From positions 1 to 64,000 of the forward strand of contig NZ_BBXE01000038.1 of NCBI RefSeq assembly GCF_001570565.1: a DNA stretch of 64,000 nt, in the 5' to 3' direction. Position 1 is the first letter of the stretch, and each line of letters starts with the position of its first letter. Source of the stretch: Herbidospora yilanensis. GTDB taxonomy: Bacteria > Actinomycetota > Actinomycetes > Streptosporangiales > Streptosporangiaceae. Made by a program: the position numbers and the translations under genes. The notes under the pieces are model-generated. The model was given only the letters and a program-made list of their open reading frames with translations, did not search any database and was not told the origin of the DNA. This document shows positions 1 to 64,000 of the stretch, piece by piece.

Positions 1-121
1 CCTCAGCCGCCCGCGCGACCCGGCTCCGCAGCTCGCGATAGGTGAGCGTCACATCCTTGTACGTGACCGCCGCGTGGTCGTCGTCCCCGAACCGCAGCAG
101 GTCGTCCACGCGCGACAGCAC
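1..121 (-). CDS. AMP-dependent ligase/adenylation protein, N-terminus only (cut by window edge)
   Basis: Reading leftward from a GTG at 121, 40 codons stay open to the edge. They encode a typical beginning of an acyl-CoA synthetase or NRPS adenylation domain: a VDDLLRFGDDDHAAV stretch followed by LTYRELRSRVARAA, which matches the family's conserved 'TYxELxxRxxxLA' helix. The start lies 3 nt after the carrier-protein stop, so the two are probably co-transcribed. Known family role: activate a carboxylic or amino acid as the adenylate and load it on a carrier protein. The substrate code lies outside the window, so amino acid versus aryl/fatty acid cannot be decided. Confidence 0.6.
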   Translation of the reverse strand, partial: MLSRVDDLLRFGDDDHAAVTYKDVTLTYRELRSRVARAAE

Positions 122-124
122 GGC

Positions 125-382
125 TCAGTACCCCGTCCGCGCCGAGTCCAGCAGCGCCGACAACCGCGTCCACAACGACCCCACCGTCGCGAACGTCTCC
201 TCGTCGAGGATGTCGTCGGGCAGTTCCCGGTCGTACCCGTCCTCCAGATCGACCAGCAACTGCACCACCCCCATCGAATCCAGCCCGAGCGCGGTGAGAT
301 CGTCACCGGGAGCCAGGTCACCCGGGCCGGCGTAGGGCAGGTGCCGGCGGAGAATGGCCTGGAACTCGTGAGGTATTTCCAT
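125..382 (-). CDS. stand-alone acyl/peptidyl carrier protein
   Basis: An 85-residue protein with the carrier signature LGLDSMG; Ser36 is the expected phosphopantetheine attachment site, followed by the usual VxLLVDLEDGY helix. ATG at 382 is preceded by GGAGA at 6 nt; a GTG at 385 is also possible. It lies directly upstream of the cut adenylation gene, so it is the likely loading partner of that enzyme. It is divergent from the condensation-domain gene at 574, which suggests it donates its acyl or aminoacyl group to that protein. The main operon has its own ACP at 19.5 kb, so two carrier pools exist. Confidence 0.85.
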   Translation of the reverse strand: MEIPHEFQAILRRHLPYAGPGDLAPGDDLTALGLDSMGVVQLLVDLEDGYDRELPDDILDEETFATVGSLWTRLSALLDSARTGY

Positions 383-385
383 CAC

Positions 386-573
386 GGGTCTCCTTGAAAT
401 CCCTGCGCTGAATTACCTCGTTCAGGGTCATTGAATTTCTCGACAACTGTCAAGAAAGGGCTCTGGCAGCTTTTTGCCTAAGACAACATGCCAGCGGCAG
501 GTCAGGACGGCGGACGTCTTCTCATTTAGCCTGAGTAGGCTGAACCGTTCAACCGCAGGAGGCGGGGTCGCCG
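386..573. promoter_or_regulatory. divergent promoter region with small inverted repeat
   Basis: This AT-richer intergenic stretch must contain the promoters for the minus-strand carrier protein and the plus-strand condensation operon. AGCCT-GAGT-AGGCT (528-541) is a short perfect inverted repeat just upstream of the Shine-Dalgarno GCAGGAGG of the 574 gene. I see no convincing -35/-10 pair. Confidence 0.4.
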
Positions 574-2136
574 ATGAACACGAATCTCGGCTGGGGCCAG
601 CATTACATCTGGCTCCGTTACCACGAACTGCCGCCGCACGCCCGCCACAATACACATATCATTCTGAATCTAGAGATTCCAGCGGGCCTGACGATCCCGA
701 ACTGCCGGGCGGTTCTCAACCAGACGATCCGCAGGCACGAGACGCTGCGCACCACCTACCACTTCGACCTCGACGGCGATCCCTACCGGGTCGTCCGCCC
801 GCCCGGCCCGTGTCCCCTCGTCGTCCTGTCCGCCGAGAAGGACGGCACGGCCATGCCCGCCGAGGTCGTGGAGCGGCTCGGCACGACCGAGTTCGACATC
901 GCCGAAGAGTGGCCGATCCGGGTCGTCATCATCACCACCGAGGGCGTGCCCCGGCAGGCGGTGGTGGTGCTGAACCATCTCGCGGTGGACATGTGGACGG
1001 TCACGGAGCTCAAGCGCGAGATGTGGGCGAGCTGCGCGGGCGTGGTGGCCCGGCGGCCCACCGCGGTCGAACCGGTCCGGCACCGCCCCTCCGATCTCGT
1101 CCGGCACGAGGCGTCTCTGGACCCGGCGCCGGCGCTGGCGTACTGGGAGAAGGAGATCGAGGCCATGCCGGCCGACGGGTTCGGCGCACGCCGCCGGCCC
1201 GGTCCGCCCGTGGAGACGCTGCGGGCGTCGCTGGTCTCCCCGGCCCTGCTGGGCGCCGCGCAGCGGATCGCCGCCCGCCACCGGGTGTGGCCGTCGCAGG
1301 TGCACCTGGCGGCCTACACGGCGCTGATGGCCGCCTACACCGGCGGCCCGTCCTTCGACCATCTGACGCTCACCGGCAACCGCGAGAGCGGCCCGTACTC
1401 GCAGGTCCTGACCTGCATGTTCTCTCCGCTGCTCATGCGCGTCGACGTGCGGGACGACCCGCCCTTCGCCGAGTTGCTCGCCCGCGTCGCCGACCGGTTC
1501 GAGCAGGCGCGGCAACACGCCTACGTCCCGTACGACGCGGTGGTCGAGCTGCTGGCCAGGAAGGGCACCCGGCTGGCCTCGGAGTTCAACTTCATCAAGC
1601 AGCCCACCCTGGAGTCCCGCGCGCGGCGCAGCAGGATCACCTGGCAGCCGGCGGCCGCCGCTTACGGCACCGACACCTACGTCCGGGTCGACCAGTGGCA
1701 GGACTCCGTCGTGGTCGCGCTGAACGCCGCCTCCTCCGTCATGGACGGGGGCGCCGTCGAGCGGTTCCTGCGTGCCCTGGAGACCACGATCCTCACCTAC
1801 GACGCGACGCCGGACGGCCTGCGGACCAGCGACATCGCCGCACTGGCCGGCTTCGCCCCGGCGCCTCCGCCCGGCCCGTGGCACGACATACGACGTGTCC
1901 CGGAGCAGGGGGCGGTGGAGGTCCTCGCGGCCGCCGTGGGCCAGGCGAACGGACTCGCCGACGTCGACCCGGCCCAGAACTACGCCGAGGCCGGAGGCAG
2001 GGTCCTGCGGATTCCGCGGGTGCTCGCCCTGCTCCAGGACCTCGGATGGGCGGGAGTCACCCTTCACCAGCTCACCGGGGTCACGCCGCTGAGCACCCTG
2101 GCGGGCCAATTACTACAACCCGGAGTTCGATCATGA
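574..2136 (+). CDS. condensation-domain protein fused to a degenerate carrier domain
   Basis: A 520-residue protein with the chloramphenicol-acetyltransferase-like fold of NRPS condensation domains. The catalytic HHxxxDG motif reads N134-H-L-A-V-D-M140: the second His and the Asp are kept, while the first His is Asn and the Gly is Met. The last ~65 residues align with a peptidyl-carrier domain, but GGDSL is GGRVL (474-478), so there is no serine for phosphopantetheine. The start ATG has GCAGGAGG upstream. The stop overlaps the next gene (ATGA). Role inferred: joins or transfers an acyl group between carrier proteins (the PCP at 125-382 and perhaps the polyketide ACP), or acts as a tailoring acyltransferase. 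A TTA codon at 2110 suggests bldA control. Confidence 0.8.
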   Translation: MNTNLGWGQHYIWLRYHELPPHARHNTHIILNLEIPAGLTIPNCRAVLNQTIRRHETLRTTYHFDLDGDPYRVVRPPGPCPLVVLSAEKDGTAMPAEVVERLGTTEFDIAEEWPIRVVIITTEGVPRQAVVVLNHLAVDMWTVTELKREMWASCAGVVARRPTAVEPVRHRPSDLVRHEASLDPAPALAYWEKEIEAMPADGFGARRRPGPPVETLRASLVSPALLGAAQRIAARHRVWPSQVHLAAYTALMAAYTGGPSFDHLTLTGNRESGPYSQVLTCMFSPLLMRVDVRDDPPFAELLARVADRFEQARQHAYVPYDAVVELLARKGTRLASEFNFIKQPTLESRARRSRITWQPAAAAYGTDTYVRVDQWQDSVVVALNAASSVMDGGAVERFLRALETTILTYDATPDGLRTSDIAALAGFAPAPPPGPWHDIRRVPEQGAVEVLAAAVGQANGLADVDPAQNYAEAGGRVLRIPRVLALLQDLGWAGVTLHQLTGVTPLSTLAGQLLQPGVRS

Positions 2137-3023
2137 CTGAACTGTCTGCGGAGACCATAAGCAAGTCCCACCGACTCGTCGCCTCGGAGCAGGAGCTTCG
2201 CGCCGCCATCGACCGCGAGCTCGCCACCACGAACCTGGACGAACTCGTCGTCATGGGCGGCCACTTCATGTTGTTCGAGGAGGAGGGCACCGGCCGGCTC
2301 GTCCCCGGCGTCCTGGAGGAGCAGTCCACCACCACGATGCGCGACCGGATCGCCGGCCGGGTCGGGATCTTCCCCGGATACACCTGGCGGCTCTCGGTCG
2401 ACCTGATCAAGTCGTACGAGGCGATCGTCGCCGACCGCAGACTGCTGCTGCTGATCAACGACTGGCAGTACGTCCCCACCGGCGGCCGTCCCGCCAGTGA
2501 GCTCCGCGCCGAGTTCCTCGACGGCTTCACCGGGCTGCCCGACGGCTACGAGCGCATCCTGCGCGAGGCGGGGCTGGACGCCGGGAGCGTGCTGCCCAGC
2601 CGCAAACATCCGCTGGCGTTCCCGGAGACCTGGCTCAAATACCGTTTCCAGAAGGCCGCCGACAAGTTCGTCAAGCAGGGCAAGCTCGAAAAGCGGGTGC
2701 TGGAGTCCGGCGCGAAGGACACCGAGGTCTCGTTCCTGGACGAGTCGGGCAACTACCGCACGCTGATCAGCTGCGGCGTCACCGGCTGCGCCGGCGAGAT
2801 CACCGAGATGATCTCGGAGGTCCACCAGGCCGGCTACCGGACCATCGTGATCTTCGCCCCGGGCGAGTGCCTGTCCCCGGTGCGGACCGGAGTCGAGATC
2901 GCGCTCAGCCTCTACGGGCTCACCGGCATGACCGTCGTGATCGCCGACCCCGGCGGCAGCGGCGAGATGTCCACCGACGAGATCTACTCGAAGCTGGTGA
3001 CGGTCAGCACCTTCCGGAGTTGA
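2133..3023 (+). CDS. unrecognised protein between condensation and cysteine-desulfurase genes
   Basis: A 296-residue soluble protein I cannot assign. There are no membrane segments or signal peptide. The C-terminal ~90 residues look like an alpha/beta Rossmann-like unit: a Cys-containing loop (SCGVTGCAGE), then a strand-turn YRTIVIFAPGEC and a second strand MTVVIADPGGSG. Three cysteines fall in this part. It is translationally coupled (ATGA) to the condensation gene and 10 nt upstream of the cysteine desulfurase. That context suggests a sulfur acceptor/carrier or a partner of the carrier-bound substrate. This is inference only. Confidence 0.6.
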   Translation: MTELSAETISKSHRLVASEQELRAAIDRELATTNLDELVVMGGHFMLFEEEGTGRLVPGVLEEQSTTTMRDRIAGRVGIFPGYTWRLSVDLIKSYEAIVADRRLLLLINDWQYVPTGGRPASELRAEFLDGFTGLPDGYERILREAGLDAGSVLPSRKHPLAFPETWLKYRFQKAADKFVKQGKLEKRVLESGAKDTEVSFLDESGNYRTLISCGVTGCAGEITEMISEVHQAGYRTIVIFAPGECLSPVRTGVEIALSLYGLTGMTVVIADPGGSGEMSTDEIYSKLVTVSTFRS

Positions 3024-3033
3024 GGGCGGAACG

Positions 3034-4188
3034 ATGGACGTCATATACCTGGACAACTGCGCCACCACCCGGGTGGACGAAGAAGTGCTCGACGCGATGC
3101 TGCCGTATCTGCGGGAAGAGTTCGGCAACCCGTCCTCCCCACACCTGCTGGGCAAGCGTGCCCGCAGGGCGGTGGACGGGGCCACCGAGTCCGTCGCGCG
3201 GCTCCTCGGCGCCGACCCGGCCGGCGTCGTGTTCACCTCCGGCGCGACCGAGAGCAACAACATCGCGCTGCTCGGCGCGTTCGGCCACGACGACCGCTCC
3301 CCGGTCAACGCGGTGTTCTGCCCCACCGACCACAAATCGTCGTTGTCGGTCGCCCGCGCGCTGCGCGGGCGCGGCGTCGACATCCGGACCATGGCGGTCC
3401 GGGCCGACGGCGTGGTCGACCTGACCCGGTTCGCCGGCCAGCTCGACTTCGACTCCCGGATGGCCACGGTGGCCTGGGTGAACAGCGAGATCGGCACCAT
3501 CCAGCCGGTCCGCGAGATGGCCGCGCTCTGCCATGAGAGCGGCGCCCTGCTGCACGTCGACGCCGCCCCGGCCGCGGGCCGGATCCCGATCGACGTGGCC
3601 GGCGCGGCCATCGACACGCTGGCCATGTCCGCCCACAAGATCGGTGGCCCGAAGGGCATCGGCGTCCTGTACGTCCGCCCGGAGATCCGCCGCAGGATCC
3701 GCCCCATCACCTACGGCGGCGGCCAGTACGACCTGCGCAGCGGCACCATCCCCACCCACCTGGCGGTCGGCCTCGGCAAGGCCTGCGAACTGGCCGCCAC
3801 CCGGATGGAGGAGGACGGCAGGAAGGTCGCGCTGCTGCGCGCGACCGCGCTGGAACTGCTCACCCGCCGGATCCCCGGCCTGCGTCTCAACGGGCGCCCG
3901 GAGGCCGGCGTCCCGCACGTGCTGAACCTGGTGCTGCCGGGGGTGCGCGGCGAGAGCCTGGTGGCGAGCCTGCCGTCGGTGGCGCTGTCGACCGGATCGG
4001 CGTGCAACTCCGACTCCCAGGAACCCTCACCCGTGCTCATCGCGATCGGGGTGAGCGCCGAGGACGCCAACAACTCCATCAGGATGTGCCTGAGCCCCCG
4101 CATGACGGTCGAGGAACTGGTCACCGGACTGAACCTGGTCTGCGACCGGGCCCTGGGCCTGGCCGGAGTCGTGGCGGCGATGCGCTGA
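3034..4188 (+). CDS. cysteine desulfurase (NifS/IscS-like, PLP class V aminotransferase)
   Basis: 384 residues, normal family length. It starts with the class-V signature IYLDNCATTRVDEEV. The PLP lysine is K202 in MSAHKIGGPKGIG, and the persulfide-forming cysteine is C324 in STGSACNS, so it looks catalytically complete. The reaction is L-cysteine to alanine with transfer of sulfane sulfur to a partner. No scaffold (SufU/IscU) or other Fe-S assembly genes lie nearby. Being last in an operon with an NRPS-like gene and an unknown protein points to dedicated sulfur supply for a secondary metabolite, as with other cluster-borne desulfurases, rather than housekeeping. GAGGGCGG precedes the ATG. Confidence 0.93.
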   Translation: MDVIYLDNCATTRVDEEVLDAMLPYLREEFGNPSSPHLLGKRARRAVDGATESVARLLGADPAGVVFTSGATESNNIALLGAFGHDDRSPVNAVFCPTDHKSSLSVARALRGRGVDIRTMAVRADGVVDLTRFAGQLDFDSRMATVAWVNSEIGTIQPVREMAALCHESGALLHVDAAPAAGRIPIDVAGAAIDTLAMSAHKIGGPKGIGVLYVRPEIRRRIRPITYGGGQYDLRSGTIPTHLAVGLGKACELAATRMEEDGRKVALLRATALELLTRRIPGLRLNGRPEAGVPHVLNLVLPGVRGESLVASLPSVALSTGSACNSDSQEPSPVLIAIGVSAEDANNSIRMCLSPRMTVEELVTGLNLVCDRALGLAGVVAAMR

Positions 4189-4209
4189 GAACAGACACGC
4201 TGAGAACAC

Positions 4210-4235
4210 GGGTCCGCCGCCGACGCGGCGGACCC
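4210..4235. terminator. convergent terminator hairpin
   Basis: A perfect 11-bp stem (GGGTCCGCCGC / GCGGCGGACCC) with a CGAC tetraloop lies between the ends of the plus-strand desulfurase operon and the minus-strand PKS operon. It probably terminates both; there is no long T-run, which is usual in high-GC actinomycetes. Confidence 0.8.
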
Positions 4236-4237
4236 CC

Positions 4238-5185
4238 TCACGCGCCGCCGGCCAGGAACGTGCGCGCCGCCTGCACACCCGCCTGGAACCTGCTGGTGGC
4301 CTCCAGGTCACGCATCAGAGTGGCGATGTGCCGGCGGCAGCTCCGCACCGACATGCCGAGCTTGCGGGCCACCACCTCGTCGGTGTAGCCCTTCGCCATC
4401 AGCCCCGCGATGGCCTGCCGCAGGTCGTCGGCGACGTTCGCGTAGCCGGACTCGGCGCCCTCCAGCGGCGTCGCGGTGTCCCACAGGTGGTCGAACAGGT
4501 CGAGCAGGAACCGCACGATGCCGTCGTTGTGCACCCGCGCCACGTTGGTCTCGCCGTCCGACAGGCCGAACAGCACGACCAGCGTGCGGTCGAAGACGAC
4601 CGCGGAGCGCGGCACGTGACTGACCGTGCCGATGGCCGCGCCCGCGTCGATGAGCTGCTTCAGCTTCATCCGGGTGGCCAGGTCGGCCCGGTTCCGGTGC
4701 TGGCAGACGATCCGCACGGTGACGCCGCGCGAGAGCAGCGGCAGGTAGGCCCGCGCGAGCTCCTCGGCGTCGTCCTCACCGGACTGCAGGACCAGCACCT
4801 CGGTACGGCAGGCGTCCCCGGCCATCTTGAGGAAGCCGCGCACCTCCAGCGACCCGGCCAGGTACTCGATCGGCGACGGCGCGGGGCCGACGAAGTCCCG
4901 GATCTGGTCGATCAGCTCCCGCCGCTGGTAGATCTCCCGTTCGACCGAGGAGACCAGCGCGTTGGCCGCGACCTGCGGGTCGACCGGGATGAACCGGTGG
5001 GCGGCGCCGTCCACGGCGCGTAACAGGCGGCTCTCGACGAGCTGGTTCACCGCCTCGTTCAGCTCGCGCATGCCGATGCCGAGCTCGCCGGCCGCCACGT
5101 CGAGACCGTCGATGGCGCCTTTCCTGGTCGCGTATCGGTAGACACCCGCGATGTCGGCGGGCCATTTGGTGGTCGAATTCATCAT
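4238..5185 (-). CDS. LuxR-type transcriptional regulator with TrmB-like N-terminus
   Basis: 315 residues. The N-terminal ~60 residues form a winged-helix-like segment (GIGMRELNEAVNQLVESRLL), a middle sensor-like domain resembles TrmB/PLD-type effector domains, and the C-terminal LuxR helix-turn-helix reads GYTDEVVARKLGMSVRSCRRHIATLM. No receiver domain is present. ATG at 5185 (or 5182) has GAGGAGG at 8 nt. It is the last gene of the 16-kb minus-strand operon, 13 nt after the exporter permease, so probably a feedback or export-linked regulator. A TTA codon (5021-5023, codon 55) marks it as a possible bldA target. Confidence 0.85.
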   Translation of the reverse strand: MMNSTTKWPADIAGVYRYATRKGAIDGLDVAAGELGIGMRELNEAVNQLVESRLLRAVDGAAHRFIPVDPQVAANALVSSVEREIYQRRELIDQIRDFVGPAPSPIEYLAGSLEVRGFLKMAGDACRTEVLVLQSGEDDAEELARAYLPLLSRGVTVRIVCQHRNRADLATRMKLKQLIDAGAAIGTVSHVPRSAVVFDRTLVVLFGLSDGETNVARVHNDGIVRFLLDLFDHLWDTATPLEGAESGYANVADDLRQAIAGLMAKGYTDEVVARKLGMSVRSCRRHIATLMRDLEATSRFQAGVQAARTFLAGGA

Positions 5186-5198
5186 GTGTGCTGCCTCC

Positions 5199-6341
5199 TC
5201 AGAGGGTTCTCGTTCGTCGGCTGAACAGGACAAGGGACAGGCTCAGCAGAACGGCGGCCATCAGGCCCAGGACGGCGACTTCGAGCAGCACGTCGCCGAG
5301 TCCCGTCCCGGGCCGGGACAGGGTCAGGAGGGCGTCCATTCCCCAGGCGTGCGGGAAAAGGTGGCCGATGGCGTTGAGCGTCTGGCCGGCGGCCTCGGCG
5401 GGCCACAGGCAGCCGCCGAGCATGCCGAGCACGATGCCGAGCGGCGGCCCGATCGCGGACGGCTGCGCCGAGGAGCGGACCAGGCTGCCCATCAGGATCG
5501 CGGCGCCGGTGGCGACCAGCGCGAAGACGCCCACGACGGCGGCGACGCCGAACGGCTCGCCCCAGGAGACGCCGAACAGCAGCGAACTCACCACCATGAT
5601 CAGCACCGCCTGGGCGGCGGCCACGATGAAACGGCTGAGCGCCTCGCCGAACAGGACGGCCCCGCGCCGCACCGGGGCGGTGAAGGCCCGGGGCAACATG
5701 CCGATGCGGCGGCTCTCGACGAGCGCGGCGGCGACGGCCATGGAGTTGATGAACGTGAACAGCAGCAGGTTGGCCGGGGCGGTGTAGGCGAAGCCCCGCG
5801 GGGTGTCGGATGCCGTGTCGGAGTTGACCACCTCGACGTCGGCCGAGGCGGCCTGCGCCCTGCGCACCAGTTCGGCGGCCTGGGCCGGGGTCGCGCCGGC
5901 CGAGGTGGCGGCGCGGGTGGCCTCGATGACGCCGGCGACCCGGCCGACGGAGGCGTCGACGGCGCTGCGGGCGGCCATGCCGCTGCCGCTGGACTGGGTC
6001 ATGACCAGCTCGAACCTGGTCGAGCCCGGCGGGATGACGACTCCGGCGGCCAGCGCGCCGCCCCGGACGCCGGCCCGCAGCTCCTCCTCGCCGCCGACGG
6101 CGGTGATCTCCAGGTCGGGGTGCGCGCGCAGTTCCGCCAGGACGGCGGCGGCCACGGGGTCTGAGTCCTGGGCCACCACGCCGACCGGCAGCCGGGAGGC
6201 GGCGGCGCCGCCGCCCAGCGCCATGCCGACGAAGATGATGCTGACGAACGGCATCACCACGATGAAGAACAGGCCCACCCGGTCGCGGGAGTGGCGGCGC
6301 AGGTTGGCGGCGACCAGCGCGAGAACGGGGTGCGGTCTCAT
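5199..6341 (-). CDS. ABC-2 type transporter permease (DrrB-like)
   Basis: 380 residues with one N-terminal membrane helix (VGLFFIVVMPFVSIIFVGMAL), a long extracytoplasmic loop, then five C-terminal helices ending in an ABC-2 core, the YhgE/DrrB layout. Its start overlaps the preceding permease stop (ATGA). Together with the next permease and the ATPase it would form a heteromeric exporter for the cluster product, which may give self-resistance. The ending RRTRTL is basic and cytoplasmic. Confidence 0.9.
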   Translation of the reverse strand: MRPHPVLALVAANLRRHSRDRVGLFFIVVMPFVSIIFVGMALGGGAAASRLPVGVVAQDSDPVAAAVLAELRAHPDLEITAVGGEEELRAGVRGGALAAGVVIPPGSTRFELVMTQSSGSGMAARSAVDASVGRVAGVIEATRAATSAGATPAQAAELVRRAQAASADVEVVNSDTASDTPRGFAYTAPANLLLFTFINSMAVAAALVESRRIGMLPRAFTAPVRRGAVLFGEALSRFIVAAAQAVLIMVVSSLLFGVSWGEPFGVAAVVGVFALVATGAAILMGSLVRSSAQPSAIGPPLGIVLGMLGGCLWPAEAAGQTLNAIGHLFPHAWGMDALLTLSRPGTGLGDVLLEVAVLGLMAAVLLSLSLVLFSRRTRTL

Positions 6342-7516
6342 CCGAGGAGTCCCTTCCTGAAGCCCGTCGCGGCGAGCCCGAAGGCGGCCGCGGCGATCGC
6401 GCACAGGACGCCGATCGGCAGGGCCACCGAGGCCAGGCCCGCGCCCGAGCCGGCCAGGCCGGTGAGCCCGGTGGTGGTCCAGGCGTTCGGGGTGAACAGG
6501 GCGATCTGCTGGAGCAGGTCCGGCAGGGTGTAGAGCGGGACCAGGCTGCCGCCGAAGAACGCGGCCACGAAGGAGATCACCATGATCACTCCGTCCGCCT
6601 GGGCGTCGGTCCTGGCGCGGCTGGCGACCAGCATGGTGATCGCGGTGGCGGCCAGCACGTGCGCGAGCAGGAGGGTGAACACGGCCACCGGGTCGCCCCA
6701 GGTGGAGCCGAAGATCAGCACCGAGGAGGCCCAGGTGACGCAGACGCTGACCATGGCGAGCACGAACCCGACGACGGCCTTGCCCGCGATCGGGACCCAG
6801 CCGTGGATCGGCCCGGCGCGCATCCGGTCCAAGGTGCCCTGTTTGCGTTCGATCAGCAGGCCGCGGAAGGACGCGCCGACCACGAAGAAGGCGAACAGCG
6901 CGGCCATGCCGGCGCCGTAGTAGACCGACAGGTCGACCCTGCCGCCGGCCATCGGGTCGTTCTCCAGGGTCAGGGCCGGCCCGGCCGCGCCGTTGCGCTC
7001 CACGAACTCCTTGACCTCGGCGGCGGGCACGCCCGCGTCCAGGGAGGCGCGGACCGCGAGCGTGCGGGCCCGCACCAGGCTGGAGATCCGGTCCACCACG
7101 GCGTTCGCGACCACCCCAGCCAGCGGCGTGTCCGCCGAGGTCAGCACGCCGACCTGGCCGCCCTCGCCCGCGCCGACGCTGTCGCTGAACCCGGCGGGGA
7201 AGATGATCGCGGCCCCGATGTCGCCCGCGTCGAGGGCGCTCTGGGCCTGCTCACGGCCGGGCAGGTCGCGCAGCGTCAGCACACCCTCCAGCTCCGTGGA
7301 CGCCAGGACCTCGCGGCGGACACCGGCGGGGAACTCGCCGCCGTCCAGGTCGACCATGCCGATGGTGGCCCGCAGCGGCGGGTCGTCACCGCCGAGCGCC
7401 ACCCCGAACAGGGTGGCCATGGCCACCGGCACGATGATCGCGATGATCAGGGCGGTCCGGTCCCGCACCCGGGTCCGGAGCTCCAGGGCGCTCACCGTGA
7501 GAAGCGATCGCAACAT
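6338..7516 (-). CDS. ABC-2 type transporter permease
   Basis: 392 residues, same architecture as its neighbour: an N-terminal helix (TALIIAIIVPVAMATLFGVAL), a large external domain and a helical ABC-2 membrane part. It shares family but only partial similarity with the downstream permease, consistent with an old duplication and a heterodimeric pore. The start is 1 nt from the ATPase stop. Confidence 0.9.
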   Translation of the reverse strand: MLRSLLTVSALELRTRVRDRTALIIAIIVPVAMATLFGVALGGDDPPLRATIGMVDLDGGEFPAGVRREVLASTELEGVLTLRDLPGREQAQSALDAGDIGAAIIFPAGFSDSVGAGEGGQVGVLTSADTPLAGVVANAVVDRISSLVRARTLAVRASLDAGVPAAEVKEFVERNGAAGPALTLENDPMAGGRVDLSVYYGAGMAALFAFFVVGASFRGLLIERKQGTLDRMRAGPIHGWVPIAGKAVVGFVLAMVSVCVTWASSVLIFGSTWGDPVAVFTLLLAHVLAATAITMLVASRARTDAQADGVIMVISFVAAFFGGSLVPLYTLPDLLQQIALFTPNAWTTTGLTGLAGSGAGLASVALPIGVLCAIAAAAFGLAATGFRKGLLG

Positions 7517-7517
7517 G

Positions 7518-8456
7518 TCAGTCCCTGAGCGTGCTGCCGGTGAGGTGCAGGAAGGTGGCCTCAAGGTCGGGTTCGACGACCTCGACGGCGGTGACGGCGG
7601 CGATGCCGTCGACCGTGGAGATGACCGAGGGCAGCAGGTACCGGCCGCCTTCGGCGATCAGCCGGATCGACCCGGCCGCGGTGCGGACCGCCTCGGTGAC
7701 GCCGCCCAGGCCGCGGAGCTTGGCGAGCGCGGTCTCGACGTCGCCGTCCAGGGTGAGCTCGATCCGGTCGGCCCCGCCGACCAGCTCGACCAGCTCGTGG
7801 CGGGTGCCCTCGGCGACGATGGAGCCGTGGTCGATGATGGCGACCCGGTGACAGATGCGCTCGACCTCCTCCATGTAGTGGGAGGTGTAGAGCAGGGCCA
7901 TGCCGTCGGCCACCAGGCGTTCGAGGCCGTCGAGGATGGACTTGCGGCTCTGCGGGTCGACACCGACGGTGGGCTCGTCCAGGATGAGCAGTTCGGGCCG
8001 GTGCAGCAGGGCCGCGCCGATGTTGATGCGCCGCTTCATGCCGCCGGAGTAGGTGTCGAGTTTGGCGTCGGCGCGGTCGGCGAGCCCGACCATGTCGAGC
8101 ACCTCCGCCACCCGCCCGCGCACCTCCCTGCGCGGGAGACCGAACAGGCGGCAGAAGAAGCGCAGGTTCTCCCGGCCGGTCAGATCCGGGTAGAGGGCGA
8201 TCTCCTGCGGGACGTAACCGATCTTCGCCTTGGCCGCCATCGGGTCGGCCGAGAGGTCCGCGCCGCCGACCACGACCGTGCCCGCGTCGGGCTTGAGCAG
8301 GCCGACCAGCATGGAGATCGTGGTGGTCTTGCCGGCGCCGTTCGGGCCCAGCAGCCCGTAGGCCTCCCCCGGCGCGATGGTGAACCCGACGTCGCGCACC
8401 GCGGCCACGCCGCCGTAACTCTTGCTGAGGTTCGCACAGGTCAGCGCGTTGGTCAT
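7518..8456 (-). CDS. ABC transporter ATP-binding protein (DrrA-like)
   Basis: 312 residues with all nucleotide-binding motifs: Walker [10 protein letters not shown], signature YSGGMKRR, Walker [13 protein letters not shown] and H-loop YTSHYMEE. The C-terminal ~90 residues are the DrrA-type accessory domain. It powers the two ABC-2 permeases downstream. The start ATG overlaps the beta-helix gene stop (ATGA), so exporter and pathway are translated as one coupled unit. Confidence 0.95.
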
Positions 8457-9457
8457 GGCCGCCACCCCACCGCTTCGCCGGGCTCTCCCTTGGCGGCCAC
8501 GTTGCCGGCGAAGGTCTGGAGCCCGAGGTCGACGCCGAGCTGGTAGTCCAGCGGCGTGTTGCCGGTGACCCTGTTCCAGAGGACGTGGTTGGCCACCGCG
8601 TCGTCGCCGCCCCAGCCCTTGGACGAGCCCATCACGAACGCGGCGCCCATCACGGACTCGCCGCTGGGGTGGTTGTCGTGGACGTCGTTGTCGACCACGC
8701 AGACCCGCTCGGTGCCGATCAGCGCGATCCCCACCCCCGAGATCGGCGGGCCCGCCGCGCCCAGCGCGCCGGGATCGTCGCCGCCGGAGGCCAGGTCGTT
8801 GCCGTGGACGTCGTTGCCGGCGACCAGGCAGTCCCGCACGCCGCCGTCCGGCTCCCCCTCGTAGGTCTGGTTGAGCAGCATCAGCCCGATCGCGTTGCCG
8901 TGGCTGACGTTGCGCAGCACCCGCACCCCGCTGGAGTTGTCGACGAACACGCCGAACGCGTTGGCGAAGGTCTCGTTGCCCTCGATGAGCGCCTCGCCCC
9001 GGCCGCAGAAACTGACCGCGACGCCGCCGTACTGGCTGCCGGAGGCCCGGCACCGGAGCACTTCGCAACCGGTGCCCTCCCGCACGTAGACACCCCAGAC
9101 GGCGTTGTCCACGGCCGTCACGTCCCGGACGGCGAGGCCGGTGACGGAGTGCGCGTAGACACCGGCGCCGGAGAAGCCGCGCACCGTGAGCCCGGCGACG
9201 GTGACGTCGCGGACGCCGTGCGCGACGACGCCGGAGACCACGTCCTCGCCCGCGTCGTGCAGGCCCGGGACGTCGGGGCGGAGCCCTGGTCCGGGGAGCA
9301 GCACGGCCCCTTCCCCGCACAGGGTCACCCCGTCGTGCCTGATCCAGACGTTCCCCGGGTACTCCCCCGCGGCAAGCAGGATCGTCGCGCCGGGGCCCGC
9401 CTCGTCCAGGGCGGCCTGGATCGACCCGCCGGGCCGGACGGTTCTGGTCGTGGACAT
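8453..9457 (-). CDS. right-handed parallel beta-helix protein (NosD-like fold)
   Basis: 334 residues built of short repeats with regularly spaced G/N turns (for example VLRNVSHGNAIGLML and VVDNDVHDNHPSG), typical of pectate-lyase/NosD beta-helices. It begins with the usual GGSIQAALDEAGPGATILLAAGEYPG entry strand. There is no signal peptide, so it probably acts in the cytoplasm. Its TGATG junction with the upstream AcpS-like gene and ATGA junction with the exporter ATPase place it firmly in the operon. The family includes lyases, epimerases and isomerases; no catalytic set can be named here. Confidence 0.85.
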   Translation of the reverse strand: MSTTRTVRPGGSIQAALDEAGPGATILLAAGEYPGNVWIRHDGVTLCGEGAVLLPGPGLRPDVPGLHDAGEDVVSGVVAHGVRDVTVAGLTVRGFSGAGVYAHSVTGLAVRDVTAVDNAVWGVYVREGTGCEVLRCRASGSQYGGVAVSFCGRGEALIEGNETFANAFGVFVDNSSGVRVLRNVSHGNAIGLMLLNQTYEGEPDGGVRDCLVAGNDVHGNDLASGGDDPGALGAAGPPISGVGIALIGTERVCVVDNDVHDNHPSGESVMGAAFVMGSSKGWGGDDAVANHVLWNRVTGNTPLDYQLGVDLGLQTFAGNVAAKGEPGEAVGWRP

Positions 9458-9930
9458 CAGGCGTCCTTCCTGTCGACGTAGACGACGGCGAGGGAGACGA
9501 GCAGCCCCGCGCCGCTCCCCCAGCGGGCCGCGCCCGCCACCTGGCCCTGCCCGGCGGCCAGGCGGAGACGGGCGGCCTCCCGGCAGGCGCCGCGCAGGAT
9601 GTACGCCGCGCCGGCGGCCAGGGCCAGGCCGGTGGCGGCGGTGAGCTCGGCGGCCGCCTCGTCGAGCAGCTCGCCGGCCCAGAGCGGCGGCGGCTCCGGC
9701 GCGGCCTCGAAGTCGTGCCAGCTGAAGCCGGGCGGGCGGCCCCCGACGGCCTTGATGAAGCTCTCCTTGACCGGGAACGTCGCCGTGCCCGGGCCGCGGT
9801 CATGTTCGGCGAGGGTGGTGAGGTGGCGGGCGAAGGTCACGCCGCCGCGCGCGACGGCACGGGTCAGCCGGTCGGCCGAGACGATGTCCACCCCGATCAG
9901 GACGGCGGGCGTGGTCATGCGGGTGGTCAT
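9457..9930 (-). CDS. AcpS-type 4'-phosphopantetheinyl transferase
   Basis: 157 residues. The AcpS motif GVDIVSADRL (residues 13-22, metal-binding D15) and the second motif FPVKESFIKAVGG (K55, E56) are present, followed by a GFSWHDFE strand, as in discrete holo-ACP synthases. Predicted to transfer phosphopantetheine from CoA to the carrier proteins of the cluster. Start ATG at 9930 overlaps the alpha/beta-hydrolase stop; an in-frame ATG at 9918 is an alternative. The protein is slightly longer than AcpS and has a hydrophobic C-terminal tail. Confidence 0.75.
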   Translation of the reverse strand: MTTRMTTPAVLIGVDIVSADRLTRAVARGGVTFARHLTTLAEHDRGPGTATFPVKESFIKAVGGRPPGFSWHDFEAAPEPPPLWAGELLDEAAAELTAATGLALAAGAAYILRGACREAARLRLAAGQGQVAGAARWGSGAGLLVSLAVVYVDRKDA

Positions 9931-10712
9931 GCCGGCACCCGGCCGTGACGGTCCAGGAACGACTCCAGGATCGCGGTGTACTCGGCGGCCCGTTCGATCA
10001 TCGGGATGTGGCCGCTGTCGGCCACGACGACGACCTCGGCGGCGGGGTAGCCGGCGAGCAGCTCCAGCCAGGGGTCGACGGGGGTCATCCGGTCGTGCCG
10101 CCCCCACACGTACGCGGACGGGCAGCGCACCTTGTCCAGCGCGGGCCTGACCTGGTAGCGGCGGGTTGCCTTGATGCTGCGGGCCATGCTGACCATCGCC
10201 TCTGGCTCCAGCAGCATGGTGCCGACGCCGTCCATCTGCTCCTGGGTGAAGAACCGTTCCTCGCCGTGGAAGAGCGCGGCCATCATCCGGTCGCCGAACT
10301 CCGCGCCGACCGGCCGCACGCTGGCCCGCCGGTCGAAGCTGAGGCCGACGTCGGGGTCGGGGGTGAGGCCGGGGGCGCCGCTGACCACGATGCCGCGCAC
10401 CCGGTCGGGGTGACGCCCGGCGAGGTCGATCGCGACGAGCCCGCCGAGCGAGTTGGCGCACACGATCACGTCCTGCGCGCCGGCCTCGTCGCAGGCCCGC
10501 AGGAGCGCGTCGCCGAGCCGTTCGATCGACCCGGCCACCCGCCGGTCGAGGGCGCAGATGGCCTCGTGGGTGCGGAGCACCGGCACTCCCGCCGCCGCCA
10601 GGCACCGGTAGGGGTGCTCCCAGATCCAGCCGCCGGCGAACAGCGCGGACATGAACACCACGGCCGGCCGGTCGCCGTCCCCCGGCGCGTGCTCGAAGGT
10701 GAAGTCGGTCAT
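9927..10712 (-). CDS. alpha/beta hydrolase
   Basis: 261 residues of alpha/beta-hydrolase fold: nucleophile elbow CANSLGG (S88), a late Asp in WGRHDRMTPVDPW and the catalytic His in ADSGHIPMIERA. The elbow begins with Ala instead of the first Gly (GxSxG), as in several MhpC/haloperoxidase-like hydrolases. It could act as a thioesterase, ester hydrolase or cyclase releasing the polyketide; no dedicated thioesterase is otherwise visible in the operon. The stop overlaps the start of the AcpS-like gene. Confidence 0.85.
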   Translation of the reverse strand: MTDFTFEHAPGDGDRPAVVFMSALFAGGWIWEHPYRCLAAAGVPVLRTHEAICALDRRVAGSIERLGDALLRACDEAGAQDVIVCANSLGGLVAIDLAGRHPDRVRGIVVSGAPGLTPDPDVGLSFDRRASVRPVGAEFGDRMMAALFHGEERFFTQEQMDGVGTMLLEPEAMVSMARSIKATRRYQVRPALDKVRCPSAYVWGRHDRMTPVDPWLELLAGYPAAEVVVVADSGHIPMIERAAEYTAILESFLDRHGRVPA

Positions 10713-10723
10713 CGTTGCTCCCG

Positions 10724-11563
10724 TCAAAGTAGGGGGACGTCGCCGGGGGTCCACCCGCAGCCGCAGGCCGCGCCGTCGCCGAGCCTGACCACGGTGCCGC
10801 AGTCGGCGCAGCGGGCGTACTCGCGGATGGCCTCGGGGATCAGGACGCCGGCCAGGCCCCGGGTGCAGAGCCCGGCCTTGAAGAACCTGCGCACCGCCCG
10901 CTGGTGCGGGCGGGCGTGCACGGCACGCACGGACTCCGGCCGGTCGAAGGCGGCGAGTGTGTACTTGCGGTCGCCGATGTCGAACGTGGTGACCCCGAGG
11001 AAGCCCTTGGAGGCCCGCAGCCCTTTGACGATCTCCACGCTGAGCAGGTCCACCTCGGCGGCCTCCGCCGGGTCGCGGACCTCCAGCCAGGTCAGGGTGA
11101 ACGCGCCGGGCCGGTCGGTCCGGTTGCTCGCCGCCCGCGCGCTGACCCCGAACTCGCGCACCTCGTCGGCGGCCGGCACGAAGGCGGCCCGGTATCCGAG
11201 CGCCTCGGCGACGGCCAGCCGGTCGAAGGAGCGCCTGACCCGCCCATCGGCGGTGACGAGGTCGGTCCCGGCGATCTTCACGACCCCGCCGACGCCGGGG
11301 ATGCCCAGGTAGGAGGCACGGTGGTCGGCTTCGATGGTCCACCAGACGGTCACGGCGCCGGTGTCTCCCGTCACCTGCTCGACCTGGAGGCGCGGGTTCC
11401 TGAATCGCTCCAGAACGGCCGCCGCGTGCGCGGCCAGCGCGTCGCCGCTCAGCCAGCCGGCGGTGTCGGGGTCCTGGAACCCGGTGACGGCGGCGGCCAC
11501 GGCGGCGGGGTCGGCGTTCCGCCATGCCTCCAGATGCGCTTCGGCGATCTTCCCGGCGTCCAT
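10724..11563 (-). CDS. SnoaL/NTF2-like protein with C-terminal zinc ribbon
   Basis: 279 residues. The first ~125 residues look like an NTF2/SnoaL-type cone (AEAHLEAWRNADPAAVAAAVTGF, then WWTIEADHRASYLG and VKIAGTDLV). The C-terminus carries a zinc-ribbon pattern CADCGTVV...CGCGW. The middle part is not recognisable. SnoaL-like proteins in type II PKS clusters act as cyclases, isomerases or hydroxylase partners, but the zinc ribbon fusion is unusual. ATG at 11563 shares its A with the preceding stop (TGATG); a GTG at 11566 is possible. Confidence 0.65.
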   Translation of the reverse strand: MDAGKIAEAHLEAWRNADPAAVAAAVTGFQDPDTAGWLSGDALAAHAAAVLERFRNPRLQVEQVTGDTGAVTVWWTIEADHRASYLGIPGVGGVVKIAGTDLVTADGRVRRSFDRLAVAEALGYRAAFVPAADEVREFGVSARAASNRTDRPGAFTLTWLEVRDPAEAAEVDLLSVEIVKGLRASKGFLGVTTFDIGDRKYTLAAFDRPESVRAVHARPHQRAVRRFFKAGLCTRGLAGVLIPEAIREYARCADCGTVVRLGDGAACGCGWTPGDVPLL

Positions 11564-11988
11564 CACACGTCCCCTTCCGGTACGTCTTCCGGGAGCCCGG
11601 CCGAGGCCACGGCCATCGCCAGGGCCCGGCCGGACGCGTGGCTGAGCGAGAGCCGGACGCTCCGGTCGATCCGGGTGGCGAGGGCGGGGCCGAGCCGGAC
11701 GAAAGGGGGATGGCCGTCGTTGCAGGCGGCGGTGCGGGCGCAGGCCGCGGTGGGCCGGGGCAGGACCTCGACCTGGCCCAGATGCTCGGCCGTCGGCGGG
11801 ACGTCGAGCAGGCGCAGGACGGCGCGCTTGGCGGCCAACCGGCCGGCCCAGTGCTGGAGCGACCGGCCGGCGCCGGAGCGCAGCCGTTCGGCGGGGGTGT
11901 AGACGTCCTCAAGCCGCATGCCGTCCAGCAGGTCCTGCGGCCGGGTGAGCCCGGCGAAGGCGACCATGGCGCTGCCCCACCGGCTCAT
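11563..11988 (-). CDS. AcpS-like protein, probably degenerate
   Basis: 141 residues. It aligns with the C-terminal two thirds of AcpS: WAGRLAAKRAV corresponds to the helix carrying the catalytic K-E-A, and LSLSHASGRALAMAVA to the S-x-S-H-D strand. The metal-binding glutamate is replaced (K54-R55-A56), and the N-terminal GxDxxxxxR motif is missing. It is probably not an active phosphopantetheinyl transferase on its own. It could be a partner of the intact AcpS at 9457, a holo-ACP-binding protein, or decaying. Coupled by overlaps at both ends. Confidence 0.6.
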   Translation of the reverse strand: MSRWGSAMVAFAGLTRPQDLLDGMRLEDVYTPAERLRSGAGRSLQHWAGRLAAKRAVLRLLDVPPTAEHLGQVEVLPRPTAACARTAACNDGHPPFVRLGPALATRIDRSVRLSLSHASGRALAMAVASAGLPEDVPEGDV

Positions 11989-12890
11989 GCCGCGAGCTCC
12001 CTGGCCAGCCGGCGCAGCGTGCCGGGGTCGGCCATGCTCAGGCAGCGCGCGCCGGCCCGCCGGGACAACCCGGCCAGCACCTTGCTGTCGCCCACCTCGA
12101 CGGCGAGCCCGAGCGCGTCCACCACCGTGACCGTGTCCGTCCAGCGGACCCGGCCGGTGAGCTGGGCGATCAGCGAGTCCCTGAGCACGTCGAGGTCCTC
12201 GGTGGGCCTGCCGGTGACGTTGGGCACGACCGGCACCCTGGGCGCCGTCATCGGCGCGGCCCGGACGGCCTCGGCCCACCCCGGCACGGCCGCGGCCATC
12301 AGCGGCGAGTGGAACGCGTTGCCCACCGAGAGCTGCACGATCTTGCCGGCGTCGGTGGCCAGGCCGGTCAGCCGGTCCAGCGCCGCCGTCGAACCGGAGA
12401 CGACCACGTGTCCCGGCGCGTTCTCCAGCCCGACCACGAGCGGCTCGGCCGGGGTCGCGGCCAGCGCGGCCAGCTCCTCGACCCGCTCGACCGGCAGGCC
12501 CATCACCGCGCGCATCCCGCCCGTCACGCCGACCCGCGACATCAGCCGCGACCTGGTCTCCACCAGGCGGACCGTGTCGGCCAGCCCGAGCACCCCGGCC
12601 GCGTGCAGCGCGGTCAGCTCGCCGACGCTGTGACCGGCCACCACGCCCGGCTCATAACCCTCTTCCCGCAGTACGGCCAGCGCCGCCAGGTTGCACGCGG
12701 TCACCGCGATCTGCGCGTGCTCGGTGGCCACCAGCCGATCCAGCGGGCCGCGCACGCACAACGCCGAGATCGGCCACGTCAGCAGTTCGTCCACCTCGTC
12801 GAGCACGGCGCGGGCGACCGGCCGGCGGCGCAACCAGGCGCCCATGCCGACCCGGACGGTGCCCTGACCGGGGAACAGGTAGCCGAGCAT
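11985..12890 (-). CDS. malonyl-CoA:ACP transacylase
   Basis: 301 residues, normal FabD length. It has the oxyanion motif FPGQGT near the N-terminus, nucleophile S88 in GHSVGE and the second catalytic His in VGNAFHSPLM. It loads extender units (malonyl by default) onto the cluster ACP. Many type II PKSs borrow the fatty-acid FabD, so a dedicated copy suggests an autonomous system. The start forms TGATG with the upstream epoxide-hydrolase stop. Confidence 0.93.
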   Translation of the reverse strand: MLGYLFPGQGTVRVGMGAWLRRRPVARAVLDEVDELLTWPISALCVRGPLDRLVATEHAQIAVTACNLAALAVLREEGYEPGVVAGHSVGELTALHAAGVLGLADTVRLVETRSRLMSRVGVTGGMRAVMGLPVERVEELAALAATPAEPLVVGLENAPGHVVVSGSTAALDRLTGLATDAGKIVQLSVGNAFHSPLMAAAVPGWAEAVRAAPMTAPRVPVVPNVTGRPTEDLDVLRDSLIAQLTGRVRWTDTVTVVDALGLAVEVGDSKVLAGLSRRAGARCLSMADPGTLRRLARELAA

Positions 12891-13759
12891 CAGAGCCGCC
12901 TGCGCGGGCGTCGTTCGGCCTGGGCCGAGTCCTCCGTGCCGAGGAAGCCCAGCAGCAGCTTGCTGACCACGTCGGGGGCGTCGAGCGGAATCCAGTGGCC
13001 GGCCTCCTCGACCCGCTCGTACCGCCAGGGGCCCTTCACGAACTTGGCCGAGCCGAGCATGCCCTCCTCGCGCAGCGCCTGATCGCCCGCCCCCCAGATG
13101 CCCAGGGTCGGGGCCAGGACCGGCGGGAACGGCCGGGCGGGCCGCAGCTCCGCCTCGGGCGAGCGGTTCGCGCGGTACCAGTTCAGGCCGGCGGTCAGCG
13201 CGCCGGGCCTGGCCATGTCGCGCAGGTAGCGGTCGTGGTCGCCGTCCCTGCCCATGATCTCCTTGAACAGGCGCCAGCCGTTGCGGCGCAGCAGTTCCTC
13301 GCTGACCCCGGGGAACTGGTAGAGCAGCATGTACCAGGAGGCCGCGCGCTGCTCGATCGACGGCCTCGCGAACACCCCGGGGTGGCCGACGGACAACACG
13401 GCCAGGTGGTCGATCCTGCGGGGCATCAGGAACGCGTACATCCAGGCGATGGCCGCGCCCCAGTCGTGGCCGACCACGTGCGGGCGGCGGATGCCGAGCT
13501 TGGTGGTGAGCGCGACGACGTCGTTGACGATCGTCTGCATGCCGTACGCCTCGACCTCCTGCGGCTTGGAGGAGTCGCCGAAGCCGCGCAGGTCGGGCGC
13601 GATCACCCGGAATCCGCCCTCGGCGAGCGCCGGGATCTGGTGCCGCCACAGGTAGGAGGAGTCGGGGTAGCCGTGCAGCAGGATGACGGGGTCGCCTTCG
13701 CCCTCGTCCACGTAGGCGATGTCGACGTCGTTGACGCGCACCGTCTTCTTCTCAGTCAT
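12890..13759 (-). CDS. epoxide-hydrolase-like alpha/beta hydrolase
   Basis: 289 residues with the epoxide hydrolase/haloalkane dehalogenase layout: HGYPDSSYLW oxyanion loop, nucleophile D99 in VGHDWGAAIAW, a cap domain rich in Tyr/Trp and the final His in EEAGHWIPLDAP. It could hydrolyse an epoxide made by one of the two flavoenzymes, or act as a decyclising or retro-type hydrolase. The C-terminus is strongly basic (RRPRRRL). Coupled to the FAD oxidoreductase by ATGA. Confidence 0.88.
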   Translation of the reverse strand: MTEKKTVRVNDVDIAYVDEGEGDPVILLHGYPDSSYLWRHQIPALAEGGFRVIAPDLRGFGDSSKPQEVEAYGMQTIVNDVVALTTKLGIRRPHVVGHDWGAAIAWMYAFLMPRRIDHLAVLSVGHPGVFARPSIEQRAASWYMLLYQFPGVSEELLRRNGWRLFKEIMGRDGDHDRYLRDMARPGALTAGLNWYRANRSPEAELRPARPFPPVLAPTLGIWGAGDQALREEGMLGSAKFVKGPWRYERVEEAGHWIPLDAPDVVSKLLLGFLGTEDSAQAERRPRRRL

Positions 13760-14985
13760 GCCGTCTCCCTGAACAACCGTTCCGCGAAGAACTCGCTGAA
13801 GCCGAATTCGGGCACATCTTCGGGGGCCACCATGTTCAGCAGGCCCGTGACCTGGGCGGCGAAGTTCTTCGCCATCAACCGGCGGGCCCGGCGGCGGCGT
13901 TCCACCGCCTCCTCGCCGAACTCCACGTGCAGCCGGCTGACGATGTCGGCGCCGAACGCGAGCCGGTCGAGCCGGAACTCGCGCTCCCGCACGTACGGCT
14001 CGAACGCCGCCGGCGACCAGTCGTCGGAACCGAGCAGGATGTCGCAGACGGTCCGGGAGTCGCGCATCGCGCAGGAGAGCCCGGTGCCGAGCACGGTGTC
14101 GGCGTTGCCGGCCTCGTCGCCGATCAGCACCACGCCCTCGGCCAGCGGCGGCCCCTCCGGCACGCTCGACACCGACGGCCACACCGACAGCGGCCCGGCC
14201 GGAACGGCCTCGGTGACGGCCTTGCCGCGGTCGGGCAGGCAGTCGAGCTCGAACGCGGCCAGGAATCGTTCGACGCCGCCCTCGCCCCGGTAGCGCAGCT
14301 TGTTCTCGGCGGGGAAGTTCAGGTAGAGGCGGGCGCGGCCGTACCCCTGCGGGAAGACCATGAACATGACGTCGCCCTCGGTGCCCATGGCCTGCACGTC
14401 GGCCGGCCAGGCGTCCAGGCCCTCGACCATCATGCCGCCGCCCCAGTGGTGCATGGAGTTGCGCATGGTGACGCCGATCTGCCGTCCGACGGTGCAGCCC
14501 CGGCCGGTCGCGCCGAGCACCATCCTCGGGCGGATCTCGTGCTCGCCTTCGGCGGTCCGGTAGGTGACGACGGGTTCCCGTCCGGCGGTGACGTGGATGC
14601 GGGAGGCGTCCATCACCAGGCGGGCGCCCGAACCGACGGCCTGGGCGGCCATCAGCTCGCACACCGCGTGGTGCGGGAACGACATCGGGCCGCCGATGCC
14701 GGGGATGAACCCGGTCATGTCCACGGCTTCCACTTCGTCGTCGTCGACCGCCTCGTCCCAGGTCATCCACTCGCGGATCTCCCAGGCTCCGCCCGCTCCG
14801 AAGCAGTCGTAGACGCCGAGCCGCTGCGCCTCGCGGATGCCCCAGGGGGCCAGCCACTCACCGCGGACCAGATCGTGGTAGGCCCGCTGCTTCTCCAGGA
14901 GCACGACCTTGAGCCCACCGGCGGACAGTTTGCAGGCCGCCGACGCGCCCGCGATGCCACCTCCGACGATCACGACATCGGTCAT
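13756..14985 (-). CDS. FAD-dependent oxidoreductase (PHBH-fold)
   Basis: 409 residues. The FAD Rossmann motif VVIVGGGIAGASAACKL is at the N-terminus and the second FAD contact GVVLIGDEAGNADTVLGTGLS around residue 285, as in geranylgeranyl-reductase and halogenase-like flavoproteins. No WxWxIP halogenase motif is seen. It may epoxidise, hydroxylate, dehydrogenate or reduce the polyketide chain. Its position between the nitroreductase and the epoxide hydrolase suggests the three act in sequence. The start overlaps the nitroreductase stop. Confidence 0.85.
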   Translation of the reverse strand: MTDVVIVGGGIAGASAACKLSAGGLKVVLLEKQRAYHDLVRGEWLAPWGIREAQRLGVYDCFGAGGAWEIREWMTWDEAVDDDEVEAVDMTGFIPGIGGPMSFPHHAVCELMAAQAVGSGARLVMDASRIHVTAGREPVVTYRTAEGEHEIRPRMVLGATGRGCTVGRQIGVTMRNSMHHWGGGMMVEGLDAWPADVQAMGTEGDVMFMVFPQGYGRARLYLNFPAENKLRYRGEGGVERFLAAFELDCLPDRGKAVTEAVPAGPLSVWPSVSSVPEGPPLAEGVVLIGDEAGNADTVLGTGLSCAMRDSRTVCDILLGSDDWSPAAFEPYVREREFRLDRLAFGADIVSRLHVEFGEEAVERRRRARRLMAKNFAAQVTGLLNMVAPEDVPEFGFSEFFAERLFRETA

Positions 14986-15704
14986 GCCTCCCACCTCTCC
15001 CAGTACGTGCGTTCCTTCGCGCCGATCCGGTCCGCCGGGCGGAACTCGGTGCCCACCGTGTAGGCGACCGGGATCATGCAGACCTGCGTCACCCCGGACG
15101 GGATGCCCAGCAGCTCGCCGACCTGCCGCTCGTGCGGGATGTGCATGCAGGTGATCGTGCTGCCGAGGCCACGGCTGCGCAGCGCCAGCTGGAAGGACCA
15201 GATGGCGGGGAAGATCGAGCCGTAGAAGATGCTGGCCCGCATCGGGCCGAGCCGGACGTGATGGCCCGGGTCCTCCGGCGGCTTGGTCGACATGCGCTCC
15301 CGCCAGGCGGCGTCGATCGCCTCGATGTCCGGGGGGCGGCCGAGCACGCACGGGATGACCAGGATCGGCACCCGCGCGATCGTCTCGGCCAGCGCGACCA
15401 CCGACTCGTTGTTGCGGCGTGCCTGCGCCGTGTTCCGCCGCCGCCCCGCGTTGGTCCACACGTCGTTGCGGTGGAACAACCAGGACGCCCGGGTCATCTC
15501 GGCGATCTTCTCTTTGACGGCAGGCTCGCTGATCACCAGCCAGCGCCAGTTCTGGTGGTTGTTGGCGGTGGGCGCCTGGACGGCGATCTCCAGGGTCTCC
15601 TCGACGATCTCCCTGGGCACCGGCCGGTCCAGATCCAGGCGGCGGCGTACGGACCGGGTCGTGGTCAGCAGCCGGTCGGTCTCGCTCACCTCGAAGAGGG
15701 TCAT
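14982..15704 (-). CDS. nitroreductase-family FMN oxidoreductase
   Basis: 240 residues. The N-terminal SVRRRLDLDRPVPREIVEETLEIAVQAPTA region is the classic nitroreductase FMN-binding segment (RSxRxF-like, then APTANNHQNW), and GLGSTITCMHIP near residue 180 is the second FMN contact. Family members reduce nitro groups, quinones or enones, or oxidise azolines. In this cluster it could set the redox level of the polyene/enone or oxidise a thiazoline-like ring if sulfur is incorporated. Coupled to the KS gene by a 4-nt overlap. Confidence 0.88.
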   Translation of the reverse strand: MTLFEVSETDRLLTTTRSVRRRLDLDRPVPREIVEETLEIAVQAPTANNHQNWRWLVISEPAVKEKIAEMTRASWLFHRNDVWTNAGRRRNTAQARRNNESVVALAETIARVPILVIPCVLGRPPDIEAIDAAWRERMSTKPPEDPGHHVRLGPMRASIFYGSIFPAIWSFQLALRSRGLGSTITCMHIPHERQVGELLGIPSGVTQVCMIPVAYTVGTEFRPADRIGAKERTYWERWEA

Positions 15705-17941
15705 ATCGCCCCCAGCAGGACGGCGCCGCGCACCGAGCCGGGCGCGGAGCTGAGCACCAGCGCCCGCCGGGCCGGCTCGGGCAGGTCCGGTCGGCTCAGG
15801 TAGTCGGCGAGCCCGCCCGCCACCGGCGTGGCCAGCCCGGTCAGGGCGGGAGCGACCCCGTCCCTGATCGCGAGCGCGGCCAGCACGATGTTCAGGGCGC
15901 CGGTCGCGGCCTGGCAGTCGCCGGTGAGCCCGGCCGACGCGGTCAGCGGCACGCCGGGCAGCGCGGCCAGCACGGAGGCGGCCTCCTCGGCGTCGTCGTC
16001 GCCCCCGGTGGCCGCGCCGACCACCAGGTCGAGCGGCTCGGTGAGCCCGGCGAGCCCGGTGAGCCCGTCGAAGGGGCCGCTGACGTGGCCGGCGCCCAGC
16101 ATCCGCGCGTAGGGGCTGCCGCCCCGCGCCGCGCAGTGGTCGGCCGCCTCCACCACGAACGCGACCGCCGCCGACCCGGGCACCCGTCCCGAATCCCGGT
16201 CGTACGGCGACACGAACACGTCCTGCGGCACCACGCCGACGTGCTCGTCGGCGGCCACCACCAGGACCACGTCCGCCTTGCCGTCCCTGATCATCTCCAC
16301 CGCGCAGGTCAGCGCGATCGACGCCGACGCCCCGCCGTTGCAGATCGTCGTGGTCGGCCCGCGCAGCCCGAGGGTCTGGCAGACCGCGCCGCCGGTGGCG
16401 TTCAGCACCACGTTGGAGAAGCTGAGCACGGCCGGCTTGTTCGGGTTGGCCGCGATGCTGTCGTCGAAGCCGCCGGTGCTCTCCGCCGACCCGGCGCCGG
16501 TGGCGAACACCAGCCCGACGTCGTCGAGTTCCTTCCTGGGCAGCTTCAGCCCGGCGTCCTCCCAGCTCAGCCGGGCGGCCGCGATGGCCATCCTGGACAG
16601 GTTGTTCATGTGCCGCCAGAGGGAGCGGGGCGCGAACGTCCGTCCCTCCAGGGAGGGCCGCGCGCCCAGCGCGTGGCGGCGGGCCAGGACGGCCTCGGTG
16701 GTCTCGGCGATCCCGGCCCCGAGCCCGCTGACCGGCCCGAGCCCGGTGATCACGACCTCGCGCGGCGCCGGTTCCGCCCACTCCCGGTCGGGGCCCGGCG
16801 TGGTCAGAACCAGCGAGACGTTGTTCCCGCCGAACGCGTAGTTGTTGGAGACGACCGTGTCGGTCGACAACTTGCGCGCGAGGTTCGGCACGAAGTCCAG
16901 GTCGCCCGGCACGGCGTCGGCGTCGAAGCCGATCGTGGGCGGCGCGATGCCGTCCCGCAGGGCGAGCACGGCGGCGACCGCCTCGACCGCGCCGGCCGCG
17001 CCCAGGGTGTGGCCGACGAACGACTTGATGCTGCTGGTCGGCACCTGTCCGGCGCGCGGCCCGAAGACCGCGCGCATGACCTTGGCCTCCATCGCGTCGT
17101 TGGCCGGGGTGCCGGTGCCGTGCCCGCTGACGTAGCCGACGTCGTCGGTGGTCAGACCGGCGTCGGCGAGCGCCCGCCGCATCGCGGAGACGCCGCCGCG
17201 GCCGGTGGGGTCGGGGGCGGTGGCGTGGTAGGCGTCGGCCGACAGGCCGTACCCGGCGACCTCGGCCAGCGGGACCGCGCCCCGGGCCAGCGCCAGGTCC
17301 AGCGGCTCCAGCAGCAGGAACGCGGCTCCTTCGCCGAGGTTCAGGCCGTCGGAGTGGCTGTAGGGCCGGCACGGGCCGGTGCTCAGGGCCTTGAGCCCGG
17401 CGAAGCCGGCGTAGGTGCCGAACAGGAGCGGGTCGACGCCGCCGGCCAGGACGGCGTCGGCCTCCCCGGCGCGGATCTTGTCCTTGGCCAGCCCGACCGC
17501 GTTGCCGCCGGCCGCGCAGGCCGTGGACACCAGGATGCGGGGGCCGCGCATGCCCAGCCGGTCGGCGATCACGTCCTGCGTGTGGTGCATGGGCTGGTAG
17601 TGGCCGGCCGCGTCCGGGGTGGCCTGGCACTTGCCGAGGATCATCCCGAACCGGGTGGCGTCGACGCCGGTCAGCCCCGCCTGGGCGATCGCCTGGCGGG
17701 CGGCGATCAGGGCGAGCCCGGCGGTGCGGTCCAGGGCGGTGTCGGGCTCGGGCAACTGCCCGGTGACCCACTCGTCCGGGACCTGTCCGGCGTACCGGGC
17801 CTCGAAGACCTCGAAGGCCGGGTCCTGGATGGGGGTGAGGCCGCCTTGGCCGGCGGTGAGCCGGTGCCAGAACTCCTCGGGGTTTCGGCCGATGGCACAG
17901 ATGACTCCCAGGCCGGTGACGACGACGGGCCGCAGCGCCAT
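15701..17941 (-). CDS. fused ketosynthase-chain-length-factor (KS-CLF) protein
   Basis: 746 residues containing two thiolase-fold ketosynthase units. Unit 1 (about 1-385) has the full Cys-His-His triad: C142 in VSTACAAGG, H274 in SGHGTGTPAND and H311 in VGHTLGAAG. Unit 2 (about 397-746) is shorter; the Cys position is Gly (within CNGGASAS) and the second His is Asp (TGDCQAATG), as expected for a chain-length-factor-type partner. In ordinary type II PKSs these are two separate overlapping genes; here a single reading frame joins them. It would elongate malonyl units on the ACP and, with KR and DH next door, give a reduced or polyene chain. Confidence 0.92.
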   Translation of the reverse strand: MALRPVVVTGLGVICAIGRNPEEFWHRLTAGQGGLTPIQDPAFEVFEARYAGQVPDEWVTGQLPEPDTALDRTAGLALIAARQAIAQAGLTGVDATRFGMILGKCQATPDAAGHYQPMHHTQDVIADRLGMRGPRILVSTACAAGGNAVGLAKDKIRAGEADAVLAGGVDPLLFGTYAGFAGLKALSTGPCRPYSHSDGLNLGEGAAFLLLEPLDLALARGAVPLAEVAGYGLSADAYHATAPDPTGRGGVSAMRRALADAGLTTDDVGYVSGHGTGTPANDAMEAKVMRAVFGPRAGQVPTSSIKSFVGHTLGAAGAVEAVAAVLALRDGIAPPTIGFDADAVPGDLDFVPNLARKLSTDTVVSNNYAFGGNNVSLVLTTPGPDREWAEPAPREVVITGLGPVSGLGAGIAETTEAVLARRHALGARPSLEGRTFAPRSLWRHMNNLSRMAIAAARLSWEDAGLKLPRKELDDVGLVFATGAGSAESTGGFDDSIAANPNKPAVLSFSNVVLNATGGAVCQTLGLRGPTTTICNGGASASIALTCAVEMIRDGKADVVLVVAADEHVGVVPQDVFVSPYDRDSGRVPGSAAVAFVVEAADHCAARGGSPYARMLGAGHVSGPFDGLTGLAGLTEPLDLVVGAATGGDDDAEEAASVLAALPGVPLTASAGLTGDCQAATGALNIVLAALAIRDGVAPALTGLATPVAGGLADYLSRPDLPEPARRALVLSSAPGSVRGAVLLGAI

Positions 17942-17969
17942 ACTGGATCTCCTTACCTGGCGGAACCGA

Positions 17970-19022
17970 TCAGATGATCGGAATGCTCCAGCTCTTGGGC
18001 ACGATGTAAGGGCTGGTCAGCGTGGTCACCCCGGCGCCTTCCACGGTGAGCTCCAGCCCGGCGGCGGCCAGCCCGGCCTCCACCCTGGCCAGGCCGAGCG
18101 TCGTGCCGAGGCCGACGCTGCGCACCGCGAACACCACCTCACCGATGTCCTCGCCGCCGGCCAGGACGCGCGCGCCCGGCTCGGGCACGGTGTCGCCGCC
18201 GGAGAAGCCGACGGTCCTGCGGCCCTGCCGGGACTCGAACGCGGCGAGCACGGCCTCCTTGCCGACGAACTCGTCCTTGGTGACGTCGACCAGCCAGTTG
18301 GCGCCGATCTCGATCACGTTGACGTCGCCGGCGGTCTCCAGCCGGGGGATGGGCTGGCGCACCTCCAGCATGGCCAGCTCCAGCGCCTCCTGCCCGGCGG
18401 GCGTGACGTGCTCCAGGGTGGCCAGCCACAGGTCGGCGGCGGACTCGACCGGCACGATCATCTGGTAGCCGTACTCGCCGGTGAACCCGGTCCGGGCGAA
18501 GATGATCTCGACGTCGTTCCACACGGTGTCCGACACCGCCTCGAAGGGCAACGAGGCCAGCTCGCCGTCGATCAGGCGGCCGACCACGCCCCACGCGTAC
18601 GGGCCTTCGAGACCGATCACGGTCAGGTCGGCGGAACGGTCGGCGATCTCCACGCCCTCGTCGCCGACGGCGCGCAGATGCTCAAGCAGCCGGGCGCCCG
18701 CCCCGACCGAGCTCTCCAGCAGCAGGCCGTCCTCCCGGCCGAACGCCAGGACCTGGTCGACGACCCGCCCGTCGTCGTCCAGCACCAGGCTCATCATGCA
18801 GCGCTCGGAGGTCAGGTACTCGACGTCGCGGGCCAGCACCCGCTGCGCGAAGTCCACCGCGGCCGGGCCGCTGATCTCGATCAGCGTGTGGCCGCTCAGG
18901 TCGAGCGCCACCGCCCGTTCCCTGAGCACCTTGTACTCGGCCGACAGGTCGCCGAAGCGGAGCGGGACGGTGGCGTCGCCCACCTGGCCGTACACGGTGT
19001 CCTCGGGGTGCGTGAGCGTCAT
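17970..19022 (-). CDS. GcvT-like folate-binding aminomethyltransferase-family protein
   Basis: 350 residues covering the three GcvT domains. Recognisable motifs are MMSLVLDDDGRVVDQV (the T-protein catalytic Asp segment), FARTGFTGEYGYQ (folate-binding T-G-x-T-G-E) and a C-terminal beta-barrel with GLGTTLGLARVE. No GcvP, GcvH or lipoamide partner is in the window. Family members transfer or remove one-carbon groups via tetrahydrofolate (GcvT, DmdA, sarcosine oxidase domains). Lying between dehydratase and KS genes, it probably performs a one-carbon or demethylation step on the ACP-bound chain or a starter. The GTG-rich region upstream of KS is only 28 nt. Confidence 0.88.
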   Translation of the reverse strand: MTLTHPEDTVYGQVGDATVPLRFGDLSAEYKVLRERAVALDLSGHTLIEISGPAAVDFAQRVLARDVEYLTSERCMMSLVLDDDGRVVDQVLAFGREDGLLLESSVGAGARLLEHLRAVGDEGVEIADRSADLTVIGLEGPYAWGVVGRLIDGELASLPFEAVSDTVWNDVEIIFARTGFTGEYGYQMIVPVESAADLWLATLEHVTPAGQEALELAMLEVRQPIPRLETAGDVNVIEIGANWLVDVTKDEFVGKEAVLAAFESRQGRRTVGFSGGDTVPEPGARVLAGGEDIGEVVFAVRSVGLGTTLGLARVEAGLAAAGLELTVEGAGVTTLTSPYIVPKSWSIPII

Positions 19023-19026
19023 CTGG

Positions 19027-19500
19027 TCACACCTTTCCTGCGGCGGCGTTGCCCGCCGGATCGACGATGGTGAGGATTCCTTCGGCCGCGACCTGGCCGT
19101 CGACCCGGGCCGAGACCCGGAACTCGGCGAAGCCCGCGCCGCCTCCGGTCCGCTCGGCGGTCAGGTTGAGCCGGTCGCCGGGGACGACGGGGCGGCGGAA
19201 CCGCATCGACCTGACCCCGGCCAGGTAGCTGATGCGGCTGGCCCCGGCCAGGGCGAAGACCAGGCCGGCGAGTTGCGCCATGGCCTCGATCATCACCACG
19301 CCAGGCAGCACCGCCTCGGTCGGGAAGTGGCCCTGGAACCACAACTCGGTGCCGGTGACGTTCTTGGTCGCCGTGCCCTTCACGCCGGGTTCGACCCTGC
19401 CGACCCGGTCCAGCAGCAGCATCGGCCAGCGGTGCGGCAGCACCTCGCGGATCTGGTCGTTGCTCAGCCCGGTGACGGGGGCCGCCGCCACGATCGTCAT
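19027..19500 (-). CDS. 3-hydroxyacyl-ACP dehydratase (FabZ/FabA-like hotdog)
   Basis: 157 residues with the FabZ signatures LPHRWPMLLLDRV (catalytic H23) and GHFPTEAVLPGVVMIEAMAQLAG (catalytic E72). It dehydrates beta-hydroxyacyl-ACP to the trans-enoyl form. With no enoyl reductase of FabI type nearby, repeated KR/DH cycles would leave a polyene. ATG at 19500 overlaps the ACP stop. Confidence 0.93.
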   Translation of the reverse strand: MTIVAAAPVTGLSNDQIREVLPHRWPMLLLDRVGRVEPGVKGTATKNVTGTELWFQGHFPTEAVLPGVVMIEAMAQLAGLVFALAGASRISYLAGVRSMRFRRPVVPGDRLNLTAERTGGGAGFAEFRVSARVDGQVAAEGILTIVDPAGNAAAGKV

Positions 19501-19787
19501 GCGGTCGCCCCGAGCCGCGGATCGACCTCGTCGGCGAGGCGGGAGATGGAGCCGAAGACGGCCATCTCGCTGTCGTACAGGGCCACCCCGAACTCGGCCT
19601 CGATCGCGACGTACAGCTCCAGCACGTCCAGGCTGTCGAGTTCGAGGCCGCGCCCGAAGAGCGGCTGGTCGTCGGTGATCCAGTCGGGGTCGACCTCCAG
19701 GTCGAGGCGGGACACGATCATCTTCTTGATCTGGCTGCACGTCTGCTGACGCTCGGCGGCCTTGGCGCGTAGCTCGTCGACGGTCAT
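19497..19787 (-). CDS. acyl carrier protein
   Basis: 96 residues, acidic. The attachment motif LELDSLDVLEL has S52 as the phosphopantetheine site, followed by an acidic helix II (YVAIEAEFGV) that docks KS/KR partners. It is the ACP of the iterative PKS, encoded between ketoreductase and dehydratase. It is distinct in sequence from the NRPS-like carrier at the left edge. Confidence 0.92.
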   Translation of the reverse strand: MTVDELRAKAAERQQTCSQIKKMIVSRLDLEVDPDWITDDQPLFGRGLELDSLDVLELYVAIEAEFGVALYDSEMAVFGSISRLADEVDPRLGATA

Positions 19788-19808
19788 CTGTCCTCCAGGT
19801 TGGGTTCT

Positions 19809-20561
19809 TCAGCCGAGGCCGCCGCCGTGGGCGACCACGACAGAGCCGGAGATGTAGGACGCCTTGTCGGATGCGAGGAAGCTGACGATCGAGGCGATCT
19901 CCTCGGGCCGCCCCATCCGGCCCAGCCGGATGCGGGACTCGTACTGCTTCCTGATCTCGGCGGGCACCTTTCGGGTCATGTCGGTGGCGACGAAACCGGG
20001 CGCGACGACGTTCGCGCGCACCCCGTGGGGGGCGGCCTCGTTGGACAGCGCCTGGGTGAACGCGATGATCGCGCCCTTGGACGCCACGTAGTTGGTCTGG
20101 CCGGGGAAGCCGCCGTCCAGGCCGCTGGTGGAGGACAACGTCACGATCGCGCCGCGGCGCTGGTGCTGCATCAGCCGCAGGGCCTCCCGGCAGGCCAGGA
20201 ACGTGCCGAGCATGTTGACGTCCATCGGCGTGCGGAACTGCTCCAGATTCATCGCGACGAGGTAGCGGTCCAGGGTGATGCCGGCGCTGGTCACCAGGAT
20301 GTCCAGGCGGCCCCGGACGGTGCGGACCTCGCGGAACATGGCCCGCACCGCGTCCTCGTCGGTGACGTCCGCGCGTACGGCCGTCGCGGTGCCGCCGCGC
20401 TCCTCGATGAGGGCTACGACCTCCTTGGCGTCCGCCTCGGAGCGGGCGTAGTTGACGATCACGTGCGCGCCCTCCGCGGCGAGGTCGAGCGCGACGGCCC
20501 GGCCGATTCCGCGGGAGCCCCCCGTAACCAGGGCCACGGAGCCTTCGGCAAACAGCATCAT
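19809..20561 (-). CDS. 3-oxoacyl-ACP reductase (FabG-like SDR)
   Basis: 250 residues with the NADPH motif TGGSRGIGRA, NYARSE substrate-helix start, the catalytic Ser in LSSTSG and YVASK. It reduces beta-ketoacyl-ACP to beta-hydroxyacyl-ACP after each KS cycle. First gene of the long minus-strand operon; its promoter must lie in 20562-20706. ATG at 20561 gives the usual FabG N-terminus. Confidence 0.93.
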   Translation of the reverse strand: MMLFAEGSVALVTGGSRGIGRAVALDLAAEGAHVIVNYARSEADAKEVVALIEERGGTATAVRADVTDEDAVRAMFREVRTVRGRLDILVTSAGITLDRYLVAMNLEQFRTPMDVNMLGTFLACREALRLMQHQRRGAIVTLSSTSGLDGGFPGQTNYVASKGAIIAFTQALSNEAAPHGVRANVVAPGFVATDMTRKVPAEIRKQYESRIRLGRMGRPEEIASIVSFLASDKASYISGSVVVAHGGGLG

Positions 20562-20706
20562 CGCCTCCAGATTCGTGGGATTCGAAAATCACACTCGGAA
20601 ATAGTCTGCAACTTGCAGAATCAAACTACTAAGGTGCGATATCACGCCTGTATCACCGGGTTATCCCAGGATTGACGTGTATTAGGGGATATATGACTCT
20701 GGCTCC
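20562..20706. promoter_or_regulatory. divergent promoter region with 15-bp palindrome
   Basis: This AT-rich gap drives the PKS operon leftward and the monooxygenase rightward. TCTGCAA-C-TTGCAGA (20605-20619) is a perfect palindrome with 7-bp arms, a likely operator. TTGACG (20672-20677) resembles a -35 for the monooxygenase, but no good -10 follows. On the minus strand CCCCTAAT (20681-20688) resembles a motif seen in other intergenic regions of the cluster. Confidence 0.55.
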
Positions 20707-22257
20707 GTGGATGAACCAGGCGTCGAGAACGTCGAGACTCTGATCGTCGGCGGCGGCCCGGTCGGGCTGGCGGCGTCCATCGAGTTGTCCCGGCATGAAA
20801 TATCTTCGTTACTTGTCGAAAAACATCCGGATACATCTCTTTTCCCGAAAGCGCGGCTCGTGTCCACCCGGACGATGGAGATCCTGCGCTCCTGGGGCAT
20901 CCAGGACGAGGTGGAGCGGGCCGGCATGCCGCGCGAGGGCGTGCTGGCGGTCGGCGTCGGCACCTCGCTGAGCGCCGCCGACTACCTGCGCAAGGCGGCG
21001 GCCATCGCGGAGGACGCGGCGCAGAGCCCGACCTACACCTATCTGTGCTCCCAGGACGTCCTCGAAGTGATCATGCGCAGGGTCGCCGGGTCAGCCGCCG
21101 ACGTGCGTTTCGGCACCACCATGACCGACCTGCGGATCGACCGTGACGGGGTCGAGGCGACGCTGGTCGCGGGCGGGGCCGCCACCCGGGTCAGGGCCCG
21201 CTACCTGATCGCCGCCGACGGCGGCCGCAGCACGATCCGCGAGCGGCTCGGCATCGCCATGGAAGGCCCGCCCCCGCTCGGGCACATGGTCAGCATCATG
21301 TTCGACGCCGACTTCGGCTTCCTGCCGCCCGACCGCCGCGCCGCCCTCTCCTTCGTCCGCAGCACCCCGGGCGGCGCGATCGAGGCGGTCGACAACCGCC
21401 GTCGCTGGATCATGCAGACCGGGTACGACCCCGCCAGAGGCGGCAGCGCCGACGACTTCACCGAGGAGTACTGCCTGGCCGCCGTGCGTTCGGCGATCGG
21501 CATCCCCGACGTCCCGGTCGACATCGTCGGCGTGATGCCCTGGCTCCAGCAGGCCGCGGTCGCCGCCGAGTTCGCCAGGGACCCCGTCTACCTGGCCGGG
21601 GACGCCGCGCACGTGGCCACCCCGCAGGGCGGGTTCGGCATGAACTGCGGCATCCAGGACGCGCACAACCTGGCCTGGAAGCTGGCCGCCGTCCTGCGCG
21701 GCGAGGCCGGCCCGCGACTGCTGGACACCTACGCGGAGGAACGCCGCCCGATCGCGGTGCGCACTGTGGACGAGAGCCTGGTCAACGCCATGATCACGTT
21801 CCAGATGATGGCCGGGCGGCTGTCCATGCACGAGGCCATCGAGCAGCAGGCGGGGCGGCGCGGGTCGGAGGGACTGGTGCTGGGCTTCCACTACGACTCG
21901 GCCGCCGTCATCCCGGACGGCACGCCGGAGCCCGCGCCGGCCGATCCGTACCGGACGTATGTGCCGACCGCCCGTCCGGGCCACCGCGCCCCGCACGTCT
22001 GGGTCTCACCCGGCGTGTCCACGCTCGACCTGCTCGGCCCGGCGTTCACGCTGCTCACCGCGCCGGGCAGCGGATGGGCGGCGGCGCCGGGGGTGAAGGT
22101 CGTGGAGATCGACTCGGCGGAGTGGGCCGAGGCGTACGGCGTCGGCCCGCAGGGCGCGGTCCTGGTACGGCCCGACGGCCATGTCGGCTGGCGTACCCGC
22201 GGCGCCGACCACGCCGAACTGGAGAAGGCGCTCGACGTCATCCTGTCCCGGACGTGA
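20707..22257 (+). CDS. FAD-dependent aromatic-type monooxygenase (polyketide hydroxylase family)
   Basis: 516 residues with GTG start. Features: FAD motif TLIVGGGPVGLAASIEL, a DG motif (LIAADGGRSTIRERLG) and the second FAD site YLAGDAAHVATPQGGFGMNCGIQDAHNLAWKL. A C-terminal thioredoxin-like tail (about 420-516) is typical of RdmE/PgaE-like polyketide hydroxylases. It would hydroxylate or epoxidise the product using NAD(P)H and O2. Codons around 20,790-20,850 are unusually AT-rich and include a TTA (20809-20811, codon 35). Its end overlaps the SARP gene by 20 nt in the convergent direction. Confidence 0.92.
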   Translation: MDEPGVENVETLIVGGGPVGLAASIELSRHEISSLLVEKHPDTSLFPKARLVSTRTMEILRSWGIQDEVERAGMPREGVLAVGVGTSLSAADYLRKAAAIAEDAAQSPTYTYLCSQDVLEVIMRRVAGSAADVRFGTTMTDLRIDRDGVEATLVAGGAATRVRARYLIAADGGRSTIRERLGIAMEGPPPLGHMVSIMFDADFGFLPPDRRAALSFVRSTPGGAIEAVDNRRRWIMQTGYDPARGGSADDFTEEYCLAAVRSAIGIPDVPVDIVGVMPWLQQAAVAAEFARDPVYLAGDAAHVATPQGGFGMNCGIQDAHNLAWKLAAVLRGEAGPRLLDTYAEERRPIAVRTVDESLVNAMITFQMMAGRLSMHEAIEQQAGRRGSEGLVLGFHYDSAAVIPDGTPEPAPADPYRTYVPTARPGHRAPHVWVSPGVSTLDLLGPAFTLLTAPGSGWAAAPGVKVVEIDSAEWAEAYGVGPQGAVLVRPDGHVGWRTRGADHAELEKALDVILSRT

Positions 22258-23704
22258 CCGGCACGGTGCCCGACACGGTGACCGGCACGGCTCGGGAGCG
22301 GATCCGGGCGGCCCCCATCCGCAACCGCAGCGGATTGCCGCAGGAGTGCGCCAGCAGATCCGTCACGGCCTGCGCCCCGGCCGGTCCGGCCAGCAGACCG
22401 GCCAGTTCCCTGGCGGCCTCGGCGGCGAGCGGCCGGACGAACTCGCGGTGCGCGCCCTGCCGGGCCACCAGCTCGTCCAGCGGGTCGGTGCTGGTCACGA
22501 TCACCCGGCAGTTCGCGCCGCCGGGCAGCAGCGGCAGCACCTGGGCGGCGTCCCTGGCCCGGTCCAGCACCACGACCATCCGGCGGCGGGCCGTCCAGCT
22601 TCGGAACAGCGCGACCTTCTCGTCGCGGTCGGCGGGGATGTCGGCGCGGGGCACACCGAGCGCGCGCAGGAACCGTCCCAGCACGGCGGCGGGCTCGGTC
22701 TCCTCCAGGTCGGCGAACAGGTGACCGTCGGGGAACCAGTCGGCCCGGTCGTGCGCCCACCGCAACGCCAGCGCGGTCTTGCCGATGCCGGCCGGGCCGC
22801 TCAGCACGGTCGTGCCGGGCAGCGCCACCTCGGGGTCGGGCCGCAGCACCGCGTCCAGCGCGGCCAACTCCTCTCCGCGCCCGACGAACGGCAGGACCCG
22901 GGGCGGGAGCTGGGACGGCACGACCGTTCCGGCCCGGTTGGCGGGCTGCCGCATCAGGCCGGACTCGTCGCGCAGGATGCGCTCGTGCAGGTGGCGCAGC
23001 GCGGGGCCGGGCTCCAGGCCGATCTGGTCGCGCAGGTAGCGGCGGGTCTCCTGGTAGGTGCGCAGCGCGTCGGCCCGCCGGCCGGCCCGGTACTGGGCCA
23101 GCATGAGCTGGGCCCTGACCCGCTCACGGAACGGGTGCTCGGCGACCAGCGCCAGCAGTTCGGGGATCACCTGGTGGTGGTGGCCCAGCTCGATCTCCAG
23201 CTCCAGGCAGGCCTCGGCGGCCTCCAGCCGGGACTCTTCCATCCGGGCCACGTCGTAGCGCAGGCCCCGGATGTCCTCGAAGGGGTTCCCGCGCCAGAGC
23301 GCCAGCGCCTCCCGCAGCAGCCGGACCGCCTGCTCCCGGTTCTTGCCCGCGGCCTCGCCCCGGGAGCGGGCCACCAGGGACTGGAACCGCAGCCAGTCGA
23401 TGCTGTCGGGGGCCGGGCGGATCAGGTAGCCGGGGCTGGAGGTCTCGATCACGCCGGCGCCCAGGACACGGCGGAGCCGGGACACGCAGATGGCGATCTG
23501 GCGGCGCGCGCTGGAGGGCGCGGACTCCGTCCAGACCGTCTCGATCAGGCGGTCGACGCTGACCGCGCGGCCCGCGTTGAGCACCAGGCTGGCCAGTATC
23601 GCCAGCTCACGGCTGGCGCAGATCCGCAACTCGGCGCCGTCCCGCAGGACCTGCATGGGGCCGAGCACCCGGAATATGAAACCGCCGTCCATCATCGGGC
23701 CCAT
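22238..23704 (-). CDS. SARP-family transcriptional activator with NB-ARC-like ATPase domain
   Basis: 488 residues: N-terminal OmpR-like winged helix (VLGPMQVLRDG... SRELAILASLVLNAGRAVS), bacterial transcriptional activation domain to about residue 250, then an AAA/NB-ARC segment with Walker A LSGPAGIGKTALAL and MVVVLDRARD. The AfsR-type TPR region is absent. SARPs bind tandem heptamer repeats near -35 and switch on antibiotic clusters, so this is the likely pathway activator. Start taken at ATG 23704; ATG at 23695 is an alternative. No TTA codon noticed in this gene. Confidence 0.92.
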   Translation of the reverse strand: MGPMMDGGFIFRVLGPMQVLRDGAELRICASRELAILASLVLNAGRAVSVDRLIETVWTESAPSSARRQIAICVSRLRRVLGAGVIETSSPGYLIRPAPDSIDWLRFQSLVARSRGEAAGKNREQAVRLLREALALWRGNPFEDIRGLRYDVARMEESRLEAAEACLELEIELGHHHQVIPELLALVAEHPFRERVRAQLMLAQYRAGRRADALRTYQETRRYLRDQIGLEPGPALRHLHERILRDESGLMRQPANRAGTVVPSQLPPRVLPFVGRGEELAALDAVLRPDPEVALPGTTVLSGPAGIGKTALALRWAHDRADWFPDGHLFADLEETEPAAVLGRFLRALGVPRADIPADRDEKVALFRSWTARRRMVVVLDRARDAAQVLPLLPGGANCRVIVTSTDPLDELVARQGAHREFVRPLAAEAARELAGLLAGPAGAQAVTDLLAHSCGNPLRLRMGAARIRSRAVPVTVSGTVPVTSGTG

Positions 23705-23941
23705 ATATTCTCGAAGAGATAATGTCGAGCAATTTCCATAATCTCTCCCGCACGGATTCCACTGACTCCGAACCTAATGAGCGGCCCCGCCGTCCCGGCA
23801 CCCCTAGCACCCCCCTGTTAACCACCACCCCGCCACCCGATTGGGATTCCCCTATTTCTCCCTGAGAGCGGCAGCGGCCGAACCGTCACTGTACGCTTTT
23901 GATCGGACTTTGACCGACAACGAGCTCGCCGAGGGGGGAAA
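23705..23941. promoter_or_regulatory. divergent SARP / aldo-keto reductase promoter region
   Basis: Intergenic and AT-rich next to the SARP start. Contains CCCCTAGC (23801-23808) and CCCCTATT (23849-23856); the latter is repeated upstream of leuA and between the carboxyltransferase and GH92 genes. GGGATTCCC (within 23843-23851) is a small palindrome overlapping it. No clear -35/-10 pair was recognised. Confidence 0.4.
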
Positions 23942-24856
23942 TTGCGTTATACGAGACTCGGACGCGACGGCCCGGTGATCTCGAATATCGGGCTCGGCAC
24001 CCTCGCGCTGTCCGGGGCGTACGGGTCGGTGGACCCCGGCGACGCGCTCAACCTGATCGGCCGCGCGCTGGACGCCGGCGTCAGCATCGTCGACACCGCC
24101 GACCTGTACGACGACGGCCGGGTCGAGCGCCTGATCGGCCGGGCGGTCGCGGGCCGCCGCAAGGAGATCGTGGTCTGCACCCGCGGGAGCGGCACCGCGC
24201 AGGCGTGCGAGGCGTCGCTGAAACGCCTCGACGTGGACGCCATCGACCTCTACTACCTGCGCTCCCCACGCCGGGACGCCCCGGTAGAGGAGAGCATGTC
24301 CGGGCTGGCCGACCTGGTCAGAGCCGGGAAGATCCGCCATGTCGGCCTGTCCGACGGGACGCTGCGGCAACTCCGCGAGGCAAACGCCGTCCATCCGGTG
24401 GCCGCGCTCGCGGTGGAGTACTCGCTGTGGGGACTGCGCGCCCAGCCCGGCCTGCTGGCCGAGGCCCGGCGGCTGGGCGTCAGCGTGGTGGCCGCCCGTC
24501 CGGTCGGCCGGGGTTTCCTCACCGGCCGCATCCGGTCCGCCGACCAGCTCACGCCCGGCGACTGGCGGCGCCGCGACCCCCGCTTCCGTCCCGCCGGCCT
24601 GCGCCGCGGCCTGGACTCCCTGCGTGCGGTCGAGGACGTCGCCGCCCGGCTGGACCTGGGCGCGGGGCGGCTGGCGCTCGGCTGGCTGCTGTCGCAGGGC
24701 GACCATGTCGTCCCGGTGCCGAGCACCCGCGACGAGGTGCATCTGGAGATGAACCTCGCCGCCTCCGAGGTGCGGCTCGCCCCGGGCATCCGGGACGAGC
24801 TCAGCCGGATCTTCCCGCCCGGGGCGGCGGATCAGTCCGGCTCTCTCCTGATCTGA
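23942..24856 (+). CDS. aldo/keto reductase-family protein lacking two catalytic residues
   Basis: 304 residues with TTG start behind GAGGGGGGAA. The AKR (alpha/beta)8 fold is clear: RLGRDGPVISNIGLGTLALSG, VDTADLYDDGRVE and RAGKIRHVGLSD. Of the tetrad, D51 and Y56 remain, but the Lys position is R81 (VVCTRG) and the His position is R107 (YYLRSPRR). Normal aldehyde or ketone reduction is therefore doubtful; other possibilities are a dehydratase/isomerase activity, a regulatory NADPH-binding protein, or altered substrate protonation. Divergent from the SARP and overlapping the response regulator 3' end by 25 nt. Confidence 0.85.
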   Translation: MRYTRLGRDGPVISNIGLGTLALSGAYGSVDPGDALNLIGRALDAGVSIVDTADLYDDGRVERLIGRAVAGRRKEIVVCTRGSGTAQACEASLKRLDVDAIDLYYLRSPRRDAPVEESMSGLADLVRAGKIRHVGLSDGTLRQLREANAVHPVAALAVEYSLWGLRAQPGLLAEARRLGVSVVAARPVGRGFLTGRIRSADQLTPGDWRRRDPRFRPAGLRRGLDSLRAVEDVAARLDLGAGRLALGWLLSQGDHVVPVPSTRDEVHLEMNLAASEVRLAPGIRDELSRIFPPGAADQSGSLLI

Positions 24857-25500
24857 GCCGGGATCAGCGACGCGGCCATCGCCTTGTTGACCGCGTCGAT
24901 CCGGGAGACCGCGTTGAGCTTCACGAAGATGTTCCGCATGTGCCGCTTGACGGTCGCCTCGGCCAGCCCGAGCCGGCGGGCGATCTGGAGGTTGCTCAGC
25001 GCCTGCGCGGCCAGTTGCAGTATCTCCTTCTCCTTCTCGGTCAGCACCCCCGGCTGCGGGCCCTCCACCTGGGCCAGGCTGGCGCGGGACACGGCGAGCA
25101 CGACCCGGCCCGGGTCCTCGTACACGCCGCGGACGGCCGCGAGCAGTTCGTGCCGGTGGATGCTCTTGAGCAGGTAGCCGCTGATCCCGGCCGCCAGCAG
25201 GCGGGTGAGAAGGTGCGGGCCGTCGTACATGCTCAGGATGACGATCCGGGTGGACGGCGAGAACGTCCGGATCCGGGTGACGGTCTCCAGCACGTCGTCG
25301 CCGGGGATCTCCACGTCCAGCAGCACCACGTCCGGGCGGGTGTCCCGCACGAGCTGCACGGCGTCGGAGGAGTTGCCCGCCTCGCCGGCGATGACCAGGT
25401 CGGCGGTGGATTCGAGGATCTCGCGCAGGCCCTCGCGGAACAGGGCGTGGTCGTCGACGAGCGCGACCGAGATCCGCCCGCTAGAGCTCTTCGGGCTCAC
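24832..25500 (-). CDS. NarL/LuxR-family response regulator
   Basis: 222 residues, GTG start. Receiver domain: VDDH acidic pocket, phosphorylation Asp D62 in LLDVEIPG, and Lys in YLLKS. The C-terminal LuxR helix-turn-helix reads LSNLQIARRLGLAEATVKRHMRNIFVKL. Partner of the histidine kinase whose 3' end it overlaps by 20 nt. Probably controls cluster genes; targets are unknown. Confidence 0.93.
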   Translation of the reverse strand: MSPKSSSGRISVALVDDHALFREGLREILESTADLVIAGEAGNSSDAVQLVRDTRPDVVLLDVEIPGDDVLETVTRIRTFSPSTRIVILSMYDGPHLLTRLLAAGISGYLLKSIHRHELLAAVRGVYEDPGRVVLAVSRASLAQVEGPQPGVLTEKEKEILQLAAQALSNLQIARRLGLAEATVKRHMRNIFVKLNAVSRIDAVNKAMAASLIPAQIRREPD

Positions 25501-26578
25501 GCGACTGCCTCTTGAGCGGAACGGACAGGTCGACCCGGCAGCCGCTGCCCGGGTCGCTGGTGATCGCCAGCCGGCCGCCGAGCAGCTCGGCCCGCTCCCG
25601 CATCGAGGCCAGCCCCACGCCGCGGCCCCGGGCCCGGGACGGCTCGAAGCCCCGGCCGTTGTCCTGCACGAACGCCTGGAGTTCGTGCGGGGCGATGTCG
25701 ACCCGCATCAGGATCATCGACGGCCCGCCGTGGGTCAGCGCGTTCCTGGTCGCCTCGCGGATGATCAGGAAGGACTCGTCCAGGACACGCGGCTCGGCCC
25801 ACGACTCGTCGCCGTTCACGTCCAGGCCGACCGACACCCCGTCGTCCTCGATCGCTTCGAGGAACCCGAGCAGCGCCTTCTCCAGGCTCTTGACCCGCAC
25901 CTGCGGGTGCAGTTCCGAGGTGATCTGGCGGAGGTGCTCCATCGCCTCCTGGATCGCCTGCTGGGCGATCCCGATCTTGATGGCCGCCCTGGCGGGGTCG
26001 GTGACGCGATGGAGCTCCGACAACGCGAGCTGCTGGTGGGCGACGCTGACGCCGTGACCGATCCGGTCGTGCAGGTCGCGCGACATCCGGCGGCGCTCCT
26101 CCTCCTGCGCCTGCTGGACCTGGTTGAGCAGGAACCCGTGGTAGCTCTCGGAGGCCTCCCTGACCCGGCGCGACAGGCTCTCCTCCATGCCGGTGGCGAC
26201 CAGCGCGAAGACCTCGGTCGGGTGGTCGGAGCCGGCCGCAATTTGCCGCGCCAGATGTGTGAGCGCGGACCTGAAAAAAAGTGAGCCCGCCTCAAGAGAT
26301 GCCTTCGGATGAACTCTGGAAGCCGCCCTGCTGGTGCCGACTTCCCAGGCGTGAAACTTATAGAGTTCGCTGACCTGCACTTTTCCGGAGCGTAGTGTCG
26401 CGGCTACGTCGTCGAGAACGTACTGGGCCGTCATAAGAGCCTGGCGAACCGCGTTCGGATCCGTGGAGAGCGCGTTGCCGGTGGCGTGCAGCTCCGACTC
26501 GAATTCCTCGAGGATTTCGGCCCGGCACGCATCCACGAATCTCGCCGGATCACTCTCCGCCCCGAAATCAGCACCCAA
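25481..26578 (-). CDS. cytoplasmic sensor histidine kinase (HisKA_3 family)
   Basis: 365 residues. No membrane helices; the N-terminal ~150 residues are an unrecognised helical sensor part. The phospho-acceptor is H170 in RRRMSRDLHDRIGHG, followed by the HATPase with REATRNALTHG, VQDNGRGFE and GRGVGLASMRERAELLGG. It is a soluble NarX/DesK-type kinase, so it senses an internal signal. TTG start at 26578 preceded by AGAGGGA. Reads through into the response regulator. Confidence 0.9.
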   Translation of the reverse strand: MGADFGAESDPARFVDACRAEILEEFESELHATGNALSTDPNAVRQALMTAQYVLDDVAATLRSGKVQVSELYKFHAWEVGTSRAASRVHPKASLEAGSLFFRSALTHLARQIAAGSDHPTEVFALVATGMEESLSRRVREASESYHGFLLNQVQQAQEEERRRMSRDLHDRIGHGVSVAHQQLALSELHRVTDPARAAIKIGIAQQAIQEAMEHLRQITSELHPQVRVKSLEKALLGFLEAIEDDGVSVGLDVNGDESWAEPRVLDESFLIIREATRNALTHGGPSMILMRVDIAPHELQAFVQDNGRGFEPSRARGRGVGLASMRERAELLGGRLAITSDPGSGCRVDLSVPLKRQSREPEEL

Positions 26579-26630
26579 GGAAGTCCCTCTCGATTTGGGA
26601 CGTGCGAGAGCCTACAATCTCTCACTTACG

Positions 26631-27584
26631 TCACAAAAGCAACATATCCTTCCCAATATTAGAGGACAGGACAGTAATGTGAACCACGTATTGCGTCGCC
26701 ATGAAGGCCCGGTAAGGCCTTCGCCGCCGCCGCCGGGCGGCGTCGGCGTGCGCGGTGCGACCCGCGAGGGTGACGGCCACCGCTCCGGCGAACATGGCCA
26801 GCGCGGTCTCGGCGAGCGGCGCCGAGAGCACCACGCTGACCACCCAGAATGACCCCGCCAGGAGCAGCGCGGCGGCCGACATGACGTTCCTGGCGGCACG
26901 CGCGCCCCACATCACCGCGATGGTGCGCCGACCGGCGGCGGCGTCCCCCTCGATGTCGGACAGGTCCTTGGCCGGGACGCCGACGAACGTCATCCAGCAG
27001 GTCGCGGCCGTCGCGAACATGATCAGGCTGAGCGGCGTGGCCCCGTCCGCTCCGTTGACGACCACGGTGAACCCGCCCCAGTAGGCCAGCAGCCCCGAGC
27101 CGCAGAGCACCGCGACGGTGCCGCCGGAGCGTCGCTTCAGGTGGAACGGCGCGCCCGAGTACAGGTACCCGAGGATCAGGTTGGCCGCGATGACCCAGGT
27201 CATCGCAGTGGGCAGCCCGGCGGTCGCCAAAAGCGACAGGGCCGCGGTGACCGCGGCGGCCGCGGTCGCCGTGCGCGGGTCCAGGTCATTGCGGGCGATC
27301 GGCCGGCGGGACCCGTTGACCCGGTCCTCGTGGACGTCCGAGACGCCGTTGCCCACATAGATCGCGAAGATCGACAACACCCAGGCGGCGGCGCCCTGCA
27401 GCACCTTCGCCGGGTCGGGAGCGGCGGCGACCGGCAGTGCCAGCGTCGCCCCCGCCAGGAATCTCAGCATGGACACGGCCAGAACGGCCGGCCGGGCCTC
27501 GATCGCGCAGAATCGCAGCGCTCTCGCCGCGCGTCTGAGGGTGGAAGGTCCGGATGCCCGGCCCGATACCCAGGTGCTCGCCAT
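26631..27584 (-). CDS. UbiA-family prenyltransferase
   Basis: 317 residues with about eight or nine membrane helices. Both aspartate-rich motifs are present: NGVSDVHEDRVNGSRRPI (residues about 98-115) and KDLSDIEGDAAAGRRTI in the second half. These bind Mg-diphosphate, and the family joins an isoprenyl group to an aromatic or other acceptor in the membrane. It lies 52 nt upstream of the histidine kinase gene, so probably the same transcript. No isoprenoid diphosphate synthase is in the window. In this cluster it could prenylate the polyketide; a housekeeping menaquinone/haem O role is less likely from context. Confidence 0.9.
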   Translation of the reverse strand: MASTWVSGRASGPSTLRRAARALRFCAIEARPAVLAVSMLRFLAGATLALPVAAAPDPAKVLQGAAAWVLSIFAIYVGNGVSDVHEDRVNGSRRPIARNDLDPRTATAAAAVTAALSLLATAGLPTAMTWVIAANLILGYLYSGAPFHLKRRSGGTVAVLCGSGLLAYWGGFTVVVNGADGATPLSLIMFATAATCWMTFVGVPAKDLSDIEGDAAAGRRTIAVMWGARAARNVMSAAALLLAGSFWVVSVVLSAPLAETALAMFAGAVAVTLAGRTAHADAARRRRRRPYRAFMATQYVVHITVLSSNIGKDMLLL

Positions 27585-27911
27585 GACCGATTGTTACGCC
27601 GGAATCGAAGCCCGGTTAAGGGGGGTAATCCGAGGGTGGCAGGCGGGAATACAACTTTTGATACCCCCCTTACCACTCGGGGCTACTTTCCCCGAACTGC
27701 CGACACCCCTTCTTGCCGGGTCGCGGCGGCCCCTATTAGCTTGAGGCCAGCGGAACAGGGATCGTACAACTTTCAACCAGCACAACCTTAGGGAACCTCG
27801 TGCCGGATATCAAGCTCCGGCGCCGCCAGGGTGCCAACTGGTAAGCGCACAGGTCAGACCGTGCTGGGCTCCCTCTACCCGCCGGTATTCATCAGGAAAG
27901 GAAATACGGCG
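27585..27911. promoter_or_regulatory. 327-nt divergent region with long inverted repeat and hairpin
   Basis: Between UbiA (minus) and leuA (plus). TAAGGGGGGTA (27617-27627) and TACCCCCCTTA (27662-27672) form a perfect 11-nt inverted repeat, 34 nt apart. Just after it, TCGGGG-CTACTTT-CCCCGA (27677-27695) can form a 6-bp hairpin. CCCCTATT (27730-27737) repeats the motif found in the SARP region. No leucine-rich leader peptide or T-box was recognised. Confidence 0.5.
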
Positions 27912-29633
27912 ATGAAAGGTGTCCAGCGCTATTCCGGATTCACCCCCCTTGTTCTGGCCGATCGCACATGGCCGGGAAACCGCATCAGCACCGCGCCGCG
28001 ATGGCTCTCCACCGATCTGCGGGACGGCAATCAGTCACTCGCCGATCCGATGACACCCGAGCGGAAACTCCTGATGTTCGACCTTCTCGTGGGGATCGGC
28101 TACAAGGAGATCGAGATCGGTTTTCCGGTGGCCAGCCGGAGCGATTACGATTTCGTGCGAATGCTCATCGAACGCGACCGAATACCGGACGACGTCTCGA
28201 TCACCGTGCTCACCCAGGCCCGTGAAGACCAGATCCGGCGCACCGTGGAGTCCCTGAAGGGCGCGCGCCGCGCGGTCGTGCACATCTACAACGCGACGTC
28301 CCCCCTGTTCCGCCGCACCGTGTTCGACCTCGACCGGGCGGGCGTGCGCGACCTGGCCGTCCAGGGCACCCGGACGATGATGCGCCACGCCGAGCACATG
28401 CTGCCCGACTGCGATTTGGCCTACCAGTACTCCCCCGAGTTGTTCAACGAGACCGAGGCCGACTTCGCCCTGGAGGTGTGCGAGGCCGTCATGCGGGTCT
28501 GGCAGCCCGAACGCGGGCGCGGCATCATCCTGAACTTCCCGACGACGGTCGAGCGGTCGCTCCCGAACGTCTTCGCCGACCAGATCGAGTGGCTGCACCG
28601 CAACCTGTCCCGGCGCGAGCACGTCTGCCTGTCGGTGCACCCCCACAACGACCGGGGCACCGCGGTCGCCTCCGCCGAGCTGGCCCTGCTGGCCGGCGCG
28701 GAACGGGTCGAGGGCTGCCTGTTCGGCAACGGAGAACGCGCCGGCAACGTCTGCCTGGTCACCCTCGCGATGAACATGTACAGCCACGGCGTCGACCCCG
28801 GCGTCGACTTCTCGGAGATCAACACGGTCCGGCGCACGGTCGAGCGGTGCACCGGGCTGCCGGTCCACCCCCGCCACCCCTACGGCGGCGACCTCGTCTA
28901 CACGGCGTTCTCCGGGTCGCACCAGGACGCCATCAAGAAGGGCTTCGACGCCCGCGTCCGGCAGGCCGCGGAGACGGGCACGCCCCCCGACGCGCTGCCG
29001 TGGCAGGTGCCCTACCTGCCGGTGGACCCCAAGGACGTGGGCCGCACGTACGAGGCGGTGGTCCGGGTGAACGGCCAGTCCGGCAAGGGCGGCGTGGCGT
29101 ACGTGATGAGCGCCTGGCACGGCCTGAACCTGCCGCGCGGCCTGCAGGCCGACCTGTCCGCCCGGGTGCAGTGGCACGCCGACGCGGCCGGCGGCGAGCT
29201 GAGCCCGAACCGGATCGGCGCGCTGTTCTCCGAGGAGTACCTCTACCGCGGCGAGCCGGCCGACCCGCTCCCGGTGGGCCGCGAACCGCTCGCGGCGACC
29301 CTGCACGTGGACGGCGGGTTCGAGGTCGGCGGCGACCAGGCCGACGCGTTCGGCGCCCTCGGCTCGGTGCTGAGCCCGTGGGGCATCCGGGTCGACGTGG
29401 TGCACCGCACCGGACGGCCGCTCGACAACGACGATCTCACCCCCGACCAGGCGGTCAGGTCCGGCGGCGAGACCGTGATCTACGCCGAGTGCCGCAGCGG
29501 CGGAGCCGTCGCCTGGGGCGCGGGCATCGACAGGGACGTCGCGGCGGCGGCCTTCTCCGCGGTCCGCGCGGCCGCCGACCGGCTCGCCAGGGACGGACAC
29601 ATGAACGCTCACCTGGCCGCCGCCGGGCACTGA
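27912..29633 (+). CDS. leuA: 2-isopropylmalate synthase (type 2, actinobacterial LeuA)
   Basis: 573 residues. Catalytic TIM barrel with STDLRDGNQSL and the metal/substrate motif HPHNDRGTAVAS, then GCLFGNGERAGNVCL; a C-terminal LeuA dimer/regulatory domain is present (AWGAGIDRDVAAAAFSA). It condenses acetyl-CoA with 2-oxoisovalerate for leucine, or homologates a related 2-oxoacid. AGGAAAGGA precedes ATG 27912. Standing alone without leuBCD, beside a pathway regulator, it looks like a cluster-borne copy supplying a precursor or a leucine-insensitive version, not the housekeeping operon. Confidence 0.92.
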   Translation: MKGVQRYSGFTPLVLADRTWPGNRISTAPRWLSTDLRDGNQSLADPMTPERKLLMFDLLVGIGYKEIEIGFPVASRSDYDFVRMLIERDRIPDDVSITVLTQAREDQIRRTVESLKGARRAVVHIYNATSPLFRRTVFDLDRAGVRDLAVQGTRTMMRHAEHMLPDCDLAYQYSPELFNETEADFALEVCEAVMRVWQPERGRGIILNFPTTVERSLPNVFADQIEWLHRNLSRREHVCLSVHPHNDRGTAVASAELALLAGAERVEGCLFGNGERAGNVCLVTLAMNMYSHGVDPGVDFSEINTVRRTVERCTGLPVHPRHPYGGDLVYTAFSGSHQDAIKKGFDARVRQAAETGTPPDALPWQVPYLPVDPKDVGRTYEAVVRVNGQSGKGGVAYVMSAWHGLNLPRGLQADLSARVQWHADAAGGELSPNRIGALFSEEYLYRGEPADPLPVGREPLAATLHVDGGFEVGGDQADAFGALGSVLSPWGIRVDVVHRTGRPLDNDDLTPDQAVRSGGETVIYAECRSGGAVAWGAGIDRDVAAAAFSAVRAAADRLARDGHMNAHLAAAGH

Positions 29634-29647
29634 CCAGGGGGACGACA

Positions 29648-32341
29648 GTGGACGACACACATGAGGGCATGGCCACGCTGCGGGTGCTGCTGGCCGAGGC
29701 GGTCGCGGGCAAGGGCAGGATCGCGATGGTCACCGGCGCGGTGGCGACCGGCAAGAGCGAGCTGCTGTACCTGATCGCCGAGCACGCCCTCGACCAGGGC
29801 GCGCTGCCGCTGACGGCCACCGGTTCGCCGGCCGAGAGCGGCCTGCCGCTGGGCGTGTTGTCCCAGCTTCTGACCCACGCGCCGCTGCCGGACGAGCAGC
29901 GGGCCGCCATGCTCGGCCTCCTGCACGAGGGTGCCCGCAGGCAACTCGCCGGCGACGCGGGCGCCGAGTCGATCGAGCACGTGGACGCGCAGATCGTGGA
30001 CGCCCTCTGCGTGGTCCTGCTGGAACTGGCCGGGCGCTGCCCGCTGGTGATCACCGTCGACGACGTGCACCACGCCGATCGCGCCTCACAGTTGTGCCTG
30101 GCCTATCTGGCCAGGCGGATCAGGTTCGCCAACGTGATGCTGGTGTTCAGCACCCCCGACCACAGCCCCCACCTGCGCACTCTCTTCCACACCGAGGTGC
30201 TCAGGCAACCGCACTGCCGTCCGGTACGGCTCACCCACCTGTCCCGCGACGGCGTCGACGCCCGGCTCGGCGACGACGCCCACCGGTTCGGCGCGCTCGT
30301 CCACACGCTGAGCGGCGGCAACCGGCTGCTCGTCGACGCCCTGCTGGAAGACCTCCAGGTCACCGGCGCCCCCGGTGACCGCTACGGCGAGGCGGTGCTG
30401 GCGTGCGTGCGCAGGCTGGGGCCGTGCGCGCAGGAGGCGGCGTACGGCCTGGCGGTGCTGGGCGAGCCCGGCTCGATCAGCCGCCTGCTCGGCCTCGGCG
30501 AGAGCGAGGCCGTCGTCGCCAAGTCGCTCCAGGCGATGGCCGGAGCCGGGCTGCTGGACGGCGGCCGGTTCCGGCACGAGGCGGCGCGCTCGGCCGTCCT
30601 GGCCGAACTGGACGCCGTCGACCGCATCCACCTGCACCGCCGCGCCGCCGAACTGGCCCACCGGGACGGCGCGTCGGCCGACGTCGTGGCCGGCCACCTC
30701 CTGCAGGCCAGCCACGCGGGCGACCCGTGGGCACTGTCGGCCCTGGAGGAGGCGGCCCGGCTCGCGCTCCGCGACGACGGCGTGGAGTCCGCGATCGAGT
30801 ACCTCAGACTGGCCTGGCGGACCTGCGGCGACGAGCGCCGCCGGGCCAGGATCGGCACCGCGCTGGTCCGGGCCGAATGGCGGATCGACCCCGGCACGCC
30901 CGCCGGCCACCTCGCCGGGCTGACCGACGCCCTGCACAAGGGCCACCTCGGCGGCGGAGAGACCGTCGTCCTGGCCAAGGCGCTGCTCTGGCACGGTCAC
31001 ACCCGGGACGCCCTCGACGTCCTGGGCCGCCTGCGCGAGCTGCGCGAACTCGGCGAACCCGACCGGGAGACCGCGGCCGAGCTCGCCGCCGCCCGCCCGT
31101 GGTTCCGCGCCCTCTACCCCTCGTTCCTGCCGCACCTGCCGGAGGTCGGCGTCCCGTCCGCCCCGGCCCTCGGCGTCGGCCGCCGGATCCAGTCCGCCGA
31201 CGTGCTCGCCGACGTCCTCACCGACGGCCCCAGCGACGAGACCATGACCGCCGCCGAGCACATCCTGCGCGGCTGCCGCCTCGACGAGGTGACCATGGAC
31301 ACGGTGGAGACGGCGCTGCTGGCGCTGACCTACACCGACGGCCCCGGCCGCGCCGCCCCGTGGTGTGACGCGTTCATCGCCGAGGCCGAAGCCCGCCGTG
31401 CGCCCAGCCGCCAGGCCCGCCTGTCCGCCATCCGGGCCGAGATCCGCCTCCGGGAGGGCGACCTGGCCGCGGCGGCCGGGGACGCGCGGCGCGCCCTGGA
31501 GATCATCCCCGCCGGGAGCTGGGGGGTGGCCGTGGGCGGGCCGCTGGGCACCCTGCTGCTGGCCGGCGCCGCGATGGGCCGGCCGGACGACTGCCTGCCC
31601 GAGTTCAACCTGCCCGTCCCCGAGGCGATGCTGGAGACCCGGTACGGCCTGCACTACCTGCGGGGCAAGGGCCGGCTCAACCTGACGGCCGACCGTCCCG
31701 GCCAGGCCCTGCGGGACTTCCGGTTGTGCGGCGAGCTGATGACGCGATGGGACCTGGACGCCCCCGGGTTCATCGCGTGGCGGCTGGACGCCGCCGAGGC
31801 CCTGATCGCGCTGGGTGAGGAAGAGGAGGCCAGGCGACTCGTGAAGGAGCAGCTCTCCCGCTGCGGGCCCCGGTCCCAGCGGGTCCGCGGTTCGGCGTTA
31901 CGCCTGCTGGCCGCCGTCAGCGAGGTCCACCAGCGCCCGTCGCTCCTGCGCCAGGCCGCCGACCCGCTCCAGGAGGGCGGCGACCGCTACGAGTACGCCC
32001 GCCTGCTGGCCGACCTCACCGAGGCCTACCATGCCGTCGGCGACCACCGCAGGGCCGGGATGCTCAAGCAGCGGGCCCGCGCCATGGCCAGGGAGTGCCA
32101 CGCCGAGCCGCTCACCCGGGCCCTGGCCCGCAGGGACCCGGCGGCCGGCGTGCCCGCGCCGCTCAGCGACGCCGAACGCCGGGTGGCGGAACTGGCCGCC
32201 GAGGGTCACACGAACCTGGAGATCGCCACCCGGCTGTACATCACCGTCAGCACGGTCGAGCAGCACCTGACCCGCGTCTTCCGCAAGCTGAACGTGTCCC
32301 GCCGGACGGAGTTGCCGGCCACCCTCGCGCGCATCGGATGA
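29648..32341 (+). CDS. LAL-type (large ATP-binding LuxR) regulator
   Basis: 897 residues, GTG start behind AGGGGGA. N-terminal AAA domain with Walker A VTGAVATGKSE and Walker B LVITVDDVHHAD, a long helical TPR-like middle, and a C-terminal LuxR helix-turn-helix (LSDAERRVAELAAEGHTNLEIATRLYIT). LAL proteins are common cluster-situated activators. It follows leuA by 14 nt and contains a TTA codon at 31898-31900, making it a likely bldA-dependent switch. Confidence 0.93.
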   Translation: MDDTHEGMATLRVLLAEAVAGKGRIAMVTGAVATGKSELLYLIAEHALDQGALPLTATGSPAESGLPLGVLSQLLTHAPLPDEQRAAMLGLLHEGARRQLAGDAGAESIEHVDAQIVDALCVVLLELAGRCPLVITVDDVHHADRASQLCLAYLARRIRFANVMLVFSTPDHSPHLRTLFHTEVLRQPHCRPVRLTHLSRDGVDARLGDDAHRFGALVHTLSGGNRLLVDALLEDLQVTGAPGDRYGEAVLACVRRLGPCAQEAAYGLAVLGEPGSISRLLGLGESEAVVAKSLQAMAGAGLLDGGRFRHEAARSAVLAELDAVDRIHLHRRAAELAHRDGASADVVAGHLLQASHAGDPWALSALEEAARLALRDDGVESAIEYLRLAWRTCGDERRRARIGTALVRAEWRIDPGTPAGHLAGLTDALHKGHLGGGETVVLAKALLWHGHTRDALDVLGRLRELRELGEPDRETAAELAAARPWFRALYPSFLPHLPEVGVPSAPALGVGRRIQSADVLADVLTDGPSDETMTAAEHILRGCRLDEVTMDTVETALLALTYTDGPGRAAPWCDAFIAEAEARRAPSRQARLSAIRAEIRLREGDLAAAAGDARRALEIIPAGSWGVAVGGPLGTLLLAGAAMGRPDDCLPEFNLPVPEAMLETRYGLHYLRGKGRLNLTADRPGQALRDFRLCGELMTRWDLDAPGFIAWRLDAAEALIALGEEEEARRLVKEQLSRCGPRSQRVRGSALRLLAAVSEVHQRPSLLRQAADPLQEGGDRYEYARLLADLTEAYHAVGDHRRAGMLKQRARAMARECHAEPLTRALARRDPAAGVPAPLSDAERRVAELAAEGHTNLEIATRLYITVSTVEQHLTRVFRKLNVSRRTELPATLARIG

Positions 32342-32342
32342 C

Positions 32343-33749
32343 TCACAACGGGATGTTGCCGTGCCGCCCGCGCTCGCAGGGGACCCGGTCCAGGGCCTCC
32401 GCCAGGCGGAACCGGGTGGTGTCGGGCGAGATGACCTCGTCGACGACGCCGAGCGCGAGCGCCCGTTCGACTCCGCCGGAGACGCGCAGGTGCTCCTGGG
32501 TGAGCCGCGCCTTCAGGTCCGCGCGCTCGTCCTCGGGCGCGGCGGCCAGCGCCTTGCGGTGCAGGATGCCGACGGCGGACTCGGCCCCCATGACCGCGAC
32601 CTCCGCGTTGGGCCACGCGAAGACCGCGGTGGCGCCGAGGGAGCGCGAGTTCATCGCGATGTACGCGCCGCCGTACGACTTGCGGGTGATCAGCGTCACC
32701 CGGGGCACCACCGATTCGGCGAAGGCGTGCAGCAGCTTCGCGCCGCGCCGGACGACACCATCCCATTCCTGGGCGATCCCGGGCAGATACCCGGGCACGT
32801 CGACCACCACCACCAACGGCACGCCGAGCGCGTCGCACATCCGCACGAACCGGGACGCCTTCTCTGCGGAGAGCGTGTCCAGGCATCCGCCCTTACGGAT
32901 CGGATTGTTGGCCAGCACGCCCACGGAACGCCCACCCAGCCGGCCGAGGCCGACGAGGATGTTGCCGGCCCAGCGGGGCTGCAACTCCAGGAATCCCTCG
33001 TCGACGATCGCGTGCACGAGCGGCCGGACGTCGTACGCGCGGCGCGGCGAGCCGGGCAGGATCGCGGCCAGGTCGCGGCCTTCCGCGAGCGCGCCGAAGT
33101 CGAAACTCCCGGGCCGGGTGAAGATGCCGGTGAGCCGGCGCGCCTGCTCGTACGCCTCGTCCGCGTCGCCCGCGACCAGGTGCGCGACCCCCGACTTGCG
33201 GCCGTGCGCCTCGGGACCCCCGAGCCCGGCCATGTCGATGCGTTCCCCCGTGACACTGCGGACGATCTCCGGACCGGTGATGAAGATCCGCGCGTCCTCG
33301 GCCATGATCACGATGTCGGTGAGCGCGGGCCCGTACGCGGCGGCCCCCGCGGCCGGGCCCAGCACGACCGAGATCTGCGGGATCACCCCGGACACCCTGG
33401 TCATCGCCGCGAACATGCGCCCCACCCCGTGCATCGACTCGACACCGTCGGCCAGGCGCGCCCCGCCCGAGTGCCACAACCCGATCACCGGGCAGCCGAG
33501 CCGTTCGGCCGCGCCGATGGCCTCGACGACGCGCTCCGCGCCCGCTCCCCCGAGCGCGCCGCCCATCCGGGTCGCGTCGGTGCAGTACGCGACGACCACC
33601 GAACCGTCCACCCGCCCGCACACGGCCTGGACCCCACTGTCGTCGTCGGCGTGCAGCGGCACCACCGAACCGGGGTCGAGCAGCCGGGCCAGCCGGACCG
33701 AAGGAGCCCGGTGATCCATTTCGATTTCGACGATCGGCATGGTGGTCAT
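32343..33749 (-). CDS. acyl-CoA carboxylase beta subunit (carboxyltransferase)
   Basis: 468 residues of the AccD/PccB fold: HSGGARLADGVESMHGVGRMF and GPAAGAAAYGPALTD in the first half, then LANNPIRKGGCLD, DVPGYLPG and KSYGGAYIAMNSRSLGA in the second. It transfers CO2 from carboxybiotin to acetyl- or propionyl-CoA, so could feed malonyl or methylmalonyl units to the MAT. It is somewhat shorter than the usual ~530 residues, starting late in the N-domain. No biotin-bearing alpha subunit is in the window; the housekeeping AccA would have to serve. Its end is convergent with the LAL gene, 1 nt apart. Confidence 0.9.
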   Translation of the reverse strand: MTTMPIVEIEMDHRAPSVRLARLLDPGSVVPLHADDDSGVQAVCGRVDGSVVVAYCTDATRMGGALGGAGAERVVEAIGAAERLGCPVIGLWHSGGARLADGVESMHGVGRMFAAMTRVSGVIPQISVVLGPAAGAAAYGPALTDIVIMAEDARIFITGPEIVRSVTGERIDMAGLGGPEAHGRKSGVAHLVAGDADEAYEQARRLTGIFTRPGSFDFGALAEGRDLAAILPGSPRRAYDVRPLVHAIVDEGFLELQPRWAGNILVGLGRLGGRSVGVLANNPIRKGGCLDTLSAEKASRFVRMCDALGVPLVVVVDVPGYLPGIAQEWDGVVRRGAKLLHAFAESVVPRVTLITRKSYGGAYIAMNSRSLGATAVFAWPNAEVAVMGAESAVGILHRKALAAAPEDERADLKARLTQEHLRVSGGVERALALGVVDEVISPDTTRFRLAEALDRVPCERGRHGNIPL

Positions 33750-33947
33750 CCGCGAATCCCGATTCCCTGAGGGTGTTTCGCCGAATGTGCCTGTCCGCGC
33801 CACCTGCGGCCAACCCCTATTTTCCCGGATAGGCCCGTGACCAGCGGAGACGCCTATTGGCAACTTGTTGCCGCCACTTCTGCCAATTGACTCGTCATCT
33901 CACGTCCCCGTTTTCTCGTCGTGATCACCTGAACGATGGAGGGCACT
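33750..33947. promoter_or_regulatory. divergent region upstream of carboxyltransferase and GH92
   Basis: Contains CCCCTATT (33814-33821), the third close copy of a motif seen at the SARP and leuA promoters; here it is part of CCTAT-TTTCCCGG-ATAGG, a spaced inverted repeat (33816-33833). This suggests the right edge of the co-regulated cluster. Confidence 0.35.
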
Positions 33948-36900
33948 TTGTCCAAATGGTCAGCACCGACGATCGCCGCCCTTCTGGCGGCGATGGCGTT
34001 GCCGGCGGGCGCGGTGGCCGACACCGTGCCCACGCCGGTCAGCGACGTGGCCGCACTGGTCAACCCGTTCCTCGGCACCAAGGCGGGCGCCGCCGACTTC
34101 GGGCACGGCGGCGGCGCGGGAATGAACTTCCCCGGCGCGGTCGTGCCGTTCGGCATGATGCAGTGGAGCCCCGACACGATGGAGAACGCCGGGGGCGGCT
34201 ACGCGTGGGAGGACAACCGCCTGCGCGGTTTCTCGATGACACACATCTCCGGCCCCGGGTGCACCGGCGCGCAGGACTTCCCCGTGATCCCGATCTCCGG
34301 CCGGATCGGCCGGTCGCCCGCGACCCACGGCGCCGACTACGTCCAGACGTTCAGGCACGAGAACGAGAAGGCCGCCCCCGGCTTCTACAGCTCGGTCCTC
34401 GACACCGGCGTCAAGACCGAGTTGTCGGCGAGCACACGCGGCGGGGTGGCCCGCTTCAGCTTCCCGGCCGGCAAGCCGGGCACGCTCCTGCTGAACACCA
34501 GCGGTTCGGTCAACGGCGTGGACGACGGTGAGACCAGGATCAGCGGCGACACCGTCACCGGCTGGGTGCAGACGGGCGGCTTCTGCGGCCCGCCGATGCG
34601 GTACAAGGTGTACTTCCACGCCACGTTCGACCAGCCGATACTCGGCTACGGCACCTGGAAGGACGGCACCGTCACGCCGGGAGGCGCGGCCGTGCGGAAC
34701 GCCTCGGAGGCCAAGGTCGCCAACGCCGAGGTGGTCACCCCCGGCGACATCTCGGTGAACGGGCCCGGCTCGGGCGCGTACCTGGAGTTCGATCCCGCCA
34801 CGCCGGTCCAGATGCGGGTGGGCCTGTCCTACGTGAGCCTGGCCGGCGCGAAGAACAACCTGGCGGCCGAGATCGGCCAGGACGGCGTGAACCAGGTCGC
34901 CGCGAAGGCGCGGGCCGCCTGGAACGCCAGGCTGGGGCAGGTGCGGATCGGCGGCGGCACCGACGAGCAGCGGCGCACCTTCTACAGCAACCTCTACCAC
35001 GCGCTGCTCCAGCCGTACGTCTTCGAGGACGTGGACGGCACCTACACCGGCATGAACGGCCAGACCTACAAGGTCGCGCCGGGAAGGCACCACTACGCGA
35101 CGTTCTCCGGCTGGGACGTCTACCGCAGCGAGGTCCAGCTTCTCGCCCTGCTCGCCCCGGACGTCGCCAGTGACATCGCCCAGTCCATGTACGACAACGC
35201 CCAGTCGGTCGGCAACGTCTGGGACCGCTGGTCACACCAGAACGCCATCACCGGCGTCATGGTCGGCGACCCGTTCCACTCGATCCTGTCCAGCGTGTAC
35301 GCATTCGGCGCCCGTGCCTTCGACGCCCCCGCGGCCCTGAAGGCGATGGCCGAGTCCGCCCGCCGGGTCGGGCCCAAGGACATCGGCCACCCGCAGCTCG
35401 GCTATGACCAGCGCCCCGGCAACGCCGACTTCATGGCCAAGGGCCACGTCCCGATGGACGTGTCGACCACCCTGGAGTACGGCATCGCCGACTTCGGCAT
35501 CGCCCAGCTGGCCGCCCGCCTGGGCGACACCGCGCTGGCGGGCGAGTTCATGAAGCGCGCCCAGGCCTGGCAGAGCACCTACAACCCGGCCAACACCTGG
35601 ATCCAGCCGAAGATGGCCGACGGCGCGTTCCGGTCGCCGTTCGACCCGGCCACGATGAACTCCTACATCGAGGGCAACGGCGCGCAGTACCACTGGCTGG
35701 TGCCGCACAACGTGCGCGGCCTGTTCGACTCGATGGGCGGCGACGCGGCGGCGGCCGCCCGCCTGGACGACTTCTTCAAGGTCCTCAACGCGGGCCCGAA
35801 CCAGCCGTACGCCTACCTCGGCAACGAACCGTCCGCCGCCACGCCGTGGTTGTACGCGTGGGCCGGCCGGCCGTACAAGACCCAGGACCTGGTCCGGCGC
35901 ATCCAGAAGGAGCTCTTCTCCTCGGCCCCGGACGGCCTGGTCGGCAACGACGACCTCGGCGCGATGGGCTCCTGGTACGTCTGGTCCGCCATCGGCCTGT
36001 TCCCGGCGATCCCCGGCCGCGCCGAGTTGCTGGTCAACACGCCGCTGTTCGACACGATCACGATCAAACGCCCGGCCGGCGACCTGGTCGTCAACGCGCC
36101 GGGCTCCGCCAACCGGTACGTCAGGACCCTGAAGGTCAACGGCGTGGCCACCACGAAGGCGTGGTTGCCGGAGACGATCGCGCAGCGCGGCGGCAGACTC
36201 GACTTCACCACCTCGGCCGTCCCGAACACCACGTTCGGCTCGGCCCCCGCCGACGCGCCCCCCAGCTTCAACGAGGGCGCCAAGCCGGTGCTGCTGGGCC
36301 TGAACCCGGGCAGCGGCCCGGTCGAGCCCGGCAGGACGTTCGAGACCACGATCACCGCCCGCTCGACCAGCGGGTCCGCCGCGTCGGTGCGCTGGGAGGC
36401 CAAGCCCCCGCCGGGCGTCTCGGTCACCCCGGCCAGCGGCACGCTCACCCCGGCCGCGGGCGCCGCCGCCTCACGGCGGATCACGGTGACCGTGCCCGCC
36501 GGCACCCCGCTCGGCATGATCAGCATCCCGATCATCGGCTCCGGCCAGGTCGGTGCCGGCATCCGGCTGAACGTCGCCAAACCGGGCACCCCCGCCTGGC
36601 ACCACAACAACGCCAGCATCGGCGACGACACCAAACCCGGCAGCGCCAACGTGGACGGCGCGAACTTCAGCTACTCCGCCCAGGCGCTCGGCGCGGCCGG
36701 CCTCACCCCCGGCGCGACGGTCGGCTGGAACGGCTTCACGTTCACCTGGCCGAACCGCGGTCCCGGCGAGTGGGACGACATCCAGCCCGGCGTCAAACCA
36801 CTGGACGTCACGGCCCCCACCGGCGCCACCGAGATCGCCTTCCTCGGCGCCGGCACCGGCGGCTACCCCGAGGTGGACACGACGATCACCTACACCGACG

Positions 36901-37157
36901 GCACCACGACCACCGCCCGCCTCGGCATGAGCGACTGGCTGCTCGACTTCGGCGGCGGCTCACCCCGGTACGGCAACGAGATCATCGCCTCCAGCCCCTA
37001 CCGGCTGTACGGCGGCTCGTGGGCCATGCAGCCCATCCCGGCGCACGTGTTCGCCGCCCGGCCGATCACGCTGAACCCGGCGAAGAAGCTGAAGAGCATC
37101 ACGTTCGGCCCGTCCGACGACGGAACCCTGCACGTCTTCACGTGGGCGTTCCGGTAA
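33948..37157 (+). CDS. secreted GH92 alpha-mannosidase with C-terminal accessory domains
   Basis: 1069 residues from a TTG start with GGAGGG at 4 nt; an ATG at 33936 lacks a ribosome site. A signal peptide (SKWSAPTIAALLAAMALPAGAVA) leads to the GH92 core: VNPFLGTKAG, NFPGAVVPFGMMQWSPDT, GFSMTHISGPGC, LGNEPSAATPWLYAW and GNDDLGAMGSWYVWSAIGLFPAIPG. From about residue 770 extra beta-sandwich domains follow (an NPCBM-type fold is possible). GH92 enzymes are Ca-dependent exo-mannosidases. Likely degrades external glycans; unrelated to the biosynthetic cluster. Confidence 0.93.
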   Translation: MSKWSAPTIAALLAAMALPAGAVADTVPTPVSDVAALVNPFLGTKAGAADFGHGGGAGMNFPGAVVPFGMMQWSPDTMENAGGGYAWEDNRLRGFSMTHISGPGCTGAQDFPVIPISGRIGRSPATHGADYVQTFRHENEKAAPGFYSSVLDTGVKTELSASTRGGVARFSFPAGKPGTLLLNTSGSVNGVDDGETRISGDTVTGWVQTGGFCGPPMRYKVYFHATFDQPILGYGTWKDGTVTPGGAAVRNASEAKVANAEVVTPGDISVNGPGSGAYLEFDPATPVQMRVGLSYVSLAGAKNNLAAEIGQDGVNQVAAKARAAWNARLGQVRIGGGTDEQRRTFYSNLYHALLQPYVFEDVDGTYTGMNGQTYKVAPGRHHYATFSGWDVYRSEVQLLALLAPDVASDIAQSMYDNAQSVGNVWDRWSHQNAITGVMVGDPFHSILSSVYAFGARAFDAPAALKAMAESARRVGPKDIGHPQLGYDQRPGNADFMAKGHVPMDVSTTLEYGIADFGIAQLAARLGDTALAGEFMKRAQAWQSTYNPANTWIQPKMADGAFRSPFDPATMNSYIEGNGAQYHWLVPHNVRGLFDSMGGDAAAAARLDDFFKVLNAGPNQPYAYLGNEPSAATPWLYAWAGRPYKTQDLVRRIQKELFSSAPDGLVGNDDLGAMGSWYVWSAIGLFPAIPGRAELLVNTPLFDTITIKRPAGDLVVNAPGSANRYVRTLKVNGVATTKAWLPETIAQRGGRLDFTTSAVPNTTFGSAPADAPPSFNEGAKPVLLGLNPGSGPVEPGRTFETTITARSTSGSAASVRWEAKPPPGVSVTPASGTLTPAAGAAASRRITVTVPAGTPLGMISIPIIGSGQVGAGIRLNVAKPGTPAWHHNNASIGDDTKPGSANVDGANFSYSAQALGAAGLTPGATVGWNGFTFTWPNRGPGEWDDIQPGVKPLDVTAPTGATEIAFLGAGTGGYPEVDTTITYTDGTTTTARLGMSDWLLDFGGGSPRYGNEIIASSPYRLYGGSWAMQPIPAHVFAARPITLNPAKKLKSITFGPSDDGTLHVFTWAFR

Positions 37158-37166
37158 CCAGCCGAG

Positions 37167-37198
37167 AAGGGCGCCCCGCAGGCCGCGGGGCGCCCTTT
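37167..37198 (+). terminator. intrinsic terminator after GH92
   Basis: A 13-bp perfect stem (AAGGGCGCCCCGC pairing with its complement) with loop AGGCC, followed by T residues, 9 nt after the GH92 stop. Strong terminator geometry. Confidence 0.9.
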
Positions 37199-37251
37199 CA
37201 CGTCCGGGAACCCTCATGTGCCGCGCGGTCATCACGTGACCCGAGGTACCA

Positions 37252-39174
37252 ATGAAAACGATGGTCCTGCGCCATCCACGCACGAAGCCACTGCTGGTGG
37301 CGCTCGCCGCGGCGACCACGCTGGCGGCCGCACCTGCCGCCGGGTACGCGGACGGCGGTCAACCCGCGCCGGTCACCGGCGGAATCCCCTTGATCAACAC
37401 GGCCGAGAAGATCGGCCCGGGAATCGACTTACAACACGTGAAGGCGCTCGACCAGAAGGGCTGGTACGACGCCCGCTTCCTCACCGTGGACCTGTCCAAC
37501 AAGGCGGTCAGCACCGACCTGCTGACCGCCGGACCGGTCGCGTCCGGCGGCCCGCTCAGCGTGGCCGCCAACAGGGCCGGCGCCGTCGCGGGCGTCAACG
37601 GCGAGTTCTTCGACATCGGCAACTCCAACGCGGCGCTCGGCGGCGAGGTCCAGAACGGTCGGCTCATCAAGACCGCCGACATCGGCGGCCGCCAGCATGT
37701 CGGCGTCGGCGGCGACGGCATCGCCCGGCTCGTGAACCTCATGGTCGACGCGACCGCGAACTTCGCGGGCGCGGACCACACGGTCCTGTCCGTCAACGCC
37801 GCGAACGGCGGCGGGGTCCCCGCGGACGGCCTGATCGCGTTCACCTCCGCGTGGGGCGACTACAGCCGCAACCGCGCTCCAGCACGATGGTCGCCCGCGC
37901 GCTCGGCCACGACGACGCGACCGTCCGCAACGTCCCGTCCGACGGCCGCGAGCGCAACAACCCGAACGGCGTGGGGGTGTTCGTCGCGAAGGGCGACGGC
38001 AAACTGCACCGGCTCCTCATCAAGCCCGCGCCGGGTGCGGCGTCGGCCGACGGCGACCTGAGGGTCTTCCCGGGACTGCGCCGCACGCTCGTCGCGGAGG
38101 GCGTCGACGATCACCAGACGCCGGTGAGCGTCGACCCCGAGTCCGTGTTGTGGTCCGCTCGCGGAGCGTCCGTCGAGGGCGGGACACTCGTGGCGCCGGC
38201 CGAGCCGAACGGCCGGATCACCGTCGACGCGCGGGTGGGTCCCGCGGTGGCGCAGCCCGCGAAGGTCACCGTCCTCGACCCGGATCGACCCGCGGGACCT
38301 CGCGCTCGACTATGACCACGACGTCGTCGGCATCCAGCCCGTGGACGGCAAGCTGAAGATCACCCCGCTCACCGCCGAGGGCACGATCCTCACGGTCTCG
38401 GTCGGCGGCGCGTCGGTCCAGCTCCCGATGCTGCAGAAGGCGCTCCAGGACGCCGAGAAGGACCCGTCGGTGCACAACGTCCTGGTGTTCGCCCACCACC
38501 CGGTGGACGACCCCGCCGAGACCGATTCCAGTCGGCTCGGCGACCGCGACGAGGTCGCGCTCATCGAGAACATGCTCACCGACTTCCGCGACTCCACGGG
38601 CAAGGGCACCGCGATGGTCGGATCCCACGCCCAGATCGCCGACGTCCACCGCCTCGAAGGCGTGCCGTACATGGTGCTGCCGTCGTCGGGCAAGGACCCG
38701 TACGGCACACCGGACCGAGGCGGTTTCACCGGGTGGGTCAACTGGTCCGTCGACTCGCGGCGGGACGCGGACAAACAGTGGCTTGAGGCCGAGGTGCGCG
38801 CCTTCGCGCAGTCCATCACGCTCACCACCCCCGACTCGCTTGAGGTGGGCGGGACGGCGCAGCTCGCGGGCAGCATCGTGCAGCCGGCGGGCGTGTCGAC
38901 GGGCACCCGTGTGGTGCCGCTGCGGTACCCGATGTCAGTCGACTGGAGCGGCTCGTCCAACCTGGCGATCGGCAGCGGTGCGGACGCCGTCGACACGGCC
39001 GTCCGCAAGGGCAGGGTCGCGATCCTCGACCCGCGGACCCGGACGCTCACGGCGCTGAACCCCGGCTCGGTGACCGTGACGGTGACGAACGACTCGATGC
39101 GCGCCTACACCGACGACAACTCGCTCGCGCCGGTCACGACTTCGAAGACCATCCAGGTCCTGCCCGGCAAGTGA
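37252..39174 (+). pseudogene. phosphodiester glycosidase / metallophosphoesterase pseudogene with two out-of-frame deletions
   Basis: Three homologous pieces lie in order but in different frames. Piece 1 (37252 to ~37875) is a signal peptide plus the start of an NAGPA-like domain (GVNGEFFDIGNSN...TSAWGDYSRNRA). Piece 2 (~37878-38280, another frame) begins at SSTMVARALG, normally the end of that domain's DGGGSSTMVAR motif, so the core is missing. Piece 3 (~38281-39174, first frame again) holds only the C-terminal half of a calcineurin-like phosphoesterase (FAHHPVDDP, GSHAQIADVH) with a Big-like tail. The metal-binding N-half is gone. Full-length relatives are much longer, so this is a decayed gene rather than a short variant. 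Confidence 0.85.
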
Positions 39175-39246
39175 CCGGCAGCGACAACACCGGCCTCCAA
39201 CCGCTGCGGATCGGCTCCCGAGCGGTCTGACACGCGGGGCGGCCCG

Positions 39247-39280
39247 GCTGAGGGCGAGCACGTACGTGCTCGCCCTCAGC
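39247..39280. terminator. perfect 34-nt palindromic bidirectional terminator
   Basis: Two 17-nt arms meet without a spacer (centre CACGT|ACGTG), flanked by G+C-rich ends. It lies between the convergent ends of the phosphoesterase pseudogene and the histidine kinase, so it can stop transcription both ways. Confidence 0.85.
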
Positions 39281-39296
39281 GCTGTCCGGCCGACCG

Positions 39297-41315
39297 CTAC
39301 GTGAGCCCGGTCGCGGCAAGCGGCAACTCGACCACGACGGTGGTGCCCTCCCCCGGCTTGCCGGTGATGCCGCAGAACCCGCCCAGTTCCGCCGCCCGCT
39401 CCCGCATGGAGATCAGGCCGACGCCCGGACGCCGGTCCGGCGGGAGCCCCGCGCCGTCGTCGGCGATGACCAGGCGCAGCGTCCCGGGCTCGCGGCGCAG
39501 TTCCACCCGGACGCGGGTGGCCCGCGCGTGCCGGCGGACGTTGGTCAGCGCCTCCTGCGTGATCCGGTAGACGGCCACCTCGACGGCGGCGGGCAGGTCG
39601 GTCACGTCGCCCTCGGCCGTCACCTCCACGGCCGCGCCTCCGGCGCCGTCCGGCCCGGCGAGCGCCACCAGGGCGGCGACCAGGCCGAGGTCGTCCAGGG
39701 CAGGCGGGCGCAGCCCGTGGACGAGCTGGCGGATGTCGCCGGCGACGGTGTCCATGCCGGACCGCAGGTCGCGGAGCAGCGCGTCCGTCGCCTCCGGGGA
39801 GCTCTTCAGGTTGTGACGGGCGACGGTGATGGCCATGGCCATCCCGCTGAGCGTCTGGCCCAGGCCGTCGTGCAGGTCGCGGCGCAGCCGCCGCCGTTCC
39901 TCCTCCTGGGTGGCCAGGATGCGTTCCCGGGAGCGCTGCAGGTCGGCCGCCATCCGCACGGCGTGCGCCACGTCGGCCGCGTACGGAACCAGGGTGGCGA
40001 GCACCCGTTCGTCATGTGCGGCCGGGAAACGACGCGGGGCGGGCGGCCCCACCAGCAGCCGCCCCACCTGTTCGCGATGCCAGATCAGCGGCACCTCGCG
40101 CGGCGTGTCGCCGACCCGCCCGACGGTCACGGTCGCCACACTGACCCGACGGCCGGGCTCCCCACCGGTCACCTCCGCCGTCACCCCTTGGACGGCGAGC
40201 CCCTCGCGCAGCACGCCGACCACCGAGGCCAGCGCCTGCGCCGGGTCGGCCCGGCTCACCTCCTGGATCACCCGTTCGGCGAGCACGCCCGGATCGCCGA
40301 CGGGTCCGTAGAGCAGGCGGTCGATCGCCCGTTGCAGCACCCGCCGCAGCGGCTGGAAGAACGCCCCCGTCAACACGGCGGCGGCGAGCCCGGCCGTCTC
40401 CCCGACGCCCGACACCAGCAGGGTCGACACCGCGGCCACCCCGAAGTAGACCGCGCCGACCACGGCCAGCAGGCCGGCCGCGACGAAGGTCCGGCTGACG
40501 ATGGTGTCGATGCCGTACAACCGGTGGCGCAGCACCGAGAACACCAGGGCGACGGGGATCAGCATCGCCCACACGACCGACACCCAGTACAGCTCCGGCA
40601 CGACCACGGACAGGAGCATGAACACGATGTACACGCCGAAGGCGAACAGCGGCCAGCCGATCTGCCGCCGGCCCTCCGAATCGGCCCGGCGGAACCGCAG
40701 CAGCAGCGACAGCGCCGCCAGCGGGATGGCCACGAATATCCCCGTCCAGGACACCGTCGACAGCAGCCCGTCGTAAGGCCCCATCGCGGGAATCTGGAAC
40801 GGGTTGGGGACCACGGCGGGAAGGTGGTAGTCCTCCAGGGGCGGGTCCGGCCGGACGAACACGCGCACGTTCTCGACGTTGACCGACAACACCCCCAGCC
40901 ACACCACGGCCCGCCAGCGCCGAGAAGGCAGCCTGCCGTCGGGAGAGTAGAGCGGCAGGAGTATCTCCAGAGCGAGTGTGGACGCCGTCCAGCCCACTTG
41001 GGCCGGAAGCCTCAGCAGGCCCGCCGTCGCCAGATCACCGCCCGCCGCCAGCGCCAGCGCCGTCGCATGGCTCAAGTCGTAGAGTGCGCCGCCGAGCCCG
41101 CCCACGATCATCAGCCACGCGAGCCTGAGCCGGGGCCGCCGGACGATCAGGAACGCGCCGATCGCGGGAAAGGTCACCCCCGCCGCGGTCAGCGGCGTGA
41201 CCGTCACCGGCCGCCATTCCTCCGGAAGCCCCGCCGTGATCACCATCGCCACGGCGACCAGCAGGGGAGAAACGACGCCCAGGGCCACGGCGACCGCCCG
41301 GGATTCCCACGCCAT
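39297..41315 (-). CDS. membrane sensor histidine kinase (HisKA_3 / NarL partner type)
   Basis: 672 residues. Seven or eight N-terminal membrane helices (residues about 5-300) with short loops, a GAF-like stretch, then the HisKA_3 box EEERRRLRRDLHDGLGQTLSGMAM and HATPase motifs TQEALTNVRRHARA, IADDGAGLPP and GVGLISMRERAAELGG. It is complete, but no response regulator gene adjoins it, so it is an orphan kinase whose partner lies elsewhere (the 24.8-kb regulator has its own kinase). Confidence 0.92.
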   Translation of the reverse strand: MAWESRAVAVALGVVSPLLVAVAMVITAGLPEEWRPVTVTPLTAAGVTFPAIGAFLIVRRPRLRLAWLMIVGGLGGALYDLSHATALALAAGGDLATAGLLRLPAQVGWTASTLALEILLPLYSPDGRLPSRRWRAVVWLGVLSVNVENVRVFVRPDPPLEDYHLPAVVPNPFQIPAMGPYDGLLSTVSWTGIFVAIPLAALSLLLRFRRADSEGRRQIGWPLFAFGVYIVFMLLSVVVPELYWVSVVWAMLIPVALVFSVLRHRLYGIDTIVSRTFVAAGLLAVVGAVYFGVAAVSTLLVSGVGETAGLAAAVLTGAFFQPLRRVLQRAIDRLLYGPVGDPGVLAERVIQEVSRADPAQALASVVGVLREGLAVQGVTAEVTGGEPGRRVSVATVTVGRVGDTPREVPLIWHREQVGRLLVGPPAPRRFPAAHDERVLATLVPYAADVAHAVRMAADLQRSRERILATQEEERRRLRRDLHDGLGQTLSGMAMAITVARHNLKSSPEATDALLRDLRSGMDTVAGDIRQLVHGLRPPALDDLGLVAALVALAGPDGAGGAAVEVTAEGDVTDLPAAVEVAVYRITQEALTNVRRHARATRVRVELRREPGTLRLVIADDGAGLPPDRRPGVGLISMRERAAELGGFCGITGKPGEGTTVVVELPLAATGLT

Positions 41316-41686
41316 ACCGCCCCCCGCTTTCCTCCGTTCCAGCGTGACCCTAACGGCTGCGGCGGGCGTTCCCAGCGTTCACCCTGCTGGAAGACGCGCG
41401 GAGCGCGTCCGAGCTCGGCGACGACCTCAGCCGCGGCGCGGCGTGATCGCCGCCGATGGGGCCGCCAGGCGCCCGGGATCGTGGCGGTCGACCGAAATCG
41501 GGCACGCACGCCATTATTAACTCAGCCGAAACGGCAATTCCATCGGCCGTTCAAACAGCGGGCGAATCGGCGCACGGGGTCCGATCAGGACTGCTTTGTC
41601 AATCAGTCGCACGAGTGATGAGCGGCGGCGGGCGGCTGGCCGATTATGAAGGCCGGTCATCCATTCCTCTCGCGTCAGGAGGCGAG
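41316..41686. other. 371-nt divergent intergenic region
   Basis: No complete gene. An AT-rich patch (about 41510-41550) probably contains promoter elements, but no convincing pair was found. On the plus strand a short open stretch ending in a TGA near 41443 (AFTLLEDARSASELGDDLS) looks protein-like and may be a fossil C-terminus. Confidence 0.3.
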
Positions 41687-44600
41687 GTGCGATTCGGTGA
41701 GAGCCACGTCGAGTTCGGCGTCCTCGGGCCGTTCGAGGTGCGTCACGCCGACGAGCCGGTCGACATCGGCGGCCCCCGGCGGCGGACGGTGCTGGCCCGC
41801 CTGGTGGCCGCCGCGGGCACCGTCGTCTCGACCGACACCCTGATCGACGACCTCTACTCCGGCGCGCCGCCGGTCAACGCGCTGGCGTCGATCCACGTGC
41901 AGGTGTCGAACCTGCGGCGGGCGATCGAGCCCCGGCGGGCCCCGCGTACGCCGCCTCGGCTGCTCGTCGCCCGGCGGCCGGGCTACATGCTGGCGACCTC
42001 CAACGTCGACGCGCTGCGGTTCGCCCGGCTCGTGGCCGAGTCGGCGCAGCTCCCGGCCGCCGAGGCGCTGGAGTCGCTCGACGAGGCACTGTCGATGTGG
42101 CGAGGCCGGCCCTACGGCGAGTTCGCCGAAGAGGTGTGGGCGATCGCCGAGGTGAACCGGCTGCAGGAGGTGCGGCTGACGGCGATCGAACGGCGTGCCC
42201 AGGCGCTGCTCGACCTGGGCCGGCCGCAGTCGCTGATCCCCGAGCTCGATGCCGAGATCGGCGACCATCCGCTGCGCGAGCGGTTGTGGTGGCTGCTGGC
42301 GCTGGCCCTCTACCGCACTGGACGGCAGGCCGACGCGCTGGCCGCGCTGCGCCGGGCTCGCCGGCTGCTGGACACCCAGCTCGGGCTCGACCCGGGGCCG
42401 GAGTTACGGGCGCTGGAGCAGGACATCCTCCGCCAGGCCGAGACACTCGCCCCGCCGTCTCCGGAGTCCGTCGCGGTGCCGGTCCCCCGGCGACCGCCCC
42501 GGGTCGCGCGCACGCATCTGATCGGACGCGAGCGGCAGCTGGCGACGCTGGTGTCGTTGCCCCTTCAGGCCGATCGGAACGGGGTCGTGGCCGCCGCCGT
42601 CAGCGGGGAGCCGGGCATCGGCAAGACGCGGCTGCTGCGGGCGTTCCGCGACGAGTGCGCCCAACTCGGGCACCTGGTGCTGTGGGGGCGGTGCCACGAG
42701 GGCGGGGGTGTTCCGCCCCTGTGGCCCTGGCTGCAGGTGCTGCGGGAGCTGGCGGTGACGGTGCCGCCGCCCGGGGAACTGGCCGGGCTGCTCGACGACC
42801 GGCCGCCGCCCGAGGGGACGCCGCGGCACCGCAACATGCACATCGCCCGATGGCTCATGGACGCGGCCGGGCGGCGGCCCCTGGTGATCGTCCTCGACGA
42901 CCTCCACTGGGCTGATTCGGCCACCCTCGAACTGCTCAGAGATGTCGCGGTGTGGTCCGGCGGGCGGGCCGGGCACGTGTCGCTCACCCTGGTCAGCGCG
43001 TTCCGTGACGTCGCCGCCGACCCGTTCCGGCTGTCGGTCGACGAGGTGCTGCACCAACTCGCCCGCTACGACCTGGTGCGGGTCCGGCTGACCGGACTGA
43101 CCACCGCGCAGGTGGGTGCGCTGGCCAGCGAGATGGGTGTCACCGTGCCCGACGCGCAGGTCGAGCGGCTGGCCGTGCGCAGCGGCGGCAACCCCTTCTT
43201 CGTGTGCGAGAGCGTGCGGCTGATCGCGCGGGGCGAAGGGCTCGACGGGGTGCCCGACGCCGTCGCCGACCTGATCCGGCAGCGCCTGGCCGGGCTCGGC
43301 GCCCGGACCGCCGACGTGCTACGGACGGCGGCCGTGGTCGGCCGTAACTTCGACCCGGCGCTGGTCGCCGAGGTCGGCGCCGAGGACGCCGCCGAGACCT
43401 ACGGCCGGCTCGACCGGGCTGCCGAGGCGGGGCTGTTGATCAGCGGGACCGGTGTGATGACGTTCGTCCACGACCTGGTCCGAGAGACCCTGCTGGGCGA
43501 CCTGCCACCGCTGCGCAAGGCGATGATCCACCGCGCGGTGATGACCGCCCTGGCGGTCCGGCCCGGCGCCGACGTCACCACCATCGCCCACCACGCCGTG
43601 CAGGCCGGCCCGGCCGCCTACCGCGAGACCGCCCACTGGGCCAGGGCCGCCGCCGACCAGGCCGGGCTGCGGCACGCCTACGAGGAGGCGGCCTCCTGGT
43701 GGGGGCATGCGGTCACCGCCCACGGCGCCGGCGACGGGGCGCTGGACGAACACGTCGAGCTGCTGCTCCGGCAGGTCCGCGCCCTGCTCCACGCGGGCGA
43801 CGCCATGAGCGCCCGGAGGGTCCGGGCCCAGGCGGTGCGGGTGGCCAACCGGTCGGGCGCCGGGCCGGGGCTGGTCGCGCGAGCGCTCACCGCGCTCGAC
43901 GCACCGGCCATGTGGGCGTTACGCAACCCGTACGAGTCGGTGGAAGGCTCGCTGGTGGAGCAGTTCGAGGCGACCCTGCGGGCGCTGCCGCGGCGCGAGG
44001 GCGCCGAACGGGCGCTGCTGCTCGGCGGGCTGGCCCAGGAGCTCTACGGCACCGGCGACGAACGCTGCGTCGCCCTGTCGGAGCAGGCCATCGCGACGGC
44101 CCGCCGCATCGGTGACCCCCGGCTGCTGCTGCGGATCCTCAACGCGCGCACCCTGTCGGTGCCGCAGGCGGACCGCGTCGAGGAGCTTCTCGGCATCGCC
44201 CGCGAGATCCGGTCTCTGGCGGCGGCGACCGGGTCGGCCCGGTTCGAGCTGCTCTCCCACCAGATGGACACGCACTACCTGCTGGAACTCGGCGACATCG
44301 AGGGCGCCGACCGGGCGGCGCGGCGCTGCGACGTGATACTCGACCACCTGCGACTGCCGTGGCCGAGATTCCAGCACACGATGTGGCGTGCCAACCGGCT
44401 GACCCTCGCGGGCGCCTACACCGACGCCGAGACCCTCTACGCCGAGGCCGAACGCCAGGGCCACCGCATCGGCATGTGGTACGGCGCCGCCGTGGCCGTC
44501 AACGGCCGCCTCATGCTGCGCTACCAGAGCGGCGCCATGGCCGAGGCGGGCCCGCTGATCGACGTGATCACCGGCATCCACCCCACCGTCGACCACGACG

Positions 44601-44896
44601 CCCGGATCCTCCAGTTCGTCGCTCAGGGACGAGCCGACGACGCGGCGGCCCTGGCCGCCCAAGGCTGGCCGACCCCACCACCCGACTGGTCGTGGTTGAC
44701 CATGACCTGCCTCCAAGGCGCCGCCCAGGCGGCCGTCGGCGACAAGGCGGCCTGCCGGGTGACACGCGAGAAGCTGCTGCCCTACTCGGGACGCATCTCG
44801 GGGGGCTCGGCGGTGGCCTGCATCGGCCCGGTCGACCATTTCCTGGACCTGCTGTCTGCGGCGCTCGGCCTGGTGCCTGACCGCGTCTGGTCCTGA
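41687..44896 (+). CDS. AfsR-like SARP regulator with ATPase and TPR region
   Basis: 1069 residues from GTG 41687, with AGGAGG 4 nt upstream. N-terminal winged helix and activation domain (VEFGVLGPFEVRHADEPVDIGGPRRRTVLARLVAAAGTVVS), then AAA ATPase with Walker A VSGEPGIGKTRLLRAF and Walker B LVIVLDDLHWAD, and a long helical repeat region to the end. Two TTA codons (42404 and 43919) predict bldA dependence. The next gene is the diiron oxidase operon, in front of which lie four phased TAAG repeats that fit SARP operator architecture. Confidence 0.92.
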   Translation: MRFGESHVEFGVLGPFEVRHADEPVDIGGPRRRTVLARLVAAAGTVVSTDTLIDDLYSGAPPVNALASIHVQVSNLRRAIEPRRAPRTPPRLLVARRPGYMLATSNVDALRFARLVAESAQLPAAEALESLDEALSMWRGRPYGEFAEEVWAIAEVNRLQEVRLTAIERRAQALLDLGRPQSLIPELDAEIGDHPLRERLWWLLALALYRTGRQADALAALRRARRLLDTQLGLDPGPELRALEQDILRQAETLAPPSPESVAVPVPRRPPRVARTHLIGRERQLATLVSLPLQADRNGVVAAAVSGEPGIGKTRLLRAFRDECAQLGHLVLWGRCHEGGGVPPLWPWLQVLRELAVTVPPPGELAGLLDDRPPPEGTPRHRNMHIARWLMDAAGRRPLVIVLDDLHWADSATLELLRDVAVWSGGRAGHVSLTLVSAFRDVAADPFRLSVDEVLHQLARYDLVRVRLTGLTTAQVGALASEMGVTVPDAQVERLAVRSGGNPFFVCESVRLIARGEGLDGVPDAVADLIRQRLAGLGARTADVLRTAAVVGRNFDPALVAEVGAEDAAETYGRLDRAAEAGLLISGTGVMTFVHDLVRETLLGDLPPLRKAMIHRAVMTALAVRPGADVTTIAHHAVQAGPAAYRETAHWARAAADQAGLRHAYEEAASWWGHAVTAHGAGDGALDEHVELLLRQVRALLHAGDAMSARRVRAQAVRVANRSGAGPGLVARALTALDAPAMWALRNPYESVEGSLVEQFEATLRALPRREGAERALLLGGLAQELYGTGDERCVALSEQAIATARRIGDPRLLLRILNARTLSVPQADRVEELLGIAREIRSLAAATGSARFELLSHQMDTHYLLELGDIEGADRAARRCDVILDHLRLPWPRFQHTMWRANRLTLAGAYTDAETLYAEAERQGHRIGMWYGAAVAVNGRLMLRYQSGAMAEAGPLIDVITGIHPTVDHDARILQFVAQGRADDAAALAAQGWPTPPPDWSWLTMTCLQGAAQAAVGDKAACRVTREKLLPYSGRISGGSAVACIGPVDHFLDLLSAALGLVPDRVWS

Positions 44897-45253
44897 CGCC
44901 TCCCACCGGCGGATTCCAACGCCGTCCGCATGCCCGCATCGCATCCCGTCGTGACGCCGTGGGCGGCCGGCGTCCACGACCCGTTCGTTCCCGCGACTGC
45001 CGACGGCAGCGGGCCGGCGGGCCGAAACGAAGCTTCTGCCCTGTCGACGTGACCGAAACGTACCTTCGCCGCCGGCCCCAGCAGGCGTTTCCCGCCGAAC
45101 CCGACCGGTTTCGGTCCGTCATTTAGAGCCGTAACTCGCCGTTCCCTTTCCTGCCGTCTCCATCGTAAGCAGCCCATAAGACCGGCTAAGAGGCCGATAA
45201 GCGCCCCCCGCTTGACTTCTTGGCGGACCGGTTTCCCCACAGAGGAGATTCTC
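44897..45253 (+). promoter_or_regulatory. 357-nt promoter region with four phased direct repeats
   Basis: No gene in this stretch. TAAG occurs at 45166, 45177, 45187 and 45198, spaced 11, 10 and 11 nt, with partly conserved flanks (GCCC-A, GG-C, GCCGA before TAAG). Repeats on one helical face match how SARP/AfsR proteins bind. TTGACT follows at 45212. The operon's first start codon is GTG 45254 with AGAGGAG at 45241. Confidence 0.6.
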
Positions 45254-45994
45254 GTGAGCAGCAAGCTGAACGAATACGAAGCGGCACTCCAGGAAAGCCG
45301 CGAGCAGTTCCGGACCGACCCCGTCGTCTTTCCGCTTTTCGCCCCCGACGTCGACGACCGCCTCTTCGCCCGCTGGATGCTGCGCTGGAGCGCGCACGGC
45401 ATCCACATGACCCACGATGTCGAGCGCTGGATCGCCGGCGCCGGCGAGGCCTGCGGGAACCTCGGCATGGACAAGCTCGCCAAGGCCCTCAAGGCGCACT
45501 CGCGCGCCGAGGCCGGGCACGACACCATGATGGTCGACGACGTCATCGCGATCAGCGACTGGTGGCTGCGCACCTACGGCGAGCCGGTCGACGGCGAGGG
45601 CCTGCTGGCGGCCCCGGCGCTGGCCAGTGCCGGGTTCTACGCCCGCCTCCACGAACAGGTCATCACCGGCCCGACGCCGTTCGCGCAGCTCGCGATCGAG
45701 TACGAGATCGAGCGCCTGTCCGTCACCATCGGCCCGGACCTGATGACCACCTGCGAGCGGGTCTTCGGCGCGAACACCTCCTGCTACAGCTTCCTGGCCG
45801 AGCACGTCGAACTCGACGCCGGTCACACCGCCTTCAACCAGCGCCAGCTCGGCGGCATCCTCGACGAGCGGCCGGAAGAGCTGACCACCATGGTCGAGAC
45901 CGGCAGAGCCGCGCTCGCCAGCTACGCCGCCTTCATGGCCGAGTGCGCCCAGCTCGCCAAGGGCGACCTGGAACCGGAGCCGGTCCCGGCATGA
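45254..45994 (+). CDS. haem-oxygenase-like diiron oxidase/oxygenase (HDO superfamily)
   Basis: 246 residues, all helical. The diiron ligand pattern of the HDO group is visible: E86-A-G-H89 (ExxH), a glutamate in IEYEIERL (149-153) and H184-x3-D188-x2-H191. This 3-His/3-carboxylate set is known from UndA (alkene-forming), SznF (N-nitrosation) and BesC-type enzymes, which activate O2 for decarboxylation, N-oxygenation or C-C cleavage. No partner domain is fused. The stop overlaps the GNAT start (ATGA). The substrate is unknown; a small amino or fatty acid is likely by family. GTG start preceded by AGAGGAG. Confidence 0.82.
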   Translation: MSSKLNEYEAALQESREQFRTDPVVFPLFAPDVDDRLFARWMLRWSAHGIHMTHDVERWIAGAGEACGNLGMDKLAKALKAHSRAEAGHDTMMVDDVIAISDWWLRTYGEPVDGEGLLAAPALASAGFYARLHEQVITGPTPFAQLAIEYEIERLSVTIGPDLMTTCERVFGANTSCYSFLAEHVELDAGHTAFNQRQLGGILDERPEELTTMVETGRAALASYAAFMAECAQLAKGDLEPEPVPA

Positions 45995-46671
45995 ACACCC
46001 TGGTCACCACGGGCCGGCTGGAGATGCTCGTGCGCTTCCACCCCGAGGACCTGCCGCCGGCGCCGTGGCTGGAGGACCTGCGGAGGTTGCGCGCCGAGGT
46101 CTTCTACGAGGACGGCCGGCGTCCGGACTTCCGCCGGAACGGGGTGTACGAGGACTCCTCGCCCCTCGACCTCGGCTCCTTCCACCTGTCCGTCCACCCG
46201 GCAGGTGAAGACCGGGTCGTCGCCTGCGCCCGGGTGTCGCCCGGTTCCCGATCCTCGCTGTTCCAGTCGAGGGAGCACCTGGGCGGCCCGGCCTTCGACG
46301 GGCTGCTGGCCTCTCTCGGCACCGCCCCGGCCGACACCGCCGAGGCCGGACGGCTCGTGATCGCCCGCAAACACCGGGGCCGCGGCCTCGGCGGGCACCT
46401 CCTCGCCTCCGTCCCCGCCGTCGGCGAGGCGATCGGAGCCTCCCTCATGTTCTGTACGACCGGCACCGTCGACGGCCAGGACCGGCTCTACGCCCACTAC
46501 GGGTGGCGCGCCTGCCCCGGCACCGACGGTTTCGACCCCCATTACCGGGACGTCGTCCTCGTCATGTCGAACGACCTCGGCCCGATGAGGCGCAGCGAAG
46601 CCGTCCGGGCGAAGGTACGGCGCCAGCTCGGCGACCTGCCGAGGACCGGGTCCGCCCGCCTGGCGATCTGA
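45991..46671 (+). CDS. GNAT-family acyltransferase
   Basis: 226 residues. The acyl-CoA/ACP-binding core is AGRLVIARKHRGRGLGGHLLASVP (R/Q-x-x-G-x-G/A type), followed by YAHYGWRACPGTD. The N-terminal ~60 residues and the overall size resemble autoinducer-synthase-like GNATs rather than small acetyltransferases. Translationally coupled to the diiron oxidase, so it probably acylates the same small molecule or its oxidised product. Confidence 0.8.
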   Translation: MNTLVTTGRLEMLVRFHPEDLPPAPWLEDLRRLRAEVFYEDGRRPDFRRNGVYEDSSPLDLGSFHLSVHPAGEDRVVACARVSPGSRSSLFQSREHLGGPAFDGLLASLGTAPADTAEAGRLVIARKHRGRGLGGHLLASVPAVGEAIGASLMFCTTGTVDGQDRLYAHYGWRACPGTDGFDPHYRDVVLVMSNDLGPMRRSEAVRAKVRRQLGDLPRTGSARLAI

Positions 46672-46699
46672 CCGACCCACCGACGAGACATGGAGCAAC

Positions 46700-47890
46700 G
46701 TGGTTTTCACTCCGGAGTTCTTCCAGAACCCCTATCCGACCTACGCCCACCTTCGCCGGAACGACCCCGTCGCGAGGACCACGATCCCCTTCACCGACGT
46801 GGACGTGTGGCTGGTCAGCCGGTTCGAGGACGTCCGTGCGGCGTTCGCCGACAACCGGCTGAGCAGTGACTACTCCAACGCACCGGCCCACTTCCACGCC
46901 GCGCACCTGGCGTTCGGCGGGGACACCGTCGGGGCCCGGACGATGCTCAACCTGGACGCGCCCGACCACACGCGGGTCAGGAAGCTGGCGGCGGCCACCT
47001 TCACGGAGCGGCGGGTCGCCCAGTGGCAGGAGACGATCGCCGGGATCGTCGACGGCCTGCTGGACGCCGTGCCGGCCAAGGAACCGGTCGACGTGCTCGA
47101 CGCCATCGCGGCGCCCCTGTCGGTGCGGATGATCTGCACCGTCCTGGGCACGCCGCCGGCCGACAGCGTGCGGCTCCGTGCGTGGGGCGACGCGATCTTC
47201 ACCGCGGACCCGGGACAGCGCCACCTCATCCCGCAGGCGCTGGACGGGCTGATCGGCTACTCGGCCGACCTGATCGCGGCGAAACGCAGGGCACCCGCCG
47301 ACGACCTGCTGACCGAGCTCATCGAGGCGAGCGGCGCCCCCGGCCTGCTGACCGGGAACGAGCTGCTGGCCACGGTCACCGGCCTGGTCGTCGCCGGGTA
47401 CGAGTCGACCATCGCCATGGTGGGCGACCTGTTCCTGGCCCTGATCGACCACCCCGACCAGCTCGCCCTGCTCCGGCAGGACCCGTCCCTGGCCGACGCC
47501 GCGATCGAGGTGGTGCTCCGGTACGACGGCCCGCAGGCGTCGTCGTTCTGGCGCTTCGCCACCGAGGGCCTGGAACTCGCCGGGACGCCGATCGCGGCCC
47601 AGGACGTCGTGGTCCTGCTCGTCGGTTCGGCCCACCGCGACCCGGCGCGCTACCCCGACCCCGACACCTTCCACATCCTCCGGGAGGACAAGAAGCACCT
47701 GGCGTTCGGGCACGGCATCCACCGCTGCCTGGGCTCCCAGCTCGCCCGCCGCAACACCCGAACGCTGCTCACCAGGACCCTTGAGCGGTTCTCCTCGTGG
47801 TCGCTGGCGATCCCGCGTGAGTCGGTGTCCTACAAGCCCAATCTGATCGTGCGCGGACCGGCGGCGCTCCCGGTCACATTCGACCACTGA
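46700..47890 (+). CDS. cytochrome P450 with altered ExxR motif
   Basis: 396 residues, soluble bacterial class. The I-helix reads AGYEST (about residue 232), and the haem loop FGHGIHRCLGSQLARR has Cys343. The K-helix is A-I-E270-V271-V-L-R: the conserved glutamate of ExxR is replaced by Val271, while the arginine and the preceding Glu remain. Such loss is rare (known in the CYP157 family). No ferredoxin gene adjoins. GTG start; 28 nt after the GNAT gene, so the third gene of the operon. Confidence 0.9.
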   Translation: MVFTPEFFQNPYPTYAHLRRNDPVARTTIPFTDVDVWLVSRFEDVRAAFADNRLSSDYSNAPAHFHAAHLAFGGDTVGARTMLNLDAPDHTRVRKLAAATFTERRVAQWQETIAGIVDGLLDAVPAKEPVDVLDAIAAPLSVRMICTVLGTPPADSVRLRAWGDAIFTADPGQRHLIPQALDGLIGYSADLIAAKRRAPADDLLTELIEASGAPGLLTGNELLATVTGLVVAGYESTIAMVGDLFLALIDHPDQLALLRQDPSLADAAIEVVLRYDGPQASSFWRFATEGLELAGTPIAAQDVVVLLVGSAHRDPARYPDPDTFHILREDKKHLAFGHGIHRCLGSQLARRNTRTLLTRTLERFSSWSLAIPRESVSYKPNLIVRGPAALPVTFDH

Positions 47891-47905
47891 CCTGCCCGCA
47901 CTTCC

Positions 47906-47952
47906 GGCCCGCGGTGCCCTCCCCCCCGCGCCGCGGGCCTCTCTCCGGAGAG
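47906..47952 (+). terminator. terminator after the P450 operon
   Basis: GGCCCGCGG (47906-47914) pairs with CCGCGGGCC (47931-47939), and directly behind it CTCTCCGGAGAG (47941-47952) forms a second small palindrome. Located 15 nt after the P450 stop. Confidence 0.65.
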
Positions 47953-47966
47953 GCCCGATCCGGCGG

Positions 47967-47989
47967 GAACCTGCGACCCTTGACCCCCA
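47967..47989 (-). repeat. fragment of tRNA-Pro (candidate attachment-site scar)
   Basis: 23 nt beginning GAACCTGCGACCC match 49912-49935, part of the intact tRNA-Pro gene, in the same orientation with a single missing C. It covers the T-arm, variable-loop and anticodon-loop side. The two copies bracket about 1.9 kb that contains a broken STAND/TPR gene. Such tRNA-derived direct repeats are left by site-specific integration of mobile elements. Confidence 0.55.
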
Positions 47990-48048
47990 CCCTGTCCGGG
48001 ACGGTCTGAGGGAGTCGAACGGAGCACTCCGATATCGGAGAATGCCTG

Positions 48049-49711
48049 GTGATGCAGACTCATGATCTTCGTCCGGAACTGCCTCGCCACCCCGTCCCCC
48101 ACTTCACGGGCCGGGAGGAGGCCTTGGCGGAACTGCGCGCGGGCCCACCGGTCCAGGTGGTGGCGGGGCCCGGCGGGATGGGCAAGACCGAGCTCCTGCT
48201 CCAGTACGTCGACCGGTTCGGCGCCGACCACAGTCTCGTGTGGTGGATCGACGGCGCGGGGGCCGTGCGGATCGAGGAGGGCCTGGCCGACCTGGGCCGC
48301 GCCCTGCTGGCCGCGCCGACCCTGGAGATCGCCGTCCCGTGGGCGCTGGAGTGGCTGCGGACCCACCCGGGCTGGCTGCTGGTCTTCGACGACGTGTGGG
48401 ACGTCGCGCACGTCCTGGACCACGTCGAAGGACTGCACGGCGGACGCGTTGTGATCACCACCGCCTTCGACCCCGGCGGCCTGGCCGCCGTGCCGCTGGG
48501 CCCGCTGCCCGTCGACCGGCTGGGCGGGAACCCGCTGGCCCTCGCCCTCATGGACGGCCTGCCCGAGCCGGAATCGGTGCCCGATGACGGCGACCCGGTG
48601 AAAACGGTGCTGCGGCTCGTCGTCGGCCGGATCGAAGGGCTCGACCCCTTCGCCGGGCGGCTCTTCGAGACGCTGGCGCTGCTCGGCCGCGAGACGGTGC
48701 CGCGTGAGCTCCTGCCCGCCACGCCGGAGATCGACGCGGGGCTGCGGCTGCTGGCGGGGCACCGGCTGATCAGCCTGCACGACGGGCTGATCGGCGTACA
48801 CGAGGAGATCCAGCTCTTCGTGGCTGCCGAGGTCGGCGCCGAACGTCGGTTCCGGGCCTTCGAGGAGGCAGTGTCGTGGATCGGGGCGCTGCTGCCGGAG
48901 GACCCCCTGGTGCCCCTGTCGTGGCCGGCCCATCGGCGGATCATGCCACTCGCCCGTAAGGTGCTGCCGGTCACCTCCCGGACGTGGGAGCTCAACAAAC
49001 GGCTCGTCGACCGGGAGGGCGCGGCCGCAGTGGTGGCCCGGCGCGAGATCGTGCGCCGCAGCGTGGCACGGAGCGGATGACCCCGAGACCTTGAGATCCC
49101 GGCACAGCCTGGCGCTGTGGACGGGCATGGCCGGTGACGCGGTCGCCGCCAGGGAACAGTTGAACGGGCTGGTGGCCGTCTGCGAGCGCATCCTCGGCCC
49201 CTACGACCCGCTGACCCTCACGGCCCGGCACGAGCCGGCCCACTGGACCGAGAACGCGGGCGACGCCGCCCAGGCCCTCGACCTGTACACGTGGCTGCTG
49301 GAGGACCGGCGGCAGATCCTCGGCCCCGACCATGTCAAAACACTGACGACCTGGTTCGAGACGGCCCGCGTGACCGGGGTGGTGGGCGACCACGCCGGCG
49401 CCCGCGACCAGTTCGGCCTGCTGCTGGCCGCACAGGAACGCGTCCAGGGCGCCGAGCACCCCGGGACGTTGCGCACCCGCCGCGCGTTCGCCGTCTGGAC
49501 CGGGCTGGCGGGCGATCCGGTCGCCGCAAGGGACCTGCTTGCCGCCCTGCTGCCGGTCTAAAAGCGGGTGCTGGGCGCCGGAGACCCCCACGTGACCGCC
49601 ACCCGGGAAGCGCTGGAGACCTGGTCCGAGCAAGCACTCGCCTCGGGTGACCGGAACCCCGAGTCACCCGCACGTGGTGGACAGGGCCGCGGTCCGACGA
49701 TCAGTACATGA
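48049..49711 (+). pseudogene. STAND (NB-ARC) ATPase with TPR repeats, broken
   Basis: The first frame (GTG 48049 or ATG 48052 to TGA 49080, 343 codons) has an NB-ARC start: Walker A AGPGGMGKTELLL and WLLVFDDVWD. The segment around GPLPVDRLGGNPLALAL appears shortened. Homology continues past the stop in the next frame (GADDPETLRSRHSLALWTGMAGD), with several TPR units, so a one-base frameshift lies near 49070. That frame is cut by an in-frame TAA at 49559-49561, after which KRVLGAGDPHVTATREALE continues the repeat to a TGA at 49711. Two independent lesions mean a decayed regulator or signalling ATPase. Confidence 0.8.
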
Positions 49712-49894
49712 AGCCCAGACACCTCATCGTCGCCACCGCGGCGGTGTCGGCGAATTAGATTGGAGGACACCGGCGCCCTGGCCGGCCATGGACGTACGCA
49801 GGTGACCGAGATCGTCTACCGACGCGAGATCTTCAAGAAGCGGGAAAGGGGCTCCGGATAATCTCCGAAACCCCTTGCGACCAGACAAAACTGG
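49712..49894. other. gene-poor stretch with coding remnants before tRNA-Pro
   Basis: A 16-codon start (ATG 49709, KPRHLIVATAAVSAN then TAG) looks like a signal peptide whose gene is lost. Further on, an open stretch (GRTQVTEIVYRREIFKKRE) ends at TAA 49859. AAGGGG (49846-49851) and CCCCTT (49871-49876) are inverted repeats, and GACCAG-ACAAAA-CTGGTC (49879-49896) forms a hairpin reaching the tRNA 3' end, a likely terminator for the minus-strand tRNA. Confidence 0.45.
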
Positions 49895-49968
<74 letters not shown>

Positions 49969-50051
49969 TTCACTGCTTCGTGCCCCTCAGGCACGGAACA
50001 ACCTTAGCGCAGATTCGCGCCCCGCGTGCACCGACGCGTAGTGTGGCGATC

Positions 50052-50468
50052 ATGGGAAGGCGCCCGCAGGTCGATCACGAGGAACTGGCGAGGCTCTCCG
50101 CCAGGGGCTGGTCCAACGCCGACCTGGCGGCCCACTTCGGCGTCACCGAGTCGGGCATCCTCCAGGCCAAGCGCTCGGCGGGCCTGTCGAAGCCCATGAC
50201 CGACCACTCGGCCGCCATCCCCTGGAAGCTCGCCAGGCCCCACTCCCAGTCCGGCCCGGCCACCAACCTGCGGAATCTCTCGGCCGCCGCCCAGGGCAAG
50301 CCCGTACCGAAAGAGAAGATCAACACAGCTCTCCGGTGGGCGACGAGGCTGGTCGAGAACGGCCTCGACATCGCCTACGACCCGGAGCGGGGGTTCCACG
50401 AGGTCGAGGCGTCAGCGGCCTCGCACATCGCGCAGGTTCTCAGGTCGGCTCGGGAGAAGCTCGGCTAA
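50052..50468 (+). CDS. helix-turn-helix DNA-binding protein, function unknown
   Basis: 138 residues. The N-terminal part is an HTH: HEELARLSARGWSNADLAAHFGVTESGILQAKRSAGL. The C-terminal ~70 residues are not recognised. No good Shine-Dalgarno precedes ATG 50052, so translation may be leaderless. Located right beside the tRNA-Pro integration site, which fits small phage/plasmid-derived regulators, but it could be a chromosomal gene. Its stop overlaps the next convergent gene. Confidence 0.7.
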   Translation: MGRRPQVDHEELARLSARGWSNADLAAHFGVTESGILQAKRSAGLSKPMTDHSAAIPWKLARPHSQSGPATNLRNLSAAAQGKPVPKEKINTALRWATRLVENGLDIAYDPERGFHEVEASAASHIAQVLRSAREKLG

Positions 50469-50695
50469 AGGGTCTCGTCCCGCATGTCGACCGTGTTCAC
50501 CAGGTCGTCCTCGACCACCTGATCCGTTGAGCGCCGCCGCCGGGCGAGCAGTGTGGTCACCACACCGCTGATCACGCCGACGCACATCATGATCCAGCCG
50601 ATGGCCTGGAGGTCGAAGCCGGGCGCCTCCCATTTCACCGCGAACGCCAGCACCGCCCCTACCACCACGAAAGCCAAACTGGCTCCAAATCCCAT
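50465..50695 (-). CDS. small membrane protein (DUF6458-like)
   Basis: 76 residues with two membrane helices: MGFGASLAFVVVGAVLAFAV, then LQAIGWIMMCVGVISGVVTTLLARRRR. The pattern (GxxLxxxxxGAxLAFAV...DLxxIGWIxMxxG) matches the small actinobacterial DUF6458 proteins. Start at ATG 50695 fits the family; ATG 50722 would add nine residues. Function unknown. Confidence 0.8.
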   Translation of the reverse strand: MGFGASLAFVVVGAVLAFAVKWEAPGFDLQAIGWIMMCVGVISGVVTTLLARRRRSTDQVVEDDLVNTVDMRDETL

Positions 50696-50788
50696 AAGGA
50701 CGCCGCCTACCCGGCAATTCATGGGTTACGCCCTCATTTCACGGGCAGTCCGGAGTGTCGAAGACAAAGCAGACAGCCGGAGGCAGAC

Positions 50789-51355
50789 ATGAGCGCCATC
50801 GCATGGGTGGTCGTGGTCGTAGCCGTCGTCGTGGCGCTGGGAGCCATCGGGTACGTCGTGGCGGGCCAGAGCCGGCGGCGCCACCTGCAGGACCGATTCG
50901 GCCCCGAATACGACCGCGTCGTCCAGGAGACCGACAGCCGCAGGGACGCCGAGCAGGAGTTGCTGGCCCGGGAGGCCCGCTACGCCGATCTCGACATCCG
51001 TCCCCTCGACGCCGAGGCCCGGGACACGTACGCGAAGAAGTGGCGGGAGGTGCAGGAGCGGTTCGTCGACGCGCCGAGTTTCGCCGTCACCGAGGCGGAC
51101 GCCCTGGTCACCGCCGTCATGGCCGACCGCGGCTACCCGACGGACGAGTTCGAGGAGCGGGTGAACGTCCTGTCGGTCGGGCACGCCGGGACCCTCGACC
51201 GCTACCGCGAGGCCCACCAGATCAGCGGCCGGGCCGCCCGGCAGGAGGCCACCACCGAGGATCTCCGCCAGGCCATGGTCCACTACCGCGCCCTCTTCGA
51301 CGAGCTTCTCGACGACGTGCACGCCCACTCTCCCCGCAAGGAGGCCGATCACTGA
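50789..51355 (+). CDS. membrane-anchored protein of unknown function
   Basis: 188 residues. One N-terminal helix (WVVVVVAVVVALGAIGYVVAG) anchors a charged helical cytoplasmic domain. The part WREVQERFVDAPSFAVTEADALV ... TTEDLRQAMVHYRALFDELL also appears, in diverged form, in the next gene. Widely seen in actinomycetes as a hypothetical gene. Stop and next start overlap as TGATG. Confidence 0.8.
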   Translation: MSAIAWVVVVVAVVVALGAIGYVVAGQSRRRHLQDRFGPEYDRVVQETDSRRDAEQELLAREARYADLDIRPLDAEARDTYAKKWREVQERFVDAPSFAVTEADALVTAVMADRGYPTDEFEERVNVLSVGHAGTLDRYREAHQISGRAARQEATTEDLRQAMVHYRALFDELLDDVHAHSPRKEADH

Positions 51356-51897
51356 TGACCACGTACAACCCTTACGACCGGGACAAGACGGCCGAGACCG
51401 ACAGAGACGACGTCCTCGCGGACGACCACCGGAACGACGACAAGCTGGTCGCCTCCGACCTGGTCCCGGGCCCGCGTGACACCGGCGACCGCGTCCCCGG
51501 CGACCGCCTCTCCGATGACCGCAACGCCGAGACCGCGCCCGTGGGCGTGGCCGGCAGCGCCTCCGTCACCTCGCCCGACGCCGTCGACGAGGCCCACCGC
51601 GACACCGCGGGCGACCTGTCCGACGCCGAGGCGGCGACCGTCGAGGACACCACGCCGAGCCCGGTCGGCGACATCGACTTCGACGAGCGCTGGCGCGACA
51701 TCAAGGCCGCCTTCGTCGACGACCCGCGCGAGTCGGTCGAGAAGGCCGACGCGCTGATCGACGAGGCCGTCTCGGCGCTGGCCGCCACGCGCCAGTCGCT
51801 GGTCGACCAGTGGAAGAACTCCGGCACCAACGACACCGAGCAGCTCCGGCTCGCGCTCCGCGAGTACCGCGACCTGTTCGACCGGCTGAAGGGATAA
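51355..51897 (+). CDS. acidic soluble protein of unknown function, paralogous to upstream gene
   Basis: 180 residues. The first ~100 are disordered and rich in Asp/Arg/Thr. The C-terminus (RWRDIKAAFVDDPRESVEKADALIDEAV ... EQLRLALREYRDLFDRL) repeats the domain of the preceding membrane protein, so the two probably interact or share a ligand. Coupled by TGATG. Confidence 0.8.
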   Translation: MTTYNPYDRDKTAETDRDDVLADDHRNDDKLVASDLVPGPRDTGDRVPGDRLSDDRNAETAPVGVAGSASVTSPDAVDEAHRDTAGDLSDAEAATVEDTTPSPVGDIDFDERWRDIKAAFVDDPRESVEKADALIDEAVSALAATRQSLVDQWKNSGTNDTEQLRLALREYRDLFDRLKG

Positions 51898-51902
51898 GTC
51901 AC

Positions 51903-52091
51903 ATGCTGGCCATCGCCGCGGCGGTCGTCTTCGGGATCGCCTTCCTGCTCGACCTGCTCAACGCCGACATCGGCATCGGGCTGACCGCGCTCATCGCGCT
52001 CGGGCTCTGCCTCCTGGCGCTCCACCAGGCCGGCATCGGCACCGCGAGCGTCGGCAACGGCGGCTGGCGCCGGGGCCGGGTCCGCAGGTAG
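51903..52091 (+). CDS. small membrane protein
   Basis: 62 residues: helix AIAAAVVFGIAFLLDLL, a short loop, then IGLTALIALGLCLLALHQAG, ending in a basic tail. Last gene of the three-gene unit before a strong terminator. Function unknown. Confidence 0.75.
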   Translation: MLAIAAAVVFGIAFLLDLLNADIGIGLTALIALGLCLLALHQAGIGTASVGNGGWRRGRVRR

Positions 52092-52108
52092 ACCCGTACA
52101 GAAGAATC

Positions 52109-52150
52109 GCCGCGCGGCCGCTCAGGGCCGCGCGGCTTTCTTTTTCTTTT
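52109..52150 (+). terminator. intrinsic terminator
   Basis: GCCGCGCGGCC (52109-52119) pairs with GGCCGCGCGGC (52126-52136) across a GCTCAG loop, followed by TTTCTTTTTCTTTT. It is a textbook rho-independent terminator. Confidence 0.95.
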
Positions 52151-52374
52151 ACGGCTTCGCACACTCTCCGGCCAGGAAACCGCCGTCGTCGCCGGTGCCC
52201 CGCGGAGAAAACCCGTCGCCCCCGACCGATGAGCCGTGGCACCATCCTCGGCATGTTCACGACGTTCTTCCGAGCCGGCTAGCGCTCCGCCAGCCACTCT
52301 GAGGCCCAGCCCGCGGCTGGCGAAGCGGGAACCGGCCATCCTGCCGTTCCCGGGCGCCGACCCGGAGTTGCGTC

Positions 52375-53289
52375 ATGCCCTCAGAGTTCCTCGTCCGCAC
52401 CGTCACCGGCCTGGAAGACCTGACCGCCGCCGAGATCACCGAAGCCGGTCACCGCGTCGTCGACGTCACCAAACGCCAGCTCGTCGTCGAGGCCGCCGGT
52501 CCCGTCGTGACCCGCCTGGCCGACGACCTGTTCGCCGTCCGGGCGTCGGTCCCCGACCCGGGCCGCACCAGGGACGGCCTGCGGCAGGCCGTCGCCCGTC
52601 TCACCGCCCGCGTCGCCCACGGCGGCCCGATCAGCGTCACCGCCTCGTTCACGGGGTCCCGGAACTTCAGCCGGTTCGACGTCGAGGACGCCGTCGGTGC
52701 GCGCCTCGGCGAGCCCTACTTCTCCCGCCGCCACGGCACTCCCCCGCCCCCGGGCACCACGGATCTGCGGGTGACCCTCGACGGCAAGGCGATGTGGCTG
52801 GGGGTGCGCCCGCATCCCGCGCCCCTGCACCGCCGCGCCTGGCGGAGGGCCACGGTGGTCGGCAGCCTGCATCCGCCGGTGGCCGCCGCGATGGCCAGGC
52901 TGGCCGGCATCCGGCCCGGTCACGTGGTGTTCGACCCGTGTTGCGGGGCGGGGACCCTGCTCATCGAGGCACGGATCCAGGTGCCGGGCGCGCGTTACCA
53001 CGGCACCGACATCGACCCGGCGGCCATCCGGGCCGCGCGGATCAACGATCCGGGCATCGCCTGGCGTACGGAGGCGGTCGAACCCGACCGGATCCTGGCC
53101 AATCCTCCCTGGGGGGTGCGCCTGCCCGCCGACGCGGTCCCCTCGGCGGGGTGGCCGGAGGCGGGGCGGCTGGTGGCGATCCTGGGTGAGGGCCAGCGGC
53201 TCGACCGGCGGTGGACGACGGTCGGGGAACATGCGCTGACCGTGGCCGGGAGGCATCCGCGCATCGTCGTGGCCTTGATAGGCAAGTAG
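52375..53289 (+). CDS. THUMP-domain SAM-dependent RNA methyltransferase
   Basis: 304 residues. N-terminal THUMP-like RNA-binding part (FLVRTVTGLEDLTAAEI ... ISVTASFTGSRNFSRFD), then a Rossmann methyltransferase with SAM motif VVFDPCCGAGTLLIEA and catalytic ILANPPWGVRLP (NPPW). This combination is that of Trm14/RlmL-type guanine-N2 methyltransferases acting on tRNA or rRNA. Somewhat compact C-terminus. An unrelated nonapeptide frame (ATG 52254) lies upstream. Confidence 0.88.
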   Translation: MPSEFLVRTVTGLEDLTAAEITEAGHRVVDVTKRQLVVEAAGPVVTRLADDLFAVRASVPDPGRTRDGLRQAVARLTARVAHGGPISVTASFTGSRNFSRFDVEDAVGARLGEPYFSRRHGTPPPPGTTDLRVTLDGKAMWLGVRPHPAPLHRRAWRRATVVGSLHPPVAAAMARLAGIRPGHVVFDPCCGAGTLLIEARIQVPGARYHGTDIDPAAIRAARINDPGIAWRTEAVEPDRILANPPWGVRLPADAVPSAGWPEAGRLVAILGEGQRLDRRWTTVGEHALTVAGRHPRIVVALIGK

Positions 53290-53311
53290 CGGCTTGCCTA
53301 TACTCCTGCGG
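53275..53311 (+). promoter_or_regulatory. arsR promoter with overlapping palindromic operator
   Basis: TTGATA (53275-53280), an 18-nt spacer and TATACT (53299-53304) form a strong sigma-A-type promoter. Within the spacer and overlapping the -10 lies ATAGGCAAG-N6-CTTGCCTAT (53278-53301), a 9-bp-arm inverted repeat, the usual autoregulatory operator of ArsR repressors. Transcription would start about at the GTG of the gene, suggesting a leaderless mRNA. Confidence 0.85.
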
Positions 53312-53589
53312 GTGGGTGACATCTACAAAGCCCTCGCCGACCCCACCCGCAGGAAGATCCTCGACGAGCTGACCGACCGGAACGGTCAGACCCTGTTCGA
53401 GATCTGCACCCGCCTGGCCGGCCGGCACCAGCTCGCCTCGTCGCGACAGGCCATCTCCCAGCACCTGGAGGTGCTGGAGGCGGCCGGGCTCGTGGAGAGC
53501 CGCCGGGAGGGCCGGTACAAGTTCCATTTCATCGACCCCGCGCCGCTGCGGCAGATCGCCGAGCGGTGGATTCCACCGGAGGAACCGGT

Positions 53590-53593
<4 letters not shown>
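53312..53593 (+). CDS. ArsR-family transcriptional repressor
   Basis: 93 residues from GTG 53312. Winged helix with IYKALADPTRRKILDELTD and the recognition helix SSRQAISQHLEVLEAAGLVESRREGRYKF. No metal-binding CxC pair is seen, so it belongs to the SdpR-like non-metal branch. The GTG lies 8 nt behind the -10, implying leaderless translation; a TTG at 53294 would sit upstream of the transcription start. The stop overlaps the VOC start (ATGA), so it controls and co-expresses that gene. Confidence 0.92.
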
Positions 53594-55765
<2,172 letters not shown>

Positions 55766-55916
55766 GACGTGGATCCCCCAATTCGCTCCGCCACCATCGT
55801 TTCGCAGCGGGTGAACGGGAGGCGAACGGTTTTCCGACGTGTCGATCTTGGACACGGAGCGTGCGGGGTTGAATACTCGACGCGCTCCCCCCGCAACCCT
55901 CTCAACAGGAGTATCG

Positions 55917-56261
55917 ATGCGTTACCTGAGCATCCCCTTCGCCGTCCTCGCGGCGGGAGCCTGCCTCTCCATGTCCACCCCGGCCGGCGCCACGTCCACG
56001 CCGGTCTCGGCCCCGGCGGTCGTCGACGGTTACCAGATCGTCACCCTGCCCAACGCCAACGTGCCGAACTTCCAGCGCCGCACGGCCGTCTGCCCGGCGG
56101 GCAAGCGGGTGATCGGCGGCGGCGCCGAGGCCCAGGGCAACGAGGCCGTCCTGGTCGGCTCGTTCCCCACCCCGACCGGCAACGGCTGGATCGGCCTCGG
56201 CCGCCAGCCCGGCAACTCCACCGTCGGCATCAGCGTGTTCGCCATCTGCGCGAACGCCTGA
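55917..56261 (+). CDS. small secreted protein of unknown function
   Basis: 114 residues. Signal peptide (RYLSIPFAVLAAGACLSMSTPAGA) with ACAGGAG before the ATG. The mature part (YQIVTLPN...QRRTAVCPAGKRVIGGGAEAQG...GISVFAICANA) has two Cys that may form a disulfide and resembles small exported beta-rich proteins of actinomycetes. Function unknown. Confidence 0.8.
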   Translation: MRYLSIPFAVLAAGACLSMSTPAGATSTPVSAPAVVDGYQIVTLPNANVPNFQRRTAVCPAGKRVIGGGAEAQGNEAVLVGSFPTPTGNGWIGLGRQPGNSTVGISVFAICANA

Positions 56262-56269
56262 TCCCGCCC

Positions 56270-56306
56270 GATCCGCCACGGTCCCGGTCCGGGGCCGTGG
56301 CGGATC
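56270..56306 (+). terminator. terminator after the secreted protein
   Basis: GATCCGCCACGG (56270-56281) pairs exactly with CCGTGGCGGATC (56295-56306) across a 13-nt loop, 8 nt behind the stop. Confidence 0.85.
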
Positions 56307-56327
56307 CCGCCGGCGGCCCGCACTCCG

Positions 56328-56343
56328 ATTCGGCAGGCCGAAT
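56328..56343. promoter_or_regulatory. candidate operator upstream of pnuC
   Basis: ATTCGGC-AG-GCCGAAT is a 7-bp-arm palindrome in the 76-nt gap between the terminator and the pnuC start. A second weaker one, ATCGTC-CTGGC-GACGAT (56348-56364), follows. One of them may bind an NAD-biosynthesis regulator; which one is not known. Confidence 0.5.
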
Positions 56344-56382
56344 TGATATCGTCCTGGCGACGATTAGGAGTGTTTGGGCACT

Positions 56383-57000
56383 ATGACCGATCTACTCGGA
56401 CCGTTACTCGAACCCGCCTTCACCCTGGGCGGGGTGCCCACGAGCTGGGCGGAACTTCTCGGATTCGCCACCGGCCTGCTGACCGTGTGGATGGTGGCCA
56501 GGCAGAACATCTGGAACTGGCCACTCGGGGTGGCCAACGTCATCCTGCTCGGCCTGGTCTTCCTGACCGCGGGCCTCTACGCGGACGCGGCCCTCCAGAT
56601 CGTCTACGTCGTGCTCGGGCTCTTCGGCTGGTGGCAGTGGGCCTACGGCGGCGCGAACCGCACCGCCCTGCGGGTGTCCCGGACGGGCGCGGCCGAATGG
56701 GTCTGGCTGGGGCTCGCCGGAGTGGCGGTCACGGCCCTGCTGACGGCGGCGCTGTCGGCCTACACCGACTCGTCGGTCCCGTTCTGGGACGCGCTGACCA
56801 CGTCGCTCTCGCTGATGGCGACCTACGGGCAGACGCGCAAGCGGGTGGAGTCGTGGTGGTTGTGGATCGCCGCCGATCTGGTGTACATCCCGCTGTACGC
56901 GTACAAGAACCTGTATCTGACCAGCGCCCTCTATGTGCTGTTCCTGGCGTTGTGCGTCATGGGGCTGCGGGCCTGGCGGCTGGTGGCGGTGGCCCGGTGA
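56383..57000 (+). CDS. pnuC: PnuC-type nicotinamide riboside transporter
   Basis: 205 residues and seven membrane helices. The PnuC substrate region is clear: VARQNIWNWPLGVANVILLG, then FLTAGLYADAALQIVYVVLGLFGWWQW. It takes up nicotinamide riboside by facilitated diffusion, trapped by the kinase encoded next. Start ATG 56383 (a TTG at 56374 closer to AGGAG is possible). The stop codon overlaps the NadR-like GTG start. Confidence 0.93.
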   Translation: MTDLLGPLLEPAFTLGGVPTSWAELLGFATGLLTVWMVARQNIWNWPLGVANVILLGLVFLTAGLYADAALQIVYVVLGLFGWWQWAYGGANRTALRVSRTGAAEWVWLGLAGVAVTALLTAALSAYTDSSVPFWDALTTSLSLMATYGQTRKRVESWWLWIAADLVYIPLYAYKNLYLTSALYVLFLALCVMGLRAWRLVAVAR

Positions 57001-58115
57001 GCTTCGCGCACGGACTCGTCATCGGGAAGTTCTATCCGCCGCACGCCGGCCACCACCACCTCATCGACACGGCGGCGGAGCGGTGCGCGCTGGTCACCGT
57101 GGTCGTGGCGGCCAACGCGGTGGAGACGATCCCGCTCGCCGACCGCGCGGCCTGGTTGCGCGAGGCGCACCCCCAGCCCAACGTGGTGATCGCGCCGGTC
57201 GTCGACGACATCGAGATCGACTACGACGACCCGGAGATCTGGACCGCCCACGTGGACCTCTTCCGGTTCGCCCTCACCCTGGCGCACGGCCCCGGCGTGA
57301 GGGTCGACGCGGTGTTCAGCTCCGAGGACTATGGCGACGAACTGGCCCGCCGCTTCGACGCCGTGCACGTGCCGGTCGACCCGCCGCGGGAACGGCACCC
57401 GGTCAGCGGCACCCTGGCCCGCGAGGACCCGGTCGCGGCGTGGCCCTGGCTGAGCCCGGCGGTCCGGGCCCACCTGGCCAGGCGGGTGGTCGTCGTCGGC
57501 GCGGAGTCGACCGGCACGACCACGCTGACCCGCGCCCTGACCGCCCACTACGCCGCCCGCGGCGGCGTCTGGGCGGCCACCCGCTGGGTGCCCGAATACG
57601 GCCGGACCTACTGTGAGGAGAAGCTGGCCCTGGCCCGGCGGGCGGCCAAGCTCGCCGGAGAGCCCGAGCCGTGGATGGACGACCTGCGGTGGCGTCCCGA
57701 GGAGTTCACCGCCGTCGCCGAACGCCAGCTGGCCTGGGAGGACGCCGCCGCGCGGGTGGGTTCGCCGGTGCTGTTCTGCGACACCGACCCCTTCGCGACC
57801 GCCCTGTGGCAGGAGCGCTACGCCGGGACGACCACCGACGAGGTGTGGCGGATCGCCGACCGCGCCCGGCACGACCTGTGGATCCACACCAGCGTCGAGG
57901 GCGTCCCCTTCGAGCAGGACGGCTGGCGCGACGGCGAGCACCTCCGCCACGCCATGGACGGGCGCTTCCGGGAAGTGCTGGCCGCGCGCGGGATGCCGCA
58001 CCTGGTCGTGTCCGGCCCGCCCGCCCGGCGGCTGGAGACCGCGGTGCGGGCGGTGGACGCGCTGTTCAGCCCGGCACCCGGACCTGGCGGAACAGCCGCC
58101 GCGCCCGGAGGGTGA
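56997..58115 (+). CDS. NadR-like NMN adenylyltransferase / ribosylnicotinamide kinase
   Basis: 372 residues. The N-terminal nucleotidyltransferase has GKFYPPHAGHHHLID (the GxFxPxHxGH motif of NMNAT); the C-terminal kinase has P-loop GAESTGTTTLTRAL and Walker-B-like LFCDTDPFATALW. No helix-turn-helix precedes, so it is an enzyme, not a repressor. It phosphorylates nicotinamide riboside to NMN and adenylates it to NAD, matching PnuC. GTG start; the 3' end overlaps the convergent GNAT gene by 50 nt. Confidence 0.92.
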   Translation: MSFAHGLVIGKFYPPHAGHHHLIDTAAERCALVTVVVAANAVETIPLADRAAWLREAHPQPNVVIAPVVDDIEIDYDDPEIWTAHVDLFRFALTLAHGPGVRVDAVFSSEDYGDELARRFDAVHVPVDPPRERHPVSGTLAREDPVAAWPWLSPAVRAHLARRVVVVGAESTGTTTLTRALTAHYAARGGVWAATRWVPEYGRTYCEEKLALARRAAKLAGEPEPWMDDLRWRPEEFTAVAERQLAWEDAAARVGSPVLFCDTDPFATALWQERYAGTTTDEVWRIADRARHDLWIHTSVEGVPFEQDGWRDGEHLRHAMDGRFREVLAARGMPHLVVSGPPARRLETAVRAVDALFSPAPGPGGTAAAPGG

Positions 58116-58740
58116 AGCCGAGCTTCTCGTACAGGCGGATGGCGGTCACGTTCGACGCCGAGGCGTGCATGAACGGGGTCTCGCCGCGTGCCCGGATGCC
58201 GGCCGCCACCGCGAGCACCAGCCGGGTGGCGAGGCCCTGCCCGCGGAACGAGGCGTCGGTGCAGACCGCGCTGATCTCGGTCCAGCCGGGCGGGTGCAGC
58301 CGCTCCCCCGCCATCGCGATGAGCTTGCCCTCGTGGCGCACGCCCAGGTAGGCGCCCATCTCGATGGTCCGGGGCAGGAACGGCCCCGGTTCGGTGCGGG
58401 CCACCAGGTCGAGCATGTCGGGCACGTCGCCGGGGGTGAGCTCGACGGCCTCGCCGAAGGGCTCGCCCCAGACGGCGCTGCCGTCGAGCTGCACTCCTTC
58501 GATGTTCTGCACGATCTCCCAGCCGTCCGGCAGGGGCGCGTCGAAGGTCAGGCTGATCGTGCCGCCGGGGCCGGCGAAGGAGGCGATGGCCGCCCAGTCG
58601 TCCGGCTCCGGGTCGCCCGCGACCCCGATGAAGACCGACACGTCCGGCTGGTAGCGGCGCACGCCGCCCCGGACCTCGGCGAGGTGGGCGTGCGGGCCGG
58701 TCAGCGCGGCCCAGCCGGGGTTGTCGAGGACGTGCGCCAT
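58066..58740 (-). CDS. GNAT-family N-acetyltransferase
   Basis: 224 residues. The C-terminal ~120 residues carry the acetyl-CoA-binding core (EISAVCTDASFRGQGLATRLVLAVAAGI) and NVTAIRLYEKLGF. The N-terminal half is a FR47-like or unknown extension. It overlaps the stop of the substrate-binding protein gene (TGATG), so it belongs to the ABC-transporter operon. In related sulfur operons such an acetyltransferase N-acetylates S-alkyl-cysteines before cleavage. Confidence 0.9.
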   Translation of the reverse strand: MAHVLDNPGWAALTGPHAHLAEVRGGVRRYQPDVSVFIGVAGDPEPDDWAAIASFAGPGGTISLTFDAPLPDGWEIVQNIEGVQLDGSAVWGEPFGEAVELTPGDVPDMLDLVARTEPGPFLPRTIEMGAYLGVRHEGKLIAMAGERLHPPGWTEISAVCTDASFRGQGLATRLVLAVAAGIRARGETPFMHASASNVTAIRLYEKLGFTLRARRLFRQVRVPG

Positions 58741-59708
58741 CAGCCCTCCTGCCGCGGCAGGCCGGGCGGGTTGATCTGCGACTCGGGGATGGCCTCGTTG
58801 CCCAGGCCCCAGCGGTCGAGCACCTTCTGGTAGCTGCCGTCCTTGATCACCGTGTTGAGCGCCTCGTTGAGCGGCTTGACCAGGCCGTTGTCCTTCAGGG
58901 TCATGGCGGCGATGAGACCCTGCAGGTCGGGCCCGGCGCCGGAGGCGGTGCCGACGATCTTGGTGTCCTTGCCGACGGCCACGTTGTAGGCGACGTTCGG
59001 GTTGGGGCCGAAGTAGGCCTGGATGCGGCCCGACTTCAGGGCCAGCAGGGCGTCGCCGTAGAGGTTGTAGTAGGAGATCTCGGCGGGCTTGAGACCCGCC
59101 GCCTTGTTCTGCTCGTCCCAGTCGAGCAGGATCTTCTCCTGGTTGGTGCCGGAGCCGACCGAGACCTTCAGGCCGGCGATGTCGGCGGGCTTGGCGATGG
59201 TGGTGATCGGGCTGTCGGCGGCCACCTGCCAGGCGAGCTGGTCGACGCGGTAGGTCGCGAAGTCGTAGACGTCCTTGCGTTCCTCGGTGACGGTCACGTT
59301 GTTGAAGACCGCCTCCAGCTTGCCCGACCTGGCGCCGACGAAGAGGTTCTCCCACGAGCTGATCTCGCTGGTGTACTCCAGGCCGAGCACGTCGGCGACG
59401 AGCTGGGCGAGGTCGGTCTCGACGCCGATGTAGGTGGTGTCGTCGTCGGCCAGGAAGCCGAGCGGGGGCGCGCCTTCGCCGCTGTGCCCGACGAGCAGCT
59501 TGCCGTCGGCGGCGATGGCCGGGGGCACCTGCGCGGCGATGGCGTCGACCTTCTGGGCGCGGATGCGCTGCTGGTCGGGGCTGGTGTTCACGCCGCCCCC
59601 GGTCTCCTGGGCGGCCGGCGCGGGGGCGGCGGCCGCCGGGGGCTCGGGGTCGGCGCCGCAGGCGGCCAGGACGGCGACGAGCAGCAGGGGGACGACGGTC
59701 CGGCGCAT
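58740..59708 (-). CDS. polar amino-acid ABC transporter substrate-binding lipoprotein
   Basis: 322 residues. Lipobox LLVAVLAAC with lipid-modified Cys17, an Ala/Pro linker, then the SBP family-3 fold: GVETDLAQLVADVLGL, FNNVTVTEERKDVYDF and GLKVSVGSGTNQEKIL. It binds an amino acid outside the membrane for the permease and ATPase encoded upstream. The stop shares its A with the GNAT start. Confidence 0.93.
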   Translation of the reverse strand: MRRTVVPLLLVAVLAACGADPEPPAAAAPAPAAQETGGGVNTSPDQQRIRAQKVDAIAAQVPPAIAADGKLLVGHSGEGAPPLGFLADDDTTYIGVETDLAQLVADVLGLEYTSEISSWENLFVGARSGKLEAVFNNVTVTEERKDVYDFATYRVDQLAWQVAADSPITTIAKPADIAGLKVSVGSGTNQEKILLDWDEQNKAAGLKPAEISYYNLYGDALLALKSGRIQAYFGPNPNVAYNVAVGKDTKIVGTASGAGPDLQGLIAAMTLKDNGLVKPLNEALNTVIKDGSYQKVLDRWGLGNEAIPESQINPPGLPRQEG

Positions 59709-59723
59709 GATGAGTGATCTCCT

Positions 59724-60476
59724 TCAGAGGACGCGGCTGATGAACGCGCGGGTGCGTTCGTGCTGGGGGTGGTCGATGACCTGGCCGGGCGGGCCCTGCT
59801 CGACGACACGGCCCTCGTCGAGGAAGACGACGGTGTCGGCGGCCTCGCGGGCGAAGCCGATCTCGTGCGTGACGACGACCATGGTCGTGCCCGATCGCGC
59901 CAGGTCGCGCATGACGTCGAGGACCTCGCCGACCAGTTCGGGGTCGAGGGCGGAGGTGGGCTCGTCGAACAGCACGACCTTCGGGTCGAGGGCCAGGGCG
60001 CGGGCGATGGCGACCCGCTGGCGCTGGCCGCCGGACAGCGTGCCCGGGTAGGCGTCGGCCTTGTCGGCCAGGCCCACCCGCAGGAGCAGGCGGGTCACGG
60101 TCTCGGCGACCTCGGCCTTCGGGCGGCGCTGGGCCGAGAGGGGCGCCTCGGCGACGTTCTCCCGGACGGTCAGGTGGGGGAACAGGTTGAAGTTCTGGAA
60201 GACGAAACCGATCTTCGTCCGCTGCCGGAGGATCTCGCGTTCGGGCAACTCGTGCAGCACGTCGCCGGAGCGCCGGTAGCCGACGAGCTCGCCGTCGACG
60301 GCGACCGTGCCGGCGTCGACCTTCTCCAGGTGGTTGACGGTGCGGAGGAGCGTCGACTTGCCCGACCCCGACGGGCCCAGGACGACCGCGACCTCGCCGG
60401 GGCCGACCTTCAGGCTGACGCCGCGCAGCACGTGCAGGGCGCCGAAGCTCTTGTGCACCCCGTCGATCTCGATCAT
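59724..60476 (-). CDS. amino-acid ABC transporter ATP-binding protein
   Basis: 250 residues with Walker A GPSGSGKSTLLR, Q-loop FQNFNLFPHLTV, signature LSGGQRQRVAIARAL, Walker B VVLFDEPTSALDPELVGEV and H-loop VVTHEIGFA. Closely fits the GlnQ/HisP group. ATG at 60476 overlaps the permease stop. Confidence 0.95.
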   Translation of the reverse strand: MIEIDGVHKSFGALHVLRGVSLKVGPGEVAVVLGPSGSGKSTLLRTVNHLEKVDAGTVAVDGELVGYRRSGDVLHELPEREILRQRTKIGFVFQNFNLFPHLTVRENVAEAPLSAQRRPKAEVAETVTRLLLRVGLADKADAYPGTLSGGQRQRVAIARALALDPKVVLFDEPTSALDPELVGEVLDVMRDLARSGTTMVVVTHEIGFAREAADTVVFLDEGRVVEQGPPGQVIDHPQHERTRAFISRVL

Positions 60477-61327
60477 GAGCGGCCTCGTCCGTAGTGGCGT
60501 TCGATGTAGTGCTGGACGACCGACATGACCGTGGTCAGCGCGAGGTACCAGACGGCGGCGACCAGCAGCAGCGCGACCACCCGGCCGTTGCGCATGTAGA
60601 TGACCTGGACCTGGTAGAAGAGCTCGGGCAGGGCCATGATGTAGACCACCGAGGTGCCCTTGACCAGGCCGATGATCTCGTTGCCGGCGTTCGGCACGAT
60701 GCTCCGCATGGCCTGCGGCAGGATGATCCGGAAGAACCGCCGCACCCGGGGAATGCCCAGCGCGGCGGCGGCCTCCCGCTGGCCCGGGTCGACGGCGAGC
60801 AGCCCGCCGCGCACGATCTCGGCGGCGTAGGCGGCCTGGTGCAGCGCCAGCCCGAGCGCGGCGGCGGTCACCGGCCCGATGAGGTCCATCGTGCCCACGG
60901 AGAAGAACGACGGCCCGAACGGGATCCCGAACGACAGGCGCGGATAGAGCAGCGCCAGGTTGTACCAGAACAGCAGCTGCAGGATCAGCGGCACGGCCCG
61001 GAACACCCAGACGTACCCCCAGGCGACCGACGACAGCAGCGGGTTGGGCGACAGCCGCATCACCGCGAGCACCCCGCCGAGCAGGAAGCCGAAGACGGTG
61101 CCGAGGGCGGTCAGCTCCAGCGTGAGCAGCACCGCGCGGAGCACCGAGGGCGCGAAGAGGTACTGGCCGACCACCTCCCACTCCCAGGCCGGGTTGGTGA
61201 CCAGTGAGTTGGCGGCCATGGCGAGCAGCAGCAGCACCCCGGCGGCGGCGAGCCACCGGAACGGATGCCGGGTGGGCGCCACCTTCGGGCCGGTGGCGTG
61301 CCGGACGGCCGGCGCGGTCGTGGTCAT
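60473..61327 (-). CDS. amino-acid ABC transporter permease
   Basis: 284 residues with five or six membrane helices and the EAA loop EAAAALGIPRVRRFFRIILPQAM. Start ATG 61327 has GAGGAGG at 10 nt. It is a single permease (HisMQ-type homodimer). First gene of the transporter operon, divergent from the luciferase-like monooxygenase. Confidence 0.93.
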   Translation of the reverse strand: MTTTAPAVRHATGPKVAPTRHPFRWLAAAGVLLLLAMAANSLVTNPAWEWEVVGQYLFAPSVLRAVLLTLELTALGTVFGFLLGGVLAVMRLSPNPLLSSVAWGYVWVFRAVPLILQLLFWYNLALLYPRLSFGIPFGPSFFSVGTMDLIGPVTAAALGLALHQAAYAAEIVRGGLLAVDPGQREAAAALGIPRVRRFFRIILPQAMRSIVPNAGNEIIGLVKGTSVVYIMALPELFYQVQVIYMRNGRVVALLLVAAVWYLALTTVMSVVQHYIERHYGRGRS

Positions 61328-61415
61328 GGGGGGTGTGCCTCCTCTTCGGGATGTCTGAAGCTCAGCACAGGCGGACATTTCCGTCAAGTCCTACTTGTTA
61401 AGTGGGAAATTATTC

Positions 61416-61434
61416 CCTACTATTCCTGTAGGAA
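61416..61434. promoter_or_regulatory. candidate operator in divergent transporter/monooxygenase promoter
   Basis: CCTACTATTCCT with the overlapping palindrome TTCCT-GT-AGGAA (61423-61434), in an AT-rich 128-nt gap between the ABC operon and the luciferase-like gene. An 11-of-12 copy, CCTACAATTCCT, occurs upstream of the carbonic anhydrase at 63174, so one regulator may control both. Confidence 0.55.
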
Positions 61435-61455
61435 AAGTCCGTTCGAGGAGACCTC

Positions 61456-62295
61456 ATGACTCTGCATCTGGCCGCCGCCCTCGACGGCGCCGGGTGGCAT
61501 CCCGCCGCCTGGCGTGCCGAGGGCGCGAGCCCCGACGCCCTGTTCACCGCCGCCTACTGGACCTACCTGGTCCAGGAGGCCGAGCGAGGGCTGCTCGACT
61601 TCGTCACCTTCGAGGACACCATCCGGATGCGGACCTGTCCGGGCGACGAGGTGACCGGCCCGCTCGACGCCATGCTCCTGGCCACGGCGACCGCCCCGCT
61701 GACGTCCCGGATCGGGCTCGTCCCGGCGGCGAGCGGCGCCACCGCGGCCGCCGGGCTCGCCGCCCTCGACCGGGTCGGCCCCGGCCGCGCGGGCTGGCAC
61801 ACCTCCGGCGAACTGCGCCCCCGGTTGTCCGGACGCCCCCTGGTGACGACGCTGGCCGGCCCCGGCCTGCCGGTGGAGGTCGCGGCCCGCGCCGCCGACG
61901 TCGTGTTCGTCACCCCGCACGACCGCAGGGAGGCCGCCGGGCTGGCCGAGCGGGCCCGGCGGGCCGCGCCCGGCGTGACGGTGCTGGCCGACCTGGTCGT
62001 GTTCCTGGACGGCGCCGGCCAGAAGGACCGCCTCGACGACCTCGACGGCGCCGCCTTCGAGAGCGACGCCCACGTGTACTCCGGCTCGGCGACGGGGCTC
62101 GCCCACCTGCTGCTCGACTGGCGGGCGGCAGGGGTCGACGGCTTCCGGTTGCGGCCGGGCGTGCTCCCCCACGACCTGCGGTCGATCACCCGCCACCTGG
62201 TGCCCGCGTTGCGGGCCAGGGGCACGTTCCGCTCGGCCTACCCGGCGGGCGACCTGCGGGCCCGGTTCACCGAGCGGTACGCGCGGGTGTCCTAG
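61456..62295 (+). CDS. luciferase-like flavin-dependent monooxygenase (LLM class)
   Basis: 279 residues of the NtaA/SnaA/DszA-type TIM-barrel: LAAALDGAGWHPAAWR, EAERGLLDFVTFEDT and LTSRIGLVPAASGATAAAGLAALDRVGPGRAGW, then a shortened C-terminal part. Typical relatives are ~430 residues, so the substrate-covering insertions are missing. With FMNH2 it would cleave a C-S or C-N bond. Opposite an amino-acid ABC transporter plus GNAT, it fits an alkyl-cysteine or sulfonate salvage pathway; no FMN reductase gene is near. Confidence 0.85.
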   Translation: MTLHLAAALDGAGWHPAAWRAEGASPDALFTAAYWTYLVQEAERGLLDFVTFEDTIRMRTCPGDEVTGPLDAMLLATATAPLTSRIGLVPAASGATAAAGLAALDRVGPGRAGWHTSGELRPRLSGRPLVTTLAGPGLPVEVAARAADVVFVTPHDRREAAGLAERARRAAPGVTVLADLVVFLDGAGQKDRLDDLDGAAFESDAHVYSGSATGLAHLLLDWRAAGVDGFRLRPGVLPHDLRSITRHLVPALRARGTFRSAYPAGDLRARFTERYARVS

Positions 62296-62663
62296 ACGAA
62301 CTCCTGGCGGGGCGGCGTGACCGGCAGCCGCCCCACCTCGGCGGCGACGCCGAGGATGCGGGCGCGGGCCTCGGCCACGGCCGAGGCGGGGGCGTCGCCG
62401 TCGATCGCGCCCGCGGCCTCCGACAACGACAGGACCGCCTCGCGCAGCCGGGCGCGCAGTGAGTCGCTCTCGCGCCCGAGCGACGCCAGCCGGCCTTCGG
62501 CCGTGCCGAGCTCGATGGCCGCCGACAACACCTGGGCGAGCAACCCGGCCGACGCGCCGCGCCACTCCGCCAGCAGCCGTGTCCTGCGGTTTCGCGCCTC
62601 CGCGGGATCGGCGGCGGCGAGGAGGCGCAGCTCGCGCGTCAGGGTCCGGGTCGCGGGGGACAT
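62292..62663 (-). CDS. conserved-looking protein of unknown function
   Basis: 123 residues, almost entirely helical and Ala/Arg/Glu-rich, with a possible coiled coil around residues 50-80 (TAEGRLASLGRESDSLRARLREAV). No motif recognised. It lies 1 nt after the carbonic anhydrase stop and overlaps the convergent LLM gene by 4 nt, so it is probably co-transcribed with the anhydrase. Confidence 0.65.
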   Translation of the reverse strand: MSPATRTLTRELRLLAAADPAEARNRRTRLLAEWRGASAGLLAQVLSAAIELGTAEGRLASLGRESDSLRARLREAVLSLSEAAGAIDGDAPASAVAEARARILGVAAEVGRLPVTPPRQEFV

Positions 62664-62664
62664 C

Positions 62665-63159
62665 TCAGGCCTTCACCTCGCGCAGGCGGCCGGTCTCGAC
62701 CTCGTACACGAAACCCCGGACCGACTCCTTCCGGGGGATGAACGGGTCGGCGAGGATACGGCCGATCGACTGCCGGACGTCCTCCTCCGCGTCGGGGAAG
62801 GCCTCGGCGGACCAGTCGGGCCGCAGGCCCGTCTCGGCGCGGATCGACTCCTTGAAGCCGTCGTCGGTGAAGGTGACCATTCCACAGTCGGTGTGGTGGA
62901 TCAGGATGATCTCGGTGGTGCCGAGGAGTCGCTGGGAGATGGCGAGCGAGCGCCGTTCGTCGGCGGTGACCACTCCCCCGGCGTTGCGGATGACGTGGGC
63001 GTCGCCCTCGGTCAGGCCGAGCAGTCCGTAGACGTTGAGTCGGGCGTCCATGCAGGCCAGCACGGCGACGCCCAGCGCGGGGGGCAGCGGGAGCGCGCCC
63101 TTGTCGAAGCCGGCGGCGTAGGTCTCGGCGTTGGCCAGGAGCCGGTCGGTGACGGTCAT
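62665..63159 (-). CDS. beta-class carbonic anhydrase
   Basis: 164 residues. Zinc ligands are visible: C36 and D38 in LACMDARLN, and H89 and C92 in IHHTDCGMVTF. It also has the usual RNAGGVVTADERRSLAISQRLLGT. It interconverts CO2 and bicarbonate in the cytoplasm. ATG 63159 lacks a clear ribosome site; a GTG at 63168 is possible. The upstream region carries the motif shared with the sulfur-like operon. Confidence 0.93.
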   Translation of the reverse strand: MTVTDRLLANAETYAAGFDKGALPLPPALGVAVLACMDARLNVYGLLGLTEGDAHVIRNAGGVVTADERRSLAISQRLLGTTEIILIHHTDCGMVTFTDDGFKESIRAETGLRPDWSAEAFPDAEEDVRQSIGRILADPFIPRKESVRGFVYEVETGRLREVKA

Positions 63160-63173
63160 GGCAGCCACAGTTG

Positions 63174-63201
63174 CCTACAATTCCTACAGAGTCAATAGGA
63201 A
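63174..63201. promoter_or_regulatory. candidate operator upstream of carbonic anhydrase
   Basis: CCTACAATTCCT (63174-63185) overlaps the inverted repeat TTCCTA-N9-TAGGAA (63181-63201). It is similar to the site at 61416-61434, suggesting shared control. Confidence 0.5.
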
Positions 63202-63292
63202 ATTACGGCGAAACATGATCAGGAGCTTGCGGTAACAAACCGCCCATACCGTCCGAATCGCAACACCCGGCTCGTACGAGTAAGGCTCCCCC

Positions 63293-64000
63293 TTGCGCAA
63301 CTCCCTCCGCGGCACGGCCGCATTGATGTCCCTGGCCTGCCTGACCACGTTCACCGCCGCCCCCGCCTCCGCCTCCACCGAGGAGGACTGGAGCGTCGAC
63401 CGCGTGGCGGGCGGTTACAAGGTCACCCTGAACCTGGACGAGAAGCTCCCGATCGACTCGAGCGCCCCCTCGCTGCTCGCCGACGGGAAGGTGCTCGGCC
63501 CGGCCACCGAGTCGGCCGACGGGAAGTCCCTCTTCCTCGTCACCGCCGACCCGGCCGTCGCCTCGGCCGGCGAGATCACCACCGACGTGCTCGACGCGCC
63601 CCCGGCCGCGACGGCGCGGGCGGCGGCCACCCTCGCCGAGGTCCAGAAGACCCTGCTCCCGGACGACCCCTCGACGACGGGACCGTTCCAGGTCAAGGAG
63701 GGCGTGTACGACTTCGGCGACCAGGCGATCCCGCTGCTCAACATCGGCGGCATCCGCGGCGAGCTCACCGGCAAGATCTACCTGCCGGTCTCCCGCGAGC
63801 GGAAGCCGCTCGTGATCTTCCTGCACGGCCGCCACACCTCCTGCTACGGCACCGGGGCCACCAACCCCAATCGCTGGCCGTGCAAACCGTCGCCCGACAG
63901 CACCTCGCAGCGCGCCACGATCCCCAGCTACATCGGCTACGACCTGCCGGCCCGCGCCCTCGCGAGCAACGGCTACGCCGTCGTGTCGATCTCGGCCAAC
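63293..64000 (+). CDS. secreted alpha/beta hydrolase, N-terminal part (cut by window edge)
   Basis: 236 codons to the right edge. A TTG at 63293 gives a signal peptide (RNSLRGTAALMSLACLTTFTAAPASAS); AAGG lies upstream. The mature part opens with a beta-rich stretch and reaches KPLVIFLHGRHTSCYGT, the oxyanion-hole strand of alpha/beta hydrolases; it has two nearby Cys that may form a disulfide. The catalytic Ser/Asp/His lie beyond the window, so lipase, esterase and peptidase remain open. Confidence 0.8.
   Translation, partial: MRNSLRGTAALMSLACLTTFTAAPASASTEEDWSVDRVAGGYKVTLNLDEKLPIDSSAPSLLADGKVLGPATESADGKSLFLVTADPAVASAGEITTDVLDAPPAATARAAATLAEVQKTLLPDDPSTTGPFQVKEGVYDFGDQAIPLLNIGGIRGELTGKIYLPVSRERKPLVIFLHGRHTSCYGTGATNPNRWPCKPSPDSTSQRATIPSYIGYDLPARALASNGYAVVSISAN

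What the first reader, a model, noticed from the sequence alone, without database searches (positions are those of the whole stretch)
4238..20561. A 16-kb, tightly coupled operon encoding an apparently new reducing-PKS pathway
Eighteen minus-strand genes, nearly all overlapping by 1-4 nt, combine KR-ACP-DH-GcvT-KS/CLF with nitroreductase, FAD enzyme, epoxide hydrolase, MAT, two AcpS-like proteins, SnoaL/Zn ribbon, hydrolase, beta-helix, exporter and regulator. I do not recognise this gene order as any known product cluster.
Basis: inference. Interest (0 to 1): 0.8.

Follow-up and report, generated by a model that had tools for sequence, protein, structure and literature searches.

The report
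GcvT-linked reducing polyketide synthase operon
This is a real, strictly conserved set of genes from soil bacteria that probably builds and decorates an unknown unsaturated small molecule; its core assembly line carries two odd parts, a folate-enzyme look-alike that has lost its folate site and a carrier-activating enzyme apparently divided between two proteins, and a similar core sits on a plasmid of a distant bacterium.

Summary
In detail: 18 minus-strand genes fill 4238-20561, and 12 of 17 junctions overlap by 1-4 nt. The host is a Herbidospora. The operon recurs, syntenic as far as the held DNA reaches, in 35 loci of other rare actinomycetes.

The cluster is larger than stated. A SARP regulator and an RdmE-like hydroxylase belong on the right; on the left a ligase, an ACP, a C domain and a cysteine-desulfurase-like gene run into the contig edge. 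Eight of eight relatives examined outside Herbidospora/Acrocarpospora add sugar genes of vancosamine type.

Most likely mechanism: a reducing type II-like PKS (malonyl transferase, fused KS-CLF, KR, FabZ, no enoylreductase) makes a polyene chain, which flavoenzymes, an epoxide hydrolase and a SnoaL-type protein oxidise and cyclise. The GcvT-like protein lacks the catalytic Asp in 36 of 36 orthologues; the two AcpS-like proteins carry complementary AcpS motifs. KR-ACP-FabZ-GcvT-KS/CLF recurs on Priestia megaterium plasmids.

The listings of ten paper searches showed no characterised match; MIBiG was not searchable. Product unknown.

The parts
19809..20561 (-). KR: FabG-like ketoreductase, 250 aa
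   Evidence: Pfam adh_short_C2 213 bits; G...GIG and Y.ASKG in 36 of 36 orthologues
19497..19787 (-). ACP, 96 aa
   Evidence: PP-binding 35.7 bits; LDSLD in 36 of 36
19027..19500 (-). DH: FabZ-like dehydratase, 157 aa
   Evidence: PRK00006 139.1 bits, cut-off 113; PHR[WY]P and GHFP.....PG in 36 of 36
17970..19022 (-). GcvT-like protein, 350 aa, canonical folate-site residues replaced
   Evidence: GCV_T 128.9 bits; position of T. maritima Asp96 is Gln90 in 36 of 36
15701..17941 (-). KS-CLF fusion, 746 aa
   Evidence: ketoacyl-synt 158.4 bits; C142, H274, H311 in 35 of 35; CLF-half position 537 never Cys
14982..15704 (-). nitroreductase/BluB-like flavoprotein, 240 aa
   Evidence: PF00881 63.9 bits
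13756..14985 (-). FAD-dependent oxidoreductase, 409 aa
   Evidence: FAD_binding_3 62.7 bits; no match at E<=1e-5 in the 20-kb stretch of the divergent cluster L092
12890..13759 (-). alpha/beta hydrolase resembling epoxide hydrolase, 289 aa
   Evidence: Abhydrolase_1 119.6 bits; HDWG 34, NWYR 33 of 34, [GS]H[WY] 34 of 34
11985..12890 (-). AT: malonyl-CoA:ACP transacylase-like, 301 aa
   Evidence: Acyl_transf_1 133.1 bits; fabD 202.4 bits, below cut-off 260.9; GHS.GE 34 of 34
11563..11988 (-). PPT1: AcpS-like, carries S[VLI]SH but lacks GxD and the Glu of KE
   Evidence: Profile A3: 8 PDB chains at E<=0.1, 6 labelled AcpS/PPTase (best E 6.6e-7) and 2 from entry 2was labelled 3-oxoacyl-ACP synthase; Glu position is R22/Y10/Q1/H1 in 34, S114/S116/H117 in 34 of 34; GxD 0 of 34
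10724..11566 (-). SnoaL-like N-terminal domain with C-terminal four-Cys ribbon-like motif, 280 aa
   Evidence: SnoaL 30.1 bits; C..C...C.C motif in 33 of 34
9927..10727 (-). alpha/beta hydrolase (PcaD/thioesterase-like), 266 aa, TTG start
   Evidence: Abhydrolase_6 57.2 bits; G.HDR and GH[IV]P 32 of 32; NS[LMIV]GG 32 of 32 (the first pattern was mis-spaced and matched none)
9457..9930 (-). PPT2: AcpS-like, carries GxD and KE, lacks SxSH
   Evidence: Profile A2: 6 of 6 PDB chains at E<=0.1 are AcpS, best E 3.7e-7; D15, K55, E56, K60 in 32 of 32; S.[ST]H in 0 of 32
8453..9457 (-). right-handed beta-helix protein, 334 aa
7518..8456 (-). DrrA-like ABC ATPase
   Evidence: ABC_tran 118.9 bits; drrA 284.3 bits, below cut-off 312.45
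6338..7516 (-). ABC-2 permease 1
   Evidence: PF12698 110 bits
5199..6341 (-). ABC-2 permease 2
   Evidence: PF12698 121.9 bits
4238..5185 (-). LuxR-like HTH regulator
   Evidence: GerE 20.7 bits, below cut-off 23.5; no match in L057 and L060-L062
20707..22257 (+). RdmE-like aromatic hydroxylase, divergent, co-conserved
   Evidence: FAD_binding_3 295.7 bits; NF046069 420.5 bits, below cut-off 700; present in 35 of 35 loci; no match in L092
22238..23704 (-). SARP-family regulator, co-conserved
   Evidence: BTAD 152.7 bits; seen in 34 of 35 loci, the missing one being the 6-kb contig L033
3034..4188 (+). cysteine-desulfurase-like PLP enzyme, shared with several Streptosporangiaceae clusters
   Evidence: Aminotran_5 226.5 bits; 70-74% identical in L058, L059, L063
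2133..3023 (+). 296-aa protein of unknown family (LPD16 19.6 bits, below cut-off)
574..2136 (+). condensation-domain protein
   Evidence: Condensation 78.2 bits; 49-54% in L058, L059, L063
125..385 (-). second ACP, 86 aa
   Evidence: PP-binding 35.2 bits
1..123 (-). N-terminus of an AMP-forming ligase cut by the contig edge (rest at G000:C30:3-806)
   Evidence: (94% to the H. solisilvae ligase, residues 219-486)

Best explanation
The operon is the core of a reducing type II-like polyketide pathway. Inferred steps: (1) the AcpS-like pair PPT1 plus PPT2 activates the ACP, each protein supplying motifs that the other lacks; (2) the malonyl transacylase charges it; (3) the fused KS-CLF elongates, the N-terminal half catalysing (Cys-His-His) and the C-terminal half (no Cys) setting chain length; (4) KR and FabZ-like DH leave a double bond per cycle, and with no enoylreductase in the operon the product is a polyene acyl-ACP; (5) the GcvT-like protein, encoded between DH and KS-CLF, acts on the ACP-bound chain by a chemistry that is not the canonical folate aminomethyl transfer, perhaps ring closure or isomerisation; (6) the flavoenzymes (NTR, FAD, RdmE-like), epoxide hydrolase, SnoaL-type protein and beta-helix oxidise and cyclise it, an alpha/beta hydrolase releases it, and the DrrA-type ABC system exports it. 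Outside Herbidospora/Acrocarpospora an amino-C-methyl deoxysugar is probably attached. Shown: gene content, synteny, intact or lost motifs, distribution. Inferred: every reaction and the product class.
For: KS residues C142/H274/H311 in 35 of 35, CLF-half position 537 G25/N5/A4/E1. KR, DH, AT, ACP motifs in every orthologue read. The order KR-ACP-FabZ-GcvT-KS/CLF, with malonyl transferase and an AcpS-like gene upstream, also on P. megaterium pBM500 (44, 51, 42, 32 and 35% identity). A divergent Nonomuraea cluster (L092) keeps KR to PPT2 and the ABC ATPase and first permease, but FAD, beta-helix and RdmE-like gave no match at E<=1e-5 in its 20-kb stretch, which makes these three look accessory. 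GcvT: catalytic Asp position Gln90 36 of 36, E195 position Q28/K8, R227 position L30/V6; the same genome's true GcvT keeps the canonical residues. AcpS split: PPT1 34 of 34 without the aligned Glu and with SxSH, PPT2 32 of 32 with D15, K55, E56, K60; GxD 0 of 34 in PPT1, S.[ST]H 0 of 32 in PPT2; the genome's own AcpS carries all three motifs in one chain. Sugar cassette families verified in one locus, L077.
Against: No product, expression or enzyme data exist here. No PKS phylogeny was built, so placement among KS-CLF subfamilies is by motifs and profile scores only. No GcvT model of use was obtained (pLDDT 63.2), and in P. megaterium the Asp position is Glu, a change that could keep some function. 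The PPT pair could be inactive or act separately; no complex was modelled, and a profile comparison of PPT1 with PPT2 was not significant (E 0.15). The adjacent type I PKS in Streptosporangiaceae might share the product, in which case the type II part makes only a piece. An enoylreductase from fatty acid synthesis could act in trans, as FabI does in cispentacin (PMC10698177, section 8 read).
Confidence: 0.6

Rival explanations
1. The operon makes a five-membered ring as in cispentacin/coronafacic acid: a KS with a cyclisation-factor partner performs a single elongation and ring closure, and the FabZ-like protein decarboxylates.
For: ACP, FabZ-like and KS halves score against the NCBIfam cispentacin models AmcB 33.6, AmcE 68 and AmcF 258.7 bits.
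Against: All three are far below their cut-offs (80, 140, 325). The ligase AmcH that loads 2-oxoglutarate has no counterpart among the 18 genes. FabZ proper scores better than AmcE (139.1 against 68). A KR and a malonyl transferase are present, neither of which is among the seven amcB-H genes as the paper describes them.
Confidence: 0.1
2. The type II genes are an accessory part of a large type I PKS/NRPS product: they make an acyl unit that ligase, ACP2 and C domain attach to a type I polyketide.
For: In H. solisilvae the operon is followed by CysDes, C domain, ligase and type I PKS modules; in N. dietziae by CysDes, C domain, an A-domain protein and type I PKS; in Planomonospora L058 and Microbispora L063 by CysDes, C domain and KS-like (L063 also AT-like) matches. 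The window's own ligase resumes on contig C30, which holds nine KS hits.
Against: L060-L062 (Saccharothrix, Lentzea, Actinokineospora) show no LuxR, CysDes or C domain within about 14 kb of the permeases, although an A-domain protein and, 14-22 kb away, a type I PKS frame exist in Saccharothrix (L060, L072) whose relation was not tested. The first type I protein of H. solisilvae opens with a KSQ-AT loading module, so the type II product is not its starter. Two neighbouring clusters could simply co-travel.
Confidence: 0.25
3. The GcvT-like protein is a folate-dependent one-carbon enzyme that adds a methylene or methyl branch to the chain (a variant of step 5; it does not exclude the rest of the best explanation).
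For: Full-length GCV_T family match (128.9 bits); its PDB relatives are aminomethyltransferases and demethylases that use tetrahydrofolate (names; cofactor recalled). P. megaterium has Glu at the Asp position.
Against: Residues aligned with T. maritima Asp96, Tyr83, Glu195 and Arg227 are replaced in the window protein, with Asp96 -> Gln in 36 of 36 orthologues and Ile in L092.
Confidence: 0.15

Closest known systems
Priestia megaterium pBM500 cluster (NC_014025.1, uncharacterised as far as seen)
   Same: Same core order fabG-ACP-fabZ-GcvT-KS/CLF fusion, with malonyl transferase and an AcpS-like gene upstream; the 135-aa gene after KS/CLF carries the PPT1 motif pattern
   Different: No NTR, FAD, epoxide hydrolase, SnoaL, beta-helix or ABC exporter annotated in the stretch read; MFS transporter and thioesterase instead; KS/CLF 35% identical. 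The spore paper on this plasmid (PMC4674009, passages only) holds none of the terms acyl carrier, fatty acid, polyketide, glycine cleavage
Highly reducing type II PKS (ishigamide-type KS, 6KXD; name recalled)
   Same: Discrete ACP, KR, DH and KS-CLF; KS half hits 6kxd_A at E 8.8e-57
   Different: KS and CLF fused in one chain; GcvT-like and AcpS-like pair added; 6kxd is not the best PDB hit (9s5h_B, E 1.4e-79)
Cispentacin/coronafacic acid type II PKS-like systems (PMC10698177; sections 4, 7, 8, 9 read)
   Same: Weak profile matches of ACP, FabZ-like and KS
   Different: Below every cut-off; no AmcH ligase in the operon
Freestanding KS-CLF fusions in other clusters (Streptomyces plasmids L012, L013, L098; Lachnospira eligens L096; Pseudalkalibacillus L097)
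   Same: Fused KS-CLF of about 760-800 aa beside ACP and KR, mostly FabZ and FabD
   Different: No GcvT-like gene annotated in those stretches; no clear PPT1 or PPT2 in L012, L013 (best frame E 0.0088)
KS-CLF didomain of PUFA synthases
   Same: KS followed by CLF in one chain (listing)
   Different: There it is part of a multidomain megasynthase (recalled); here it is freestanding

Membership tests
Type II (reducing) polyketide synthase | KS with Cys-His-His plus CLF partner without the Cys | tested here: met
   fused in one chain, which is unusual
Type II (reducing) polyketide synthase | discrete ACP, KR, DH; no enoylreductase family found in the operon | tested here: met
Type II (reducing) polyketide synthase | polyene product | not testable with these tools
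   needs expression
Type II (reducing) polyketide synthase | place in a KS/CLF tree with characterised members | not tested
   no tree built
Cispentacin/CFA-type PKS | AmcB, AmcE, AmcF equivalogs at cut-off | tested here: not met
   33.6/80, 68/140, 258.7/325 bits
Cispentacin/CFA-type PKS | AmcH-type 2-oxoglutaryl ligase in the operon | tested here: not met
   none among 18 genes; the H. solisilvae ligase orthologous to the one at the contig edge matches TIGR03098
GcvT aminomethyltransferase | GcvT equivalog score | tested here: not met
   118.3 against 235.85 bits
GcvT aminomethyltransferase | catalytic Asp and folate-contact residues (roles recalled, positions from the alignment) | tested here: not met
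   Gln90 36 of 36; other positions replaced; control GcvT of the same genome keeps them
AcpS holo-ACP synthase | GxD, KE and SxSH motifs in one chain | tested here: not met
   PPT1 lacks GxD (0 of 34) and the aligned Glu, PPT2 lacks S.[ST]H (0 of 32); genome's AcpS has all
AcpS holo-ACP synthase | homology to AcpS | tested here: met
   PDB profile hits E 6.6e-7 and 3.7e-7; below NCBIfam and Pfam cut-offs
AcpS holo-ACP synthase | phosphopantetheinyl transfer activity, alone or as a pair | not testable with these tools
   needs assay
Vancosamine-type sugar pathway (relatives only; pathway recalled) | 2,3-dehydratase, aminotransferase, C-methyltransferase, epimerase, reductase, GT | tested here: met
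   Pfam/NCBIfam on L077; not in the window

The most novel reading that the evidence does not exclude
The core defines an undescribed PKS family, shared by Actinomycetota and Bacillota, in which a folate-enzyme fold was recruited as a non-folate catalyst working on the growing chain, and in which the ACP is activated by an obligate two-protein AcpS: one subunit brings the metal-binding Asp and Glu, the other the SxSH side of the interface site.
Probability: 0.35. Interest if true: 0.75.

Novelty: new variant of a known kind. Interest (0 to 1): 0.6.

Why it matters
It marks a conserved natural-product family of unknown structure in 35 further public genome loci of rare actinomycetes, with a smaller relative on P. 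megaterium plasmids for testing. Two questions become directly testable: what a GcvT fold does without its folate site in a carrier-protein pathway, and whether a trimeric enzyme such as AcpS can be rebuilt as a two-gene complementary pair. The sugar-bearing and sugar-less versions offer natural comparisons for finding the compound.

Tried and rejected
GcvT structure: the model from 17 sequences was poor (pLDDT 63.2) and was not searched. Beta-helix: good model, but its fold neighbours are carbohydrate enzymes, NosD and phage tailspikes; no catalytic residue was mapped, so no function is claimed.

P. megaterium 135-aa gene as PPT1: phmmer gave one PDB hit at E<=5, AcpS, E 1.3; NCBIfam one hit, PRK14662 PPTase, E 0.014, but Pfam's only hit was PRORP, E 0.023; hhalign to PPT1 not significant, E 0.08 over 20 columns at the RLA.K motif, unrelated control 0.25; the PPT1 HMM ranked it second in its locus at E 1.1 behind an unrelated frame at 0.41. 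The motif pattern matched 43 of 13,082 frames: 42 PPT1 copies (several genomes held twice) and this gene; 0 of 200,000 shuffles of it matched. The pattern was written after seeing the sequence and does not match the genome's own AcpS (one search shows its sequence). I treat it as suggestive only. The PPT2 counterpart is firm (E 7.9e-10; 8.8e-6; ACPS 34.7 bits over a cut-off of 25).

Regex slips: a mis-spaced ABH nucleophile pattern matched 0 of 32 and a mis-spaced GcvT tail pattern 0 of 36; corrected to 32 of 32 and 36 of 36. KSFVGHT matched 24 of 35, GHT 35 of 35. VVDQ matched 32 of 36, while the aligned Gln is 36 of 36. In one search several motif positions I had guessed for DH, EH, AT and ABH were wrong and are not used. 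One PPT1 holds a KE elsewhere in its sequence; the aligned position is never Glu.

Literature: ten searches; rows listed were 1 of 1, 20 of 25, 20 of 26, 6 of 6, 15 of 25, 15 of 64, 4 of 4, 12 of 49, 8 of 14 and 0 of 0. PMC10698177 was read in sections 4, 7, 8, 9, PMC4674009 in passages, the rest only as listings. Viral contigs: 46 pattern matches, none a relative. Phylum draw: KS-CLF at E<=1e-90 in 2 of 396 genomes, one being our own. GT search: 0 of 8 genomes; six of these are Herbidospora including our own, G006 was not in it, and no positive genome was in the set.

Rows dropped: proteins running off the held DNA or with internal stops were left out, hence n from 28 to 36; the PPT2 set includes one mis-called 513-aa start (L044). 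The 9s5h entry's title and organism were not seen.


Full report
Observation. The 18 minus-strand genes are real. 12 of 17 junctions overlap by 1 or 4 nt and five are gaps of 1-28 nt.

Host and distribution. The window is contig C38 of a 7.85-Mb genome. Its same-genus relatives G001-G006 all carry the KS-CLF at 92-96%, and the lengths of the six contigs equal those of six named Herbidospora records, so the host is a Herbidospora. With the GcvT-like alignment, one search returned 35 loci: Herbidospora, Acrocarpospora, Nonomuraea, Planomonospora, Planobispora, Microbispora, Streptosporangium, and Actinoalloteichus, Saccharothrix, Lentzea, Actinokineospora and a strain named Nocardia sp. NRRL S-836 (I place the second group in Pseudonocardiaceae from memory). 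Gene order was the same in 35 of 35 as far as the held DNA reaches (L033, L041 and L045 are short contigs). In the family, 32 of 341 genomes, our own included, and 8 of 68 genera have the GcvT-like protein at E<=1e-100. In an even draw of the phylum, 2 of 396 genomes had the KS-CLF at E<=1e-90, our own and one at 40% identity.

True limits. The RdmE-like hydroxylase (20707-22257, 35 of 35 loci) and a SARP regulator (22238-23704, 34 of 35) travel with the operon. AKR, response regulator and kinase genes follow in Herbidospora, Acrocarpospora and two Nonomuraea (11 loci), UbiA and leuA in nine of these; reading the called proteins of N. dietziae L074 shows the same run there. On the left, the cysteine-desulfurase-like and C-domain genes match at the same place in Planomonospora L058, N. 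dietziae L059 and Microbispora L063, but not in L057 (Streptosporangium) or L060-L062. In H. solisilvae they are followed by a ligase and type I PKS modules. The window begins inside that ligase: an ACP lies at 125-385 and the ligase N-terminus at 1-123, and its remainder opens contig C30 at 94% identity. So the assembly gap, not biology, ends the cluster here.

Sugar cassette. Eight loci outside Herbidospora/Acrocarpospora were examined upstream (8 of 26), and orthologous frames were shared by all eight at the places of a glycosyltransferase and a DegT aminotransferase, read as such in L038 and L047. In L077 (the L042 genome) the set is NDP-hexose 2,3-dehydratase (535.2 bits), DegT (367.2), 3,5-epimerase (172.8), C-methyltransferase (186.6), an NAD-dependent epimerase/dehydratase-family reductase (154.1) and a macrolide-family glycosyltransferase (397.9, cut-off 260). 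This is a vancosamine-type make-up (pathway recalled). The glycosyltransferase was not found in six Herbidospora genomes searched. The loss in Herbidospora is an inference from synteny with N. dietziae (L074).

PKS logic. KS C142, H274 and H311 are invariant in 35 of 35; in the CLF half the Cys position is Gly, Asn, Ala or Glu. ACP, KR, DH and AT motifs are complete in every orthologue read. No dedicated enoylreductase appears among the 18 genes (the KR itself falls in the broad SDR family that Pfam labels enoyl-ACP reductase). From established type II logic this predicts an unsaturated chain; that is inference. The KS half's best PDB hit is 9s5h_B (E 1.4e-79) and the CLF half's is 9s5h_C (E 2.4e-13), a KS/CLF-like pair whose title I did not see.

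GcvT-like protein. It aligns over its length with GcvT. Mapping T. maritima residues through that alignment (numbers counted by me, roles recalled), Tyr83, Asp96, Glu195 and Arg227 correspond to Met77, Gln90, Gln187 and Leu214. Across 36 orthologues these are M28/T8, Q36, Q28/K8 and L30/V6. The genome's own GcvT retains the canonical residues, a matched control. The Asp position is Ile in L092 and Glu in P. megaterium. A C-terminal P-K-S motif (342-344) is invariant in the four-member alignment with L092 and P. megaterium, PKSW occurs in 36 of 36 orthologues, and it is absent from the true GcvT. The protein therefore looks like a distinct subfamily tied to this PKS.

AcpS-like pair. The PPT1 profile hits eight PDB chains, six labelled AcpS/PPTase and two from entry 2was labelled 3-oxoacyl-ACP synthase; the best covers AcpS residues 27-128. 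The PPT2 profile hits six AcpS chains, the best over 6-101. PPT1 always has SxSH, never GxD, and never Glu at the aligned KE position (34 of 34); PPT2 always has the Asp, KE and Lys (32 of 32) and never S.[ST]H. The divergent L092 pair (45% and 30% identical) shows the same split. The housekeeping AcpS has all motifs. Both proteins were complete in 31 of 35 loci; in the other four the held DNA cuts or lacks at least one of the two. AcpS active sites lie between subunits of a trimer (recalled), which makes a complementary pair plausible. No complex was tested.

Second phylum. P. megaterium pBM500 carries fabG, ACP, fabZ, GcvT-like and an 809-aa KS/CLF fusion in that order, with malonyl transferase and a PPT2-like gene upstream; identities to the window are 44, 51, 42, 32 and 35%. 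Four Priestia plasmids have the GcvT-like protein at 99% or more. The 135-aa gene after KS/CLF is a PPT1 candidate on motif grounds only. Fused KS-CLFs without an annotated GcvT occur in Streptomyces plasmids, Lachnospira eligens and Pseudalkalibacillus, so the fusion itself is not special.

Verdict. Known kind (reducing type II-like PKS) with an uncharacterised and distinctive core. The novelty claim is limited to the collections and open papers searched; MIBiG was out of reach.

Noticed in passing
window 1-385 and G000:C30:3-806: The window starts at a contig edge that splits a ligase gene; the cluster continues on contig C30, which holds nine KS hits.
   Followed up: partly
window 2133-3023 (+): 296-aa protein with no clear family (LPD16 19.6 bits, below cut-off); a 296-aa gene with the same weak match lies at the same place in N. 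dietziae L059.
   Followed up: no
window 26631-29633: UbiA-type prenyltransferase and a 2-isopropylmalate synthase next to the cluster, also read in N. dietziae L074; possibly part of it.
   Followed up: no
L096 (Lachnospira eligens plasmid) 8251-13560: A gut bacterium plasmid carries ACP, fused KS-CLF, KR, FabZ and FabD in a row, an apparent reducing type II-like PKS.
   Followed up: no
L012, L013, L098 (Streptomyces plasmids): Clusters with two KS genes, a fused KS-CLF, a KSIII-like gene, thermostable-hemolysin-like, AMP-ligase and TauD genes; near-identical order on three plasmids.
   Followed up: partly
L064:14585-16045 (-): The cluster ligase scores over cut-off for TIGR03098 (exosortase A-associated acyl-CoA ligase, 655.7 against 592.35), odd for a PKS cluster.
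   Followed up: no
L042 about 17.6-19.0 kb: In Streptosporangium amethystogenes about 1.4 kb lies between PPT1 and the SnoaL gene, which adjoin in the other loci.
   Followed up: no
L060 and L072 (Saccharothrix sp. S26): An A-domain protein and a type I PKS frame lie 14-22 kb beyond the permeases; whether they are related to the Streptosporangiaceae type I PKS was not tested.
   Followed up: no
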